Below, piece by piece: positions 1 through 64,000 of a stretch of 64,000 nt of DNA. The position numbers and the translations under genes are program-made. Each line of letters opens with the position of its first letter. Within the stretch, counting starts at the first letter, position 1. A model generated the notes under the pieces. The model saw nothing but the letters and a program-made list of their open reading frames with translations, was not told where the DNA came from and did not search any database. Source of the DNA: Amphibalanus amphitrite (Eukaryota; Arthropoda; Thecostraca; Balanomorpha; Balanidae); the NCBI RefSeq assembly GCF_019059575.1, contig NW_024882917.1:62001-126000 (forward strand). The letters are read 5' to 3'.

Positions 1-534
1 CAACTTTGCGTACCGGAGCTGCCGTAAAGGTGAATTCCAGTGAAATTGAAATCAACGTAGTAGGCAAGGGTGCTTATCAATTGCTCAGTGCAAACGCTTG
101 CAATTACCACTATTTTCCAGGCCACAGCCTTTAGCGGAGGAACTTATTAAGCCCCGCTACGGTTTTACCTTTTTGAATCAGCGTTCCCTCGGTCGTTAGG
201 ATTTTGCTACGATGAATATTGGGGATGTAATTGCAACTCATTAAAGTCAATTAGCAGCAATTTCGGCATAAGGTTGGTGATCCTTGTTTTATGTGGCTTC
301 GGTAATTTCGTGATTAGGCATTTCATTCGGTATCGGCATGATAATTATGGTTTCGTAGTGTGACGGAAATGGTTTCGTAGTGAACAACATAATAGATATC
401 TATCGGGCTGGAGGCCGTTCCATTCGTAACAAAGGGCCTTTACTCGTGACGTTCACCAGGAGGGGCCGTGCACGGTAAAGCACCGCTGACGCTGATTATT
501 CCTCCGCTGCCAATAGTGTTCTGATTTGATCCTC
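1..534. other. no gene seen
   Basis: Mixed-composition sequence without a convincing coding exon, repeat array or transposon end. I see nothing to annotate here. Confidence 0.5.
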
Positions 535-769
<235 letters not shown>

Positions 770-1139
770 CCTTACGATGAACACGCAGCTACACGTACGT
801 ACAGTCACTCAGGCGGGAACGGGAGACAAGTTTCGAAGGCTGGAGGATTCACGATTCGCCCACCGCGTAGGCATGATATTCTCGCACATATAACCAGGAA
901 CCTAGGATTAGAAACGAGACCCCTGACAGGAATGGAACGTACGACATAATAGGACGTGTTTAGCCCGGGCGGAAGAGAGGAAGGAGCATGCGACCACGCC
1001 CCTGCGCGTTAAGTTCTGCCGGTAAGGACGCATCATTGGGGAGAAGGGACCTGAAAAACGTCCAAGTATAGTTACATGGGAGCAAACGGAAACGGGACAC
1101 TAAGACACCTAGGAGCACGCAGTAAAGCGCGAACATACG

Positions 1140-1400
1140 CTTGTGACCGGAGGGCGGCACTGTAAGACGCGATATACGCTGGTAGTCGGGGAGACACCGT
1201 AAGACGCGATATACGCTGGTTGTCGGGGAGACACCGTAAGACGCGATACGCTGGTGGTCGGGGAGACACCGTAAGGCGCGATATACGCTGGCGGTCGGGG
1301 AGACGCCGTAAGACGCGATACGCTGGTGGTCGGGGAGACACCGTAAGACGCGATACGCAGGTGATCGGGGAGACACCGTAAGTCGCGAACATAGGTCCCT
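1140..1400. repeat. 35-39-bp minisatellite with GTAAGACGCGAT core
   Basis: About seven head-to-tail copies of a 35-39-bp unit of the form GTAAGACGCGATACGCTGG followed by TGGTCGGGGAGACACC, with small length differences between units. The minus strand stays open in two frames because of the repeat and gives a reiterated Leu-Thr-Val-Ser-Pro peptide. I do not take that as coding. Confidence 0.9.
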
Positions 1401-1679
1401 CACTGGTACTTACACCTCGATAGGTTCGGGAATAACTCCAGTAGAGTTCGGGTAAAATTTAAATATAGGAAGGGCCTGCGTCAAGCTCGGACGTATCCAT
1501 CACTGGCAGGGTGGATGCCATCGGCAGAGCGGCAGAGAACGTTATATGCGATACGATGGTAACCCAGTGACCGCAGTTAGTCGATGAACGGATCCACATC
1601 GCGGTGAGTCGGGTAATTTGGGGGACATTGTGCATTTGTTTATTTAGGTAGGCTGCGACGGCAGTTTAATACGAGGTGC

Positions 1680-2040
1680 CTCGGAAAGTTACGCCGTAAG
1701 ACGCCAGTCCCGGTTCCAGGACGGTACGCGCCGTAAGTCGCGAATACGCAATAAAGCGGTGCCAGCCGTAATAAGGCGCGAAATATACGCTGTAAGTCGT
1801 CACGTCGTCATCATAGGGCAAGGACGCGGTAAGACGCGAATAACCGCAGGTGATCGAATAGAGACACCGTAAGTCGCGATTATACGCCGGTTATCGGGGG
1901 ACAATACCGTAAGACGCGAATTATACGCTGTAAGTCGTCACTTAGTCGTTATAGGGCAAGGACGGTGTAAGACGCGAGTTATACGCCGTAAGTCGTCGGG
2001 AGATGCAGTAAGACGCGAGATAATACGTAGTAAGACGTGC
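1680..2040. repeat. degenerate continuation of the GACGCGAT minisatellite
   Basis: Scattered and rearranged pieces of the same unit (GTAAGACGCGA, TATACGC, GTAAGTCGTC) recur here with changed order and spacing. This suggests an older, decayed part of the array at 1140-1400. Confidence 0.7.
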
Positions 2041-2925
2041 TTTGTGATCCCAAGTGTAGACCATCGACGAGTAGAAAGGGCCCATCAGGCGGAACGTGTA
2101 GAATTAATCGATGTGTTTCGATTAACTCCGATAGGCAGAGTGGAAGTTCAAAGGTTCCAAGGGTACTCCAGAGCCGAGGTAAATTAGGACGTGGGATCGA
2201 CTGCAGGGATAGGAAAAGGGGGAGGGAAGCGAGACGTCGCAGTTTGGTAATACGGACAAGTTTGAGTCAGATGAGTGAAAGTGTGTGAGACTGGAGGAGT
2301 GTCTGCGGGAGCAATTGCGCTTAGGTTAATCAGTTCGACCACCTAGCACCCTTCTATTATCCTCAGGGATGGACCATGCCCGAGGGATCCAGAACAAACG
2401 CTTAACTGCCCCCCCCCCCCCGTGTTTTTTGTGGCGGTGAAACCCAATGATGCAGTGCCTGTGTGTTCGCCAAAGACTGACTTGCCTCAAATGGCCTCGC
2501 TAAATGCACTCCTCACCGATGGCGGATGGCGGAGGCCAGAGTCCGCCCAGAGCCGACCCGCACTGGGGCACCACAACCTAACAGAGCCCGGGACGAATGA
2601 GGAGAGAGGCCCCCCTACAGTGAACTCTGAATTCTGATGTCCATTGCGCGCTCCTGCGTTTTATGCCGCAAAATAATCGGTGAGTCTAGTAGTGATACGT
2701 TTCACCAGACTTCACCAGTAGTGGCTTTACCAGGCTCCATCAACTGGATGGCCGTACACAGGCGGACCGTGAACTTGGTCGAAAAACGGCCGGGCCGAGC
2801 ATCAGCACAGTAAGAAAATGTTCGACGTATGTAGACGAATCCTTTGGCCACATGGATGCAACCTGTTACCTGATCATCGACCAACCTGGATCCATTAAGC
2901 TCAATCTTCAGAGGCTGTTGTACTT
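2041..2925. other. no gene seen
   Basis: Short open frames of 60-83 codons occur on both strands, but none has a recognisable domain, a splice context or a promoter. A run of C lies at about 2409-2420. I support no feature here. Confidence 0.4.
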
Positions 2926-2929
2926 CGCC

Positions 2930-3112
2930 AGACCGTTTGAAAACTGACTAGGCCGTTTTCAAACCGTCTAGGCTGTTTCAAACTGCCTAGGCCGTTTTCA
3001 TACGGCCTGATATTTCAGGCGGTTTGCAAACGGCCGGCTTTTTCAGGCCGTTTTCAAACGGCCTGACTGGGCCAGGCCGTTTGCAAACGGACTGAGTTTT
3101 CATACGGTCTGT
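2930..3112. repeat. cluster of palindromic CCGTTTTCAAACGG repeats
   Basis: About seven copies of a 14-16-bp inverted repeat of the form CCGTTTTCAAACGG or CCGTTTGCAAACGG, separated by short linkers such as CCTAGG and CTGACTGGG. Each unit is itself nearly palindromic, so the cluster could fold into a chain of small hairpins. It ends about 110 bp before the first TTAA transposon. Confidence 0.8.
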
Positions 3113-3610
3113 AACATATATAAGTGTGGAATTCCTCCCCAAATTGTGATTGTATTCGTGGATCAAACGCTGTTCAAGAGTGCGGGAGACGGGTCCGGTC
3201 GCAACGATTCAGAACTTCGTCCTTAACCCTCGCCGGCACAGGCCATTTTGAGTCCTTCGACGGCACAAGGGGGGGGGGGGTACGACCCCCCCTTGCCGTT
3301 TGGCCCCTGATCGAGCTAGAGCTTCGCGGAAAAAAGCGAGCGTGTTGACCGTCACGAGACGAAGCCGATGATACCCAATTTTAAGGTCCTAGGTCATTGG
3401 TTGACCTTGCAGGTCAGGTCAATGACCCGAAAACCGGGAAAATCGGGACCTGTTAGAAAGTCGTAAAGTGTGGCTGCTATGTGGTTTTTCGGGGTGCTGA
3501 TCACGAATATCGTGTTAGTTTTGATCAGAGATGATGTCTTTAAGCATTTAGACCAGGTCGGGTCAGGTCAGGTCAGGTCAACCGGTAGGGGTTGTGACGG
3601 GTATTCGTAA

Positions 3611-5912
3611 TAGGGGAAGCCGGGGGAAGCCCGGCATAGTAAGCTCTTTTTCATTTTTATTACATACCATATGTGCTGTATAAAATGTTGATAGCCTGTT
3701 AGCTAGCTAAGTTCATTGGCCGTGTTTTCCCAAAAATTCGGTTTCGTGGAATAAGTATAAGGTTGAGAAAATCGAGTTTTAAAAAAGTGTTGATTTTTCT
3801 GGGGTAAGCCCGGCATAGGGGTAACGCCGGCCACCTCCCCAGCGCTTTACAACGAGTTGATGAAACCATTATGTGTCTTCCAAACATTAACGGAAAGTGA
3901 AATATTAAGGTACTGATTAGCTCTGGACATCTTAGAGTTTATTTCACTACTGATATTTTAGCTAGCGTCTACCACATATACAGTACAGGTCGATGAAAAT
4001 CGTGATGCAAAATTCACAAAAAATGTGTATTTCAAAATTCCTTAAAATTTATTTTTCTTTTTACCTTAACCCGCGCCGTGCTGGGGGGGGGGCGTTTTTA
4101 CGCCCCCCCCTCAGGTTTTTCGCGAATATCTCAAAAACGGCGGCGCGCAGCGCCGCCGTTTTTGGTACACGTGTTCCTACATCATTTCCGCACATTTTGT
4201 GAAAATTTCAGACCTAGGCCGTTCAAGGTCAGGTCACCAGGTCACGTCAAGTGACCTTACCTCAGAAAAAGTTCAAAGGCTCGCTATAGCTACACCGACT
4301 GAACGATCACTTTGAAACTTTCAGCGATTGATATGAGTAACAGTATGTATAAAATGTATATCTCGGATTTTTGATATCTGTGACCTAAGGTCAGGTCAAT
4401 TTTGCGACCTCTCCATTATAATGGGAGAAAATTGAAATGCGCCTCTTTTGGACGAATATCGTTCAAAACGCTCTCAAACATCGGTTCATAGGTAAACATG
4501 ACACACTGAATAGGAAAAATGCACCTGTGACCCCTCTGTGTGCCCCTGAGGTCATCTCAGGTCATGAACGGTCGCCAGCAGTTGTTTGGCTATAACTTTT
4601 GATAGAGACGTGCTAGAGCGGTGAAAACACGTCAGATGTGTTCAGCTCGACGATACGGATCGACTGATATGCAACATGACCCTTTTCGGTCAGGTCATGA
4701 CCTTGACCTGAGGTCATATTTTCAAAATGACCTTTCAAGGTCAACGAATAGTTCATTCGACGCGTCTCGACGAGAGGAACACGATGCTGGCAAAAGTAAT
4801 GTCATGGCGCTTATGAGTCAAAAGTTATTGACGAAAAAACGTTTTTCGTAAAAACGGCTATTTTTGGAGTTTTTGCCCTCTGGAGGCTAAACCGTTGACC
4901 TGAGGTCAAATCTGAGAACATTACTCAGAAAGGTCTGTAAAAGGGCTATCGAATGCGCTTTTCCGCGGCGCTGTAGCTCTATCGGTTCCCGAGATAGCCG
5001 TTGGCAGTTTCCAAAATGTTGAAATAGTCAACATTTTACCTTTGGTGACCTCTGGTGACCTGACCTTTGACCTGACCCAAAAAATGACCGAAGTGTTTTC
5101 GTCCTTATTTTTGACGCTCTTTCGATTGCCGCTTACCGCGTGTCGCTACGTGGCCCAGGAGCCGAGTTAGACGGGGGGGCGTGAAAACGCCCCCCCCCCC
5201 CCCCCCAGCACTCGGCGGAAAGTTCAGGCCACCAGCACGGCGCGGGTTAATGCATCATATTGCATATCATTCGACTCGGCTGATGAAGAAGAACACAACG
5301 ACACCATTTTTGAAGCTCTAGCTTCATTGTCTGTCGCGTTATCTGCAAAAACGTAGTTTGACCCTAGTTGACCTTAAGTGACATGACTGGCTTTGTCTAT
5401 GATAACTTGTTTATTTTCGAAATTTATCTTTGATCTAGGTGTAAACCAATCCTGCTCAGTACCTATTATCTCATGGAAAACAATGGTTTAGTGGCATTGC
5501 TCTCGGTTGGGGGTAAGCCTGGCCACTCGCCCGGGGTTACCCCAATGTGCTAATTTTTATTTTAGAACAGCGATATTCGAAAAAAAATGTCATACTTAAG
5601 CCAGCCTGCCTCGTCACCCCTCACTACAAACACTTAAACGGTCCTTACATAACATTCGTATAAATATTAGTACTGTATGGTATAACATTAACAGTGCAAC
5701 ATATCTCACTTTTTAGCTAAAAACCCTTAAAATATCATTTTTGCGCTATAACTTTAACAATATGCAATTTCTGTTAGCCTTAACTTTTTGCTGGCGTTAC
5801 CTTAGCTGCCACGCTGAAAGGACAAACAGTTGAGCATTTTATTGTGAATAATTTAGCCGGAAACGAGGTGGCCGGGCTTCCCCCGCGCCCGGGCTTCCCC
5901 CGGCTTCCCCTA
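3611..5912. mobile_element. TA-flanked DNA transposon nested in subfamily A element
   Basis: The dinucleotide TA (3611-3612 and 5911-5912) flanks inverted ends beginning GGGGAAGCCGGGGGAAGCCC. Related subterminal motifs (GGGGTAAGCCCGGC) occur at about 3801 and 5511. The uninterrupted subfamily A copy at 56688-57600 has the matching empty site near 57078-57092. TA duplication fits Tc1/mariner/pogo-type transposition. There is no transposase frame. About 1.1 kb remains after the nested element at 4066-5250 is removed. Sequence at 5251-5400 resembles the core of subfamily D, so this element is itself composite. Confidence 0.8.
4066..5250. mobile_element. TTAA-flanked CCC...GGG DNA transposon, innermost (subfamily B)
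   Basis: TTAA at 4066-4069 and 5247-5250, with inverted ends CCCGCGCCGTGCTGG. The left end continues into a G-run, CGTTTTTACG and C-run hairpin (about 4082-4110), then a perfect palindrome with 13-nt arms at 4133-4163. The core is full of TGACCT/AGGTCA motifs. Relatives are at 19976-23028 and 29428-30634. Confidence 0.9.
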
Positions 5913-6755
5913 CGTGTCAACCGCCTCGGACAGCTTCGTAACATGTTACGAAGGCACCAAAACTACTTCGTAAATGTTCAAATGGTTACTAAATTCGAAT
6001 TCAGCTCCAAAAACTAGCCTAGAAACATGTAAAACTCGAAAAAGTGAACCGTGGTCACCCGAGGTCACCAAAGGTCAATGACCTGACCTGACCTTCAGGT
6101 GACCTTGATACCCACCCTAATGCATGGGAGCAACATCAAATCACATGTTTGAACATTTTAAACCACGAAAAGCTTGCAAACGCGCGTCTAATGCGAGCCG
6201 ACAAGCGCCGAACCGCGATTTCGGCCAAACATGGTCACAGAAAAGAGGTCACAGGTCAAAGGTCATTGGGGTCAGGGTCATGAAATTTTCAGGGTAGGTG
6301 TAAAATTGATCAATGCGAGGGTACTGAAAGTTACGTCGCGATCGGCCGCTTTTTACGCGAGTTATTCGCGAAAAACCTTAGGGGGGGTTGCATCAACCCC
6401 CCCCCCCCCTGTGCCGGCGAGGGTTAAGTTGAGTTTTCGCCAGGAAATAGCAATTGTGTTGGAAAAAGGTAACAGCAATGTTGTATGATCATTTCTGAAC
6501 AGAACGGTATAAATTTCATTGCACTTCCACAAAGTTCGATTTGTTTACCCATGTCGTGCTAGAACTGGCGATCCGCCCAGTGTGCGGCGCCCGGTGACCG
6601 AGTGGTCGGCCAATACCAGTTGACCTTGAGCTGACCTACTCTGACCCCGGGAGGTAGACTGACCCGCTGTTGCTAGGTGGGCAGCGGACAACTGGCTGGG
6701 CCGCTCAGCGAAATCGGAAATGTTTGTTTTCAAATAAAAGCGTGATTAGTAGGAA

Positions 6756-7867
6756 CACAGATAACAGTAGTACAGTAGTTTTAACTGTACAGTAGTAGTT
6801 ATAACAGTAGTTATAACAGTAGTTTTGCTGTCGAGTGAAAATCACCTTAGGGGTTGGAAATTTGGCGATTTTTCCTTAGCTAGAGGCGTATTCAGGATCA
6901 GTTTCTCGGTGGTAAATCTGGTCACACTTAACCCTCGCACGACCAGGCCATTTCTCATAACACGAACGACCAGGGGGGGGGGGGTGTTACGACCCCCCCC
7001 CTGGCGTTTCGAAACGGAAGGTCGTAGAGCTTAGCGGAAAAAACCAACGGATTGCTCTCAACGAGATCTCGCGATTGGTGGTATATTTTTTGGTCCTAGG
7101 TCAACATTTGACCTACTTTTGACCGGTCAAAGGTCAAATTTTCGGAAAAATAGACTTTTTCAACTTTCCGCGGCGATTGCGGCAACACGGTGGGAGATAT
7201 CGACTTGAAACCTTCACTATCGTGTTCCTTGATCAATTCTCTATCGTTTGGTATGTATTTCGTTTCCCTAGCTCTAAAAATGGCGCGTTGGGAGCGCCGG
7301 AAGTCGGCAAGGTTACAGTCGGCGGCAGAAATTCGAAAAATCAAAATTTAAATTTTTGAAATCTGATTGTATTTTTGGATTTGGAAGGTCCATTTGCTCC
7401 TTATAGAAGCTAATATTGCTGCATATTCCCATTGAGGTGACAAGAATTAGCAAAATAGTGGTTCGGGCGCTTTTCAAAAATAGTACCGGACGCTGTTCCT
7501 CTTATGACGTCATAACTCCGTGACCTGACCTGACCCGGTCAATTTTCTTGCACCACACGATAGCCAATGCTTGCCCCAACATGCATGGGAAGTTTCATTA
7601 TGATCCATCAAACAATGTGGGTATCACCGGCAGAAAACCTAGGGATTCGGCGCACACGTTTGGTAACTGTCGGCCGGAGGCTGTACCTCTTATGACGTCA
7701 TAACTCCGTGACCTGACATGACCCGATCAATTTTTTTCGGCAAAAGATGCGCAAAGGTTGCCCCAGAGGGTATTGAAAATTTAAGCCCGCTACGACAAGC
7801 CGTTTAGCGTGCACTTCGAAAAAACCTCAGGGGGGGGGGGGGGTTATCTGTACTACTGTTATCTGTG
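6756..7867. mobile_element. DNA transposon with 20-bp perfect TIRs and 7-bp target duplication
   Basis: CACAGATAACAGTAGTACAG at 6756-6775 is perfectly inverted at 7848-7867. The direct repeat GTAGGAA flanks it on both sides (6749-6755 and 7868-7874). Imperfect CAGTAGT repeats follow the left end. Most of the interior is a truncated TTAA element. The 7-bp duplication and TIR do not let me name the superfamily; hAT, P and Mutator-like are all possible. Confidence 0.75.
6928..7843. mobile_element. truncated TTAA CCC-type transposon
   Basis: TTAA at 6928-6931 is followed by CCCTCGCACGACCAGG, then a G-run/C-run hairpin with a TGTTACGA spacer at about 6965-7005. The right side stops inside a G-run at about 7830-7843. 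No C-run, GGG terminus or TTAA follows, so the right end is lost. Two copies of a block containing CTTATGACGTCATAACTCCG, about 190 bp apart (7500 and 7688), suggest an internal duplication. Confidence 0.75.
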
Positions 7868-7899
7868 GTAGGAAATAAAATAAATGTAGGGAGCAAAAT

Positions 7900-7953
7900 A
7901 GATCTTTGCATTTGGGCCCGGTATCGCTGTACCGGGCCCAAATGCAAAGATCT
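7900..7953. repeat. perfect hairpin, 24-bp arms and 6-nt loop
   Basis: The arm at 7900-7923 (starting AGATCTTTGCATTTGGGCCC) is perfectly complementary to 7930-7953 around the loop TCGCTG. It lies 26 bp outside the transposon ending at 7874 and belongs to no element I can delimit. Confidence 0.9.
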
Positions 7954-7954
7954 G

Positions 7955-8624
7955 TGGCGGCTTGTAAGCAGCAAAAACCGCCAAGAACCAATATATATTA
8001 TCATTCATTGGAAACACATATAAGGATGGGTTTTGAGGTGTATTAGCGCGACCAGCCTGATCGTGGCTAAAGCTAGTAAGAATAATGAAGAATTACCTAT
8101 CAAAAGACAAAAACACTCGAAAATATGCGTGATATTCCTAATCCGATAATAATATAATGAAAGCAGAGTTAAATTTGCATTTTAAATCTTATTTGTCATG
8201 CTCAGTCATGCTTGTTTTATTTATGACGAGCGATGCCCAGCATGAAGTCCGAAGGTCCATGCCACTAAAAGCTAAATTCTAGGTGTTTACCCTGACCTTG
8301 ACCCGACTCGTATCCTCCAAATTCAACATTGAAGTATTAATCACAAGTGTATTGTCACCAGTTTTCGTTTGCCGCCTCACGCGTCTCGCTGCGGTTTGGT
8401 TATCAGCTTAGTTATCAGCTTAGGCGTTAAATACCCACCAGAAAGTGGTGACGGCAAATAGCCTGGCAACTACCAATCTAAGAAGACATTTGTAGGTATT
8501 GAGAGTATGGCTACTGCTCATGAGTCTCTGTGGTTGATTAGATGGTTATGGGCCCGGGTGCTTGTTAAGCGGAGCTTGTTGCGGATGAAACCGTATTGCC
8601 CTCGCAAAGCAACCGCTATTAATT
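7955..8624. other. no gene seen; degenerate TGACC-rich fragment
   Basis: The stretch around 8290-8400 has the flavour of a decayed TTAA-element core (CCTGACCTTGACCCGACTCG). I see no ends and no coding exon before the LINE target site at 8625. Confidence 0.4.
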
Positions 8625-8637
8625 AAGATCGAACGCT

Positions 8638-9197
8638 TCAAGCAGAGAGCGGTAGATGACGTTCTTCTGCGCTGTCAGACTCTCGTTGATGAACAGATCG
8701 TTGTGTCCTCTAAGTTCAAGCCGTCTGGTCATCAGCCGGTCGCGCACACTTCCCGGTCCCGAGCGCACGAACCGGACGATAACCTTGTGGTTGGGTCCCG
8801 GGAGACGGTGCGCTCGGTCGATGTCGTCCTCCGCGATGTCCAGACCGGGAAGACGGGCGCGCACAGCATCAATCACCAGACCGTTGACGTCCTCCACCTC
8901 GCCCGCGCTCCGCCCGCCGCCCTGGCGCTCACCACGCGCCCCGCCCGCGGCGCCGCGGCCGGGCCCGGCCGGCGCGCCAGCTGACGCACGGTCAGCGGGG
9001 CCGGCCGCCGCACCGCCCGGAGGTACGGCGTGACCGGCCGGCGGCAGGGGCGCGCCCAGGCCCGGCGAACGGCGGGGCGCCATGGCCCGGCCCGATAGGA
9101 TGAGGCAGGGGATCCTGGAGTTCATCTCCGCGTTCTCGGTCCTGTTCTGGAGCTCCTTCAACTCCTTCCTCGTTGAGGCCAGGGTGGTGGCCTCAAA
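8638..9197 (-). pseudogene. LINE ORF1-like protein, inverted fragment
   Basis: Read on the minus strand, a continuous frame gives a short coiled-coil-like stretch (KELKELQNRTENAEMNSR). A Gly/Ala/Pro-rich low-complexity linker follows, then an L1-ORF1-like C-terminal region with DDIDRAHRLPGPNHKVIVRF and LRGHNDLFINESLTAQKN. This matches the RRM/CTD pattern of ORF1 proteins from Tx1/L1-clade elements, which bind element RNA. The frame runs into the target duplication at LLEA, so the natural C-terminus is cut by internal priming and the N-terminus by the inversion junction. It is much more GC-rich than the neighbouring RT segment. The opposite orientation to the RT is explained by twin priming, so it is not a separate gene. 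Confidence 0.82.
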
Positions 9198-12051
9198 AAG
9201 AAAATCCAAACTGCGAAGAAAGAAGGAAAAAGAACTGGTCAATGAAGTGGATAAGGCTTATTTACTATACACGCAAGATAGATGCGTAGAAAACGCTTCC
9301 CATCTTCAGAAAAGTAAGGAAGAACTAGAGCATCATCGACAAATATACATAAATGGCCTGATCATTAGGTCCAGGACAAAATGGCATGAGGAAGGTGAAA
9401 AGTCTTCAAAATACTTTCTAGGATTAGAAAAGAGAAATGCAATTAAAAAAACTGTGACAACACTCAAAGTAAATGATAAAACAATAACAAGTACAGAGTC
9501 AATGTTGCAAATATTCACAAATGATATGCAAAATAAATACAACAATACACACACCTTGACACCAGAGGTTGACGATTATATTAACACAAATGTCACGACC
9601 ACCTTAACAAATAACGAGCAAAACATTTTGGAACAACCTATATCATTCCAAGAATTAACGGACGCAGTAAAGAACATGAAAAAAGGTAAATCTCCTGGGT
9701 CAAATGGATTTACCGCATGCTTTTTCAGACACTTCTGGAATAGAGTAGGACCCTTTCTCTTTAGAGCGTTCACTTTCTGCGCCGCTCAAGGGAAAATGCT
9801 GCAGTCACATAAGGAAGGCATAATTACATTAATCCCGAAACCTGGAAAAGCAACAAATAATGTAAAAGCCTGGCGTCCTATAACTCTGCTAAACGTCGAC
9901 TTCAAAATTATATCTTCTGCCGTTTCCTCCAGACTACAGCGTGTAATCGAAAAATTAATAGATCCAGCTCAAACTGCATATATCAAAGGGAGATACATCG
10001 GAGAGAATACAAGACTTGTTTATGACGTGATTGATAGCGTGGTCAATAACAAAGATTCCGGTTTAATAATGTCAGCAGATTTCGAGGCAGCCTTCGATTC
10101 CCTATCATGGGAATATTTGTCAAAGGTTTTAGGGCAATACAATTTCGGACCTTACTTGCAGAAGATCATTAAAACGTTGTATCTTAACCCGGAAAACTTT
10201 TCTAGAGTAATATTAAATGGTCATCTTGGAGATAAGATACATCTAAAATGCGGGATACGACAAGGTGACCCGGTTTCCGGATACCTCTTTAATCTTGCTG
10301 TTAACCCGCTTGCAAATCAAATAAAATCTTCCAACAAATTTACAGGTATCAAACTTACAAACAGCATCGAAGTTCGTATATCTCAATATGCCGACGATAC
10401 TTTACTTTTCCTAAAAAACTCCGTTGATTGCTTGCAGGGTGCATTGCGGGAATTGAAAGATTTCTCGAATATATCCGGCCTAAAGCTAAATGTAGAAAAA
10501 ACGTCATGTCTTTCCATTGGCGAACCTAAACGGCAGAATATGGAGGATCACGGCGTCAACTGGGTAGACCGTATGAAGGTGCTAGGTGTAACATTCATAA
10601 ACAATAACAAAAACATTACTCAAATAAATCTAGAACCAAAAGTAGCAAACATTGAGAGGGAAATAGCTCAATGGAAAAGGAGATATCTAACCCCAATAGG
10701 AAAAATAACTGTTATTAAATCACTATTGATATCTAAGATAGTGCATCTATTAATAGCTTTACCAAATCCCACCCAACAAGAACTAAAAAAGATTGAACGT
10801 CTATTTTTCTCGTTTCTTTGGGGTGGCCAACGGGATCCCATCAAAAGAGCTAAAACAATACAAGACTACGAAAGTGGAGGACTACGGATGCTAGATATCA
10901 ATGCCTTTGCAAACAGTATGAAACTGACGTGGCTAAAAAGATTAAACACTTCAAATGCTCCGTGGACACAAATGTTAGAATGTAGCTTACCAAACGCCAG
11001 AGATATTCCACTATACGGTGCTAAAAAACTAACAAAAGTAGCGAATAGAATACAAAATCCATTCTGGAAGGACGTACTTCAGACATTTATCACTTATAAC
11101 TCTCTTTCCAAGCCAGACACGCCTTCATTACTAACCGAAAGTCTTTGGTACTCAGACTACGCAAAATTTAAAGGCTCCATCATCAAGGACTGGGATCGTA
11201 AAGGAATTCGATTTATCGTAGACCTTTTTGACGAGGAGAATAGAAAGTGGTACACAAAGGATATGCTAGAGAACAGATACAACATAAAAATGACATTTCT
11301 TTGCTACTCAAGTTTAATAAGAAGCTTACCAAACATACCAAGCTACGAACTACCTGTCAGTATCGAACGTCCCGTAATACCCTCCAAAATGAATCTGATA
11401 TTAAATCATCCGAATTTCCCTCGCTTAGCATATCACACGTACGTAAAAAGCAGAAAACGCGAAATAACCCATAATCGTGCCAGGGATAAGTGGATGCGTG
11501 ATGTAGGATACTTTGCTCAACAGAGTTTCATTAAGCTTTCAAAAGTAACACAATCGACTCGATTAAAAATGTTCCATTACAAGCTCATCAACCGTATTAT
11601 CACAACAAATAGATACTTAAAGATAATATCCATTAAAGATGACGATTCTTGCACATTCTGCAAGCAGGAATGTGAAACAATATTACATATGTACTGGGCA
11701 TGTCCAATAGTACAATCATATATAACATCTATAAAAATAGCATTTGGGAGATCATTAGCGATCAATCTAGAAAGCCCGAAATCGTGGTTTTTCTTTGAAC
11801 ATTTAGACGACATAGAAATAGTTATAGTAGCATTAGCGAACATAGTTATTTATGAAGCTAGATACAATGAAATAGTTCCTAACATAGTATCTCTCAAAAA
11901 TAAACTTAAAAGGGAAGCCGAAGCCGAGTTATGCATGGCTAGGCAGACTAAGCAGTCGAATCTCTTACACACATTCGAAAAGAAATGGGACAAAGTCAAA
12001 CAAGTGTGCGACATTCAGCCGGAAACTACATTAAACCAGAGAACGACTTAG
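9082..12051 (+). CDS. LINE reverse transcriptase (ORF2 C-terminal part), Tx1/L1 clade
   Basis: A 989-codon open frame. Only codons from about residue 39 (base ~9198) belong to ORF2; the first ~38 residues are antisense ORF1, so the apparent start Met is an artefact of the inversion. RT landmarks: KGKSPGSNGF (201-210), IPKPGKATNN (251-260), the first catalytic Asp in SADFEAAFD (D333), GIRQGDPVSG (391-400) and YADDT (436-440) with the catalytic Asp pair. A C-terminal Cys-His cluster (C857, C860, H869, C874) matches the zinc knuckle of L1/Tx1 ORF2. The apurinic-type endonuclease domain is absent. The RT would copy element RNA at a nicked target, but this copy cannot nick. The frame is AT-rich, with no interruption. 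Confidence 0.92.
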   Translation: MARPDRMRQGILEFISAFSVLFWSSFNSFLVEARVVASKRKSKLRRKKEKELVNEVDKAYLLYTQDRCVENASHLQKSKEELEHHRQIYINGLIIRSRTKWHEEGEKSSKYFLGLEKRNAIKKTVTTLKVNDKTITSTESMLQIFTNDMQNKYNNTHTLTPEVDDYINTNVTTTLTNNEQNILEQPISFQELTDAVKNMKKGKSPGSNGFTACFFRHFWNRVGPFLFRAFTFCAAQGKMLQSHKEGIITLIPKPGKATNNVKAWRPITLLNVDFKIISSAVSSRLQRVIEKLIDPAQTAYIKGRYIGENTRLVYDVIDSVVNNKDSGLIMSADFEAAFDSLSWEYLSKVLGQYNFGPYLQKIIKTLYLNPENFSRVILNGHLGDKIHLKCGIRQGDPVSGYLFNLAVNPLANQIKSSNKFTGIKLTNSIEVRISQYADDTLLFLKNSVDCLQGALRELKDFSNISGLKLNVEKTSCLSIGEPKRQNMEDHGVNWVDRMKVLGVTFINNNKNITQINLEPKVANIEREIAQWKRRYLTPIGKITVIKSLLISKIVHLLIALPNPTQQELKKIERLFFSFLWGGQRDPIKRAKTIQDYESGGLRMLDINAFANSMKLTWLKRLNTSNAPWTQMLECSLPNARDIPLYGAKKLTKVANRIQNPFWKDVLQTFITYNSLSKPDTPSLLTESLWYSDYAKFKGSIIKDWDRKGIRFIVDLFDEENRKWYTKDMLENRYNIKMTFLCYSSLIRSLPNIPSYELPVSIERPVIPSKMNLILNHPNFPRLAYHTYVKSRKREITHNRARDKWMRDVGYFAQQSFIKLSKVTQSTRLKMFHYKLINRIITTNRYLKIISIKDDDSCTFCKQECETILHMYWACPIVQSYITSIKIAFGRSLAINLESPKSWFFFEHLDDIEIVIVALANIVIYEARYNEIVPNIVSLKNKLKREAEAELCMARQTKQSNLLHTFEKKWDKVKQVCDIQPETTLNQRTT

Positions 12052-12847
12052 AGAACTTACTTACAGTCATTCAAAAACTTAAAATCATCAATCCAAAACT
12101 CATTCATGTATCAATCCACACATCGTCACAACATTCACAAAAGCAGCGCATTGCTGTACATGGTATGCTTCTGAGTTTAGTGCGTGTGATCCTTAGCTTC
12201 CTATCCTATCATCCCCAGAATCCAGTCCTCTATCTTTCAGCGTTCCCCAAGATGATGCTGGCGGCGGGCTGGCTGCGGGGGCGTGCGCCGGCTGGCCCAC
12301 GCGCCGGTCTGGAGACGGCCATTAACTAGTCCGATATTGAGGGGTGAGCGCGGCGCCCGCCCGGCTGTCGCTGCCGCTGCCGCTGGCGCTGGCGGGTGAT
12401 CGGCCGCTGCAGCTGCCGCCGCTGCCGCCGGGGACCCGCCTGTTCGGTCCTTCCGCTTTACCTCTACTTTCAAACGCTCTTTTTTGTCATTATGTTCCAT
12501 TCACTGCTATTTCGTTTTCATTGTGAGCTGCTCTTGTTTTTGCGTTCCGCGTATTTCGTGTTGTTGCGGTCACGTGTAAAACAAATAAGAAAAAGATATG
12601 ACTGGAATCATGGCGCAAAAAAAAAGTTTCTGGTCAGCATCAGCGAGTGTTCGCGTCACTGACCTTCCCGAACCGGGCACGGGTCTTCGAGGAAGGCACC
12701 GATTGTGGGACAGTATGAGAGGTCTACTATACCTTCTACCTGTATTGGCAATGAGAGCCATTGGTTATCTGTCCGTGACATGTGAATTGTGATCATCACA
12801 CTGATGAACTGTTGAATAAACACGGTCAATTTGAAAAAAAAAAAAAA
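12052..12847 (+). mobile_element. 3'UTR and poly(A) tail of the LINE
   Basis: A strikingly GC-rich block (about 12250-12440) with GCCGCTGCCGCTGG-type repeats follows the RT stop, then AT-richer sequence, AATAAA at 12815-12820 and 14 A residues ending at the target duplication. Overlapping short open frames here, such as the Ala-rich one on the minus strand, are compositional. Confidence 0.85.
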
Positions 12848-12858
12848 GATCGAACGCT

Positions 12859-13776
12859 ACCATAGGTACTGCAATAGCTGGCGAATCGACTCCACTGGGT
12901 CTAACGCAGCCCCCCTCGGTCCCGACCAGCGCGGCGGTGATAATGTTCAAGATGGTTTGTGTTCAACCACAACAACGACGTTTTTATGGTCAATGTCATT
13001 TATTAGTGTTGTGTATGTGTCGAGATGCAGTTTTTGAACATACTGACTGCACGAGTTTGTGTTTATATGCCATTACACCTAATCACATGTAAACAGTAGA
13101 CACATTTTAACAGGTCCGCAATTCGGTTTATTTGACAAAGACATCGGTTTCAGAGGGGCGTAAAGTAGGAACGGTTATGCATTATACAAGCTGTTCAACA
13201 GACATTGTATTCATGAACAAGTCTGGTATTTAGTTGAGCATTGCAATACACATCTGGAAACAAGAACAACTGAGCACAACAAAAAACAAGCGTAACCCTG
13301 GACAGTTTGTGTGCTGAGCGTTGGAGTTAGGTCACTTGTTGGGAATCAGGAGTCTGAAGCATTAGGAGAAAGCTTAGGCAAAAAAAAAATTGTAGGCCAG
13401 GTCAAATGTTTTGAATTATGTTTAGGCTAGAGCGTTTGATGCATAGACGGGTTATGGTATATTAGAAGTAGATGTAAGCAAAGAGATGGCTCCATGAGTT
13501 CTTAAAAATAGCAGTGTCATTGGTAAGTGCTGCGTAGACATGGACTAAACAAGACAAAAAGGCACCACAAAAGGATGAATTCGCAAAGACTACAGGCATG
13601 GCAAGCGTCGGTTTCCTTCGAATAGGCAGCGCAACACACGTTACAAATCAACTAATTTAGTAGTGTCAGTATTCACAAGAAACTTGAGTTACATTTGCAA
13701 TTATGTTCCCGCATGAAAAAGCTGTATACATTTTAGCGAAGTAGAGAGAATGCAATCGTGGCAGCGAGAGATACAT
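12859..13776. other. no gene seen
   Basis: AT-rich unique-looking sequence. TTTATT at about 13001 and 13126 would read AATAAA on the minus strand and could be distal polyadenylation signals for the gene at 15763-16732, but the distance (over 2.6 kb) makes this speculative. Confidence 0.35.
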
Positions 13777-14960
13777 TTAACCCGCGCCCAGATGGGGTCT
13801 GCCGAGCAACGCGGTCTGATGGGGGGGGGGGCCATTTTGGCCCCCCCCCCTCAGATCTCGAGAACCACGCAACATAGCGACAAGCGGTAAACGGTGTTGG
13901 ATAGTCCCAGCGGGGAACTACCTTGTGACCCAATTTCATTGACCTCGGTCAAACCGATGACGTCACAGGTCAGGTCAAAGGTCGAATTTTCACCGTTTAC
14001 AGGCATTTCAAGAAATGCGTTGTAAAATCGAGTAAAATGCATTTCATTGAAAATCATCGATGGAGAAATGTTCTTCAAACACATATTTTGCTATTTGAGG
14101 TCACTGATACCAGGTCAGGTCACAGAGGTCAGGTCACTGAGGGGGTCACAATATGAAAGTGTCGTGTGATACATGTTTTATGGTCCATTTTACATGACAA
14201 ATGCGATTATGTGGGTCAGACAGACTTTAGGGCCAGCTTAGGTCACGTTTTGGTCAAGGTCAGGTCAAGGTCAGGTCAAGGTCAGGTCAAATTAGGTCAA
14301 ATTTCAAAGTTGATATTTTTGCATAAAATGGGTATCGATTCGATGCAGCTCGTCACGGGGAGTTCAATGGTGGTCTCCGTTTTGCGCTACGAGGTCTAGA
14401 ATTGCTAAAAATTGAGTTCAAAAATTTGACGTCATCAATTTTTAACAGTTTTTTCGCTATAACTTGGCCAAAAAAAGAGGTATCGATCTAAAATTTGGTA
14501 TGTATATCGAAGAGCGCAGGGACTATCACATATATTCCGGTTTTTTCGAAATTCGAAAATTTTTTGGAAATTTTTTGAGTTTTTCTAAAAAAATCAATTT
14601 TTTTGATTTTGGGGGGTCAAAATCCCAAAATTTCGAAAATCCGAGATAGCAGTTTTGTAGCGCCGTCTTTTCTCTACACAACCACATAAAGAACTTTAAA
14701 ATTGCTTGTTAACTGTAGAATTGGTGAGCGTTTCAAGATGTCATGTTTTTTGCACATTTTTGCTCGAACATGACCTCAGTTTGACCTCAATAACTCCTGA
14801 CCTGAGGTGACCTGTGACTTGAAATTTTGTGTGAAGGTGTCAAATTGATGCCCGGTAAGGTACCCAAAATTTGGCGGCGCTGCGCGCCGCCGTTTTCTCG
14901 CTATTTAAGAAAAACCACAGGGGGGGCCAAAATGGCCCCCCCCATCAGGGCGCGGGTTAA
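13777..14960. mobile_element. TTAA-flanked CCC...GGG DNA transposon (subfamily G)
   Basis: TTAA at 13777-13780 and 14957-14960, with termini CCCGCGCC and GGCGCGGG. The G-run/C-run hairpin has a GGCCATTTTGGCC stem at both ends (about 13818-13850 and 14920-14945). The left end carries a short insertion relative to the right. Near the right end is the GGCGGCGC...GCGCCGCC palindrome. The core holds three exact TCAAGGTCA motifs at 11-bp spacing (starting 14254, 14265 and 14276). Confidence 0.9.
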
Positions 14961-15762
14961 TAAATATGAAGCACAAGCTAAAGGGCAAAAGTGTTAGTAA
15001 GCACTGACATTGTTACAATGCGGGAATACGTTTGCTTTCTTAAATATAAGAATCCAAGACTTTTGATCAAACTTTGAATTTCACGTTTAAAAAACAAGTT
15101 GTCGGTTTCAGGTACTTCAAACAAAATGAGTGGAGGAACTTTCTGATAAGCATAATCTAGATAGGAAACAGTTGAAAAGAAATGTTTTAAAACCTGTTAA
15201 TGTGTGTAAAGCAGTTTGGTCAATTATCTCGTAAAAAAGAAATCTATAATAGTAGGAGTCATTTTTGATTAATATCAATTGCAATGTAGCATTATATCTG
15301 TAAATTGAGCTATTCAACGCATCAAATGATGACAAAATGTAGCAGGTTGCAACTATGTATATCTTGTGCCTTGCACAGAATAGGACATATTTTAGAAACA
15401 CACATTTATAAAATGTGGACAGCCAGGTTTTTGTGTGAATCATTTTCAGTTGCAGATAGCGAGAACAGCTAAATGAGGTAGTGGCAAATGATTGTTGGTA
15501 TGAAGCTAGCAGGAAATACGCACACACAGGGGCGGGACGAATATACAGCTATAACGATTGTCGCAATGTTCCTCTGAGTACCTTAATCACAACACAACAT
15601 CAACAAAGACTGGGCAGCCGCATAACAAAAACCAACAGTAACAACAGTCTAAACCCAGCAGTAAGTCAACAGTAACGGCGCAAAATATCAACTTCCGCAT
15701 ACCTTCAACCACTTATCAATTGTTGATTTCCGGTCACTTACAACTTCTATTTCACAACGCGA
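14961..15762. other. no gene seen; likely 3' flank of the gene at 15763-16732
   Basis: AT-rich sequence downstream (minus-strand sense) of the stop codon at 15763-15765. It probably includes the 3'UTR, but I find no close, convincing poly(A) signal. Confidence 0.4.
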
Positions 15763-16732
15763 TCACTCTTGGGACCACGAATCCTCAAAGTCCTTCTGGA
15801 GCTGGCTCATCCAGACTGAGTGGTCCACCTCCCACTCGTCCGTGTCCAGGCCACGGCCCGAGTTATTGTAGACTGATGCGTAGAAGGAGACGCCAATCAC
15901 AGCCGCGCCGACCAGGAGGGCGGCGCCCACCAAAGGAAGAGCGCTGCTTGCTGTTGGAGAGAAGGCCAGAGTGTCAGAAGTGTGGTCAGGTCACGCAGAT
16001 CGCCACACGTAGAGTTGTATCAGATACTGAGATAGCTACTGCTGAGTAGTTTGAATTAATTATTCAATAATGATCTTGGTTGATCGTATACAGTTAATTA
16101 GGGTTGATAACTGCAACGCTGAAAGACTATGGCGTTATTGCCTTTATCAAATGAAAAAATGCATTTACTTGTCTTCGCCAACACAAGAAATGTTCTGGAG
16201 ATTGAAAAGTTGCAGTACTTGAATGAGGGCTACTGTTGTACAGAAACACACCAGTCAGCACCCATACATACCTCCGCTCAAGTCCTGGCGCCGGATCGGA
16301 TTAAACAGTCGCTGGATGAGTCTGAAGCGAAAATAGACAAGCCACGCGTCATTTGCTTGAAACACACCACAGTTGGCTAGCTCTTTGAATAAGTTTCCGA
16401 CTGTATAGCAATAAACCGGATTTAAAATTTCCTTCGTTCAAACTGCAAACTTACTTATAAAGCAATGCTTTCTCCTTATTTCTAAAAACGTTTGTCCTTC
16501 TCTGAGTAGTCCAAACTAAGTGATAAATGATTGTAAACTCTTGCTCTGTTACACTGTCCCGGTGTTTTTCTCACCCGATGACTCCTTTGCTGCTCCGCCT
16601 GGCAGGTCGGTGGTCGTAATAGTTTGAGCTGGCCTGGTTGGCATGGTCAGTGTAGGTCTGGAAGTTCTGATAGGAGGTGTCGGCACACGCCGCAGCGGCC
16701 AGGGACAGCACGAGAACGGCAGTCAGCTTCAT
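15763..16732 (-). CDS. small signal-peptide-bearing single-pass membrane protein, paralog 1 (unrecognised family)
   Basis: Three coding exons: 16575-16732, 16272-16321 and 15763-15950, with GTGAG and GTATG donors and AG acceptors. The intron phases (2, then 1) equal those of the gene at 28015-29152. The product is 131 aa. It starts with an N-terminal signal peptide (MKLTAVLVLSLAAAACA, residues 1-17), then a Tyr/Asn-rich short ectodomain with RR at about 45-46, a basic exon-2 segment (LIQRLFNPIRRQ) and a hydrophobic segment at about 73-95. The acidic, Trp-rich C-terminal tail contains SGRGLDTDEWEVDHSVWM. Predicted topology is type I, tail in the cytoplasm. An acceptor directly upstream (16738-16739) implies a separate 5'UTR exon; a GTAAC donor at 18101-18105 is one candidate. 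I do not recognise the family, and the function is unknown. Confidence 0.82.
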
Positions 16733-16737
16733 CGTGT

Positions 16738-18106
16738 CTGTAAAAAAAAGAGAATGACCTTATAGGTAAACACGATAGGTTATTATTCAGAGACTTACCG
16801 CATCTATACAATACGTAAATATTGAAACAGCGATATTTCAATTCAGTTATATCAGAATCTGAGGTATATCAAATCGGATAGTTGGCTAGTGAGTTCAGGT
16901 CCTATATCAGTAGATGTGACAGGTTTCCCGGAGATCATTGTTTTCAGGTGATCATCCTCGCCTCGCTAGCTCATACGATTGGGCATTATTGGCAAAAGAG
17001 CGTTACCGAAAAATCAAATTGAGCTTCAAGCCACGCAAGTCCAAAATAAAAAAGGTGAACATGGGATCGTGTAAAGGATATGCCGAAACCAGTAATTCTA
17101 AACTTGAGATAGGATTGCATGTAGTGATGTCGAAGTCGCTAAGAGGCCCATCTGCCTTCAAGTGACTGATGAAATTCCAAAACACACAATATGTGGAGAT
17201 TCTAGAGCCTTATGCTTCCTCAAAGCTCCGTCATTTTGAAACTGCTTCCTGGCAATAAAAGCACTTCTAAATTGGGACCCTGTTCATGTTCATGCTCAGT
17301 GCTCACTTGTGCTGCCAAGTGCTAGCATCCATGCCCTGCCCTGAGACTATCGCTGGTTCAAAACAAAATTTTGCGCGAATCAAAAATCAGTTATACTAAA
17401 TCTTAGCTCTTCGAATAAGTTATGTGCAATCGCGAAAAAAAAACGTCAGGAACACCACCCTTTTGGCGGGAGGGGGGGATAAAGCCAGAATTGCAGCAGA
17501 GTCAACTGCGTTGATATGGTCCTCCCAGACCCTATGTCTGCCTTACGGCTATCCCTGAGCATCTATTCTAAAATCGTTTCGCTGATTTATTTACGATAGC
17601 ACTTGCCGGTATAAAGTGTATGGCAAATTTACCCAATGTATTGACAAAATTTTCCTGAAACTGTAAGCTATAGTGGAGAATTTGCAGCGAAAATAATCGT
17701 CGCTGACTCACCGGGCAACTATTGATTACATGTACAGTTCTCACGAAAACAGTTCACGAAAATTGAATGCATAAACAACAATGCTTTATAGCTAAATTCA
17801 AAAACTTATAAGTGATTACAAATTTTATTCACAGGTAGAACTGTGCAACATTTTGTACATATGATAAATAATTGTGGTTGTTATTTGCTATTGGCTTGGC
17901 TTTACCCATGGCTTTACTCTCATTGCCATGAGAGTAAGAGTACAACTTTTCAGTTTGCCCTGTCATCGCATCTACTCACGCTTGGAGCTGATCGTGGCAC
18001 TTCTCGTTCCAAACACTCCGGTCAAGTCATCGTGCGCTACCACCACCAACACTGCACAAAGCTCAACTCTGTCACAAAATAAAACACCGCCACACCACCA
18101 GTTACC
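16738..18106 (-). other. probable 5'UTR intron and upstream flank of paralog 1
   Basis: The coding exon of the gene at 15763-16732 starts right after a T-rich tract and acceptor AG, so transcription must begin further right. GAAACAG followed by GTAACTGG on the minus strand at about 18106 is a plausible donor. No coding exon is seen between. The promoter was not found and this boundary is an inference. Confidence 0.25.
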
Positions 18107-19679
18107 TGTTTCAAGAGATATCCTGTGTGATGATGAAGCTCCTGAAACCGTCCTTGACTCGTCCTCAAACCACTCTCGCCCTCACCCCACTGTTCACCCC
18201 CCGAGTTCGAGCCGAGACTGAAGGGATCTCACCAGCACCGCCTATAGTTATATGCACTGCAGCGGTTTCTTTCGCGGACATCCAGCAATTGGCTCGAGTA
18301 ATTGCCTCGGCACTGGCCTCCGGTAAAAGTGAAGGCGAGTGTGGCATGGACAAATCTCACGCTGGGGCTTTAGTGGGTCGTCAGCGGGTACACAGACAGA
18401 CAGACATACACACTGACATGAGTACAGACACACCGACTGCATCGCTCTCGGCGAGGGCTGACTAGAAACCGGGCCCATTCGTCATTATTGACACTGAGCG
18501 GAGGCCTTGCAATGCCCTCGTACGAGCGTTAGGTACTTTCTGGGAGTGGCAGTAGCCTAAGTCAGTTGATGAGGGGGAGTGCCACCGCAGAAACGCCTTA
18601 AACACACCGCTCAGAGACAGAGTGAGTAAGAGTTGTAATTGTGGTAGCATGAACGCTTGTAATCGTGTGTGAACACATTAGCAAAAAAGCTATGTTTTAA
18701 CTGACGTCTATAGTTGACAAATGACAAGCTTCAGAAACAAATCACCATACTCAGGACTGCAGTCCGTTAGCGTACTTAACACCAATTTAGAACGTGTCTC
18801 AAGCGATGTTTGCGTAACATATGCCAATTGAAAGATTTCTTTGTAGATGTCAGCTCTCAGGTGACAAGTATAATGAACATTGAATTATTCAAAAGCGGCT
18901 TTCGATATAGAAACATTTACCACCAATTTATCAACATTCAATCACCATCGATCTTCAAATTTATCCAAGTTCATTCTTCATGGCAATATTGCAAACCAGG
19001 TACGTTTTTCACATTAATTAATTCAGTTTTCATCCATTTCCAAACGCCTGAAAAAAAAAATCATCAAAATATGTCTCGCTACACTATAGACGCTTTTCAA
19101 CGACAGCGAAAATATGTCCGTCGCCATATTGCAGTGTCTTTTCCTGCGGCAGGTACTTCATAAATGAAAGCAAGGAAGCTTCTCACGGGTATGTGGGAGG
19201 ACTGCTACTTTCATTGGCGCTGGCACAGCGGCATTGCGTCTCCAGGCACTGTGGCAATAGTTATGGTGGGAGCGTATTTACTGCCTAAATGCAGCAGCGA
19301 GATAGTTGTGCTGATTGGGGGCTATGCATTACTGGGCAGCGTTGGTTTCTAATCATTTATTCATCAAGCATTGACGCATGAAACTAATTCTTATAAAAAG
19401 TGCGAGGTAAAAATTGCTTAGTCGATTTCCGTTTTGCGATATTTTCACATAGACCCGCTAGTTTATGCTTTTTGAACCCGAAGCATGTCTAAACTGAACA
19501 TTTCTTCACATAATCCTTTAGAATGGGCTTCTTTGAGGGGAACTGGAGCGGTTGCATTTCGGTACAGTGGGAAATGGAAGAGGTCTTATTGGGGATTGGA
19601 TCATACATTGATTGTTGGTAAAGGCCATGGTTGCAGCGAACGTCTGGCATAGGTGCTTGGTAGGCTCATGAGTTTAAAA
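18107..19679. other. no gene supported; GC-richer patch 18.1-18.7 kb
   Basis: An open frame at 18127-18465 (plus) and several on the minus strand overlap without domain, repeat or splice support. The GC-richer patch could hold the promoter of paralog 1, but I see no TATA box. The remainder to 19679 is AT-rich and empty. Confidence 0.3.
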
Positions 19680-20628
19680 TTAACCCGCGCATGACTGGGG
19701 ACTGGGGAGCCCCTTCCGGTTTTTTTTGCAATACCTTCTAAGCCGCTGAATGTATCAACACGAAATAAGCAGTATCCTCGGCTGCACGAATTTGGTACCT
19801 TGTGTCTAAAGGAAAATTTCGTAGCTGGAAATGACGTCAGAGTGCATGTCGGCCGATTTTGATGCAAAACTGAACTACGGAAATCGCTCGAAAGTCGAAA
19901 GAGCTTACATAGACCCGATTTCTTTACATGAGACGACTCAGATACAAAGGGCAGATCTAAGTGTTATCTCGGATTTTAGCCCGCGCCATGCTGGGGGTGC
20001 TTTTACGCCCTGTTCGTGCATCAGTTCCGCACATGTGAAAATTTCAGACCCGGGTCGTTCAAGATCAGGTCACCAGGTCACGTCAAGTGACCTCAGGAAA
20101 AGTGCAAAGGCTCGCTATAGCTACACCGACTGAACAATCACTTTGAAACTTTCAGCGATTGATATGAGTAACAGTATGTATAAATGGTAATCTCGAATTT
20201 TTGTATATCTGAGAGCTAAGGTCAAGCCAATTTTGCGACCTCTCCATTATAAGTCAATGGGAGAAAATTGAAATGCGCCTCTTTTGGACGAATGTCGTTC
20301 AAAACGCTCTCAGACACCGGTTCGTAGGTAAACATGTCATACTGAATCGGAAAAAAAATGCACTTTTGACCCATCTGTGTGCCCCTGAGGTCATCTCAGG
20401 TCATGAACGGTCACCAGCAGCTTTTTAGCTATAACTTTTTATAGAGACGAGTAAGAGCTGTGAAAACACGTCAAATGTTTTCAACTCGGCGATACGGATC
20501 GACTGATATGCAACATGACCTTGACCTGAGATTAAATTTTGAAAATGACCTTTCAATGTCAAAAAATAGTTCAATCGACGCGTCTCGACAAGAGGAACGC
20601 GATGCTGCCAAAAGTAATGTTGTGTCTT

Positions 20629-21544
20629 TTAACCCTCGCCCGCACATGCCATTTTCCCATCCTAGAACGCACATGGGGGGGGGGTAGTTGCAACCCCCCC
20701 GCGCCATTTCGTTCCTGTTGGAGATAGAGCTTAGCGGTAAAGACCAAAAATATTCTTTGCGAAGAGACGAATCTAATGATACCCAGTTTTACCTTCTCAG
20801 TTCAGTCATTGACCTTCCAGGTCAGGTCAAACTAAAAAATGTTGCTGTTTTGGGTCACCGTTGGATATCAAGTGCGCTGCTTATCAAATACCGATGACGA
20901 TGCCGTTTTCTGGTGCCAAGCCAGCTAGAACCTCTTTGTCACACTACCCGACCAGAATTTTGCTGCTGAGGTCATTTCAGGTCAAGTTAGGTCAAGGTCA
21001 ATTATATGTGGTTGTATGTCTGTGTGTGTCTGTGTGTATACTGATGTGTGCACCGATTGTTTTTGGTTCCATATTACATGAAATCATGATCTGAGAAGCT
21101 TTTACCAAAAAATGCAGTCAAAAAACTTCACAAAAAGTAAATTCGGCTTGCCTAAAACGCAATTATGTTAGATGACCTAGGTTGACCTTGACCCTGACCT
21201 TGACCCCTGTACATCGTCGAAAAACATGTTCCATGATAGGTGGGAGGTAAGACTGGCAAAAAAGGCCGAAATCAGGGTGTCAAAAGCTCACAAGGCCCAT
21301 GGCAAACGCAAGATGTTGAGAATTGGCCATTTGGGTCATGACATGACATGAAAAACAAGGTCATATCTCCGAAACCAAAAATCACAGAAACTTGAAATTT
21401 TCAGTGGACATCAAGAAAGGATAGAGGAGCAGCTATACGAAAAATCAGCCTTCTAGCTCCAAAAATGTTGAGTGCAGAGCAGAAAGTCTACCTGGGGGGG
21501 TGGCAACCGTCCCCCCCCCCCACCCATGTGCGGGCGAGGATTAA
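20629..21544. mobile_element. TTAA-flanked transposon (subfamily C)
   Basis: TTAA at 20629-20632, CCCTCGCCCGCACATG, and the inverted right end CATGTGCGGGCGAGG then TTAA at 21541-21544. It is 916 bp. G-run/C-run hairpins with GTAGTTGCAAC and GTGGCAACCGTC cores lie at the two ends. A TG-rich stretch is at about 21010-21050. The same subfamily in reverse orientation occupies 34171-36260. Confidence 0.9.
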
Positions 21545-22590
21545 TTAACCCTCGCCCTGGCAGGGCATTTTTCATAACACGGCCTGGCAGGGGGGGGTCG
21601 ATGCGACCCCCCCCCCCCCTCGCGATTGGCTCCTATGGCACCTAGAAACACCAAATTTGGTAGGTAGGTGGGCCCCTGGAGTTCTCGCCCCTGTGCAAAT
21701 TTGGTTGCTCTAGGTCAATATTTAGGGGGGTTTTGGGGGGTATAAATATAAAATTTTTGCTAAAAACAGGTCAAAAGTTTTTCGCTTATAACTTTTGATC
21801 TAATTAAGATAGAGCAAAAAGAAAAGCACCATTGAACTGAGCACTTCAAGGCGCGTCGAATGATATACCTTTTAGCTTGCTTAAATGTACTTAAAGTTTT
21901 TCTTAAATTTTAAGTAAACTTAAATTAATAAATTAAGTTCAAGTTAACTACATTGCATCATATCGCATATCATTCGATTCGGCTGATCACCAGGAACACA
22001 ATGATACCATTTTTTAAGCTTTAGCGTCATTATGTGCCGAGTTATTAGCAAAAACGTCATTTGACCTCAGTTGACCTCATTTGACCTGACCCATGGATAA
22101 TTACACCATACAAAGAAGCACCAAGTGACCTGCTGTTAAGTACTGTGGTTTCAAAGCACAAAAGTGATAGAGCAAAGCGGATATCTCCAGTATTTTCCGA
22201 ATTTAGTATTTTCCCATAGGCTTAATATTACGACGTAATGACCTCTAACTGACCTCAGGTCAGTGACCTCAAAAAGCCCGAACTATATGTTATACAACTC
22301 GGTGAACTTAGCACATCCTGAAAGTTTGAAGGAAATCAGTCCAAAACTGTGAGTTGGACGGGTGCAAAAAGAAAATTGAAATTTGACCATGACTTTGTAC
22401 CGGTTTTTCTGACCTGGTGACCTGACCCAATGTCACCCGGACCTGAAATTTACAGGTCATGTGTAAAAAGGTTGCCTCATAAGCTGTGCCAAATTTGGCG
22501 GCGCTGCGCGCCGCCGTTTTTACGCTATCTTCGAAAAACCTTAAGGGGGTGTCGCATCGACCCCCCCCCCCCTGCCAGGGCGAGGGTTAA
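21545..22590. mobile_element. TTAA-flanked transposon (subfamily D), abutting the previous one
   Basis: TTAA at 21545-21548, inverted ends CCCTCGCCCTGGCAGGG, and TTAA at 22587-22590. It is 1046 bp. The G-run/TCGATGCGA/C-run hairpin is at the left end (about 21590-21620) and the GGCGGCGCTGCGCGCCGCC palindrome near the right end. A second copy in reverse orientation is at 24938-26470. Confidence 0.92.
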
Positions 22591-23809
22591 GTTAAAAGTT
22601 ATTGCCGAAAAATATTTTTTTCGTGAAAACGGCTATTTTTGCATGTTCTGCCCTCTGGAGGCTAAACCGTTGACCTTAGGTCAAATTTGAGAGCAATATT
22701 CAAAAAGGTCTGTCAATGGGCTATCGGATGCGCTTTTCCGCGGCGCTGTAGCTCTATTGGTAGCTCTATTGGTTTCCGAGTTCGCCGTTGGGAGTTTCCA
22801 AAATTATTAAAATGGACTAAATTTGACCTTTGGTGGCCTCTGTTGACCTGACATTTGACCTGACCTTAAAAATGACTCGGGTCTTCCCATCATTATTTTT
22901 GACGCTCTTTTGACTGCCACTTACCGCGTGTCGCTACGTGGCCCAGGAGCCGAATTAGAGGGGGCATGGACCCCCCCGCCCTCCAGCACGACAAGGAAAG
23001 CACAGGCCACCAGCACGGCGTGGGTTAAAGAGTTTGCAAATTTTGAGAGTGTAACATACAACTTCTTTAATCATTTTCCTATTTTTTTCGTTTTTAGAAA
23101 AAAAAACGGAATATATGTGATTAAACACATACCTACCGATGATCTACTCCAGGAAGTTTTAGGCAAACGTATTCAAAAATAGCTCAGTTATACGCTTTGT
23201 AGTTCATATTTCACCATTTTTTTTTACATCATACTTTCAGTACGTTTTTTGATAATGTAGAGCAAATGAATAGCTCCATCGTGTTCCTGAGCTCAAACTG
23301 CATCTGACAGATGCCTTATTTGTTGAAAAATGTCAATTTAGAAAAATGTGATCCCTTGTAACTGAAAGTGATCTGACCTTAGGCTATATTCAACTGAAAA
23401 TTACATAAAATGATGCAGACGACACCGTGTTAGAAATATATCGCTGAAATGGGCCGTAAAACATGTGTCACGTGACCGATACATGTTAAAAAAAATCCGT
23501 GACCTATGATGACCTGGCCTTGACCTGAAAAGTTTTAACTACAAGTTTGGCACTCTCAGGATATAAGGCGTATATCAAGGAGTGAGTAAACCAAAAATGA
23601 GCCTGATCGGACTTGTCGGCGGCCAGAGGCTAAATTGCGAACAAGCAAAAATGCCGATAATTTTTACTTTGACCTGCCCTGTGATGTCATCAGACACCGT
23701 TTGAATTTTGAAGATCAGCCCAGTAGTTTTGGAGATAGGAGCGGGGGGAGGGCTTTGTAGGGCTCAGTCAGCCGCGTGAAAATACCCGGCCGAGTCATGG
23801 GTGGGTTAA

Positions 23810-24937
23810 AATTAAACATATAATATATACTTCAACGGAGAGAGGAGTTGGACATCAGGACAGAGAGACAGCGAGAGGGGTTAGAGAGAGAGAGAGAGGG
23901 GGGGCAGTGACGCACAGCGCACACCGGGGGAATGCGCCACCGATGCGTGAAGTCAGGAAGTGGTCGTTCCGTCCTTGGCCGCGTGAGGCGCTGGCGAAGG
24001 ATTCGGTATGCAAATTTCAACCGTCAACAGGGTCTTAGCTGATTGAACAAGGTGGTATGTATTACTGAAATATTGAAAAATGATAGTTTTACCTTTTTCT
24101 TTCTTGTAGTCATTTGCTGAATGTGCAGTTGTTTGCTTCGTTAGTTGCAGTTTCTTTTTTTCCTAGCTGTGAATTATCCTATAGGTTTTGAGCAGTAACG
24201 CTCGCCGCGCTAAGCCATTTTCTGTCGTTATTTCGTTCGTTATAGAGACTAAAACGACACATTTGTACTAACCCTGAGAGTAATTTGACCAAAACCGAGA
24301 GCTTACAATTTGTGGACTGTCATAGTTAGTCAGTCTTTCTCACAAATGGAAACGTCTTTTAGGCATCTTTTCTTCCTGAGATCGTATTAAAAAAAAAATT
24401 AGCATGTAGATTTAAGCGCTTATACATTGTCCGTTTAGGACGGCTAGAACTAGCCAAGCTTATCTATTTCAACGACATATGAGTACATATACCTACCATC
24501 ACATCTCCCCATTTCTGTCATGTACATACTCGTGAGTCGTGAGTCGTAGTGACGTCTGATCCCTCACAATAGTGGCACATTACACCTATGATAACCTTAT
24601 CGTTCTTATTGACAATGCATGTCTCGCCAGTCACCGTGAGGGCATCAGGTTCATGGCCCATGGTGAGGGTGATTTGATGCTCCATGGCACTTTGGGCAGA
24701 ATTTGAGGGTTGAGGGCCTTGAGGAGGAGGAAGAACGGAGGTTGGAACCGTATTGGTGGTCTGAAGTTCGACTTCGCATTTTGCAATGAATGCCAAGCAA
24801 TCGTATTCAACTTCTTAGAAGCGTTATATTGCACTCCGTGCATTAGTTCACTACACAGCCATTTTATGTATGTGCCTTATGCTCTGCAAAACAGCTTCAT
24901 TTCTACCTACCTTTTTTCAATATCCTTTTCCAAAACC
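23810..24937. other. no gene supported; short (GA)n tract
   Basis: A short GA-rich run is at about 23884-23900. A minus-strand open frame at 24518-24796 ends in a Cys-rich peptide (CHYCEGSDV) and has fairly protein-like codons, but I see no splice sites, domain or paralog. I leave it as a possible orphan exon only. Confidence 0.3.
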
Positions 24938-26470
24938 TTAACCCTCGCCCTGGCAGGGGGGGGGTCGATGCGACCCCCCCCCCTAAGGTTTTTCAAAGAT
25001 AGCGTAAAAACGGCGGCGCGCAGCGCCGCCAAATTTGGCACAGCCTATGGGGCAACCTTTTTACATATGACCTGAAAATTTCAGGTCCGGGTGACCTTGG
25101 GTCAGGTCACCAGGTCAAAAACCGGTACAAGGTCATGGTCAAATTTCAATTTTCTTTTTGCACCTCTGCAACTCACAGTTTTCGACTGATTTCCTTCAAA
25201 CTTTCAGGATGTGCTAAGTTCACCGAGTTATATAACATATAGTCCGGCTTTTTGGAGGTCACTGACCTGAGGTCAGTTAGAGGTCATTACGTCGTAATGT
25301 TAAGCCTATGGGAAAATACTAAATTCGGAAAATACTGGAGATATCCGCTTCGTTCTATCACTTTTGTGCTTTGAAACCACGGTAATTAACAGCAGGTCAC
25401 TTGGTGCTTCTTTGTTTGGTGTACTTATCCATGGGTCAGGTCAAATGAGGTCAACTGAGGTCAAATGACGTTTTTGCCAATAACTTGGCACATAATGATG
25501 CTAGAGCTTAAAAAAATGGTACCATTAAGTTCAGGGGCGAATCCAGAAAATCTCCAAGGGAGGGGCCATTAGAAACCAGGAGGCCCCCCCCCCCATAATC
25601 CCACCTGTTGGAGGCCCCATCTTCCCACTTGTTGGGCCCCCCCCCCCCCAAAAAAAAACTGCGTCTATTGAGCTTATCTAGCTGTTCAGGCAACATCTCA
25701 ACATCTGTGCAGGCTTGGAGGCCCTCTGTGCATGTTAGGAGGCCCTGTAAAAGTGGTCATCTCTGTGAGTATAAGAGACCTCCAAGTTATGAAAAGCTTT
25801 ACCAATCTTCTAACAAAGAAGTCTTCTCAGCTAGTTTTCTAAGAAATAACTAAGTGGGTAGGTTAAAAAAACTCATCGGATTTCGGCCACTTTATTTTCA
25901 GGAGGCCCCCTTTTCAGCTTTTTAACTTTTTAACTTTTTATTTTATTTTTGAAAAAAAAATCGGCCAAGGGGGGCCATGGCCCCCATGCCCCCCCCCCCT
26001 TGTATCCGCGCCTGATTGTGTTCCTGGTGATCAGCCGAATCGAATGATATGCGATATGATGCAATTTGGTTAACTTGAACTTAATTTATTAATTTAAGTT
26101 TACTTAAAATTTAAGAAAAACTTTAAGTACACTTAAGCAAGCTAAAAAGTATATCATTTGATGCGCCTTGACGTGCTGAGTTCACTGGTGCTTTTCTTTT
26201 TTCTCTATCTCAATTAGATCAAAAGTTATAAGCGAAAAACTTTCGACCTGTTTTTAGCGAAATTTTTACATTTATACCCCCCAAAACCCCCCTAAATATT
26301 GACCTAGAGCAACCAAATTTTCACAGGGGCGAGAACTCCAGGGGGCCCACCTACCTACCAAATTTGGTGTTTCTAGGTGCCATAGGAGCCAATCGCGAGG
26401 GGGGGGGTCGCATCGACCCCCCCCCTGCCAGGCCGTGTTATGAAAAATGCCCTGCCAGGGCGAGGGTTAA
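24938..26470. mobile_element. TTAA-flanked transposon (subfamily D, reverse orientation) carrying a hAT insertion
   Basis: TTAA at 24938-24941 and 26467-26470, ends CCCTCGCCCTGGCAGGG and its inverse. It aligns in reverse to 21545-22590 apart from a 0.49-kb insertion at 25532-26014. Subtracting that gives about 1042 bp against 1046 bp in the other copy. Confidence 0.92.
25532..26014. mobile_element. non-autonomous hAT-type element nested in subfamily D copy
   Basis: Left end CAGGGGCGAATCCAGA and right end TGTATCCGCGCCTG are imperfect inverted copies of the CAGGGGCG-type terminus common in hAT elements. Flanking octamers ATTAAGTT (25524-25531) and ATTGTGTT (26015-26022) match at 6 of 8. The copy at 21545-22590 supplies the empty site. 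The interior has runs of C and poor coding potential. Confidence 0.8.
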
Positions 26471-28014
26471 ACAATAACGTGACATCTTAGGAATTTCAGG
26501 TGCTTAATGCCCACATGTGATGAAAAATGCGCCCACCGCCATGTGATGTCTGTAGCTATGCTACGCTCAGTAAACACAGACGGTCATGAATGTCCCTACA
26601 TACAGCGTGACACAGTGTTACAAGGCCGTCGTCACGATGCAGCATTCCCGTCACGCTACGATGGCCCGAGTGACGAGTCAGCTTCGTGACGGTAAGCGAA
26701 CGACTGGAAGTGGAGTGACCCAGCTGGATCGAGTGTTGCACCTTATCCAGTTAGTGATATTTTCGCCGTAGGGAATATAATGAAAAGTTGGCGAAAACGC
26801 ACAGTAATAAATTCTAGAAGACAATTGCAGTGACTTTGCGTTTTTTTCAGCTCAATGCTACATTTTATCACTGCAATATCAGTGTGACTTGGCAAAACCA
26901 GTGTGCCGTTCTGAAGGCTCTTTCTGTACCTGTCTAAAATGTTTTTTTTTAACGGTTAGCTTGATAGTTTGCAACTATTTTTAAAACCTATTTTCACTTG
27001 ACCAATCCAACTGCACTATGCAAACTAGTATCCGAATATAATTTGGAAGCTTGGAATTATTTGCACTAAATTTATCATGTCTTTGAATTTGCAACTTGAC
27101 TATCTTGATGTCATCTAGTTCGTCTTCGTTTTTACGAGGCTGCTTAAAAACAGGTGTATAGCAGTCTGTGTTGTATTCCTGCACACTGCATTAGTGAAGA
27201 ACAGTTCCACGAGACGCACACAAGTTTCGATATTGGCAAGACCCGTCAATTGAACCATCCCAGAAATGTACACCTTGCTGTCTATATAAGAAACATGCAA
27301 CAAATAACAATACAAAACAATAATGAGCACTTTAAAACAAACATCAGTTAAACGGTGGTTTGTAACACAGCAGATCACAACAGTCAAGTGTACCAGCGTG
27401 AACAGTTAGGCACACACATGATTTATGGAAAGAGCAAAAGGGTGAATGAGTCGTCGTTTCGTGTAAGCAATAAATAACTAGGCGCATTGTCGGTTACAGT
27501 TGAGCATGGTCTTCGTCGGTGAACATTAGCTAGTGAATATGGAACGTGAGTAGTTATGTCATTTTCAAAACGTTTTACATCTTTGGGGTGCCAATTTACC
27601 GTCGAAGTCAGCTTATTGTTGACAAAAGCTCACTTGTTTTGAAAAGAGTTTTTCACAATGGCTCTCCTTATAACGATTTCTGGCACAAAACAGCATATAT
27701 GTAGGTACATGTAAAATAATTTACCAACACCCCAAACATAGCGTAATCAAAAGGCTCAGACATTCAACAACGATAGATATACGAGACTGGCTCACTGTCA
27801 GCTTGATAAAAAACCGTTGAAAAAAATGTTGGCCGATATTTACAAAGAACTGGCATTACTTGCACCTAATGAAACAGACATGTGATATGACAGCGTAGTT
27901 CGACAACGACTCGCTCGAAATAAAACCTGAAAAAGTCTTCATATTCGTCCGTCGATTGTCCATTGTCAAAGTCATAACAACAAGACAGCTATTCTCCTAA
28001 CAACCTCTCCCGCA
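26471..28014. other. no gene seen; likely includes the 3' flank of paralog 2
   Basis: AT-rich unique sequence. Short open frames around 26507-26770 on both strands lack support. It probably includes the 3'UTR of the gene at 28015-29152, but no clear poly(A) signal was found. Confidence 0.35.
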
Positions 28015-29152
28015 TCATTCTGTGCTCCACGAGTCCTCGAAATCTCTGTTGAGTTGTTCCATCCAGACCGAGTGGTCCACCTCCCACTGGTCCGTGTCCA
28101 GGCCACGGCCGGACGAGACCGTTGAAATGTAGGCCGCACCAGCCAGAAGGCCAGTGCCGATCACGAAAATCCCGACCAGGATGAGCAGAGGTCCAGCTGT
28201 GGGAAATAGAGAAAAATGCGTGAATCTGGGGTATTTTCCTATCGATTATTGCGTGTTTAAAGAGAAAAGGAGAATGATGATTTTTGGACCGTATTGACTC
28301 AAAACCATTGAATTAGTAAAAAAAAAATGCAATGTTCTGATGGCTCAGACTTTATTTTTACAAGTTTTCTGAACGCATATTTTGTAACAAAAGTTTTTGT
28401 TCAAAAGTATTTTATTATTCTACCAGCTCTACATGTGCGTTAGGTTGGAGGCTCATACATAAAATCATTTTCTTACCCAGTCCTCCACCAAGAACATCAA
28501 ATTGACGTCTGTTGCCTCCCAGGAGACTGTCCAGGATGCTGCAAAAAATAGACATCATTTTGTGACGCTTCCAGTGCCGTAAAATGATATCCTGCTTTTT
28601 AAAAGCAGCAGATTTAGTAAATAATGACTCGAATACGTGCCCATTTCTACCGCATTTCAAAATGATCCTTCATTTTATTTGAGCAATATCACCTGTAATT
28701 GACTGTTTGAATAGTAACTTAGCAGGTTATGTTTGAAGTTCAAGGCAGCATACACAAATATTTCAGCAGCTTTTAGATGAGCGTAAAAAATATGTGCATG
28801 CTTCATGAGATCGCTGACCATCCTATATATGCGCGTTATTGCATAGTATGCGCGCAGCGCGTGCCTTTGGTAACCACAACTATTATCTTTAACATCCTCC
28901 CTTATGACAACGAATCGCCAAACGGCAGCATAAGACTCGGCTACAGTTTGCAAGGGACAAGGGTGCACAAAATAAGGACTTGTTGACCTACCTGCCACCA
29001 GAGCTGGTCGGACCGGAGGGGTAGTAGTTGCTATAACTGCTCGTGTGCTGGGGCTGGTAATACTGAGGCGCAGACGCACTGTAAAACTCCTCGTCTGATC
29101 TGGCAACTGCTGCCAGACCGACCACCAGAAGAGCAGAGAGAAGGCGCGACAT
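28015..29152 (-). CDS. small signal-peptide-bearing single-pass membrane protein, paralog 2 (unrecognised family)
   Basis: Three coding exons: 28992-29152, 28477-28538 and 28015-28196 (donors GTAGG and GTAAG, acceptors GCAG and ACAG, phases 2 and 1). The product is 134 aa. It has a signal peptide (MSRLLSALLVVGLAAVARS), a Tyr/Ser/Pro/Gln-rich ectodomain, an exon-2 segment SILDSLLGGNRRQFDVLGGG, a hydrophobic segment at about residues 76-98, and a cytoplasmic tail with SGRGLDTDQWEVDHSVWM. The last 32 residues match paralog 1 at 27 positions, while the ectodomains hardly align. Exon structure and phases are shared, so the two arose by gene duplication. The upstream acceptor at 29157-29158 lies four bases before the ATG, so a separate 5'UTR exon is expected; the TATA-driven exon near 32.9 kb is a candidate. 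Function unknown. Confidence 0.88.
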
Positions 29153-29177
29153 TTTCCTGTGGAAAATAGGTAGGGAT

Positions 29178-30642
29178 TAGTGATGTCAATTACGGAAAAT
29201 CGGAATACCGATACCAAACCAAATACCAACCAAAACCACGGGAAAATACCGAAACCAAACCAACTTGGGAAACTGAGGGAAATACCAACTTTTTACCGAT
29301 TTCTTAGCCTCTTATACATTGCTGAGGGCTTATGATACCAACAAAATACCAAACACATTACGATTAAAATACCAAATACCAAGTTGGTATCGGTTTGGTA
29401 TCGGTATACCAAAAAGTTGGTATCCGATTAACCCGCGCCCAGCTGGGGGTCCTGGATTTCCACGCCCTGCTGGGGGGGGGGGGGTGTTTGAACACCCCCC
29501 CCCCCTTCTAACTCGGCTCCTGGGCCACGTAGCGATACGCGGAAGGCGGCGTTCGAAAGAGCGTCAAAAATAATGAGGAAATCACTTCGGTCAATTTTTT
29601 GGTCAGGTCAAAGGTCAGGTCACCAGAGGTCATTGAAGGCAAAATTTCGCCGATTTCCAGGTCGAATGTCGACAATTTCCAAGAACCCAACGCATAACTC
29701 GGGAACCAATAGAGCTACAGCGCCGCGGGAAAGCGCATTCGATAGCCCTATTAACGCCCTTTCTGAGTAATTCTCTCAGATTTGACCTAACGTCAACGGT
29801 TTTGCCTGCAGGGGGCAAAAACTGCAAAAATAGCCGATTTTTTCGGAAACAGTTTTTCTGCAATAACTTTTGACCCAAGCATTGTACGAGCTTACTTTTA
29901 CCGGCATCGTGTTCCTCTCGTCAAGACGCATCGAATGAACTATAACTTGACCTTAAAAGGTCAACTTGAAAATTTGACCTCAGGTCAAGGTCATGACCTG
30001 ACCGGAAATGGTCATGTTGCATATCAGTCGATCCGTATCGTCGAGCTGAACACATCTAAGGCGTTTTCATCGCTCTAGCATGCCTCTATCAAAAGTTATT
30101 TGCGAAAAACTGTTAGATACCATTCGTGACCTAAGATGACCTCAGGGCATAAACAGGGGTCACGGACACCATTTCCATGTTCAGTGTGTCTAAAACACTT
30201 GTAATTCAGTGTTTGGGAGTGTTTATAATGTCTTTCGTCCAAAAGAGGCGCATTTCAATTTTCTCCCATTGACTTATAATGGGGAGGTCGCAAAATTGAC
30301 CTGACCTTAGGTCATCGATATCAAAATTCTGAGATATACATTTTGTACATGCTATTGCTCTTAGCAATCACTGAAAGTTTCAAAGCGATCGGTCACTTGG
30401 TGTAGCTATGACAGACATTGAAACTTTTTATGAGGTGAGGTCACTTCAAGTGACCTGGTGACCTGACCTTGAATGACCTTGGTCTGAAATTTTCACAACA
30501 TGTGTAGAATTCATGTATGATAAGGTGTACCAAAAACGGCGGCGCTCCGCGCCGCCGTTTTTGAGATATTCGCGAAAAACCACAGGGGGGGGGGGGTGTT
30601 CAAACACCCCCCCCCCCAGCAGGGCGCGGGTTAATATCTCTA
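29178..30642. mobile_element. hAT-type miniature element with perfect 8-bp target duplication, split by a TTAA element
   Basis: GTAGGGAT at 29170-29177 is repeated exactly at 30643-30650. The element starts TAGTGATGTCAATTACGG and ends TATCTCTA. A relative without the interruption lies in reverse at 46189-46440. Internally it consists of repeated GGTATC/GATACC and TTGGTAT motifs. The TTAA element at 29428-30634 sits 8 bp from its right end. It lies just upstream of the first coding exon of paralog 2, inside its presumed 5'UTR intron. Confidence 0.88.
29428..30634. mobile_element. TTAA-flanked transposon (subfamily B-like)
   Basis: TTAA at 29428-29431 and 30631-30634, termini CCCGCGCCCAGCTGG... 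and ...CAGCAGGGCGCGGG. Both ends carry G-run/C-run hairpins with a TGTTTGAACA core (about 29472-29506 and 30585-30618). The AAACGGCGGCGCTCCGCGCCGCCGTTT palindrome lies near the right end. The uninterrupted hAT relative at 46189-46440 reads TTGA where this one had TTAA, consistent with insertion into a TTAA created by one change. Confidence 0.9.
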
Positions 30643-30650
30643 GTAGGGAT

Positions 30651-32866
30651 CGTGTCACCGCTTCACCTGAAACGTGCTTTACACTCGAGGAATCCTAGCA
30701 ATTCGGCTTCGTAACCTCCGATGCATTTATATATGCTGGTCAATAACTGTCCATCAGCGACAACACTTTTAAATCAATAAACGGTAATTCAAGCTGATAA
30801 AAGTGACATCGGCTGATTAAGAAGTTTGTCAGAGCTTTTGTCTAGCCTTCGTCGTAATATACCTAATACCTATAAGCTCCATGCACCAGTCATGCCCCTA
30901 ACTCTTATTTACTACCACTCAAGTCGAGGTGACGACCATTCCGCACGGTTTCGCTTGATATATTTTATTTTAGAGTCAAAATTGTCAGGCCAATTACAAC
31001 CTGAAAACAGCCGGAGGATGACCCCGGAAGGAGAATAATTTATGTGAGCCAATCAGACTCATAAAAATTACAGCGAGAATAAGGCATCCCACAAGTACAA
31101 ATGACAGCTATCACAAATTAGCACATTTTCGCCCATCATTTGATCCGGATCAATCAAGCCAGAAGACAATTCAACCAACGGGTATCTCCATTGACAGCCT
31201 TTGCTAAACTTGCCTAGTCATCGTTCTTCTATGATCCACACCGGAAGGGAAATGTCAGCTGTCATGAGACGGACAACACCCAGAACGGTAACGCCTGTGT
31301 TTGTCTTGTCTGCCATTTCCAGTGTCCCCCGTACCGCCTTGTGACTGCTTACAAGAGGGCGGGGGACAAGCGACCTTAATAGCCTCTACTTGGGGAGAAA
31401 CTGTGTCACATTGACCGGCAAAGGATCTCACAGCTCGGTGGTTACACCGAATGGCATCGTACCATTATTATGGCATGGTATTAGACCATCGTATTGGTCC
31501 AAAGCGATGATGAGAACTCCGTAACAGACAGGGTGGGCATATTGTTACATTTTTGTAGTGCGTAGCAAAATATTTGAGTCCTTTGGGCCAAATAAATAAC
31601 GGAGCATGTTTTCAACTTTTAGCATGCGAGTGCGACTATCAATTTCATATCCACACAGTTCATGAGTGAAACAGGGCGATTGTTAGCATAAGTCCATTAG
31701 CGCTAATGATAGACATAATAAAACTTCCAAACAGCTGGTGATATGCCAAATCACATTTCGAGGCTTGCTACGCTCTAATTATCGCAAAAATATGGTAAAA
31801 TTCCCAGCAAAAAAAAAACTGGTGGTAGCATCATAAGTTTTAAATCATTCAATGGCCACAATTTTCTTGTTGAGGCTATGTGGAAAATAGACTGGATAGA
31901 ACTATAACAATTTTCTGTCGGTTATCTGCCTCAACACAAAAACAAAACGCCAGAATCTACCCGTTGCGTGTTTATCACAGCTTGTTTAGCGGAGCAACCT
32001 TGAGTAAAACGTTCATTGAAGCTGCGAGTTTCGATGAATTCGCAATGTCATCGCAAAACTGCCTGTCATTATACGTAACCGGCTGACACCGAAAAATCAG
32101 CCATCGGTTAGCGAATAGACACACGCCTCATGGACTTTTCCTGCTACCGGAAATAGCGTTGACCTTGCTTGGTCATTTTCAAATGGTCGGTGTTTCGCGA
32201 ATATTTTAGTAGATATTTTTCCTAACTAAAAATTAACGAATAAAAACATTTAATGTACAATTTAATATCCCGCATTGTTTGCACTAGCAAAATAGCTGTA
32301 AAAGAAAGGTAGAAGCTCTTTACTTAAAAATGTTTAAATTTTTGCCTTGTAATTTTAATGTGAAGCTCATTTGTACATTATTTGCTATGAGATTTTCGGA
32401 TCGTAATTTTGAACAGATGATGGATGAAGATACTGAACTTTACGGCCGGTTTAATCTGAGATGAGGAAGTCAGAAACAAACTTGAGCTATTTAGTTTAGA
32501 TGCAAAGAAGTCCGATCCATCGAGCAGCTAAATAACAATTTCAAAATGAGAATTTACGCAATAAAAAAGCTTTGAAATGAGAAAAAAAATTGCATCGTGT
32601 CGCACTAATCATACTTTTGCTCGATTGCCACTCCAAAACGTTTTCAACAATGTTTCCACGAGAAGAAAAATCACCAATTGCTTCCGAATCGAAACGCAAT
32701 CAGCTCACACAGCTGCCACGGCACTGATGCTTTACGCCAAAGCACAACATCGGGACCTCGAAAACACTGCTTTTGGTCTCCTCACTGCCTCGAATCCAAG
32801 CTTGCATCCTCTCACCACTCCACAAAAGATTCTTCACTGTCCTCCCACCAACTCCGCTGTGCTTAC
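30651..32866. other. no gene seen; presumed intron of paralog 2
   Basis: Mostly AT-rich unique sequence. An imperfect hairpin is at 31324-31368 (see findings). I see no coding exon. Confidence 0.35.
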
Positions 32867-32952
32867 CTGAACGGCAGAGCACCTCTCCAAGAGATAAACA
32901 CAAACACACCCGGCAGCGCACTGCATTTCCCGCCGGGCGCCACACTTATATA
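32867..32952 (-). promoter_or_regulatory. TATA-box promoter and short 5'UTR exon (minus strand)
   Basis: On the minus strand TATATAAG (32945-32952) is followed about 30 bp downstream by an initiator-like GCAGTG (about 32917-32922). A GC-rich leader follows, then a consensus donor CAG|GTAAGCA (GT at 32865-32866). This is the layout of a TATA promoter with a ~54-nt non-coding first exon. The first compatible acceptor of a real gene downstream is at 29157-29158 in front of paralog 2, so I suggest this is its promoter. The link is an inference. Confidence 0.4.
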
Positions 32953-33454
32953 TTGCATGTCTCGGCATCGCTACCTCCTCTGTCGGCTCGACTTTGTCCA
33001 TGCGCTTCCGTGCACCGACCCAAGCCACAGTCGCACGTCTATGCGTGAGGCTAATGTGTCGCTAGCTGTGGAAACGAGGCGAGGGAGTGAAAGAGAAGCA
33101 CCTGACGCCACTGGCGGGGCCATGTTTTTGGTCATACAGTATGCAACAGATGGTAAACAGTCGGTGGTTGACGCACTGGCTTTCGATAGTGGCAAGAATT
33201 GGTGGTGAGGCATGAAAGGTTTATGAGTGGTGTTTTTGCTAGGTTTAGAGGTATTTTGGTATTTTGACCTACGTCAAGGGACGCAACATGACCTTTGACC
33301 TTCTTTAAAATATCGGAAACAGCAGAAAAGCGGTTCTCATTGGTTCACATTGATATACGATTCCGAATATGTGACTTGAGGAAATCAAAATAGGACGGAA
33401 CTAAGAGAGAAATAGGCCTTACAAACTATACAGATTTTAGGTCTTTTTTAAAAG

Positions 33455-34170
33455 CAGAGACAGTTTAGTCGTTCCCTGCGGCAGAGGTGTGTTGGCCCCC
33501 CCCCCCCCGCCCCCTGACGTTTATTTGCGGTGGCTTAGAGTGCATTACAGAGAGCTGAATATATGCTAACGTGATCTTTGATTCAAGCCATGGGAAGCAG
33601 GGACTGCTTCTATTGCATTTTCAGGTAAGATCAGTTCATTGACCTATCACATTCTACATGGACCTCTGTATGATTCAGAAATGTCGCAGTTTCGTAATGC
33701 CCTCATCTCAGTGCTGGCAAACGTCTGGCATGTTGAATGAAGCTTTCAGGGAGTAATGAGCTTCTGGGAAGGTACTAATGAGCTCAAAATACACTGCCAA
33801 ATTGAATGACATACTATACGACATTTCCCTTCCTCGGCCAGCCTCATAACTGGGGCAGCTTTCACCTGACCTTGACTTGAGGTCAACGTCCAAGTCGGCC
33901 CTGCTCAATCAGAAGTATCTGAATCGACTTGAGTATGCACAATAAATACCATGAACATAAAAAACACATATTTTTGGACATTTTTTGCGGGGGGAGTCTA
34001 TCACAAAACCAGATCCATTCCTTGGATCACTTGACATTACCTCAGAGGTCACCGGTTGAGCTGAGACCCTGCGAATTGGGCACCAGTTGCGGCGATTCGT
34101 AGCGTATTTTTTTCAAAAGGTTCTTGCTCAATTAGGACAAAACGGCAATAGGATCACCCTCCCCGATCGA
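33455..34170. mobile_element. degenerate TTAA-type transposon remnant (subfamily F)
   Basis: A C-run at about 33497-33518, AGGTCA-rich sequence, and a right side resembling the right end of 40310-41344 (CAGAGGTCACCGGTTGA, then the CGGCGATTCGTAGCG stretch). Ends are not preserved, so limits are approximate. Confidence 0.5.
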
Positions 34171-36260
34171 TTAACCCTCGCCCGCACATGGGGGGGGGGG
34201 TGGTTGCCACCCCCCCCCCAGGCAGTCTTTCTACTCTGCACTCCACATTTTTAGAGCTAGAAGGCTGATTTTTCGTATAGCTGCTCGTCTATCCTTTCTT
34301 GATGTCCACTGAAAATTTCAAGTTTCTGTGATTTTTGGTTTCGGAGATATGACCTTGTTTTTCAGGTCATGTCATGACCCAAATGGCCAATTCTCAACAT
34401 CTTGCGTTTGCCATGGGCCTTGTGAGCTTTTGACACCCTGATTTCGGCCTTTTTTGTCAGTCTTACCTCCCACCTATCATGGAACATGTTGTTCGACGAT
34501 GTACAGGGGTCAAGGTCAGGGTCAAGGTCAACCTAGGTCATCTAAGATAACCTTCGCCCTAGTGGGGGGGGGGCATATGTTACCACCCTGTCGCGTTTTT
34601 TGCGTGTGACTAAAAAACCGCGGCGCGTAGCGCCGCGCCGCTTGGGGTAGCTTTTGGTACATCAATTTTGGACAATGTGTGAAATTTTTGACCCCAGGTC
34701 ATGTCAGGTCAGGTCACCAGGTCTAGTTAACTGACTAAGCCTAAAAAAAGTTTGCAATCATGTCCAGCCTGCAGTGTTTGTCAGAAAGGTTTTAAACTTG
34801 GTGGAATGCATGCTGTTATGGGCGCCTACAATTTGTATATCTCGGATTTTTTATATCCGTGACCTAAGGTCAGGTCAGTGGCGTGACCTTTCCATTACAA
34901 GTCAATGGAGAAAATGAAAATGCCTCTAGATCCGTGTGTACGCATCGGAACAGTCCAAATATTTCAGAATCACAATGATTTAGTCCACTCGTGATGACCA
35001 AGGTGTCATTTTTGCTGATAGCCTCTAGACAGGTCATCCGAGGTCACTTGAGGCTACAAACAGTTTTTTGCCAATAACTCGCGATTGGAAAGAGATAGAA
35101 CGCTGGGGATGGTCTCATTGTGTTTGTCTTGTTGAGACGCATCGACTGATATGCAACATGACCTTTTCCGGTCAGGTCATGACCTTGACCTGAGGTCAAA
35201 TTTTCAAGTTGACCTGTCAAGGTCATATTATAGTTCATTCGACGCGTCTCGGCGAGGGGAACACGATTCTGGCCATAGAAATGTCGTGGCGTTTTGTAGT
35301 CGAAAGTTATTGTCGAAAAACACTTTCCTTAAAAACAGCTATTTTTGGAGTTTTTGCCCTCTGGAGGCTAAACCGTTGACCTGAGGTCAATATTGATAAT
35401 GACCTTTTCAAAAGAAGAGTTCAAAAGCTATCGTTTTCTCTTCCATGCATTTTTCTAGCCACCATAGTTCCTGAGATAGCGGCATGTTTTCTGAAAAATA
35501 TAATGGCAATTGGCAAATTTTGACCTTTGATGACCTCTGGTGACCCCAATATTGCTCTAAGGTGAAAAATGACCGAATACTTTCAAACGTACGCATTGAG
35601 AGCTATCGACTGCTTTTTACCGCGTCTTTCTAGCCCTCTTAGTTTTTGAGTTAGAGGCGGGTGGTAACATATGCCCCCCCTCACTAGGGCGAAGTTGGCT
35701 GAGACCGCCACTGGGGCGCGGGATAATTGCGTTTTAGGCAAGCTGAATTTACTTTTTGTGAAGTTTTTTGACTGCATTTTTGGTAAAAGCTTCTCAGATC
35801 ATGATTTCATGTGATATGGACCCAAAAACAATCGGTGCACACATCAGTATACACACAGACACACACAGACATACAAACACATATAATTGACCTTGACCTA
35901 ACTTGACCTGAAATGACCTCAGCAGCAAAATTCTGGTCGGATAGTGTGACAAAGAGGTTCTAGCTGGCTTGGCACCAGAAAACAGCATCGTCATCGGTAT
36001 TTGATAAGCAGCGCACTTGATATCCAACGGTGACCCAAAACAGCAACATTTTTTAGTTTGACCTGACCTGGAAGGTCAATGACTGACCTGAGAAGGTAAA
36101 ACTGGGTATCATTGGATTCGTCTCTTCCCAAAGAATCTTTTTGGTCTTTACTGCTAAGCTCTATCTCCAACAGGAACGAAATGGCGCGGGGGGGTGGCAA
36201 CCACCCCCCCCCCCATGTGCGTTCTAGGATGGGAAAATGGCATGTGCGGGCGAGGGTTAA
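34171..36260. mobile_element. TTAA-flanked transposon (subfamily C, reverse orientation) with nested insertion
   Basis: TTAA at 34171-34174 and 36257-36260, ends CCCTCGCCCGCACATG and inverse. It aligns in reverse along 20629-21544. About 914 bp remain after the element at 34547-35726 is removed, against 916 bp in the other copy. G-run/C-run hairpins are present at both ends. Confidence 0.92.
34547..35726. mobile_element. CCC...GGG transposon (subfamily E) inserted at ATAA instead of TTAA
   Basis: ATAA at 34547-34550 and again at 35723-35726 flank ends CCTTCGCCCTAGTGGG and GCCACTGGGGCGCGGG. The empty site is seen in the related host copy at 20629-21544, which reads ACATAATTGCG in reverse. The sister copy at 46442-47628 has ordinary TTAA flanks. 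The internal palindrome is the CCGCGGCGCGTAGCGCCGC variant. Confidence 0.85.
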
Positions 36261-36723
36261 GAAAGACTTAAGTTCAGTCAAAATATAACGTCACCCTTCA
36301 AATTGAAATATCTTAGAATCAAAAGTGATTTTCCTCCATCACTACCATCTTCCGTCAAACCTTCTCTTTCAGCAATGTCTGCCGTCTGCATTCCTGTTTA
36401 ACAAACAGTAGTCATCTCTCAAAGTGGACCCCCGCGGCGCCATTCAGCGTTTGTTTGCTGATAAAGAACCCAGGCACAGTGGGCTGGCTCCGTGGTTTTT
36501 ATCTCACGAGGACATGACGCGGCGACTTGGTGGCACTTCCCTGCGGAGATGGGATGGGAAAGGAGACCGCGGGCGCGAACAAAAAGAGACCGCAGCATCC
36601 GGGCGGCACGGGGCCACCGTGCCAAAGCAGGCGGGAGGGGGACGGGGACGGGGACGGTGACTCCGGCAGGGAGGGGGAGAGGGAAAGCCTGCTTATATGT
36701 GGATATGTAAAGCAATTAATTAC
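36261..36723. other. no gene supported; CpG-rich patch
   Basis: A GC- and CpG-rich stretch at about 36425-36690 has several overlapping open frames in all directions, as expected from composition. It could be a promoter region, but no TATA box or splice donor stands out. Confidence 0.3.
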
Positions 36724-37633
36724 TTAACCCTATTAGTTAGTGGCAGGGGGGGGGGGGTTGTTTTCATCCACCCCTCAGGTTTTTCGGGAATATCTCCGAA
36801 ACCGCTGAAGCTACGATGCTGAAATTTTCTGACTTTTCCTAAAACTAAATTGGGCACATTCCCTGAAAATTTCAAGTTCATAACTTTACCAGGGGCGACT
36901 CCAGAGCACTGGGAATTGGGGGGTCCTATTCGTGAAGCGAGTCATTTGGGCGAAGATCACGATGCTGATGTATTATAACTGTATGCACCAGTTTTACGAA
37001 CAGTGAATGAAAGGTATCATGTGATAACATATACAAAGTTATTGCGCATCCTCTTTTGACACGTTTTTGCTATAATAGGCGGATCCAGGCGTCCAAAAAG
37101 GGGGTTATGTTTTACCTCCCAACAAAGGTGCCCTGACACCGCCTAGGCATGACCAATACAATTGTAGTCGTTCTCTCATAAGAAAATTGTAACATAACAA
37201 GACCATTACCACCCTTTTTAGAAACAGTACCAACAAAAACCTTATTTACTATACTTTTTGTGTACCCCCAATCTCAATGATCTGTATCCGCCTATGATTT
37301 TTGAAAATGCATATTTTTAGGATCCATGTGAATTCCTGGTTCATTCTCTATCGATCGGCAAAAGTTGCGTTAAGATTGGTTCAGAAACCTGGCCGTGATA
37401 AACAGTCTAAAATGTATCTGCAATTTGCCCGTTTTTACCCCCCTCTACCCCCTATTGACATTTTCTTAATTTTTTGTTTTTTAGAAATGTAGATCACGTT
37501 GAGCGAAATCGAATGCGGTTTGAATTTTGAAAATCGGCCCGTTAGATCTCGAGATATCAAGGGGGGTCGTAAACAGCCCCCCCCCCCCTGCCACTAATAG
37601 GGGTAGCCAGGAGCCTGCCACTAATAGGGTTAA
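36724..37633. mobile_element. TTAA-flanked transposon (subfamily H)
   Basis: TTAA at 36724-36727 followed by CCCTATTAGTTAGTGGCAGG. The right end CCTGCCACTAATAGGG occurs twice (about 37586-37601 and 37614-37629) before TTAA at 37630-37633, so the right terminus is duplicated. G-run and C-run are at the two ends. A hAT-like fragment sits inside. Confidence 0.82.
36890..37296. mobile_element. hAT-like fragment(s) inside subfamily H element
   Basis: CAGGGGCGACTCCAGAGC at 36890 resembles the left end of 25532-26014. CTGTATCCGCCTATG at about 37282-37296 resembles its inverted right end. A second left-end-like motif (ATAGGCGGATCCAG) is at 37075. Target duplications are unclear, so one nested pair or two adjacent relics are possible. 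Confidence 0.5.
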
Positions 37634-38379
37634 CGCTCCGAAGTTATTGCGGCATCACATTTGAAATGCCGACGCATGTAATAATGTTTCATGTAGAAAA
37701 CAGTTCGAGTTATATTGATAAAAGATTGAGTATAAACCTCGACGAACTTTATGGGAACAATCGATTGTAGACGTTCCGGTTGCAACGCCAAAATATTTAA
37801 TGAAGCAAAAATGAATAAACGAATATGCTGGTAAATTTTAGGAAAATAAATAAGAAATAGTTAGATACGCATGCAAAGACAACAAACGTCAATAAAAAGG
37901 GTGCCTATATTACACAACTTGCAAGTCATCAACGATACGGGGCAGTATCCTGGACCAAGTTCCCGGAACCTGCCTACCACCCGACCCATATCACGACTAC
38001 AAAAACACCCCGCATCCTGCCGGAGGTGCGGCCTACATTTTTTTTCGCCGCGAGCCTCGCTAATGCCCACCGATGAATGGTGGTACGTGCCAGCGTGCCA
38101 TGTCGGATCATCCCGTCTGCGCTTCCTCAACAGGAGGTGTTCACAGGGAGAAAAAGCGCGAGTGCCGAGCTAACAAAGGTTTGGAAGTGTTGAAGGCTTG
38201 AAAGCACGCACATAGTGAAAGGAAGAGTGATAGTGAGTGCTGGCTGATAAGGGGAGTGTGGTCTGATTTGTTTGCTTTGATTCGCTTGTGATTTTCAGCT
38301 GTGCAGATTAGGTATTGTTTTGTCGTGTATGGGTTTGGTAAGAAAACAAATGTGCTTACCTGCCAGCGCAATGACATTG
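37634..38379. other. no gene supported
   Basis: Open frames on both strands at 37861-38173 overlap each other. CTGGCAG|GTAAGCAC on the minus strand near 38357 looks like a splice donor, hinting at a first exon of a minus-strand transcript, but no partner exon is evident. Confidence 0.25.
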
Positions 38380-39178
38380 TGTTCAGCTGCACCCGAACCT
38401 TCAGGGCCGAGTGCACGTAGATGCACGCGTGTCCCGTGGACGAGGCGCCTATTTCGGTCTCTCCCGAGCGGGTTTGTTCAGCTCGCAGCTCCCTGGCCCT
38501 GACGGGCCCTGACAAAGCTTTCCTTTGGCGAGCCATAGTATCCCCGACCCTGTTATTTGGTTGTGCTCTGTGCCCTCTGGGACCCGCCGACATCTCTCGT
38601 CTCGAGTCCTGGCAAGCAGCAACAGTCAAAGCTGCCTTACGTTTGCCATCCAGAGCCCACCACACAGCTTTGCTCGCTGCTCTGCACATACCGAAGGTGC
38701 AGGAGACTCTACGTCGCTCCATCATCGCGTGCTTCCGTGATGCGTTCCGCGAAAATCACCGCCTACGCCAAATTCTGGTTGCCAGCCTGGCCACTCTTGT
38801 TCTTGGGGATGCCTCATCGGGACACTGCGCGCCTATCGTTAGATGTATGTTCATCGTATGTGGGGCCAATATGAGTGTGCTTCTACAGGTTGCTGGAGGT
38901 CATATTCCACCTGAGATCATGTACACCCCCCTGTGGAGTCACCGACTCGCTCAGTTGGCTCCTGGCTCAGAACACTGGGGAGGCATGGGCACTAATACAA
39001 ATGATATTAGCGCCACCCATATGATAGTGTTATGTTGTTTTTGGTATGCCTATGTTTTGGTGTAGGTATGATTGTGCATATGTTTTCTGGCGTATGTCTT
39101 GTGTGCATTGTGTATGTTTGTTATGCCCATGCTTGTCTTGTCTCTAGACGTAATACAATTGATGATGATGATGATGAT
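38380..39178 (+). mobile_element. 5'-truncated non-LTR retrotransposon, 3' end
   Basis: The plus-strand frame around 38480-38960 encodes a peptide like the post-RT region of LINEs (LWRAIVSPTLLFGCALCPLG, then a Leu/Arg-rich stretch through LRLPSRAHHTALLAALHIPK). It ends 3' with a (GAT)n-type tail at about 39160-39178. An adjacent 10-bp duplication (GGGCCCTGAC-like, about 38496-38516) shifts the frame relative to upstream LINE-like sequence. No RT catalytic motif and no target duplication were found. Confidence 0.5.
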
Positions 39179-40309
39179 TGCTGTGCAAAGCAATGCATTG
39201 GCATTAACAAAACTACACCACCTAGCTACCTCCTAGTTATGATTCCTATCCCACACAACATCTTCATCTCCCGTTCGTCGCAGCTCCAAAACGCCACCCG
39301 GAGGCGAAAGTGCGCAGCGAAAGCCGGCACCAGTGAGCTCGATTCTTCCCGCGCGCGTGCACCGCGTGTGGATGTCGGGACTGAAGGTGGCGTTTTTGCG
39401 TCGGACGACCCGGCATAGGTGGCCTGAGAGACTGGCCGATGGGACACTGAGCGTGCCGAGAGAGAGGAAACGGGGACGGTAGAGGTCGGGGAGGGAGAGG
39501 GAGAGAGATAGATAGAGGTCGAGGGTAAATAAGGAGATGTTAGAAAGAATTGGGAGTTTTCGAAAGGGCACAGAAATGTTGAGAGAAGTTGGGGAATTGG
39601 AAAAACGAATTTGGTCGAAAAGTGTTCAGATAACCAGTGATGCCCATGACAAACAGAATACCTATAGGAAAGCAGAACACCAGATAAGAGAAAAATTAAA
39701 AGACATGTAAAAAGGTTTGGACACCAGGCTGTAGATTATGCTTACATACTTTATTGAATAAATGGGGTTGAATAGACAGCAACGCAAACGCAGGTGTGTC
39801 TAAATAACCTTGCGGGAACATATATTCTGTCATAAAACTCATAGATAGGGGGAGATACCACAACTCTGCGCTTCACTATTGTAGGATCTAGCCCGGACAC
39901 CACACACTTTTCCGAGCACCGTCCAAGCTCGTATGCGTGCGGAGCCGTGACTTTTGGTCACACTTTTGAGCGCCGTAAGAAGCTCTAAACCGTGGGATTG
40001 CTCGCGCATTTAGACCGTACTTTCACTACTTTACGGACCAGTTCAGTCGTTTTGTCTCTGCCGTCGTTGCATGTCTGGCTGCGTGCGTCCGTGCGCATGG
40101 GAAGGAGGAGGGGGGTTGGGGTGTCATAAAGGGAAGGTGAAGTGTCACAGAGGACGGAAATCTGTCATGGAAGACGGGTGAGGTGTCACAAAGATCACCT
40201 TAGGTGTCACAAAGGTGACTGAAGGCATTACTAAAGGGTGATTAGAGGTATTTATGAACAATGGTTGCAGTTTGATTTTTTTTTTAAAAGGGCATCTGGC
40301 TTATTGCTG
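39179..40309. other. no gene seen
   Basis: GC-richer at 39280-39420, with a short GA-rich run on the plus strand (about 39485-39530). No supported exon. Confidence 0.35.
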
Positions 40310-41344
40310 TTAACCCTCGCCGGCCGAGGGGGGGGGGCGGGTGCCGCCCCCCCCCCCCATAGGGTTTTTTCGCGATAGCTCCGAACACGTTGGCGATAGA
40401 GAGCTGAAACTTGGCGTATCTGACCTTCGATCCAAGCCGCATCTTTTGACACCAATCGCATTTTTGGGTCAGGTCAGGTCACTGACCTATGACGTCATAA
40501 GTGAACCTCTGCACGGTCTTCAGATGTCGCAACTTCGCAACGCCCTCACTGCCAGAGAAGATGTTACAGGGAAAGGAAACTTGCAGGATCTTGTATCCAT
40601 TATGAGTCTCACAATTTGTATATCTCGGATTTTTCCTAAAGGTCATATGAGGTCAGGTCATTTTCGTGACATCACCATTATAAGTCAATGGGGAAAAATG
40701 AAAACTGCTATTCTGGCGCCGGGAACGATCTCCAACTATCTCAAGCACACAGAATCGTGATTTGATGCACTCCTTGCAAGGTGAGATGCGTCACTTTTGC
40801 AATGTTGACCTTGCGTGACATCATTTATGACGTCATCAAGGTCATATTAGTTTTTCGTCAATAACTCTTGATCAAATTGAGCTAGCGAGTCGGGAAAGCC
40901 ACCAATGGACTCAGGAAGACCTGCCAAATCGAATGATATGCGACATGACCTCTTTCGACCAACTTCGTGACCTGGGGGTGCTGACCTGACCTTGACCTGA
41001 GGTCAACACCCCAAGTTGACCTGACCCGAACACAAAGTATACCATTCGACGCGCCTGAGCAAGGCGAACACGATGCTGCCAAAATCGCGGCTCTGCGGCC
41101 GTTTTTTGCGAAGTTATTCACCAAAAACTGAACCGTACCCTGGGGCACTTGACCTGACCTCAGAGGTCACCGGTTGACCTAGGACCTTAAAATCGGGTAC
41201 CAATCTCTGCGTCTCGTAACGGCGCACACGCTCGTTTTTTCCGCGACGCGCCAGCTCCACCAGGGGCGAAACGGCGAGGGGGGGTCGTACGCCCCCCCTC
41301 GGCCGGCGCGTATGTAGAAAACCAATAGGTCCGGCGAGGGTTCT
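40310..41344. mobile_element. TTAA-type transposon (subfamily F)
   Basis: TTAA at 40310-40313 followed by CCCTCGCCGGCCGAGGGG. The right end reads CCGGCGAGGG followed by TTCT (41341-41344), a decayed TTAA. The left hairpin of G-run, CGGGTGCCG and C-run is at about 40328-40360. The core contains TATGACGTCATA-like and AGGTCA motifs. A diverged copy is at 62841-63883. Confidence 0.8.
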
Positions 41345-42960
41345 TCCTCTTTGGGACGATAGAGACAGTTCTCGGTAGTATCTTAGGCATCCCAGGAATG
41401 CCAATAAAAGTGAAAAGGATTGAATAATGAGTTCTGACCACCAGCTTCCTCTCTCATAAGTTCCCCACCTCCACTTTATAACACGTCAATCACCAACCTT
41501 CGCTAGCCTTGTGCCAACAAACACTCGCCACTAATGGGGATGTTCGCGCTAAGAGTTCCGAAAAGTCTCGCCAGGTGGCAGCACGGTATGCTTTGGACAC
41601 AACGCGCCGGCCGGGCGCCGGCCGGGCCGCGGATAACACTGCGGGCGGCGAAGGCGGCCGACGCGCCGCGAACGGAAACTGCGTTCCATGTCTTTTTCAG
41701 GTTCATCATTTTGCTAAAATGAGTAGCTACAGTTGATTTCGATATTAGGAAGACAATGACGCGTATGAAAGGCAAACTACTACATCGTCATTGAGTGGAA
41801 GGAAAGGGAGCTGATCGAATGGTCACCAAAAGTTACGGAGTACGAAAGATACAATGTTATCACATATTTTAACTTACACAGTTGAAATTAAAAACCTTAT
41901 TACATTCAGACATATATTCACACGCATGAAACAATCGATTTGCAGCACACATTCCATGACAAGAACGCATACCTACGGTCTTAAGTTGACCTCTAGCGCT
42001 CGTCACTGTCAGATAAGTCAATCACATCCCTGTATATAGTTTGTACACTCTATTGACTTAACCCTTCATCCGGCATGCGTTCATTCTGTAATGATGGGCA
42101 ACGAATCACCGGCGATTTCTGCGTGGCTCTACATGACATCCTCGTCCGTTCCCCAGGTCAATTGGTTCGGTGACTTTCAAATTATAGCAGGCCCTTCCTC
42201 GGTCAGGCTTGATGGATCCACCGTCACTTTGCGCGGTACTTTTAAGACAGACTGTACCTACTACCAACACGACTGACTGATAACAATCTGATGCGAAAGG
42301 GACAATATCTCGTCGGTCTTCAGTTAAAGTTTAATATTCAGCGACACAAGTGTGAAGGCTGCCTGGAAAACTTGCAACAAACTAAGTAAACTAAGCTTGG
42401 CTTGTAATGGGCACAAACTTGTAATAAAGAGGTACTTAATTAACAAATCCACAATGTTCTGTTCAGTCAAGTAGCCTTCACATATGAAGCATTGCTATGA
42501 CTGCTCTTCTAGAGCTGATTGATAGCTTTTGAAGGAAGGAGCTGAGTGGCTGAGCCCTACCATTCACCACTTATCACCTTCAACAATTGCTTAAGGCATG
42601 CAGTTCTCTATCACTAGAAAATATCTGAGTATCTGACAATTTGCTGGCTCTCATTTGTGTATGATGCAACACGCTTTGCATCAGTGATGCTATGACACAA
42701 AATGTTGAACACTAGCATAGGTTGCAATGTAGATCCAAGGTGTCCCAGAAGCCAGAGCAAAAATTGACAACTTAATCAACTTCATGATTGTGGTAAAACT
42801 CCACTGCTTGACTACACAGAGCACCGACTGTTTGCTCCTCTAAACTTTCACCAAAGGAAGTGTTGCTGATGTCATTTGTAGCAGCAGTGACACTGGTAAC
42901 TTCAAATCACAGGATCTGGTAGCATCCATGCTCTTGAATCTGGATCTTATCAATGCAGCA
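41345..42960. other. no gene seen
   Basis: Mostly AT-rich unique sequence with a short GC-rich patch (41590-41680). No supported exon beyond the possible terminal exon described next. Confidence 0.35.
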
Positions 42961-44300
42961 TTGCACCTGTGAATAAATGAAAAATGGCATAAGACAGGGA
43001 AAGATCTTGGCAAGTCATAATGAGATACATATGTTTAGCATGCATGGATAAAATGACATTATATACTGAAGCAATTAGCAAAACATTGCAGTTTAAGCAC
43101 AGTTGAAATCTGATATGATGAACTGGATACAGTGACTTCATCAAGACCCATGAACTTTACACAAAGTATTTGCAATTTTGAAATGCACTTTTATTGCAGT
43201 TACCTATACAAATATTCTAGAAGGTGAAAATTTATTTTAAAAAACAACAAAAAACTTGCCCGTATTTAGTTGCTAAAAAAGCTGAGTGAATATTCTAAAA
43301 TAGTGTTCACTTCAGTGTGAATCAAAACTTAGAGTAAACAACAATTTACCTGATGAAATGAAGATATTATATCAATAATGAGTACCTAGCTTTCCGTGGT
43401 AATGAGTTAAAAAAAAAACATTTTGCAAGAAAGGCTATCAGTTACTTCTGGATGATATGCTGCAGTGCACAAGCTGTTCACCAACTCCTACCTGGTCTTT
43501 CAGTGGGATTCCTCTGTATGCACCTCAGAACTTCATCCGCAGGGCTGGTTCCTTCATACGCAGGTCCTCTGCCGTCCTTGATTCCTCGGACTCCATCCTG
43601 ACAACTCCGCACCAGAAACATTATTGCACTGGGCACCTGTAACACCATGTAGGATGATCAATACTTGTAACAATTCATAAATAGTAGGTAGCTTAGTGTT
43701 CTATTACATACACCTTCTGGTTGCTGGTGTCAAAATAGTAATTTGTCTTTTTCCATCATAACCTTTAGCTGCTTGCAATATCTTTGGTACCAGACAAAGT
43801 AGAACACTGCTAAAATGCTTGCAATAAATCTTGAATTTATATAATCATTCTCAGCAGCATGTATCATCTTTTAATGCCTTTCTCAAAGGGTGCAGGTCAA
43901 TTTCCTATATTGATATGCCCATTAACTTATACAGGTAAATTACCTCATATGGGCAATACAAGATCCAGCTATGAGTTAAGTTAGACTATTCTATACTCTT
44001 GGTTATGCTCGCCATAAAAAAAAATGTCGGGAAACGTGTTTAACATCGATGGAATTACCGTTTGGAGTCGGTCTATCTTCGGCTTCTCGCCTCTCTTCGG
44101 CTACGTCAATTGAAGCCTTTCTAAGTCTCCTGTCCTTTGTAAACTTGCCTTTCCATGTTTGTGACACTTGCTGAATATAAATTCACAACCCATCTGAGCA
44201 AAATTCAAATCAATTGCTATCAAATTCACCGAAATTCAGTCCCCCGAACCGACACCGCACGGACTCCACACAGTGCAAAACACAGTGGCGCATTCGCCGC
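42900..44300 (-). ncRNA. possible spliced transcript of low coding potential
   Basis: On the minus strand three segments have paired splice signals. The first, from a CpG-richer start region (about 44200-44300), ends at the donor before 44059. The second is an exon at 43492-43636 with TTACAG acceptor and GTAGG donor. The third begins at 42966 after TTCACAG. The first segment could encode a charged peptide (TWKGKFTKDRRLRKA), but joining the exons gives no long frame starting with Met. It may be a lncRNA, or a gene with missing exons. Low confidence. Confidence 0.25.
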
Positions 44301-44619
44301 CACAGTTTCTGTGTCCAAAGAAGGCAGTGCTGCCACCTGGTGAGGAAATAAGCCGAACATCCCCATTAAACCGTTTCACCCTCCTCATATTAAACCCTTC
44401 GCGTCTAATTACGCTGATGAGTACCGTCTTGTTGAATAGACGCCTCACGGTTACCCAAGTGAGTCCGGTTGGTTCCGTTCCGATCTCACGTCGTCCCCGT
44501 TTTACAGTCATCGTTCATCCTACAGACACACTGCCTCTGGCTCTCTCGTGGACAGCAAAAACGCCGCCTAAAAACGTGCGGCTTTGAGCTAATGGTCCCC
44601 GGTTGCCACTGCTGCCACC

Positions 44620-44656
44620 GCTAATGCCATCGCCATCGCCATCGCCATCGCCATAG
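44620..44656. repeat. (GCCATC)n microsatellite
   Basis: Several tandem copies of GCCATC, flanked by looser CATCGTTGCC variants to about 44740. Confidence 0.85.
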
Positions 44657-44812
44657 CTGTGTCATCGTGCCATCGTTGGCCAGACAGGTGGCAACGATAA
44701 GGCCATCGTTGCCGCCACCGATGGTAACGATGAAACCGGTGATGGGACTTTATGGAAACACTATATTGGAAGATGAGCGGTGAACATTGCGGGTGACTTG
44801 TTCATAGACCCG

Positions 44813-44882
44813 GGAACAGGGGGGGCAGCGGGGGCGCTTGCCCCCCCAACTTGGGAGCCGAGGGGGCGGCGCCCCCTCAACA
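44813..44882. repeat. GC-rich inverted repeats
   Basis: GGGGGCGCTTGCCCCCCC and GAGGGGGCGGCGCCCCCTC are two adjacent small palindromes. Open frames in both directions across them are compositional. Confidence 0.6.
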
Positions 44883-45229
44883 TTGAGGCAGCGAGAAAGG
44901 ATCTGTCCTCCCTTTTCCGGACTTCTTTCCTTCTTGTTTCCTTTATACATCTAAACATCAACACATGGCATTTTCCTTGCCATCTGAATGGTTTCTGCTG
45001 ATGCAGTATCGATTTGACAACATCTGCTGTTGTCATCCCGCTTTGGTTTGGGCCTGACCTTGGCCATAAGTTTGGCAGGCCAGATTTTATACTGGACCAT
45101 TTTGAGTCAACTTTGATAAATACATAACGTACAACAGTGGTAAAATCGTTGCTATAGGTATAACACAGTTTATTCCGCTCCGGGTGTGAGGGAGGGGTGT
45201 GGGACAGTGAGTGTACTGACCTGGCGCCC

Positions 45230-45995
45230 TCGGAGGGCCGGTATGGGATTAAAGCTCAGCGACACTAAGGGCTTGTGATGCCTTCGGTTATCGCGGTAAC
45301 ACCCTCAGAATCACCGGCGTAGGGCCTCAGAGCCGCCGGTAAGGGGCCGTCATGCAGGTGTCGGTGTGGGCGCTCAGAGGTGCTAATGTGATTCTCTCAG
45401 AGGCGCCGCGCCGGTGAGGGTCCTTACAGGCGTTGCTATGGGCCCTTATAGACGCTGGTGTGGAGCCATTACAGACGGGTGTGGGGCCTTTAGAGCTGCT
45501 GATGCGAACCCTCTACAAGCCGGCAAGGGGTCTCAGTGACCGGCAAGGGGCCCTTAGACCGGCAGAAGAAGTCCTGTGGGGTCCTTAGAGACCGGTATGG
45601 TACTGTCAGACGCCGGTGGGGCCCTCAGAGTCACCGGTGTGGGGCCCTCAAAAGTCACCAGTGGGTGGCCTTTAGATGCGCAGGTGTTGGTTGGGTCCTC
45701 AGAGCCACCGATCTAGGGCTTTAATAGGCACTGGTGTAGGCACTCAGAGTTCGGGGTGTGAAACCCTCAGAGACACCAGTGTGGGCCCTCACAGGCGCCG
45801 ATGAGGGCCCAGCAGTTGCCGTTATGGGGCCCTCAGAAAAATAAGTGTGGGACCATCACAGGCGGGAAATGCCCCTAGAACTGGTCCCTCACAGGCCGGT
45901 AAGAACTCTCAGAGGCCAGTAACGGGCCTTTGGAGACCACCGAGGGGCCTTTAAGAGCCGCAAGAGGCCCTCAGAAGCCGGCTTGGGGCCCTTAT
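45230..45995. repeat. degenerate minisatellite, GGGCCCTCAGAG...CCGGTGTG unit
   Basis: Roughly 25-35-bp units containing GGCCCTCAGAG, CGCCGGTG and TGGG recur with many substitutions and length changes across about 0.77 kb. No coding sequence is supported. Confidence 0.85.
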
Positions 45996-46188
45996 GGAGC
46001 TCTTAGTGTGGCTATTTAGGGCCCATGAGGTGCTTTAACGAGCCCATGGGGCCCTTCAGCGAAATATGGCGAAAATATGGCGAAGTATGGCGAAATATGG
46101 CCTCAGCGGTCAATGGCGCCGCAGGGCCCCTCGTACCCGAGGGTCCCTTTGAAGTTCGAACCCGAGTCCTCTTAACACTAGAGATGTC

Positions 46189-46440
46189 AATCGGATACCA
46201 ACTTTTTGGTATACCGATACCAAACCGATACCAACTTGGTATTTGGTATTTCAATCCTAATGTGTTTGGTATTTTGTTGGTATTATGAACCCTTACTAAT
46301 GTATAAGAGGCTAAGAAATTGGTAAAAAGTTGGTATTTCCCTCATCTTTCAAAGTTGGTTCGGTTTCGGTATTTCCCCACGGTTTTGGTTGGCATTTGGT
46401 TTGGTATCGGTATTCCGATTTTCTGTAATTGACATCACTA
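46189..46440. mobile_element. hAT-type miniature element (uninterrupted relative of 29178-30642)
   Basis: It starts TAGAGATGTCAATCGG and ends ATTGACATCACTA. The interior is the GGTATC/TTGGTAT repeat-rich sequence seen, reversed, at 29178-29427. The flanking octamers are poor matches, partly because a TTAA element inserted immediately to the right. Confidence 0.8.
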
Positions 46441-46441
46441 G

Positions 46442-47628
46442 TTAACCTTCGCCCCAGTGGGGGGGGGGGGGCATATGTTACCACCCTGTCGCGTTTTTTG
46501 CGTATGAATAAAAAACCGCGGCGCGTAGCGCCGCGCCGCTTGGGGTAGCTTTTGGTACATCAATTTTGGACAATGTGTGAAATTTTTGACCCCAGGTCAT
46601 GTCAGGTCAGGTCACCAGGTCAAGTTAACTGACCAAGCCTAAAAAAAAGTTTGCAATCATGTCCAGCCTGCAATGTTTGTCAGAAAGGTTTTAAACTTGG
46701 TGGATTGCATGCTGTTATGGGCACCTACAATTTGTATATCTCGGATTTTTTATATCCGTGACCTAAGGTCAGGTCAGTGGCGTGACCTTTCCATTACAAG
46801 TCAATGGAGAAAAATGAAAATGCCTCTAGATCCGTGTGTACGCATAGGAACAGTCCAAATATTTCAGAATCACAATGATTTAGTCCACTCGTGACGACCA
46901 AGGGGTCTTTTTTGCTGATAGCCTCTAGAAAGGTCATCCGAGGTCATTTGAGGCTACAAACAGTTTTTTGCCAATAACTCGCGATTGGAAAGAGATAGAA
47001 CGCTGGGGATGGTTTCATTGTGTTTGTCTTGTTGAGACGCATCGACTGATATGCAACATGACCTTTTCCGGTCAAGTCATGACCTTGACCTGAGGTCAAA
47101 ATTTTCAAGTTGACCTTCCAAGGTCAAATTATAGTTCATTCGACGCGTCTCGGCGAGGGGAACACGATTCTGGCAATAGAAATGTCGTGGCTTTTTGTAG
47201 TCGAAAGTTATTGTCGAAAAACACTTTTCGTAAAAACGGCTATTTTTGGAGTTGTTGCCCTCTGGAGGCTAAACCGTTGACCTGAGGTCAATATTGATAA
47301 TGACCTTTTCAAAAGAAGAGTTCAAAAGCTACCGATTGTTGTTCCATGCGTTTTCCTAGCTATCATAGTTCCTGAGATAGCGGCATGTTTTCTGAAAAAT
47401 ATCATGACAATTGGCAAATTTTGACCTTTGATGACCTCTGGTGACCCCAATATTGCTCTAAGGTGAAAAATGACCGAAATACTTTCAAACGTACGCATTG
47501 AGAGCTATCGACTACTTTTTACCGCGTCTTTCTAGCCCTCGTAGTTTTTGAGTTAAAGGTGGGTGGTAACATATGCCCCCCCTCACTAGGGCGAAGTTGG
47601 CTGAGACCGCCACTGGGGCGCGGGTTAA
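46442..47628. mobile_element. TTAA-flanked transposon (subfamily E)
   Basis: TTAA at 46442-46445 and 47625-47628, ends CCTTCGCCCCAGTGG and CCACTGGGGCGCGGG. It aligns along 34551-35722 with few differences. Near its left end is the CCGCGGCGCGTAGCGCCGC palindrome. The right end carries an extra inner copy of the terminus (CACTAGGGCGAAG). Confidence 0.92.
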
Positions 47629-48456
47629 ACCCCTAGCTACGCCACTGTTTCATATGCATCATGCCAGGTATTTTAGGCTCGCCCCCCCAACTTGAAAATC
47701 GTTCCCGGGCCCCTGGACTTGTTTGTGTTTGTGGGTCAAATAGTTATTAGGCTATTAGTGGTCATGCAACTTTGCTGATCGCTATGAATTGTGTTAAAAA
47801 GTAGTTGCTCTTATGTGCCTTATTTTCTTTTTTCCTCTTATTCAATTGACTCGTAATTCGTAAATGCTCAAGCATTCAGCCTCACTTGACCTAAAGCGGC
47901 GCTAAGAACTAAATCGACGGAAGGTAAGTGTTATTTTAGGAGAACTGAACATCTCTTCAATAAGGATGGCAAAAGACGAGACGAGACAGCGGCTAATTTG
48001 ACCACCGACTAGCACTCCGCATGAGCTAAGCCCGTATCGTTGACACGGAAGTGCTCTGGAGAAACAGACCATTCAACCACGCATTGGGTTCCGGCCACCC
48101 CGAGGGGGGGTGGGGGGGGGGTCTGGTGGGACGACCGTCAGTTCGAGTCAAGGAAGAATTATCAACGATTGTGATTGGCTGGCTTTGGGGATGGAGCCGG
48201 CGCATGCATCTGACTTCAGCATTCCTCAGGACATGTCTTGTGCCCGCTGTCCGTTGTCCAGTCCGCAAGAGGGCGCCACACAGTCGCTGTCCAGTAGCGA
48301 TTGTGGCGCCACACTCGGTAGGAATCGGAACTAACTACATTGTCCGTCTGCATCACGAAACCGTGTCAGCCCAGGCATGACAGCTTGCTTCTCTGTGAGG
48401 TGTGATGGCATGGCTCGCGGATTACAGTAAGTCACATCCGTCTTTTGTATCCTCAG
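47629..48456. other. no gene supported
   Basis: A run GGGGGGGTGGGGGGGGGG lies at about 48103-48121. Overlapping open frames at 48026-48380 on both strands lack support. Confidence 0.3.
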
Positions 48457-48543
48457 GACCACCCCATCGTGACACAATTCCGAACTGGAGGGCAGCCCAA
48501 CACACAACCGGAGCATATGAAGGAGCAGATCAATCCCTTCTAG
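48457..48543 (+). CDS. possible terminal coding exon, partner exons not found
   Basis: An acceptor (TTTTGTATCCTCAG, ending 48456) precedes a frame of 28 codons ending at TAG 48541-48543 (DHPIVTQFRTGGQPNTQPEH...). About 155 bp further on lies AATAAA (48699-48704). This looks like the last exon and 3'UTR of a plus-strand gene. An alternative frame (48402-48647) also runs through without needing splicing, so the reading frame is uncertain. No upstream exon was recognised. Confidence 0.25.
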   Translation, partial: DHPIVTQFRTGGQPNTQPEHMKEQINPF

Positions 48544-48704
48544 GTGACCGTTTGAGCGGCCGGGGGGGGAGGTCTGTTCCGACGGGACACTCCTCTGCTA
48601 ATGAGATAGCCTCAGCCGATAGGACTCACCAAGTGGTGGTCAAATGAAATAATGAAATGTCAAATATCAAATCGGTATTTGGTTTCATATTGTTATACAA
48701 TAAA

Positions 48705-49958
48705 AGTGTATACCTTATCACCGTAACTTGCCTGATACCTATGTAAAGCAAAAGAGTCACACACATGATAGCAAAACGATATATGTGCAAATAAGCAAAA
48801 ATATGTTATAGGTGAGGTAATTAAGCTCAATTTTCGAACTTTCACATTTCATGCACATAAAAAACGCTGCATATTTCCATCACTCCTATGCAGGCAGTTT
48901 ATTTCCCACCAGGTCCAGCACTGAGCCCAAGGCCAGTCAGACAATTTGTTAGCGACAAACCAAAGGGTTGGAGTTACCCTGCCCAGCACGAATTTAGTGT
49001 AACCTTTCCTCCTAATTACTCCAAATCCCGGAAGACCGTCAAAAGGATACGAGGCGCCCCGCCAGGCGCCTGGCGCGAAGGGGTCCGGCGACAGGCTTAT
49101 CAGTAAACGACGCTCCCCTCCCCTCCCCCGCTGTGAGGAAGCGAGCGACTGGGGGAGGGGGTCGGTCTGATGACGGTCCAGGTATTCAGCAAATGCTACC
49201 ATGGTGGGAACACGCTGTAATTTGGTGGATTGTGCTCGCTGAGGCGTGTGATGCTAGGCGACACCGAATGATTGATGATCAAGTTCGGGGGCTAATTCAT
49301 AAGACGCGGGCTACTTACATAGAGCAGTAATCATTTCAGACTGAATGGCACGGAGTTGCAAAATGGGAGGCATGACTATTGGGCGCTCTATTTCGTTTAA
49401 CTGGTATTACAGGTTAAAATAGGACATTTGTAGTTCTATTGAAATCATTGTTAGCAATCATATCACTATCAGTGATGTATTGAATTGGAGGCTGGAGCTA
49501 CATATATTGAAGTCAGTGTTCAATAATAAACTGGCATGTAACCGAAGCACAACAGTCATTTTGGTTGCTGGTGGCTCGTAGTCTCTGTCTAAGCAAAACA
49601 TTAGGTTAACAACAGTCGACGATAAGCCATTTTGACCTGGGAGCGGAGGGACGATAACACTATCAAAGACCGACCTGGGGAGGGGATTATGGGTACCCCG
49701 GTGAGGAAATCGGGAAAGGGTAGCGTCGGGGCCGCGAGGGGGGGGGTTAACGAGGGCGGGGCCGGATTAGGACCCGTCCCGTTACTCGGCCGATGGGGGT
49801 GACAGGGGGACGCCAGATGTGCCCGGTTTGAGGGGGTCGGCAGATAACTCAGTGCGGAGGCGACTTCAGTCGGTGTTGGAGGGTCCTGGTGCGAGGTTCT
49901 GCGTGTAGTGAGAGACTAAGCGAGGTTCTGCGTGTTCAGTGAGCGAATACCGATAGCT
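48705..49958. other. no gene supported; possible exon at 48918-49104 and promoter patch 49.7-49.9 kb
   Basis: At 48888-49106 a plus-strand frame preceded by TTTCCCACCAG has protein-like content (RQFVSDKPKGWSYPAQHEF), and AATAAA follows near 49526. The opposite strand is also open, so I do not call it. The GC-rich stretch 49660-49950 directly upstream of the ATG at 49959 is a plausible TATA-less promoter. Confidence 0.25.
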
Positions 49959-51031
49959 ATGGATTGCTCTGAGGTGCGACAGGGAGGGCAGTTTTCGGCT
50001 CAGCAGATGGTAAGTGGAAGCTCAGTTGTGTGCTTTTGCAAACTTCAGTATAATGTAACTTTTCCGTTGCTCAAACACGGTGTCAGCCCGTTCAAGTTCC
50101 TGTAAATTCGGTATCCCGAATTATATCTCCGTATGCAAAATAATGTCATTGCTTTTATCCACTGCATTCAATAAATCATCGCTCAGCTTCATAACTTTGT
50201 CGTTACAATGTAATTTCTTCTTGCCAACAACCGCCTTTCCATTCCAGGATAACGGAGAGTTCTGCTACGGCATCCCCGCCTGGACAACCGCGTCAGGGTC
50301 CATCCCTTCTCATCCGGAGGTCCCCGCGCTCACCCCGAGTGGGGAAACACCAGAGGACGGTACAGAGCCACAGGAGGAGATCTACCCCTGTGAAGAGTGC
50401 GGTACCAACGCCACCACCAAATGTAAGCAAAACTTGTCCTATGCTATTTTCGCTATTGAACAGGTAACTCATGTGTGTAACTGATGTCAGATTTTTATCC
50501 ATTTGTAATTACATTACATATTTGTGGAAATATGATCAACGTTTTGCAAATATGATCAGATTCTATAATGATACATTCCCTGTAGCATATTATATTCACT
50601 CAAACGGTGAAAAAATATACATTTCGCTGCAAATATTCAACGATTTTATGTCAATAACAAATTTCAGCAGCAAACTAGTACGGTATTACAAACACTTTTC
50701 AGCCAAGTTAGCTCTAGCCTCTAACCTCCCTCCTCTCGCTCCCTCAGGCTGGCACCAGATGAGCTACGAGGAGTGGCTGGTGGACGTGCGACGCGTCGAG
50801 GCCCTCCGTCAACAATCCGCCGCCGCCGCCTCCGTGGCAGCCTCCTCTCGCCCCCCGCCTCAGGCGAACTCCCTCGAGATCGTCCTGAGTCACCGCGGTC
50901 GGCGCCGGAGACAGCAGTGGCCCCGTCCTGCGCCTCAGAACGCCGTGGCAAAACCTCTGCGCGTGCAGATGTTGAAGGTCCACCTCCGGCAGAAGATGAT
51001 GCCGGCGATCATGGAGGTTCCAGCCCAGCAG
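49959..51031 (+). CDS. 5' three exons of an unrecognised gene (incomplete)
   Basis: Exon 1 49959-50009 encodes MDCSEVRQGGQFSAQQM, ending at GTAAGT. Exon 2 50248-50422 follows ATTCCAG and encodes an acidic segment ending YPCEECGTNATTK, donor GTAAGC. Exon 3 starts at 50748 after CCCTCAG. Phases 0 and 1 join cleanly to give KCWHQMSYEEWLVDVRRVEA, so three Cys sit close together. After an Ala-rich stretch the reading frame is uncertain: the phase-consistent frame becomes Arg/Pro-rich, while the next frame gives an acidic Ser/Pro/Gly-rich tail. A C6 run near 50850 is the likely place for a length error. A donor CAG|GTGAGA is at 51032-51033. A Helitron-like element starts 150 bp later and no further exon is seen. 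Family not recognised. Confidence 0.55.
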
Positions 51032-51768
51032 GTGAGAATGGAGCGAACGGTGTGTGTGTGTCAGGGTACTGTTATAGTGTCACTGTCAAGATAATCCTGC
51101 TCTTATGGGCTCGTTTTCATAGTAGTGTGAAGTGCCTTTGCGATAGCTGCATACAATTTCAAGTATATCAGAGGGTGTTACAATCTACTATTATAAATCT
51201 TAAAAAGTCCGCCGCCCACGCCGCCGCCGTCGGGGTTACTCCCTAAAAGGCTTATTAAGGCGCCGTCGATTGACGCAGGATGGTGAAATTTTCACGACTC
51301 GTGGGTCACGTAAATGAACAGGTCGTATTAAATTTTGGGCACGATGCGGCCGGGGGTGCGCCCGTGGCGCGTGCTCATGTGCGCCATAGGGTTAGCATTA
51401 GAATCGGCATAAACACTTATTAAACAGGCTATTGCTCGGAAACGGTGAGGGCTACGGGGGTGAAATTTTCACGCCAAGTCTAGCGCGTACACTCATTTGT
51501 CGTATTAAATTTTCGAGGGTGTGGGTTCAGCGGTGTGCACGTGATAGGGCCGCGACCGGCGCCGAGCAGAGGGCACGTGCTTTAGGCTCAGTTGTTCGCT
51601 TAAAAACTGACTGGAAATAATCAGAGCCGGAAGGTCATTGACCTTTGACAACGAATACCGGCGCCGGGCACCGCTCGCAAAGGGGATTCGCCAGTAAATA
51701 CAATTAATTTATTTTTGCAATATCTCAGCCGTTTCTGGGCCGATTTAGCTGAAACTTGGACTGTCGGT

Positions 51769-53185
51769 GGTAGTGTAGTGTAGGGTAGGGTAGGGTAGGG
51801 TAGGGTAGGGTAGGGTAGGGTAGGGTAGGGTAGGGTAGGGTAGGGTAGGGTAGGGTAGGGTAGGGTGGGGTAGGGTAGGGGTAGGGTAGGGTAGGGTAGG
51901 GTAGGGTAGGGTGGGGTACCCAGCAAACATGCCCACATGGGTCCCATATGGGGTGAACATGGGCCAGATGGGCCCACGTGGGACATGGGCTACAGATGGG
52001 CTACCCATATGGGCCCCATATGGGATCAAGATGGGCCAAACGCATGTGGGCTGGAGATGGGCATCCCATGTGGGTCCCATATGGGGTGAACATGGGCCAG
52101 ATGGGCCCACGTGGGACATGGGCTACAGATGGGCTACCCATATGGGTCCCATGTGGGCGCCGCGTGGGTCCCATATGGGGCCTACGTGGGCTGGCCCATA
52201 TGGGTCCCACGTGTCACCCACTGCCATTCCCATGTGGGACCCATATGGAAGAGGTGGGGGGCCCATGTGGGCCCCATATGGGAACCATGTGGGCATGTTT
52301 GCTGGGTAGGGTAGGGTAGGGTAGGGTAGGGTAGGGTAGGGTAGGGTAGGGTAGGGTAGGGTAGGGTAGGGTTGGGTAGGGGATTGTAGGGTAGGGTAGG
52401 GTAGGGTAGGGGATTGTAGGGGATTGTAGGGTAGGGTAGGGTAGGGTAGGGTAGAGTTAGGTAGGGTAGAGTTAGGTAGGGTAGGGTAGGGTAGGGTAGG
52501 GTAGGGTAGGGTAGGGTAAGGTATAGGGTAGGGTAGGGTAGTGTAAGGGTAGGGTATGGTAGGGTAGGGTAGGGTAGGGTAGGGTAGGGTAGGGTAGGGT
52601 AGGGTAGGGTAGGGTAGTGTAAGGGTAGGGTAGGGTATGGTAGGGTAGGGTAGGGTAGGTTAGTGTAGGAGTAGGGTAGGGTAGGAGTAGGGTAGGGGTA
52701 GGGTAGGGTAGGGTAGGGTAGGGTAGTGTAAGGGTAGGGTAGGGTAGGGTAGGGTAGGGTAGTGTAAGGGTAGGGTAGGGTAGGGTAGGGTAGGGTAGGG
52801 TAGTGTAAAGGTAGGGTAGGGTATGGTAGGGTATGGTAGGGTAGGGTATGGTAGGGTAGGGTAGGGTAGGGTAGGGTAGGGTAGGAGTAGGGTAGGGTAG
52901 GGTAAGGGTAGGGTAAGGTAGGGTGGGGTAGGGTAGGGTAGGGTAGGAGTAGGGTAGGGTAGGGTAGGGTAGGGTAGGGTAGGTAGGGTAGGGTAGGGTA
53001 GGGTAGGGTAGGGTAGGGTAGGTAGGGTAGGGTAGGGTAGTGGTAAGGTAGGGTGGGGTAGGGTAGTGTAGTGTAGGGGTAGGGTAGGGCAGGGTATGGT
53101 AGGGTAGGGTAGGGTAGGGTAGGTAGGGTAGGGTAGGGTAGGGTAGGGTAGTGTAGGGGTAGGGTAGGGTAGGGTAGGGTAGGGT
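51769..53185. repeat. (TAGGG)n array, interrupted by a TA-flanked element
   Basis: Hundreds of bases of TAGGG pentamer with variants (TAGTG, TAGGGG, TATGG). It is split at 51917-52308 by a separate element. Long open frames of Pro-Tyr-Pro-Thr-Leu on the minus strand are repeat artefacts. Confidence 0.95.
51917..52308. mobile_element. TA-flanked miniature element rich in CCCATATGGG palindromes
   Basis: Inverted ends CCCAGCAAACATGCCCACAT lie between TA dinucleotides within the TAGGG array. The interior is a series of CCCATATGGG, CCCACGTGGG and CCCATGTGGG palindromes. It includes two nearly identical blocks of about 70 bp starting near 51941 and 52072. No coding content is present despite open frames in every direction. 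Confidence 0.82.
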
Positions 53186-53929
53186 TGCGTTCAGTAACAT
53201 CTCAACTTACAAAGGGCTCGAAGAACTCGCATGCATCACCATCATACCTTACAGTTCAATTAAAAGCAGTTACCCACTTCTACAAAAATCATACCAATAA
53301 AAATGCAAGTTTCTACACCCAAACTAATGCATCCGTTAATCATATATATCAAAACATACAGTTATCGCGTAAACCTGTACCTCTAGTCTACTATTATAAA
53401 TCTTAAAAAGTCCGCCGCCCACGCCGCCGCCGTCGGGGTTACTCCCAAAAACACTGAAAAAAGTTTTTACCATCAATTTACTAAGTTACTAGCTTTGGTA
53501 AATTTTACCATCAGCCTACCATCATATTACTACCAGCCTACTATGGTGCTGAATACTATCCTGCCTTGACATGTTGATATTACCATGGTTACGTTTATCA
53601 GGGGTGGTTTTGTACCCCAGTTTACAAGGTGGTAACCACCTGAGGCTAGTAGATACCCTCGTAAGCTAATATTCCCTACCATAGTAAAATCAACCTTTCC
53701 ACGGGCGGATCCAGCAGGTGAATTCGGCGATCAAGTCTCCTCCTTTCCATAGAGGTGTTTGCCAATTTTTGATATGTTGGAAGGAGCGTCATCCAAGGAC
53801 TAGCTGAGACCCTGAGCAATTAATAGTTTTATGGACGAAAGGCCAGAAATTTCTTGCAACAGTTCCCTGGGTGTGCTTCTGCTGCTATGGTAAGGTATAC
53901 CATGGCAACACCATGACAACACTACACCC

Positions 53930-54092
53930 TTACTAACAATCCACGTGCGTCTGACTCTGCTGCAGCGGCGCCGCCATGTCAGTTCCGGCCGCGCGCCGGC
54001 GTTGTGAAGGTGCTCCGTGGTTTTAAATATTTGAACGGTGATTGTGTGGGTGGTTAGCGTAGCTGACGGTGGAGGATACTCGGAAATAACAA
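53930..54092 (+). promoter_or_regulatory. GC-rich promoter-like patch and candidate first exon ending in a splice donor
   Basis: A CpG-rich patch (53960-54010) with GCCGCCATGTC, then AACAA|GTAAGTCG with GT at 54093-54094. The ATG here opens only about 16 codons, so the exon would be non-coding or carry a short upstream frame. Confidence 0.3.
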
Positions 54093-55270
54093 GTAAGTCG
54101 TTGTATCTTCAGCATAATAATACTTATCTCACGAGTGCCATTTCCAGCAAAGATCGCAGCCTTTGTTTCGGTTCATGTTGTTGAATTTCCTTGAGACCCT
54201 GTTGGACCGGGTAGGGGGAGGGTGGTGGGGTGGGTATCATTGCGGGCATTTCCCAGCGTCGGAAATCAACGTGTTTTTTTATTTGTTAACCCACGCCTCA
54301 CTGGGGTATGTGCTCTAACGCGCCCCACAGCACGTTACAGCACGTTACAGTGGGGGGGGGGGGGGCTCCTAACTCCGAAACTACTGGGCCGATTGTCAAA
54401 ATTCAAACGGCCCCTGGTAGCCCTGGAAATATTGTTGAGCGAAGCCTAATGTCATTGACCTCGAGGTCATCGATGACGTCACAGGTCAGGTCAAAGTAAA
54501 AATATCAGCGTCTTGGCACTCTGGGCGCCGGCCAACAAATCAGATCAGGCTCATTTTTTGTTTGCACACTCGTGAATATATGCGTAACATAACCTGAGGG
54601 TACCGAACTTGTACTTCGAATTTTTCAGGTCAAGGCCATCTCATCCCAGGTCACGAAAGCTTTATATCGTGCATCGGTGACGTGAGACATGTTTTATGGT
54701 TCATGTAGGCCATATATATCGAAATCAGTGTTGTATGTGTCAGTTTAGGCCATTTTAGCTGAATATAGCTGAGGTCAGGTCAGGTCACTTTAGGTCAAAA
54801 ATGGTCAAATTTTGAAGTTGACATTTTTCAACAAAAAAGGTGTTTGTCAGATGAAGTTCACATATATTCAACGCATATGTGTTCAAACACATATAGACCC
54901 CGTTTCCATGGGCATCACTGATCCAGATCAGCAAACTTAAATCGTATTATATTTCTCGAACTCTTCGTTACATGATATAATTCCAAGTGGATTAGGCTTA
55001 TATAATCAGTTAATCCCTTATTTTCATTTTCATATATTGTCTAACTATACTGGATTAGCTAATCCATTTTTACTGATCCGGATCAGTGATGCCCATGGAA
55101 ACGTGGTCATATTCTGCTTTTTTTTCATTCAGAAACGTATATGTAAAAAAATAAAAAATACAATTTCTGAGTTTTTATATTTATAATTTTCAAAATATTC
55201 AACATTTCGAAAGTCCGAAATCAGTTTGGTAGCCCTGTAGAGTCCACCCATGCAAAAAAAAGGATCTAGC

Positions 55271-56437
55271 TTAACCCTCAAGGCGGTGGGGGGGGGGGCA
55301 TTTTTTGCATCCATCTTTAGTTTTTTTTTTCGATATATCTCCAGAACCGCTGCGCCGATCTTCACCAAACTTTCAGTACCCTTTTGCACATTGTGACCAA
55401 ATTTTTTTTCCAAAGGCTATGATAAGTTGGCCGCTACGTCGGAGTGACGTCATTTCTGCCATTGTCGACCAAAAAAAAAGCTTCGCGGGAAGAGCTGTCA
55501 GGTCTATAAATTTGATTATGCATAAAAATGTTCAAGACATGAAATGTGTAGAATTACCAGGGCTACTATACTGTTCTCTCGATTTTGTTTTTGAAGTTGA
55601 CCCCAAAAATAAAAAGAAATAGATATAATAGCCAAAAAATCCCAAAAGTTTTTCGATTTTCGAAACAAACGGAATATATGTAATAGCCACTATGGACTTC
55701 TATTCACATTCCAAGTATTAGATCGATAACTCCTTTTTGCCAAGTTATAACAAAAAAAAAACTGTTCAAAATTAATGACGTCAAATTTTCAAACTCGATT
55801 TTGGCAATTCTAGACCACAAAGCGCAAAACAAAGACCACCATTAGACTCGCCGTGACGAGTGGCATCGAATCAATACCAATTTTATGCGAAACTATCAAC
55901 TTTGACCTGAAATTTGACCTTTTTGACCTGACATTGACCTGACCTCCACCAGAAAGTGACCAAAAAACCGTCCCTGATGGTCTTATAACCAACACCATTG
56001 AGGCGAATATGAAAAATTGGCCATAAAACATGCATCGCACAACCCTACTTAGTAAAGATAGGTTCATGTGCTGACCCTTGGTGATCGGACCTGGTATTAT
56101 CAGTGACCTCCAATAGCAACATATGCTCGTATAATAGGCAACTCACGCCCTATCGCTGATTTTTGACAAAATGCCCTTTACTCGATGTTGCAGCGCATTC
56201 CTTAAAAGACCCGTGAACGGTGAAACATTTTATCTTTGACTTGGCCTGTGATGTCATCGGTGACCCCGAGGTCAATGAAATTGAAGTTCCCTCGACAAAT
56301 TTAACAAGGCTATCGAACGCCATTTAAATTTTACCGATCCGTCATAGTAGCTTCGGAGATTCGGGGGGGGGGGTCAAAAATCCCCCCCCTCCCACCGCGC
56401 GGAAGGTAGCCGGGAGGCCCACCGCTTGCCGGGTTAA
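55271..56437. mobile_element. TTAA-flanked transposon (subfamily J)
   Basis: TTAA at 55271-55274 and 56434-56437. Left end CCCTCAAGGCGGTGGG; right end CCCACCGCTTGCCGGG with an inner repeated CACCGCG motif. G-run on the left, and a G-run/TCAAAAATC/C-run hairpin near 56364-56390 on the right. Confidence 0.8.
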
Positions 56438-56691
56438 AACTCAGATCTTGAGAGCGATTACCGTTGTTCAATGCTTTGCATCAAAATCGGCCGAACATGA
56501 TGTCACTCTGGCGTCATTTCCGGCCGATCTATAGTAGCTACGAAAATTTTATTAGTGCACAAGGTGTCAAATAAATTGATGCAGCCGAAGGTCCTAAAAG
56601 CTTTGTTTTGATACGTCCAGCGGTTTTAAAGATATTGCGTAAACACGAGAGGGGCTATGAATAGCCCTCCCCACAGTAGGGTGGGGGTTAA
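56438..56691. mobile_element. orphan right end of a TTAA transposon (subfamily L)
   Basis: This reads, in reverse, like 19690-19975 and ends in CCCCACAGTAGGGTGGGGG then TTAA (56688-56691). The matching left end is not found in this nest. Confidence 0.55.
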
Positions 56692-57600
56692 CCCTCGCCC
56701 GTATTGGTGTTTTTCAGCCACGAACGTTTAAGGGGGGGTCCGTTGAACCCCCTCCTTGCCGTTTCGCCCCTGATTGAGCTAGAGCTTCGCGGAAAAAACG
56801 AGCGTGCTGCCCGTGACGAGAGAAAGCCGATGGTACCCAATTTTATCCTAGGTCGTCGGTCCTAGGTCATCGGTTGACCTTCCAGGTCAGGTCAATGACC
56901 CAAAAGTGGGGAAAACTGGGACCTGTTAGAACGTCGTAAAACGTGGCTGCTATTGGGTTTTTTAGGGAACTGATCACGAATATCATGTTAGCTATGATCA
57001 TAGATGATGTCTTCATGCATTTAGGCCAGGTCGGGTCAGGTCAGGTCAGGTCAACCAGTAAGGGTTTTGCCGGGTATTCGTAGTAGGTGCACTAGGTGGC
57101 AACCGCCTCTGACAGCTTCGTAACATGTTACGAAGGCACCAAAACTACTTCGTAAATGTTCATATATGGTTGTTAAATTCGAAATCAGCTAAAAAAACTA
57201 GCCTAGAAAGATGCTGATAAAACTCGAAAAAGTAAACCGAGGTCATCAAAGGTCAATGAACTGACCTGACCTTCTGGTGACCTTGACATCCACCCTAATG
57301 CATGGGAGCAGCATCATATCCCATGTTTGAACGCTTGAAACCACGAAAGGACTGCAAACGCGCGGCAAATGCGAGCCGACATACGCCGAATCGCGATTCC
57401 GGCCAAACATGGTCTCGAAAAGTAGGTCACAGGTCAAAGGTCATTAGTCAGGGCCATTACATTTTTTAGGGTAGGTGTAAAATTGATTATAACTCGAGGG
57501 TACTGAAAGCTTCGTTGCGGTCGGCCGCTTTTTACGCGAGGTATTCGCGAAAAACCGAGGGGGAGTCCGTTCGACCCCCCCCTATACGGGGGAGGGTTAA
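56688..57600. mobile_element. TTAA-flanked transposon (subfamily A, uninterrupted)
   Basis: TTAA at 56688-56691 and 57597-57600, ends CCCTCGCCCGTATTGG and the near inverse CCTATACGGGGGAGGG. It is 913 bp and aligns along the outer parts of 3223-6427. It preserves the empty site of the TA element there. Confidence 0.9.
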
Positions 57601-58158
57601 CAAGCCAAAACGTTGCTAATTTTTATTTTGATCTGACCTGTGACGTCAACGGTGATCTCGAGGTCAATAAAATTAGGTTTTGCTCGACAGTTTTTCCAGG
57701 GCTATCAGACGCCGTTTCAGTTTTGACAATCGGCCCAGTAGTTTCGGAGTTGGAGCGGGGGGGGGGGGTTCTATAAATAGCCCCCGCCTCCCCCAGTGGA
57801 GTGCGTTACAGAACATACCCCAGTGGGGCGCTGGTTAGGAGTAGAATTTTTGAATTATTGCCAACACTCAACACTGCACCTCATGGCAATTAATTCATTA
57901 TAGGGCATTTTACCTGAACCAGCCTCTGGCCTAATGTCCCAAATTTGCTAAATTCCTCACCCTACAAATCCCCTGTTCTATTAGATGCTGCCATTTTTTT
58001 AAAACAACTTATCTTAAATCCTTGTTTCATCAAACTGGGAGCTAGGTCACGGGACACTGCGAGTCAAGGTGGGAGGGGTAGGAGATAGAGTGTCACTGCA
58101 GCACACACAATCAATCTTTCCATTGGTTTATCTTATATCAATGCCTGCTCTTTTCCAG

Positions 58159-58610
58159 AGCTGGCTTTCGAAGTTCGAACCTTCGGTATATGGCTACCAA
58201 TGCCCTTGGAGAAGGTGTTGCGTGATAAATCGCTGGAAGGGCGACATTCAACGATTGTGTGAAAAGAGACCGATTGCATTGTGATGATAAAGTGAACTGT
58301 AATAATTGTTGTTCATGCGCGTTGTTTGGTTATGTGCAGACGTAACTTTGTTTGTGGCCAAATGCTTTTTATGTGTGAAATATTTCATGTAGGTTACTAG
58401 GTAGATGCTTTGGAAAAGTGAAGAGCTGCTTTGTCGACTGCTAGGTAGATACTGTCATGCATGCTGTTGTGCATCAGTAAGTGGCTGTCGTAATGATAAA
58501 CAAATTTGGCATGGATAGGCTAAAGCACAGCATATGAAGCATGCTGGTTGATGACTAGTAAGATCCTGTTAACCGACTGGTAATATCACAATAAATGTCA
58601 CATAGTAAAC
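58159..58610 (+). other. candidate terminal exon with poly(A) signal inside the 5.8-kb element
   Basis: A pyrimidine-rich acceptor (CTCTTTTCCAG, ending 58158) is followed by a segment that can encode ELAFEVRTFGIWLPMPLEKV and about 14 more residues to a stop near 58254. AATAAA follows at 58590-58595. With the donor at 54093 this could form one transcript whose intron holds the TTAA nest. I do not recognise the peptide, and the joined frame from the first exon is not open. Confidence 0.3.
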
Positions 58611-59718
58611 TATTGTTTTACGATGGTTGGCCAGCAAAGCAAAGCTGGTATCCAGATGACAAAAGGATGGTTTTACCATGATAAGTAATTAGTAAGCATT
58701 ACCAGGGAGTAGCTAACGATAGTAAAGTCCTAGTTTTGTGCTAGTATCACGTGGGTTTTTGGGCATGGTATGACGACATATAGTTACCGTGTTAATACCA
58801 TGGTAATTTTTACTGGCATTGGTATTCACATGGTTTTACATTCATATTAGGCCTAGTATTTGGGTCGTAAGTTAGTTTACCATAGGTAAGAGGCTGTTCA
58901 AAATATGACCACCACTCGAAAACTAACTAGGGTGGTATTTTTCTTAGTAGGCGGTACCAGGATAATACTAGCGTTAGTAGAGCTTTGGTTTCTTATTAGT
59001 TATGCTTTAGTTTCAAGGTAGTATGATGAAAAAATATTACCGTACTAAGACCATGGTATTTTGATGAGCATTGGTAGTTGCATAGTATTCCTTTGATATT
59101 GGGCCTAGTATTTGGATCGTAAACTGGTTTACCATAAGTAAAAGGCTGTTCAAAATATGACCACCACCCAAAAACTAACTAGGGTGGTATTTTTTTCTTT
59201 CAGTGTTAAGGCTTATTGCGGCGCTGTCGATGGACGCAGGAGGGTGAAATTTTTACCAGTTGTGGGTCACGTAAAAAAACAGGTCGTATTAAATTTTGGG
59301 CAAGATGCGGCCGGGGGTGCGCCCGTGGCGCGTGCTCTTGTGCGCCATAGGGTTAGCATTAGAATCGGCAAAAACAGGCTATTGCTCGAAAACGGTAAGG
59401 GCTACGGTGGTGAAATTTTCGCTGTAAGTCGGACGCGTGCACTCATTTGTCGTATTAAATTTTCGAGGGTGTGGGTTCAGCGGTGTGCACGTGGTTGGGC
59501 CGCGACCGGCGCCGAGCAGAGGGCACGTGCTTTAGGCTCAGTTGTTCGCTTAAAAACTGAGTCAAAAGCATCAGAGCCGGGAGGTCGTTGACCTTTGACA
59601 ACGAAGGCCGACACAAGGCACCGCTCGCCAAGAGGATTCGCCAGTAAATACAATTAATTTGTTTTTGGAATATCTCAGCCGTTTCTGGGCCGATTTAGCT
59701 GAAGCTTGGACTGTCGGT

Positions 59719-60445
59719 GGTAGTGTAGTGTAGGGTTGGGTAGGGTAGGGTAGGGTAGGGTAGGGGTGGGGTAGGGTAGGGTAATGTAGGGGTAGGGTAG
59801 GGTATGGTAGGGTAGGGTAGGGTAGGTTAGGGTAGGGTAGGGTAGGGTAGGGTAGGGTAGGTTAGGGTAGTGTAGGGTAGTGTAGGGTAGGGTAGGGTAG
59901 GGTATGGTAGGGTAGGGTAGGGTAGGGTAGGGTAGGGTAGGGTAGGGTAGGGACTAGGGTAGGGTATGGTAGGGTAGGGTAGGGTAGGGTAGGGTAGAGT
60001 TAGGTAGGGTAGGGTAGGGTAGGGTAGGTAGGGCAGGTAGGGTAGGGTAGGGTAGGGGAAGGGGTAGGGTAGGGTAGGGTAGGGTAGGGTAGGGTAGGGT
60101 AGGGTAGGAGTAGGGTAGGGTAGGGTAGGGTAGGGTAGGGTAGGGTAGTGTAGGGGTAGGGTAGGGTAGGGAAGTGTAGGGGTAGGGTAGGGTAGGGTAG
60201 GGTAGTGTAAGGGTAGGGTAGGATAGGGTAGGGTAGGGTAGGATAGGGTAGGGTAGGGTAGGGTAGGGACTAGGGTAGGGTAGGATAGGGTAGGGTAGGG
60301 TAGGGTAGTAGGGTAGGGTAGGGTAAGGTAGGGCAGTAGGGTAGGGTAGGATAGTAGGGTAGGGTAGAGTAGGGTAGGGTAGTAGGGTAGGGTAGTAGGG
60401 TAGGGTAGTAGGGTAGGGTAGGGTAGGGGTAGGGTAGGGGTAGGA
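59719..60445. repeat. (TAGGG)n array of Helitron copy 2
   Basis: The same pentamer array as in copy 1, with more AGTAGGG and TAGGA variants and no inserted CCCATATGGG element. Minus-strand Pro-Tyr-Pro-Thr-Leu frames are artefacts. Confidence 0.95.
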
Positions 60446-60644
60446 TTGTGTTCAAAAAGGGCCCAACATACAAAACACTTGAACACTCCGCAACTATCAC
60501 CATCCCTTACAGTTCAATTAAAAACAGCTACCCAAATCTACCCAAATAATACAGCTAAAAATACAAGTCAATCACCCAAACGAATGCACCCGTACCATAA
60601 CATAACTCAAAACATACAGTTATCGCGTAAACCTGTACCTCTAG

Positions 60645-60838
60645 TAGATTATAAATCTTAAAAAGTACCACGCCGCCCACGTCGGGGTTACTCCCTAAAA
60701 GGCTTATTACGGCGCCGTCGATTGACGCAGGAGGGTGAAATTTTCACGACTCGTGGGTCACGTCATTCAACAGGTCGTATTAAATTTTGGGCACGATTCG
60801 GTCGGGGGTGCGCCCGTGGCGCGTGCTCATGTGCGCCA
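60645..60838 (+). mobile_element. Helitron-like element, truncated copy 3
   Basis: A 5'-end variant (TAGATTATAAATC) directly follows the CTAG of copy 2. It runs through GGGTTACTCCCTAAAAGG and GTGCGCCA for 194 bp and is cut off where copy 4 begins. Confidence 0.65.
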
Positions 60839-62537
60839 TCTACTATTATAAATCTTAACCCGCGCGGGGCTGGGGGGGGGGGTAAATTTTACCCCCCCTC
60901 GCGAATTTTTGCGATATCTCAAAAACGGCGGCGCGCAGCGCCGCCAAACTTTCAGTACCTTTTCTTACATCAATTTGACACGTTCCCTGAAAATTTGAGC
61001 GAAATCCGTCGGAAAATTTTTGAGAAATTGACGTTTTAGTGACGTCATGTTCGCCATTTTCGCCTCAAAAACGGCAAAAGTTCAAACGCCGCTAACATCT
61101 TCATTTTTAAAGGAATCAAGACGTAACAAAAAAGGTTATACGTAATTTTACTTTGTCTATCAAATGGCTATCTCGGTTTTTTGAAAATTTTGGATTTTGG
61201 CCTAAATTTTTTTCAAAAAACTGACTTTTTTGGCAAAATCATTATAAAATCCAAAATTTTGAGTTTATCGAAAAAACCGGAATATATGTCAGAGAAGTGG
61301 TCTATGTGCACCTACATACCAAATTTTAGAAGAATCGGTTCAAAAATGTGGGAGTTATTCAAAATTTTATGACGTCACGACACACAAAATTTTTGAAAAA
61401 TGACTTTTTTGGAAGTTCTAGACCTCGTACGGAAACAAAAATAGCACCATTCGATTCGTCGTGAAAAACTGCATCAGATAGACACCTTTTTAGGCCTTAA
61501 CAACCAACTTCAAAATTTGACCTCACTTGACTTGACCTTGACCTGACCTCGACCTGAAATTCATCCAGAGGTGGTCCATATCACTTATTGAGTGTGCCTA
61601 TTGAATTCTATGAGTAAAATGACCCATAAAATATGTGTCGCACATGCCCTTTTCTATATTTTGTTTTTTGGTGACCTGACCTGACCTGACCTGACCTTGA
61701 CCTTGACCTCTGAATGATATTGTATGCAACGAATATTGTCTTGGTAGCCTAAGAACACGTTTTGGGCGATCAGTCTCAGTCCATGACTCCATTTTTCGGC
61801 AACTACGGTGCAAGGCCGATACTGTAGAAACTTGCAATTTGTACCCTTGACCTGACCTTGACCTTGACCTCAAACTTTAAATTAAGTACATGTTTTTAGT
61901 AGTTCGTGATGAGAGCTTTCGATTGGCGTTTGAATTTTCCAAATCGGACCATTAGTTCGGGAGATAACAGGGGGGGTAAAATTTACCCCCCCCCCCCCAG
62001 CCCCGCGCGTTCGGCTGGAGACCCCAGCCCCGCGCGGGTTAAAAAGTACCACGCCGCCCACGTCGGGGTTACTCCCTAAAAGGCTTATTACGGCGCCGTC
62101 GATTGACGCAGGAGGGTGAAATTTTCACGACTCGTGGGTCACGTCATTCAACAGGTCGTATTAAATTTTGGGCACGATTCGGTCGGGGGTGCGCCCGTGG
62201 CGCGTGCTCATGTGCGCTATAGGGTTAGCATTAGAATCGGCAAAAACAGGCTATTGCTCGGAAACGGTAAGGGCTACGGGGGTGAAATTTTCACGCCAAG
62301 TCGGTCGCGTGCACTAATTTGTCGTATTAAATTTTCGAGGGGGTGGGTTCAGCGGTGTGCACGTGGTGGGGCCGCGACCGGCGCCGAGCAGAAAGCACGT
62401 GCTTTAGGCTCAGTTGTTCGCTTGGAAAACTGAGTGAAAAGCATCAGAGCCGGGAGGTCGTTGAACTTTGACAACGAATACCGGCGCCGGGCACCCCTCG
62501 CCAAGGCGATTCGCCAGTAAATACGATAAATTTGTGT
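60839..62537 (+). mobile_element. Helitron-like element, 5' part of copy 4, split by a TTAA element
   Basis: TCTACTATTATAAATC at 60839, interrupted at TTAA (60855) and resumed at 62043. It continues with the same order of subrepeats as copies 1-2 up to GCCAGTAAATACGATAAATTTG, where similarity ends before the TAGGG array. Confidence 0.75.
60855..62042. mobile_element. TTAA-flanked transposon (subfamily K)
   Basis: TTAA at 60855-60858 and 62039-62042, inverted ends CCCGCGCGGGGCTGGGG. G-run/TAAATTTTA/C-run hairpins lie at both ends, and the GGCGGCGCGCAGCGCCGCC palindrome near the left. AGGTCA/TGACCT repeats are dense at 61500-61870. It is inserted into TCTTAAAAAG of Helitron copy 4; copies 1-2 give the empty site. 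Confidence 0.93.
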
Positions 62538-62840
62538 TTGCCACAGTGTATATAAATACAGTGGCGGCAAATGCGCTTGGTCACGTGACCAAATCTGCAC
62601 GTGCGGTTGTGGCGAGGGCACTTCCCGAAACTCTGGTGCCAACGGCCTCGCGGCGCCCATAGAGAATACATGGGACCTTTTCTTTTCAGACCTATCGTGT
62701 CTAAACCAAGCCATTTAGTGCAAGGATACGACTGGTTTGAGATTCAGTAGTCTTTTGGCTACAAGTTGGCATAAGAAACGTATTTTTATCGGCAAAATTC
62801 GCAAAGTACCAGGTGGTTTTCCGATACCCTGCACGCCTCC
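62538..62840. other. no gene seen
   Basis: Unique-looking sequence right of the Helitron remnant, with no supported feature. Confidence 0.35.
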
Positions 62841-63883
62841 TTACCCCCGGCGGCCGACCGGAGGAGTCAGTAGCGCTCCACTCACGACTTTTGGCGATAG
62901 CTGAAAACACCTTACAGCTAGAGGGCTGCTATTTGGCACACCTTATCTTTGCTTCCATACGCATCTTTGGAAACCGTCTCAGGTCAGGCATTTCCGTCTC
63001 AGGTCAGGTCACTGACTTATGACGTCACACGTGAACCTCTGCAGTAGTCCCAAAATACCGAAACTTCGCAATGCCCTCGGTGCCAGAGGAGCTGTCACAG
63101 CGAGCTGATACTTACAGGACCTAGTATCCTCTAGGAGTCTCAAAACTTGTATATCTCAGATTTCTCCTAGAGGTCACATGAGGTCAGGCCGATCGCGCGA
63201 CGTCACCATTACAAGTCAATGGGGAAAATATGGAAACTGTAATTTTGACGCCGACAATGATCTAAACCTAGCTCAAGCACATGGAATCGCAATTTCATGC
63301 AATTCTTGCAATGTCCAATGCTTCACTTTTGCATCTTTAACCTCGCGTGACGTCATTCATGACGTCACAAATGTCACAAGTTTTTTCGTCAATAACTCCT
63401 GATAAAATTGAGCTGGCAAGTCGGAAAAGTCGCCAATAGACTCGGGAAGACCTACCGAATCGCCATGCGATATAACCTCCTCCGACCAAGTTCGTGACCT
63501 GAGTGCCTCTGACCTGGCTTTGATCCGATGTGAACACCTTATGTTGACCCCACCCAAACAAAAGTGTACCATTTTGACGCACCGGAGCATGACAAACATG
63601 ATGGTACTAAAATAGCGACTCTGCGCCGTTTTTTGACAAAGTTATTTTTCAAAACCCGAAATCGTATTTTGGCCCTCGGGGCACTTGACCTGACCCTCAG
63701 AGGGCATCAGTTGACCTGAGACTTTTAAACCGTGCATCAATCGCTGCGTCCCCGGTCCCGTAACGGCACACATGCTCGTTTTTCCCGCGAGCCTAGCTCA
63801 ATTAAGGCGAGGGAGTCGTACCCGCCCACTCTCGCGGCTGGGGCGTAGGTATGTAAAAAAAAACTAAGAAGTCTGGTGATGAT
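62841..63883. mobile_element. degenerate TTAA-type transposon (subfamily F)
   Basis: TTACCCCCGGCGGCCGACCGG at 62841 resembles the left end of 40310-41344. The core follows that copy (CTTATGACGTCACACGTGAACCTCTGCAG matches TATGACGTCATAAGTGAACC), and the right end decays near GTCTGGTGATG. G- and C-runs have been lost. Confidence 0.65.
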
Positions 63884-64000
63884 TGATGCAAGATTCTTAC
63901 AGATAATGGTAGATGAAGGTAGGGCATCAGTTATTAAATATAGGTAAAAAACAAATTTGCAGCCCTCAGTAGCATTGATTTATGCATTAAGAGTTATAGA
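63884..64000. other. no feature seen
   Basis: Short AT-rich tail of the window. Confidence 0.4.

Follow-up and report, generated by a model that had tools for sequence, protein, structure and literature searches.

A new T. ni-type piggyBac variant in Amphibalanus amphitrite: mini-elements with a nucleosome-scale motif grid

Nested TTAA-flanked elements of the window

The window, the whole 64-kb stretch of DNA analysed here, holds 18 elements with paired ends, many of them nested, which measure 885-1243 bp when nested insertions are subtracted. They are listed below with three further pieces; strand denotes the short-to-long orientation of the ends.

3223..6427, minus: E01; long end on the left, short end on the right; split by a TA-flanked element (3612-5931), within which E02 lies
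4066..5250, plus: E02; 1185 bp; core CGTTTTTACG; box X is GTGCTG at bp 9-14, repeated 27 bp inward at the long end
6928..7839, minus: derived from autonomous element B by deletion; intact at the long end, with the break at the short end falling within the hairpin; outside the 18
13777..14960, minus: E03; core CCATTTTGG
19680..23809, plus: E04; old, hairpins decayed; E05 nested inside
19976..23028, plus: E05; old; flanks TTAG/TTAA; interrupted by the adjacent E06 and E07
20629..21544, minus: E06
21545..22590, minus: E07; core TCGATGCGA
24938..26470, plus: E08; E07 subfamily; carries an insert of ~480 bp
29428..30634, minus: E09; core TGTTTGAACA; lies in another repeat, the second copy of which has no E09 (empty site)
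34171..36260, plus: E10; E06 subfamily; interrupted by E11
34547..35726, plus: E11; ATAA duplicated on both sides, single ATAA in E06 (empty site)
46442..47628, plus: E12; 96% identity to E11
36724..37633, plus: E13; divergent; 16-bp tip repeated at +27 in the long end; without AGGTCA
40310..41344, plus: E14; box offset 28
54286..56691, minus: E15; old; box offset 47; E16 nested inside
55271..56437, plus: E16
56688..57600, minus: E17; 86-87% identity to E01
57604..57837, no strand assigned: fragment akin to the E15 long end (75%); outside the 18
60855..62042, plus: E18; core TAAATTTTA
62843..63884, plus: decayed relative of E14 (73.6% identity); ends not intact; outside the 18

Both TTAACCC (19 sites, 3.9 expected) and GGGTTAA (16 sites, 5.7 expected) are in excess in the window. 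A duplicated 4-bp target is seen as TTAA flanking both ends of 15 of the 18 elements and as ATAA on both sides of E11, while E05 and E14 each have a single changed copy; the empty sites of E11 and E09 are in agreement. The tip reads CC[CT] at 35 of the 36 ends. Its fourth base is T at only 18 of them, giving the CC[C/T]T that an excerpt of PMC2872659 quotes for the piggyBac superfamily, and the remaining tips are CCCG (13), CCCA (3), CCCC (1), and TCCT (1).

These counts accord with the preliminary description of the locus, which spoke of about 20 units of 0.9-1.2 kb with TTAA flanks and CCC...GGG ends. The five subfamily-specific stems that it named are all present, and the hairpins of 8-16 G that it placed just inside the ends were found there, with G-runs of 7-17 and C-runs of 4-13 (26 rule-parsed hairpins). 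Nesting, the asymmetry of short and long ends, the 27-bp box duplication, and the internal motif grid are absent from it.

Unequal ends and the G-run/C-run hairpin

The two ends of every element differ, one being short and the other long (18 of 18 by our own assignment, made for E04, E05, and E15 by the box, not the G-run). A box, X, occupies bp ~8-16, before the hairpin, and recurs 27 bp inward in the long end. The mean identity of this duplication is 0.83 at offset 27 and no more than 0.46 at all other offsets from 10 to 49, and 27 is the best offset in 13 of the 18 elements; the exceptions are E16 (a tie of 34 and 27), E13 (23), E14 (28), E15 (47), and E17 (25). The X of a short end matches that of its own long end, and none of 5000 permutations matched as well (13 representatives). 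E04, E05, and E15 are too decayed for in-register hairpins.

Consistently, in a further genome sample of 20 stretches of 10 kb, 9 short-register and 12 long-register ends were found among 57 TTAACCY sites, compared with three of each among 1412 other TTAA sites; the best offset of the sampled long ends was 27 in 9 of 12, 26 in two, and 15 in one. The family combines two features of the T. ni type: asymmetric ends with a box repeated at 27 bp, and a palindrome at both ends. Roughly ten subfamilies, with differing boxes and palindromes, share the same 27-bp displacement. This amounts to a natural mutagenesis experiment and suggests that the rule for the ends is the 27-bp spacing rather than the sequence. 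PiggyBac is a standard genome-engineering tool, and the report of its solved structure describes its unequal ends as puzzling and enigmatic.

The window contains 24 hairpins of the form G6+...C6+, 21 of which are located 17-48 bp inward of a TTAA-CC-like end, compared with 6.8% of random 27-mers. A 22nd (41278) is within an end whose TTAA has changed, and those at 25969 and 44819 are not within such ends. Conversely, no G/C hairpin was parsed in 10 of the 36 ends: both ends of E04, E11, E12, and E15, and the short ends of E05 and E16. E04, E15, and the short end of E05 are old, decayed copies; at both ends of E11 and E12, the G-run is there with an imperfect C-arm. The cores agree between the two ends of one element (0.81 in 12 elements, 0.52 across subfamilies) and are palindromic, with 61 of 110 pairs matching compared with 32.6 in shuffles (maximum 52). 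Rfam returned nothing at gathering score.

Long homopolymers are error-prone, which raises the question of whether the G/C runs are assembly artefacts. G-run length varies from 8 to 17 among the copies of one subfamily, including seven of the eight E02-type copies fetched from elsewhere, which match E02 at 99.4-99.6% of aligned bases; this identity indicates that the E02-type family moved recently. However, different elements have such runs, with fixed cores, at one and the same position, and the exact 26-mer hairpin of E02 has 425 occurrences genome-wide, in unrelated flanks, with none for a reversed control. An artefact is highly improbable: the presence of the runs is trustworthy, their exact lengths are not.

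In T. ni piggyBac, RE bp 34-63 is nearly the same as LE bp 7-35, with the DDBD on bp 7-16 and a CRD dimer on the palindrome at bp 17-33 (PMC7351741). The palindrome centres of our intact short ends lie at bp 26-32, 1-7 bp deeper than the T. ni centre at bp 25, and drift with G-run length; in decayed ends the automatic palindrome score misplaced the centres, and run positions were used instead. By analogy, the G/C hairpin is best read as a T. ni-type CRD palindrome with homopolymer arms. The drift is not obviously tolerable for a rigid CRD site and counts against this reading. An extruded cruciform, a quadruplex, or an end-protecting cap, in place of a double-stranded protein site, seems unlikely. 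The single-strand hairpins do fold at -11 to -20 kcal/mol (seven tested), and their arms are longer than a protein site of 17-19 bp requires; but shuffles fold at least as well in 67 of 200 cases for 60872-60898 and 18 of 200 for 13821-13850, the cores vary by subfamily as a recognition sequence would, and position, two-fold core, agreement between ends, and 27-bp displacement all follow the T. ni CRD palindrome.

Of the two roles first suggested for the hairpin, transposase recognition and protection of the ends, putative recognition is accordingly the better, since the hairpin lies where piggyBac has its CRD palindrome (PMC7351741); none of the results spoke for protection. The hairpin had also been called unfamiliar for piggyBac, which holds for the homopolymer G/C arms, which are unusual, and not for the internal palindrome, a known feature.

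Autonomous relatives and a model of mobilisation

The window itself yielded no transposase gene: among eight ORFs of at least 180 aa only a LINE scored above cut-off, and 20 stop-to-stop frames had no Pfam match above cut-off. A search for the end pattern in viral_contigs and genome_contigs gave 0 matches. We read ten transposase loci of the genome, hand-picked from 116 scored matches, and two of them are autonomous elements with the mini-elements' kind of ends; at the other eight, such ends were not shown as their own in the stretch read.

Autonomous A: 4723 bp; ends at TTAA; box repeated at offset 27; palindromes centred at 26/55
Autonomous B: 3975 bp; ends at TTAA; box repeated at offset 27; palindromes centred at 31/55

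Both encode transposases matching DDE_Tnp_1_7 (PF13843; 9.4e-60 for A, 7.6e-70 for B) that are closer to T. ni piggyBac than to piggyBat (E 1.2e-56 versus 4.6e-21 for P0002 of A; 1e-73 versus 6.7e-31 for P0003 of B). The alignment of P0002 to T. ni piggyBac reaches residue 643, through the CRD, and aligns the motifs TIDE, MDRYFTS, and TKGGVD, which we take to hold the three catalytic Asp; that of P0003 stops at 551, and no CRD is recognisable at the C-terminus of this protein. The two ends of B carry different X boxes. Further copies of A are present at other sites; the left end of A-C257 was not found at the expected place. In the window, 6928-7839 derives from B, with 6927-7279 corresponding to B 5160-4807 (87%) and 7477-7839 to B 1586-1224 (98%). 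In three other elements, neither G-runs nor a 27-bp box were seen in the five ends examined (one end only for L031), and their transposases lean towards piggyBat, a lineage contrast of two elements versus three. A G/C hairpin on the border of L036, followed into L042, has no TTAA-CC end that would place it in this family.

TTAA target duplication is also common to Kolobok, according to an excerpt of PMC6004289, and an autonomous copy with a transposase of that class had been named as a finding that would overturn the piggyBac assignment. The search for an autonomous relative returned A and B instead, whose piggyBac transposases, nearest to the T. ni enzyme and flanked by the same kind of ends, contradict Kolobok; the same excerpt gives Kolobok termini as RR/AG, compared with CC[CT] at 35 of 36 ends here. 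A merely superficial resemblance to piggyBac deserves almost no credence. Membership in piggyBac, as originally supposed, is upheld by the TTAA duplications, these tips, the T. ni-like end layout, and the DDE_Tnp_1_7 of the autonomous copies.

The units are very probably non-autonomous derivatives of the T. ni-type piggyBac lineage, internally deleted, whose box and palindrome set would bind transposase and which autonomous copies would mobilise. Each end comprises a tip (TTAA|CCC), box X at bp ~8-16, and a G-run/core/C-run palindrome; in the long end, box and palindrome are shifted 27 bp inward, leaving a second X beside the tip. If the solved T. ni complex is a guide, the DDBD probably grips X, and two C-terminal CRDs may sit on the palindrome. 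A second, inner transposase dimer would be accommodated, in fixed phase, by the additional box and palindrome of the long end, and this would account for the inequality of the ends. Autonomous copies would supply a transposase that cuts at TTAA and pastes into new TTAA sites, and the short elements are presumably moved by A- or B-type enzymes. Variation in G-run length may reflect replication slippage or sequencing error, and would be tolerated because core and position stay fixed.

Internal motif grid and comparison with known systems

Element territory contains 276 AGGTCA half-sites where 32 would be expected, and none of the window's 16 TGACGTCA sites lies outside it. The two motifs together form a ~168-bp grid that is constrained between several subfamilies. 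Judged by sequence, the AGGTCA motifs look like hormone (nuclear) receptor half-sites and TGACGTCA like a bZIP-type site.

An origin of the grid by tandem repetition within the window was rejected, as 16 of the 18 elements have no internal match at our own thresholds; E11 has one weak shift of 175 bp and E18 one of 323 bp. The flanks of the autonomous elements do hold tandem units, namely 188-bp units at 74% in the left flank of B, a 171-bp shift at 68% in the right flank of A, and a perfect 187-bp tandem duplication in the left flank of A. Tandem duplication is thus one source of the grid, and we claim no independent origin of the spacing.

We tentatively consider it possible that elements and parents carry a nucleosome-scale ruler. 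In this reading, selection for transposition would maintain AGGTCA clusters and TGACGTCA every ~165-190 bp, and the intervening DNA would be left to drift; host transcription factors occupying linker DNA would set the phase of the nucleosomes and leave the ends open to transposase. If so, the transposon would recruit hormone- or cAMP-type regulators, opening its own chromatin. With the grid, the idea that a DNA transposon may organise its own chromatin via host transcription factors can be put to a concrete test.

We regard the mini-elements as a new T. ni-type piggyBac variant with this grid. Like the CMITEs of the coral Acropora, they are piggyBac-type MITE families with differing tips and a common conserved interior; CMITEs, however, are ~100 bp long, and the excerpt of PMC2872659 names no G/C hairpin, 27-bp box duplication, or motif grid for them. 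With piggyBat of Myotis lucifugus (PMC11707139) they share the TTAA piggyBac superfamily and a box and palindrome near one end's tip. In contrast, the piggyBat box lies at bp 11-16, 55-60, and 99-104 (offset 44), its RE lacks a palindrome, and the A transposase is less similar to it (4.6e-21), in a match that excludes the CRD. The closest correspondence is with T. ni piggyBac (LE35/RE63; PMC7351741), in the TTAA target and CCC tip, a box at bp 7-16 recurring 27 bp inward at one end, an internal palindrome at both ends with one displaced, and transposase similarity over core and CRD (E 1.2e-56). Unlike in that element, box and palindrome are subfamily-specific here, the palindrome arms are a G-run and a C-run, and the lineage has given rise to ~1 kb non-coding, high-copy derivatives and to flanks bearing the AGGTCA/TGACGTCA grid.

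Census, nesting and mobility of the TTAA elements

TTAACCC occurs 19 times in the 64-kb window (3.9 expected) and GGGTTAA 16 times (5.7 expected). Among its 24 G-run/C-run hairpins, 21 sit 17-48 bp inward of a TTAA-CC-like end, and one more lies inside an end with an altered TTAA. Pairing of the ends yielded 18 elements (E01-E18), which measure 885-1243 bp once nested insertions are removed. The group of TTAA/CCC-ended transposons with G/C-run hairpins proposed in the preliminary description is therefore real, as judged from the 18 paired elements, the 22 of 24 hairpins inside such ends and the excess of both terminal motifs.

Many of the elements are nested: E05 lies inside E04 and itself harbors E06 and E07, adjacent to each other; E11 is inserted in E10 and E16 in E15; and E02 lies within a TA-flanked element that is in turn inside E01. 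The window is eukaryotic in content, since its longest reading frame encodes an L1-like reverse transcriptase. Other repeats and coding remnants are as follows:

3612-5931: TA-flanked mobile element with inverted ends TAGGGGAAGCCGGGGG..., containing E02 and absent from the sister element E17
9082-12051: L1-like LINE ORF2 fragment, 989 aa (RVT_1, 3.3e-38; zf-RVT; top PDB matches are LINE-type reverse transcriptases)
29178-29432 and 46186-46440: two copies, 92% identical, of a short repeat whose ends resemble TTGACATC, each struck or bordered by a different TTAA element
51769-51918, 52304-53185 and 59719-60444: pentanucleotide arrays of GGTAG/GGGTA, strongly strand-skewed, close to duplicated blocks of 0.5-0.7 kb

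TTAA flanks both sides of 15 of the 18 elements; E11 is flanked by ATAA on both sides, and E05 and E14 each have one altered copy. For E11, inserted in E10, the empty site is seen in E06, a member of the E10 subfamily that retains a single ATAA, and the joined flanks are identical at 92 of 94 positions. The repeat that E09 entered has another copy in which the site is unoccupied, with two base differences (TTGAC instead of TTAAT). Weaker than these two cases is the comparison for E06 and E07 in E05, which is gapped at the junction; for E12, the left flank alone aligned. Eight loci with the E02 hairpin were compared from elsewhere in the genome (807,550,619 bases in 2644 contigs; the window sits on contig C1420). 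At seven of them the element is complete, 1180-1192 bp long and bounded by TTAA at each end, with unrelated flanking sequence; over the aligned bases, these copies match E02 at 99.4-99.6% identity. At the eighth, L004, the alignment covered 296 bases with 81% identity, and a TTAA end was not recognized.

Architecture of the ends and autonomous relatives

Every element (18/18) pairs one short with one long end, an assignment made by the analyst and based in E04, E05 and E15 on the box that precedes the hairpin, at bp ~8-16. The first run of at least six G begins at bp 14-16 in 13 of the 18 short ends and at bp 19-20 in two, with none in three; in long ends it begins at bp 41-45 in 15 of 18, at 48 in E05 and at 63 in E15, and is missing in E04. 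The box is subfamily-specific, yet common to both ends of one element (none of 5000 permutations was as good; 13 representatives). It is present twice in the long end, at an offset of 27 bp and a mean identity of 0.83. No other offset in the range 10-49 exceeds 0.46, and comparing the boxes of different elements gives 0.45. The 27-bp offset is the best one in 13 of the 18 elements (E16, tie of 34 and 27; E13, 23; E14, 28; E15, 47; E17, 25), and the repeat is strongest at bp ~9-16 (11 elements). In the long end of E13 taken alone (37588-37633), the whole 16-bp tip recurs at +27, and its sequence looks as if it had been born by tandem duplication of a tip.

A further sample of 20 stretches of 10 kb at preset genome places, some of whose ends belong to subfamilies already known from the window, contained a G-run in register at 21 of 57 TTAACCY sites (9 short, 12 long), versus 3 + 3 of 1412 other TTAA sites. 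The best duplication offset of these long ends was 27 in nine of 12, 26 in two and 15 in one. If the sampled stretches are typical, the nine strict short ends per 200 kb would roughly correspond to tens of thousands of copies. The 27-bp displacement, preserved across subfamilies, is one of two parts that we consider worth pursuing.

The hairpin cores are more palindromic than shuffled cores: 61 of 110 pairs, where shuffling gives 32.6 on average and 52 at most, and 41 of 85 (versus 24.5) when distinct cores only are counted. Core agreement is 0.81 between the ends of one element (12 elements) versus 0.52 between subfamilies, and run length varies among copies of the E02 subfamily (G 8-15 in eight short ends, 8-17 in nine long ends). 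Folded as single DNA strands, seven hairpins gave -11 to -20 kcal/mol, with z from -0.8 to -4.3. Because of its position and displacement, we infer that the hairpin is a two-fold, double-stranded protein site. The best explanation of the hairpin is a putative palindromic site for the C-terminal cysteine-rich domain (CRD), in a piggyBac lineage of the T. ni type, with arms that are homopolymers.

Scoring of 116 of the 232 candidates gave at least 116 genomic matches to the transposase profile PF13843 (best E 8.9e-88), with none in 14 control genomes. Ten of the 116, picked by the analyst, were read, and two bear ends of the G/C-run family. The search for an autonomous relative with the same termini and a piggyBac transposase, suggested in the preliminary description, thus returned two elements, A and B:

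A, contig C33: 4723 bp, flanked by TTAA at either end, with a 645-aa open frame (P0002)
B, contig C44: 3975 bp, frame of 639 aa (P0003), long-end box offset 27

The short end of A reads G8-CCATTTTGG-C9, its long end carries the box CCCTGGTG, recurring at 27 bp, and its palindromes are centered at bp 26 and 55. The outer ~0.7 kb on each side aligns end to end with E02, E09, E11 and E12 at 60-72%. Transposase matches on contigs C257 and C431 score equal to that of A, and A-type copies stand there in different flanks, with both ends seen on C431 and the right end on C257, where the left end was not at the expected place. P0002, the transposase of A, is closer to T. ni piggyBac (1.2e-56, aligned through the CRD) than to piggyBat (4.6e-21). 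In B, the boxes differ between the two ends, and its transposase is closer to T. ni piggyBac (1e-73) than to piggyBat (6.7e-31), with no recognizable CRD at the C-terminus. Element 6928-7839 of the window is built mostly from B's two ends, to which it is 87% and 98% identical, with ~200 bp between them unmatched.

Three other piggyBac elements of the genome have transposases nearer to piggyBat than to T. ni piggyBac (L029, 4.4e-31 vs 7.5e-21; L030, 1.7e-27 vs 6.8e-10; L031, 3e-25 vs 4e-13). Their ends, both for L029 and L030 and one for L031, contain no G-run and no box repeated at 27 bp. An ordinary palindrome, centered at bp 24.5, occurs in one end each of L029 and L031, and a long end of the G/C-run family near L030 lies outside that locus' own ends. 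No end of the family was found within the stretches read at L032, L034, L036, L037 and L038.

A grid of short internal motifs

AGGTCA or its complement TGACCT occurs 276 times within element territory (31.7 expected) and 29 times outside it (26.9 expected). All 16 TGACGTCA sites of the window fall in element territory, with the fragment 57604-57837 counted in. AGGTCA is a nuclear-receptor half-site and TGACGTCA a CRE. Together they form a grid in 17 of the 18 elements (for example, at 4226-5070) and in the autonomous parents; AGGTCA is absent from E13. Seventeen elements, 12 of the 18 in the window and five of six complete ones in the sample, provide 65 spacings: motif clusters lie a median of 166 bp apart, with 50 spacings at 135-201, five at 300-370 and 10 elsewhere. 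The best period is 168, and its power of 54.8 exceeds that of all 500 null draws (maximum 33.7), although random placement without a minimum distance and the shared ancestry of the elements make these odds optimistic. The 10 best-scoring of 45 abundant hexamers all overlap AGGTCA. In the 200-kb sample, AGGTCA occurs 392 times (115 expected) and TGACGTCA 39 times (4.2 expected), and most neighboring clusters are 150-189 bp apart.

Several subfamilies show constraint on the hexamers when compared with each other: between E02 and E09, changes affect 3 of 129 hexamer positions and 118 of 722 other positions, and between E02 and E11, 14 of 150 and 187 of 672; the difference was not significant for E02-E05, E03-E16 and E04-E15. 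Copies within one subfamily gave no sign of hexamer constraint (p 0.41, 1 and 0.36), with little power at two or three hexamer changes per pair. In 12 pairs taken together, 248 of 389 hexamers were retained versus 105 of 768 permuted hexamers; TGACGTCA was retained in 4 of 18 cases. The pattern is consistent with selection for transposition prior to insertion, though no proof of it.

In A, clusters lie in the gene flanks, at 153-171, 313-330, 475-496 and 643-656 bp counted from the left end and, counted from the right end, at 175-207, 339-378, 502-563 and 671-681 bp, with one site inside the gene; in B, the grid also occupies the gene flanks, with intervals of ~187 bp. The same flanks contain tandem duplications and a self-match: 188-bp units (74%) on the left of B, a perfect 187-bp duplication on the left of A, which lies outside the grid clusters, and a 171-bp self-match on the right of A. 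The grid may thus stem from tandem duplication of nucleosome-length units in which the motifs were retained, and these matches speak against an independently selected spacing. For the motifs themselves, factors recognizing nuclear-receptor half-sites or CREs are putative binders. The constrained motif grid is the second part worth pursuing.

Comparison with known piggyBac systems

The assignment to piggyBac in the preliminary description proved right, given the TTAA duplication, the T. ni-like ends and the autonomous PF13843 elements with the same kind of ends. In the window elements, the box occupies bp 8-16, the palindrome is centered at bp 26-32 (intact short ends) and the long end is shifted by 27. 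This is the geometry of T. ni piggyBac, recurring with different sequences; there, bp 34-63 of the right end nearly equal bp 7-35 of the left end, and the transposase contacts bp 7-16 through its DDBD and bp 17-33 through a CRD dimer (PMC7351741). In contrast, piggyBat has boxes at bp 11-16, 55-60 and 99-104 and a right end without a palindrome, and thus differs from the window elements in both respects (PMC11707139). Searches of an open-licence full-text library found no description of G-run palindromes in piggyBac ends or of an AGGTCA/TGACGTCA grid in a transposon. A parallel to the constrained interiors is offered by coral piggyBac-type MITEs, whose interiors are reported to be more conserved than their tips (PMC2872659).
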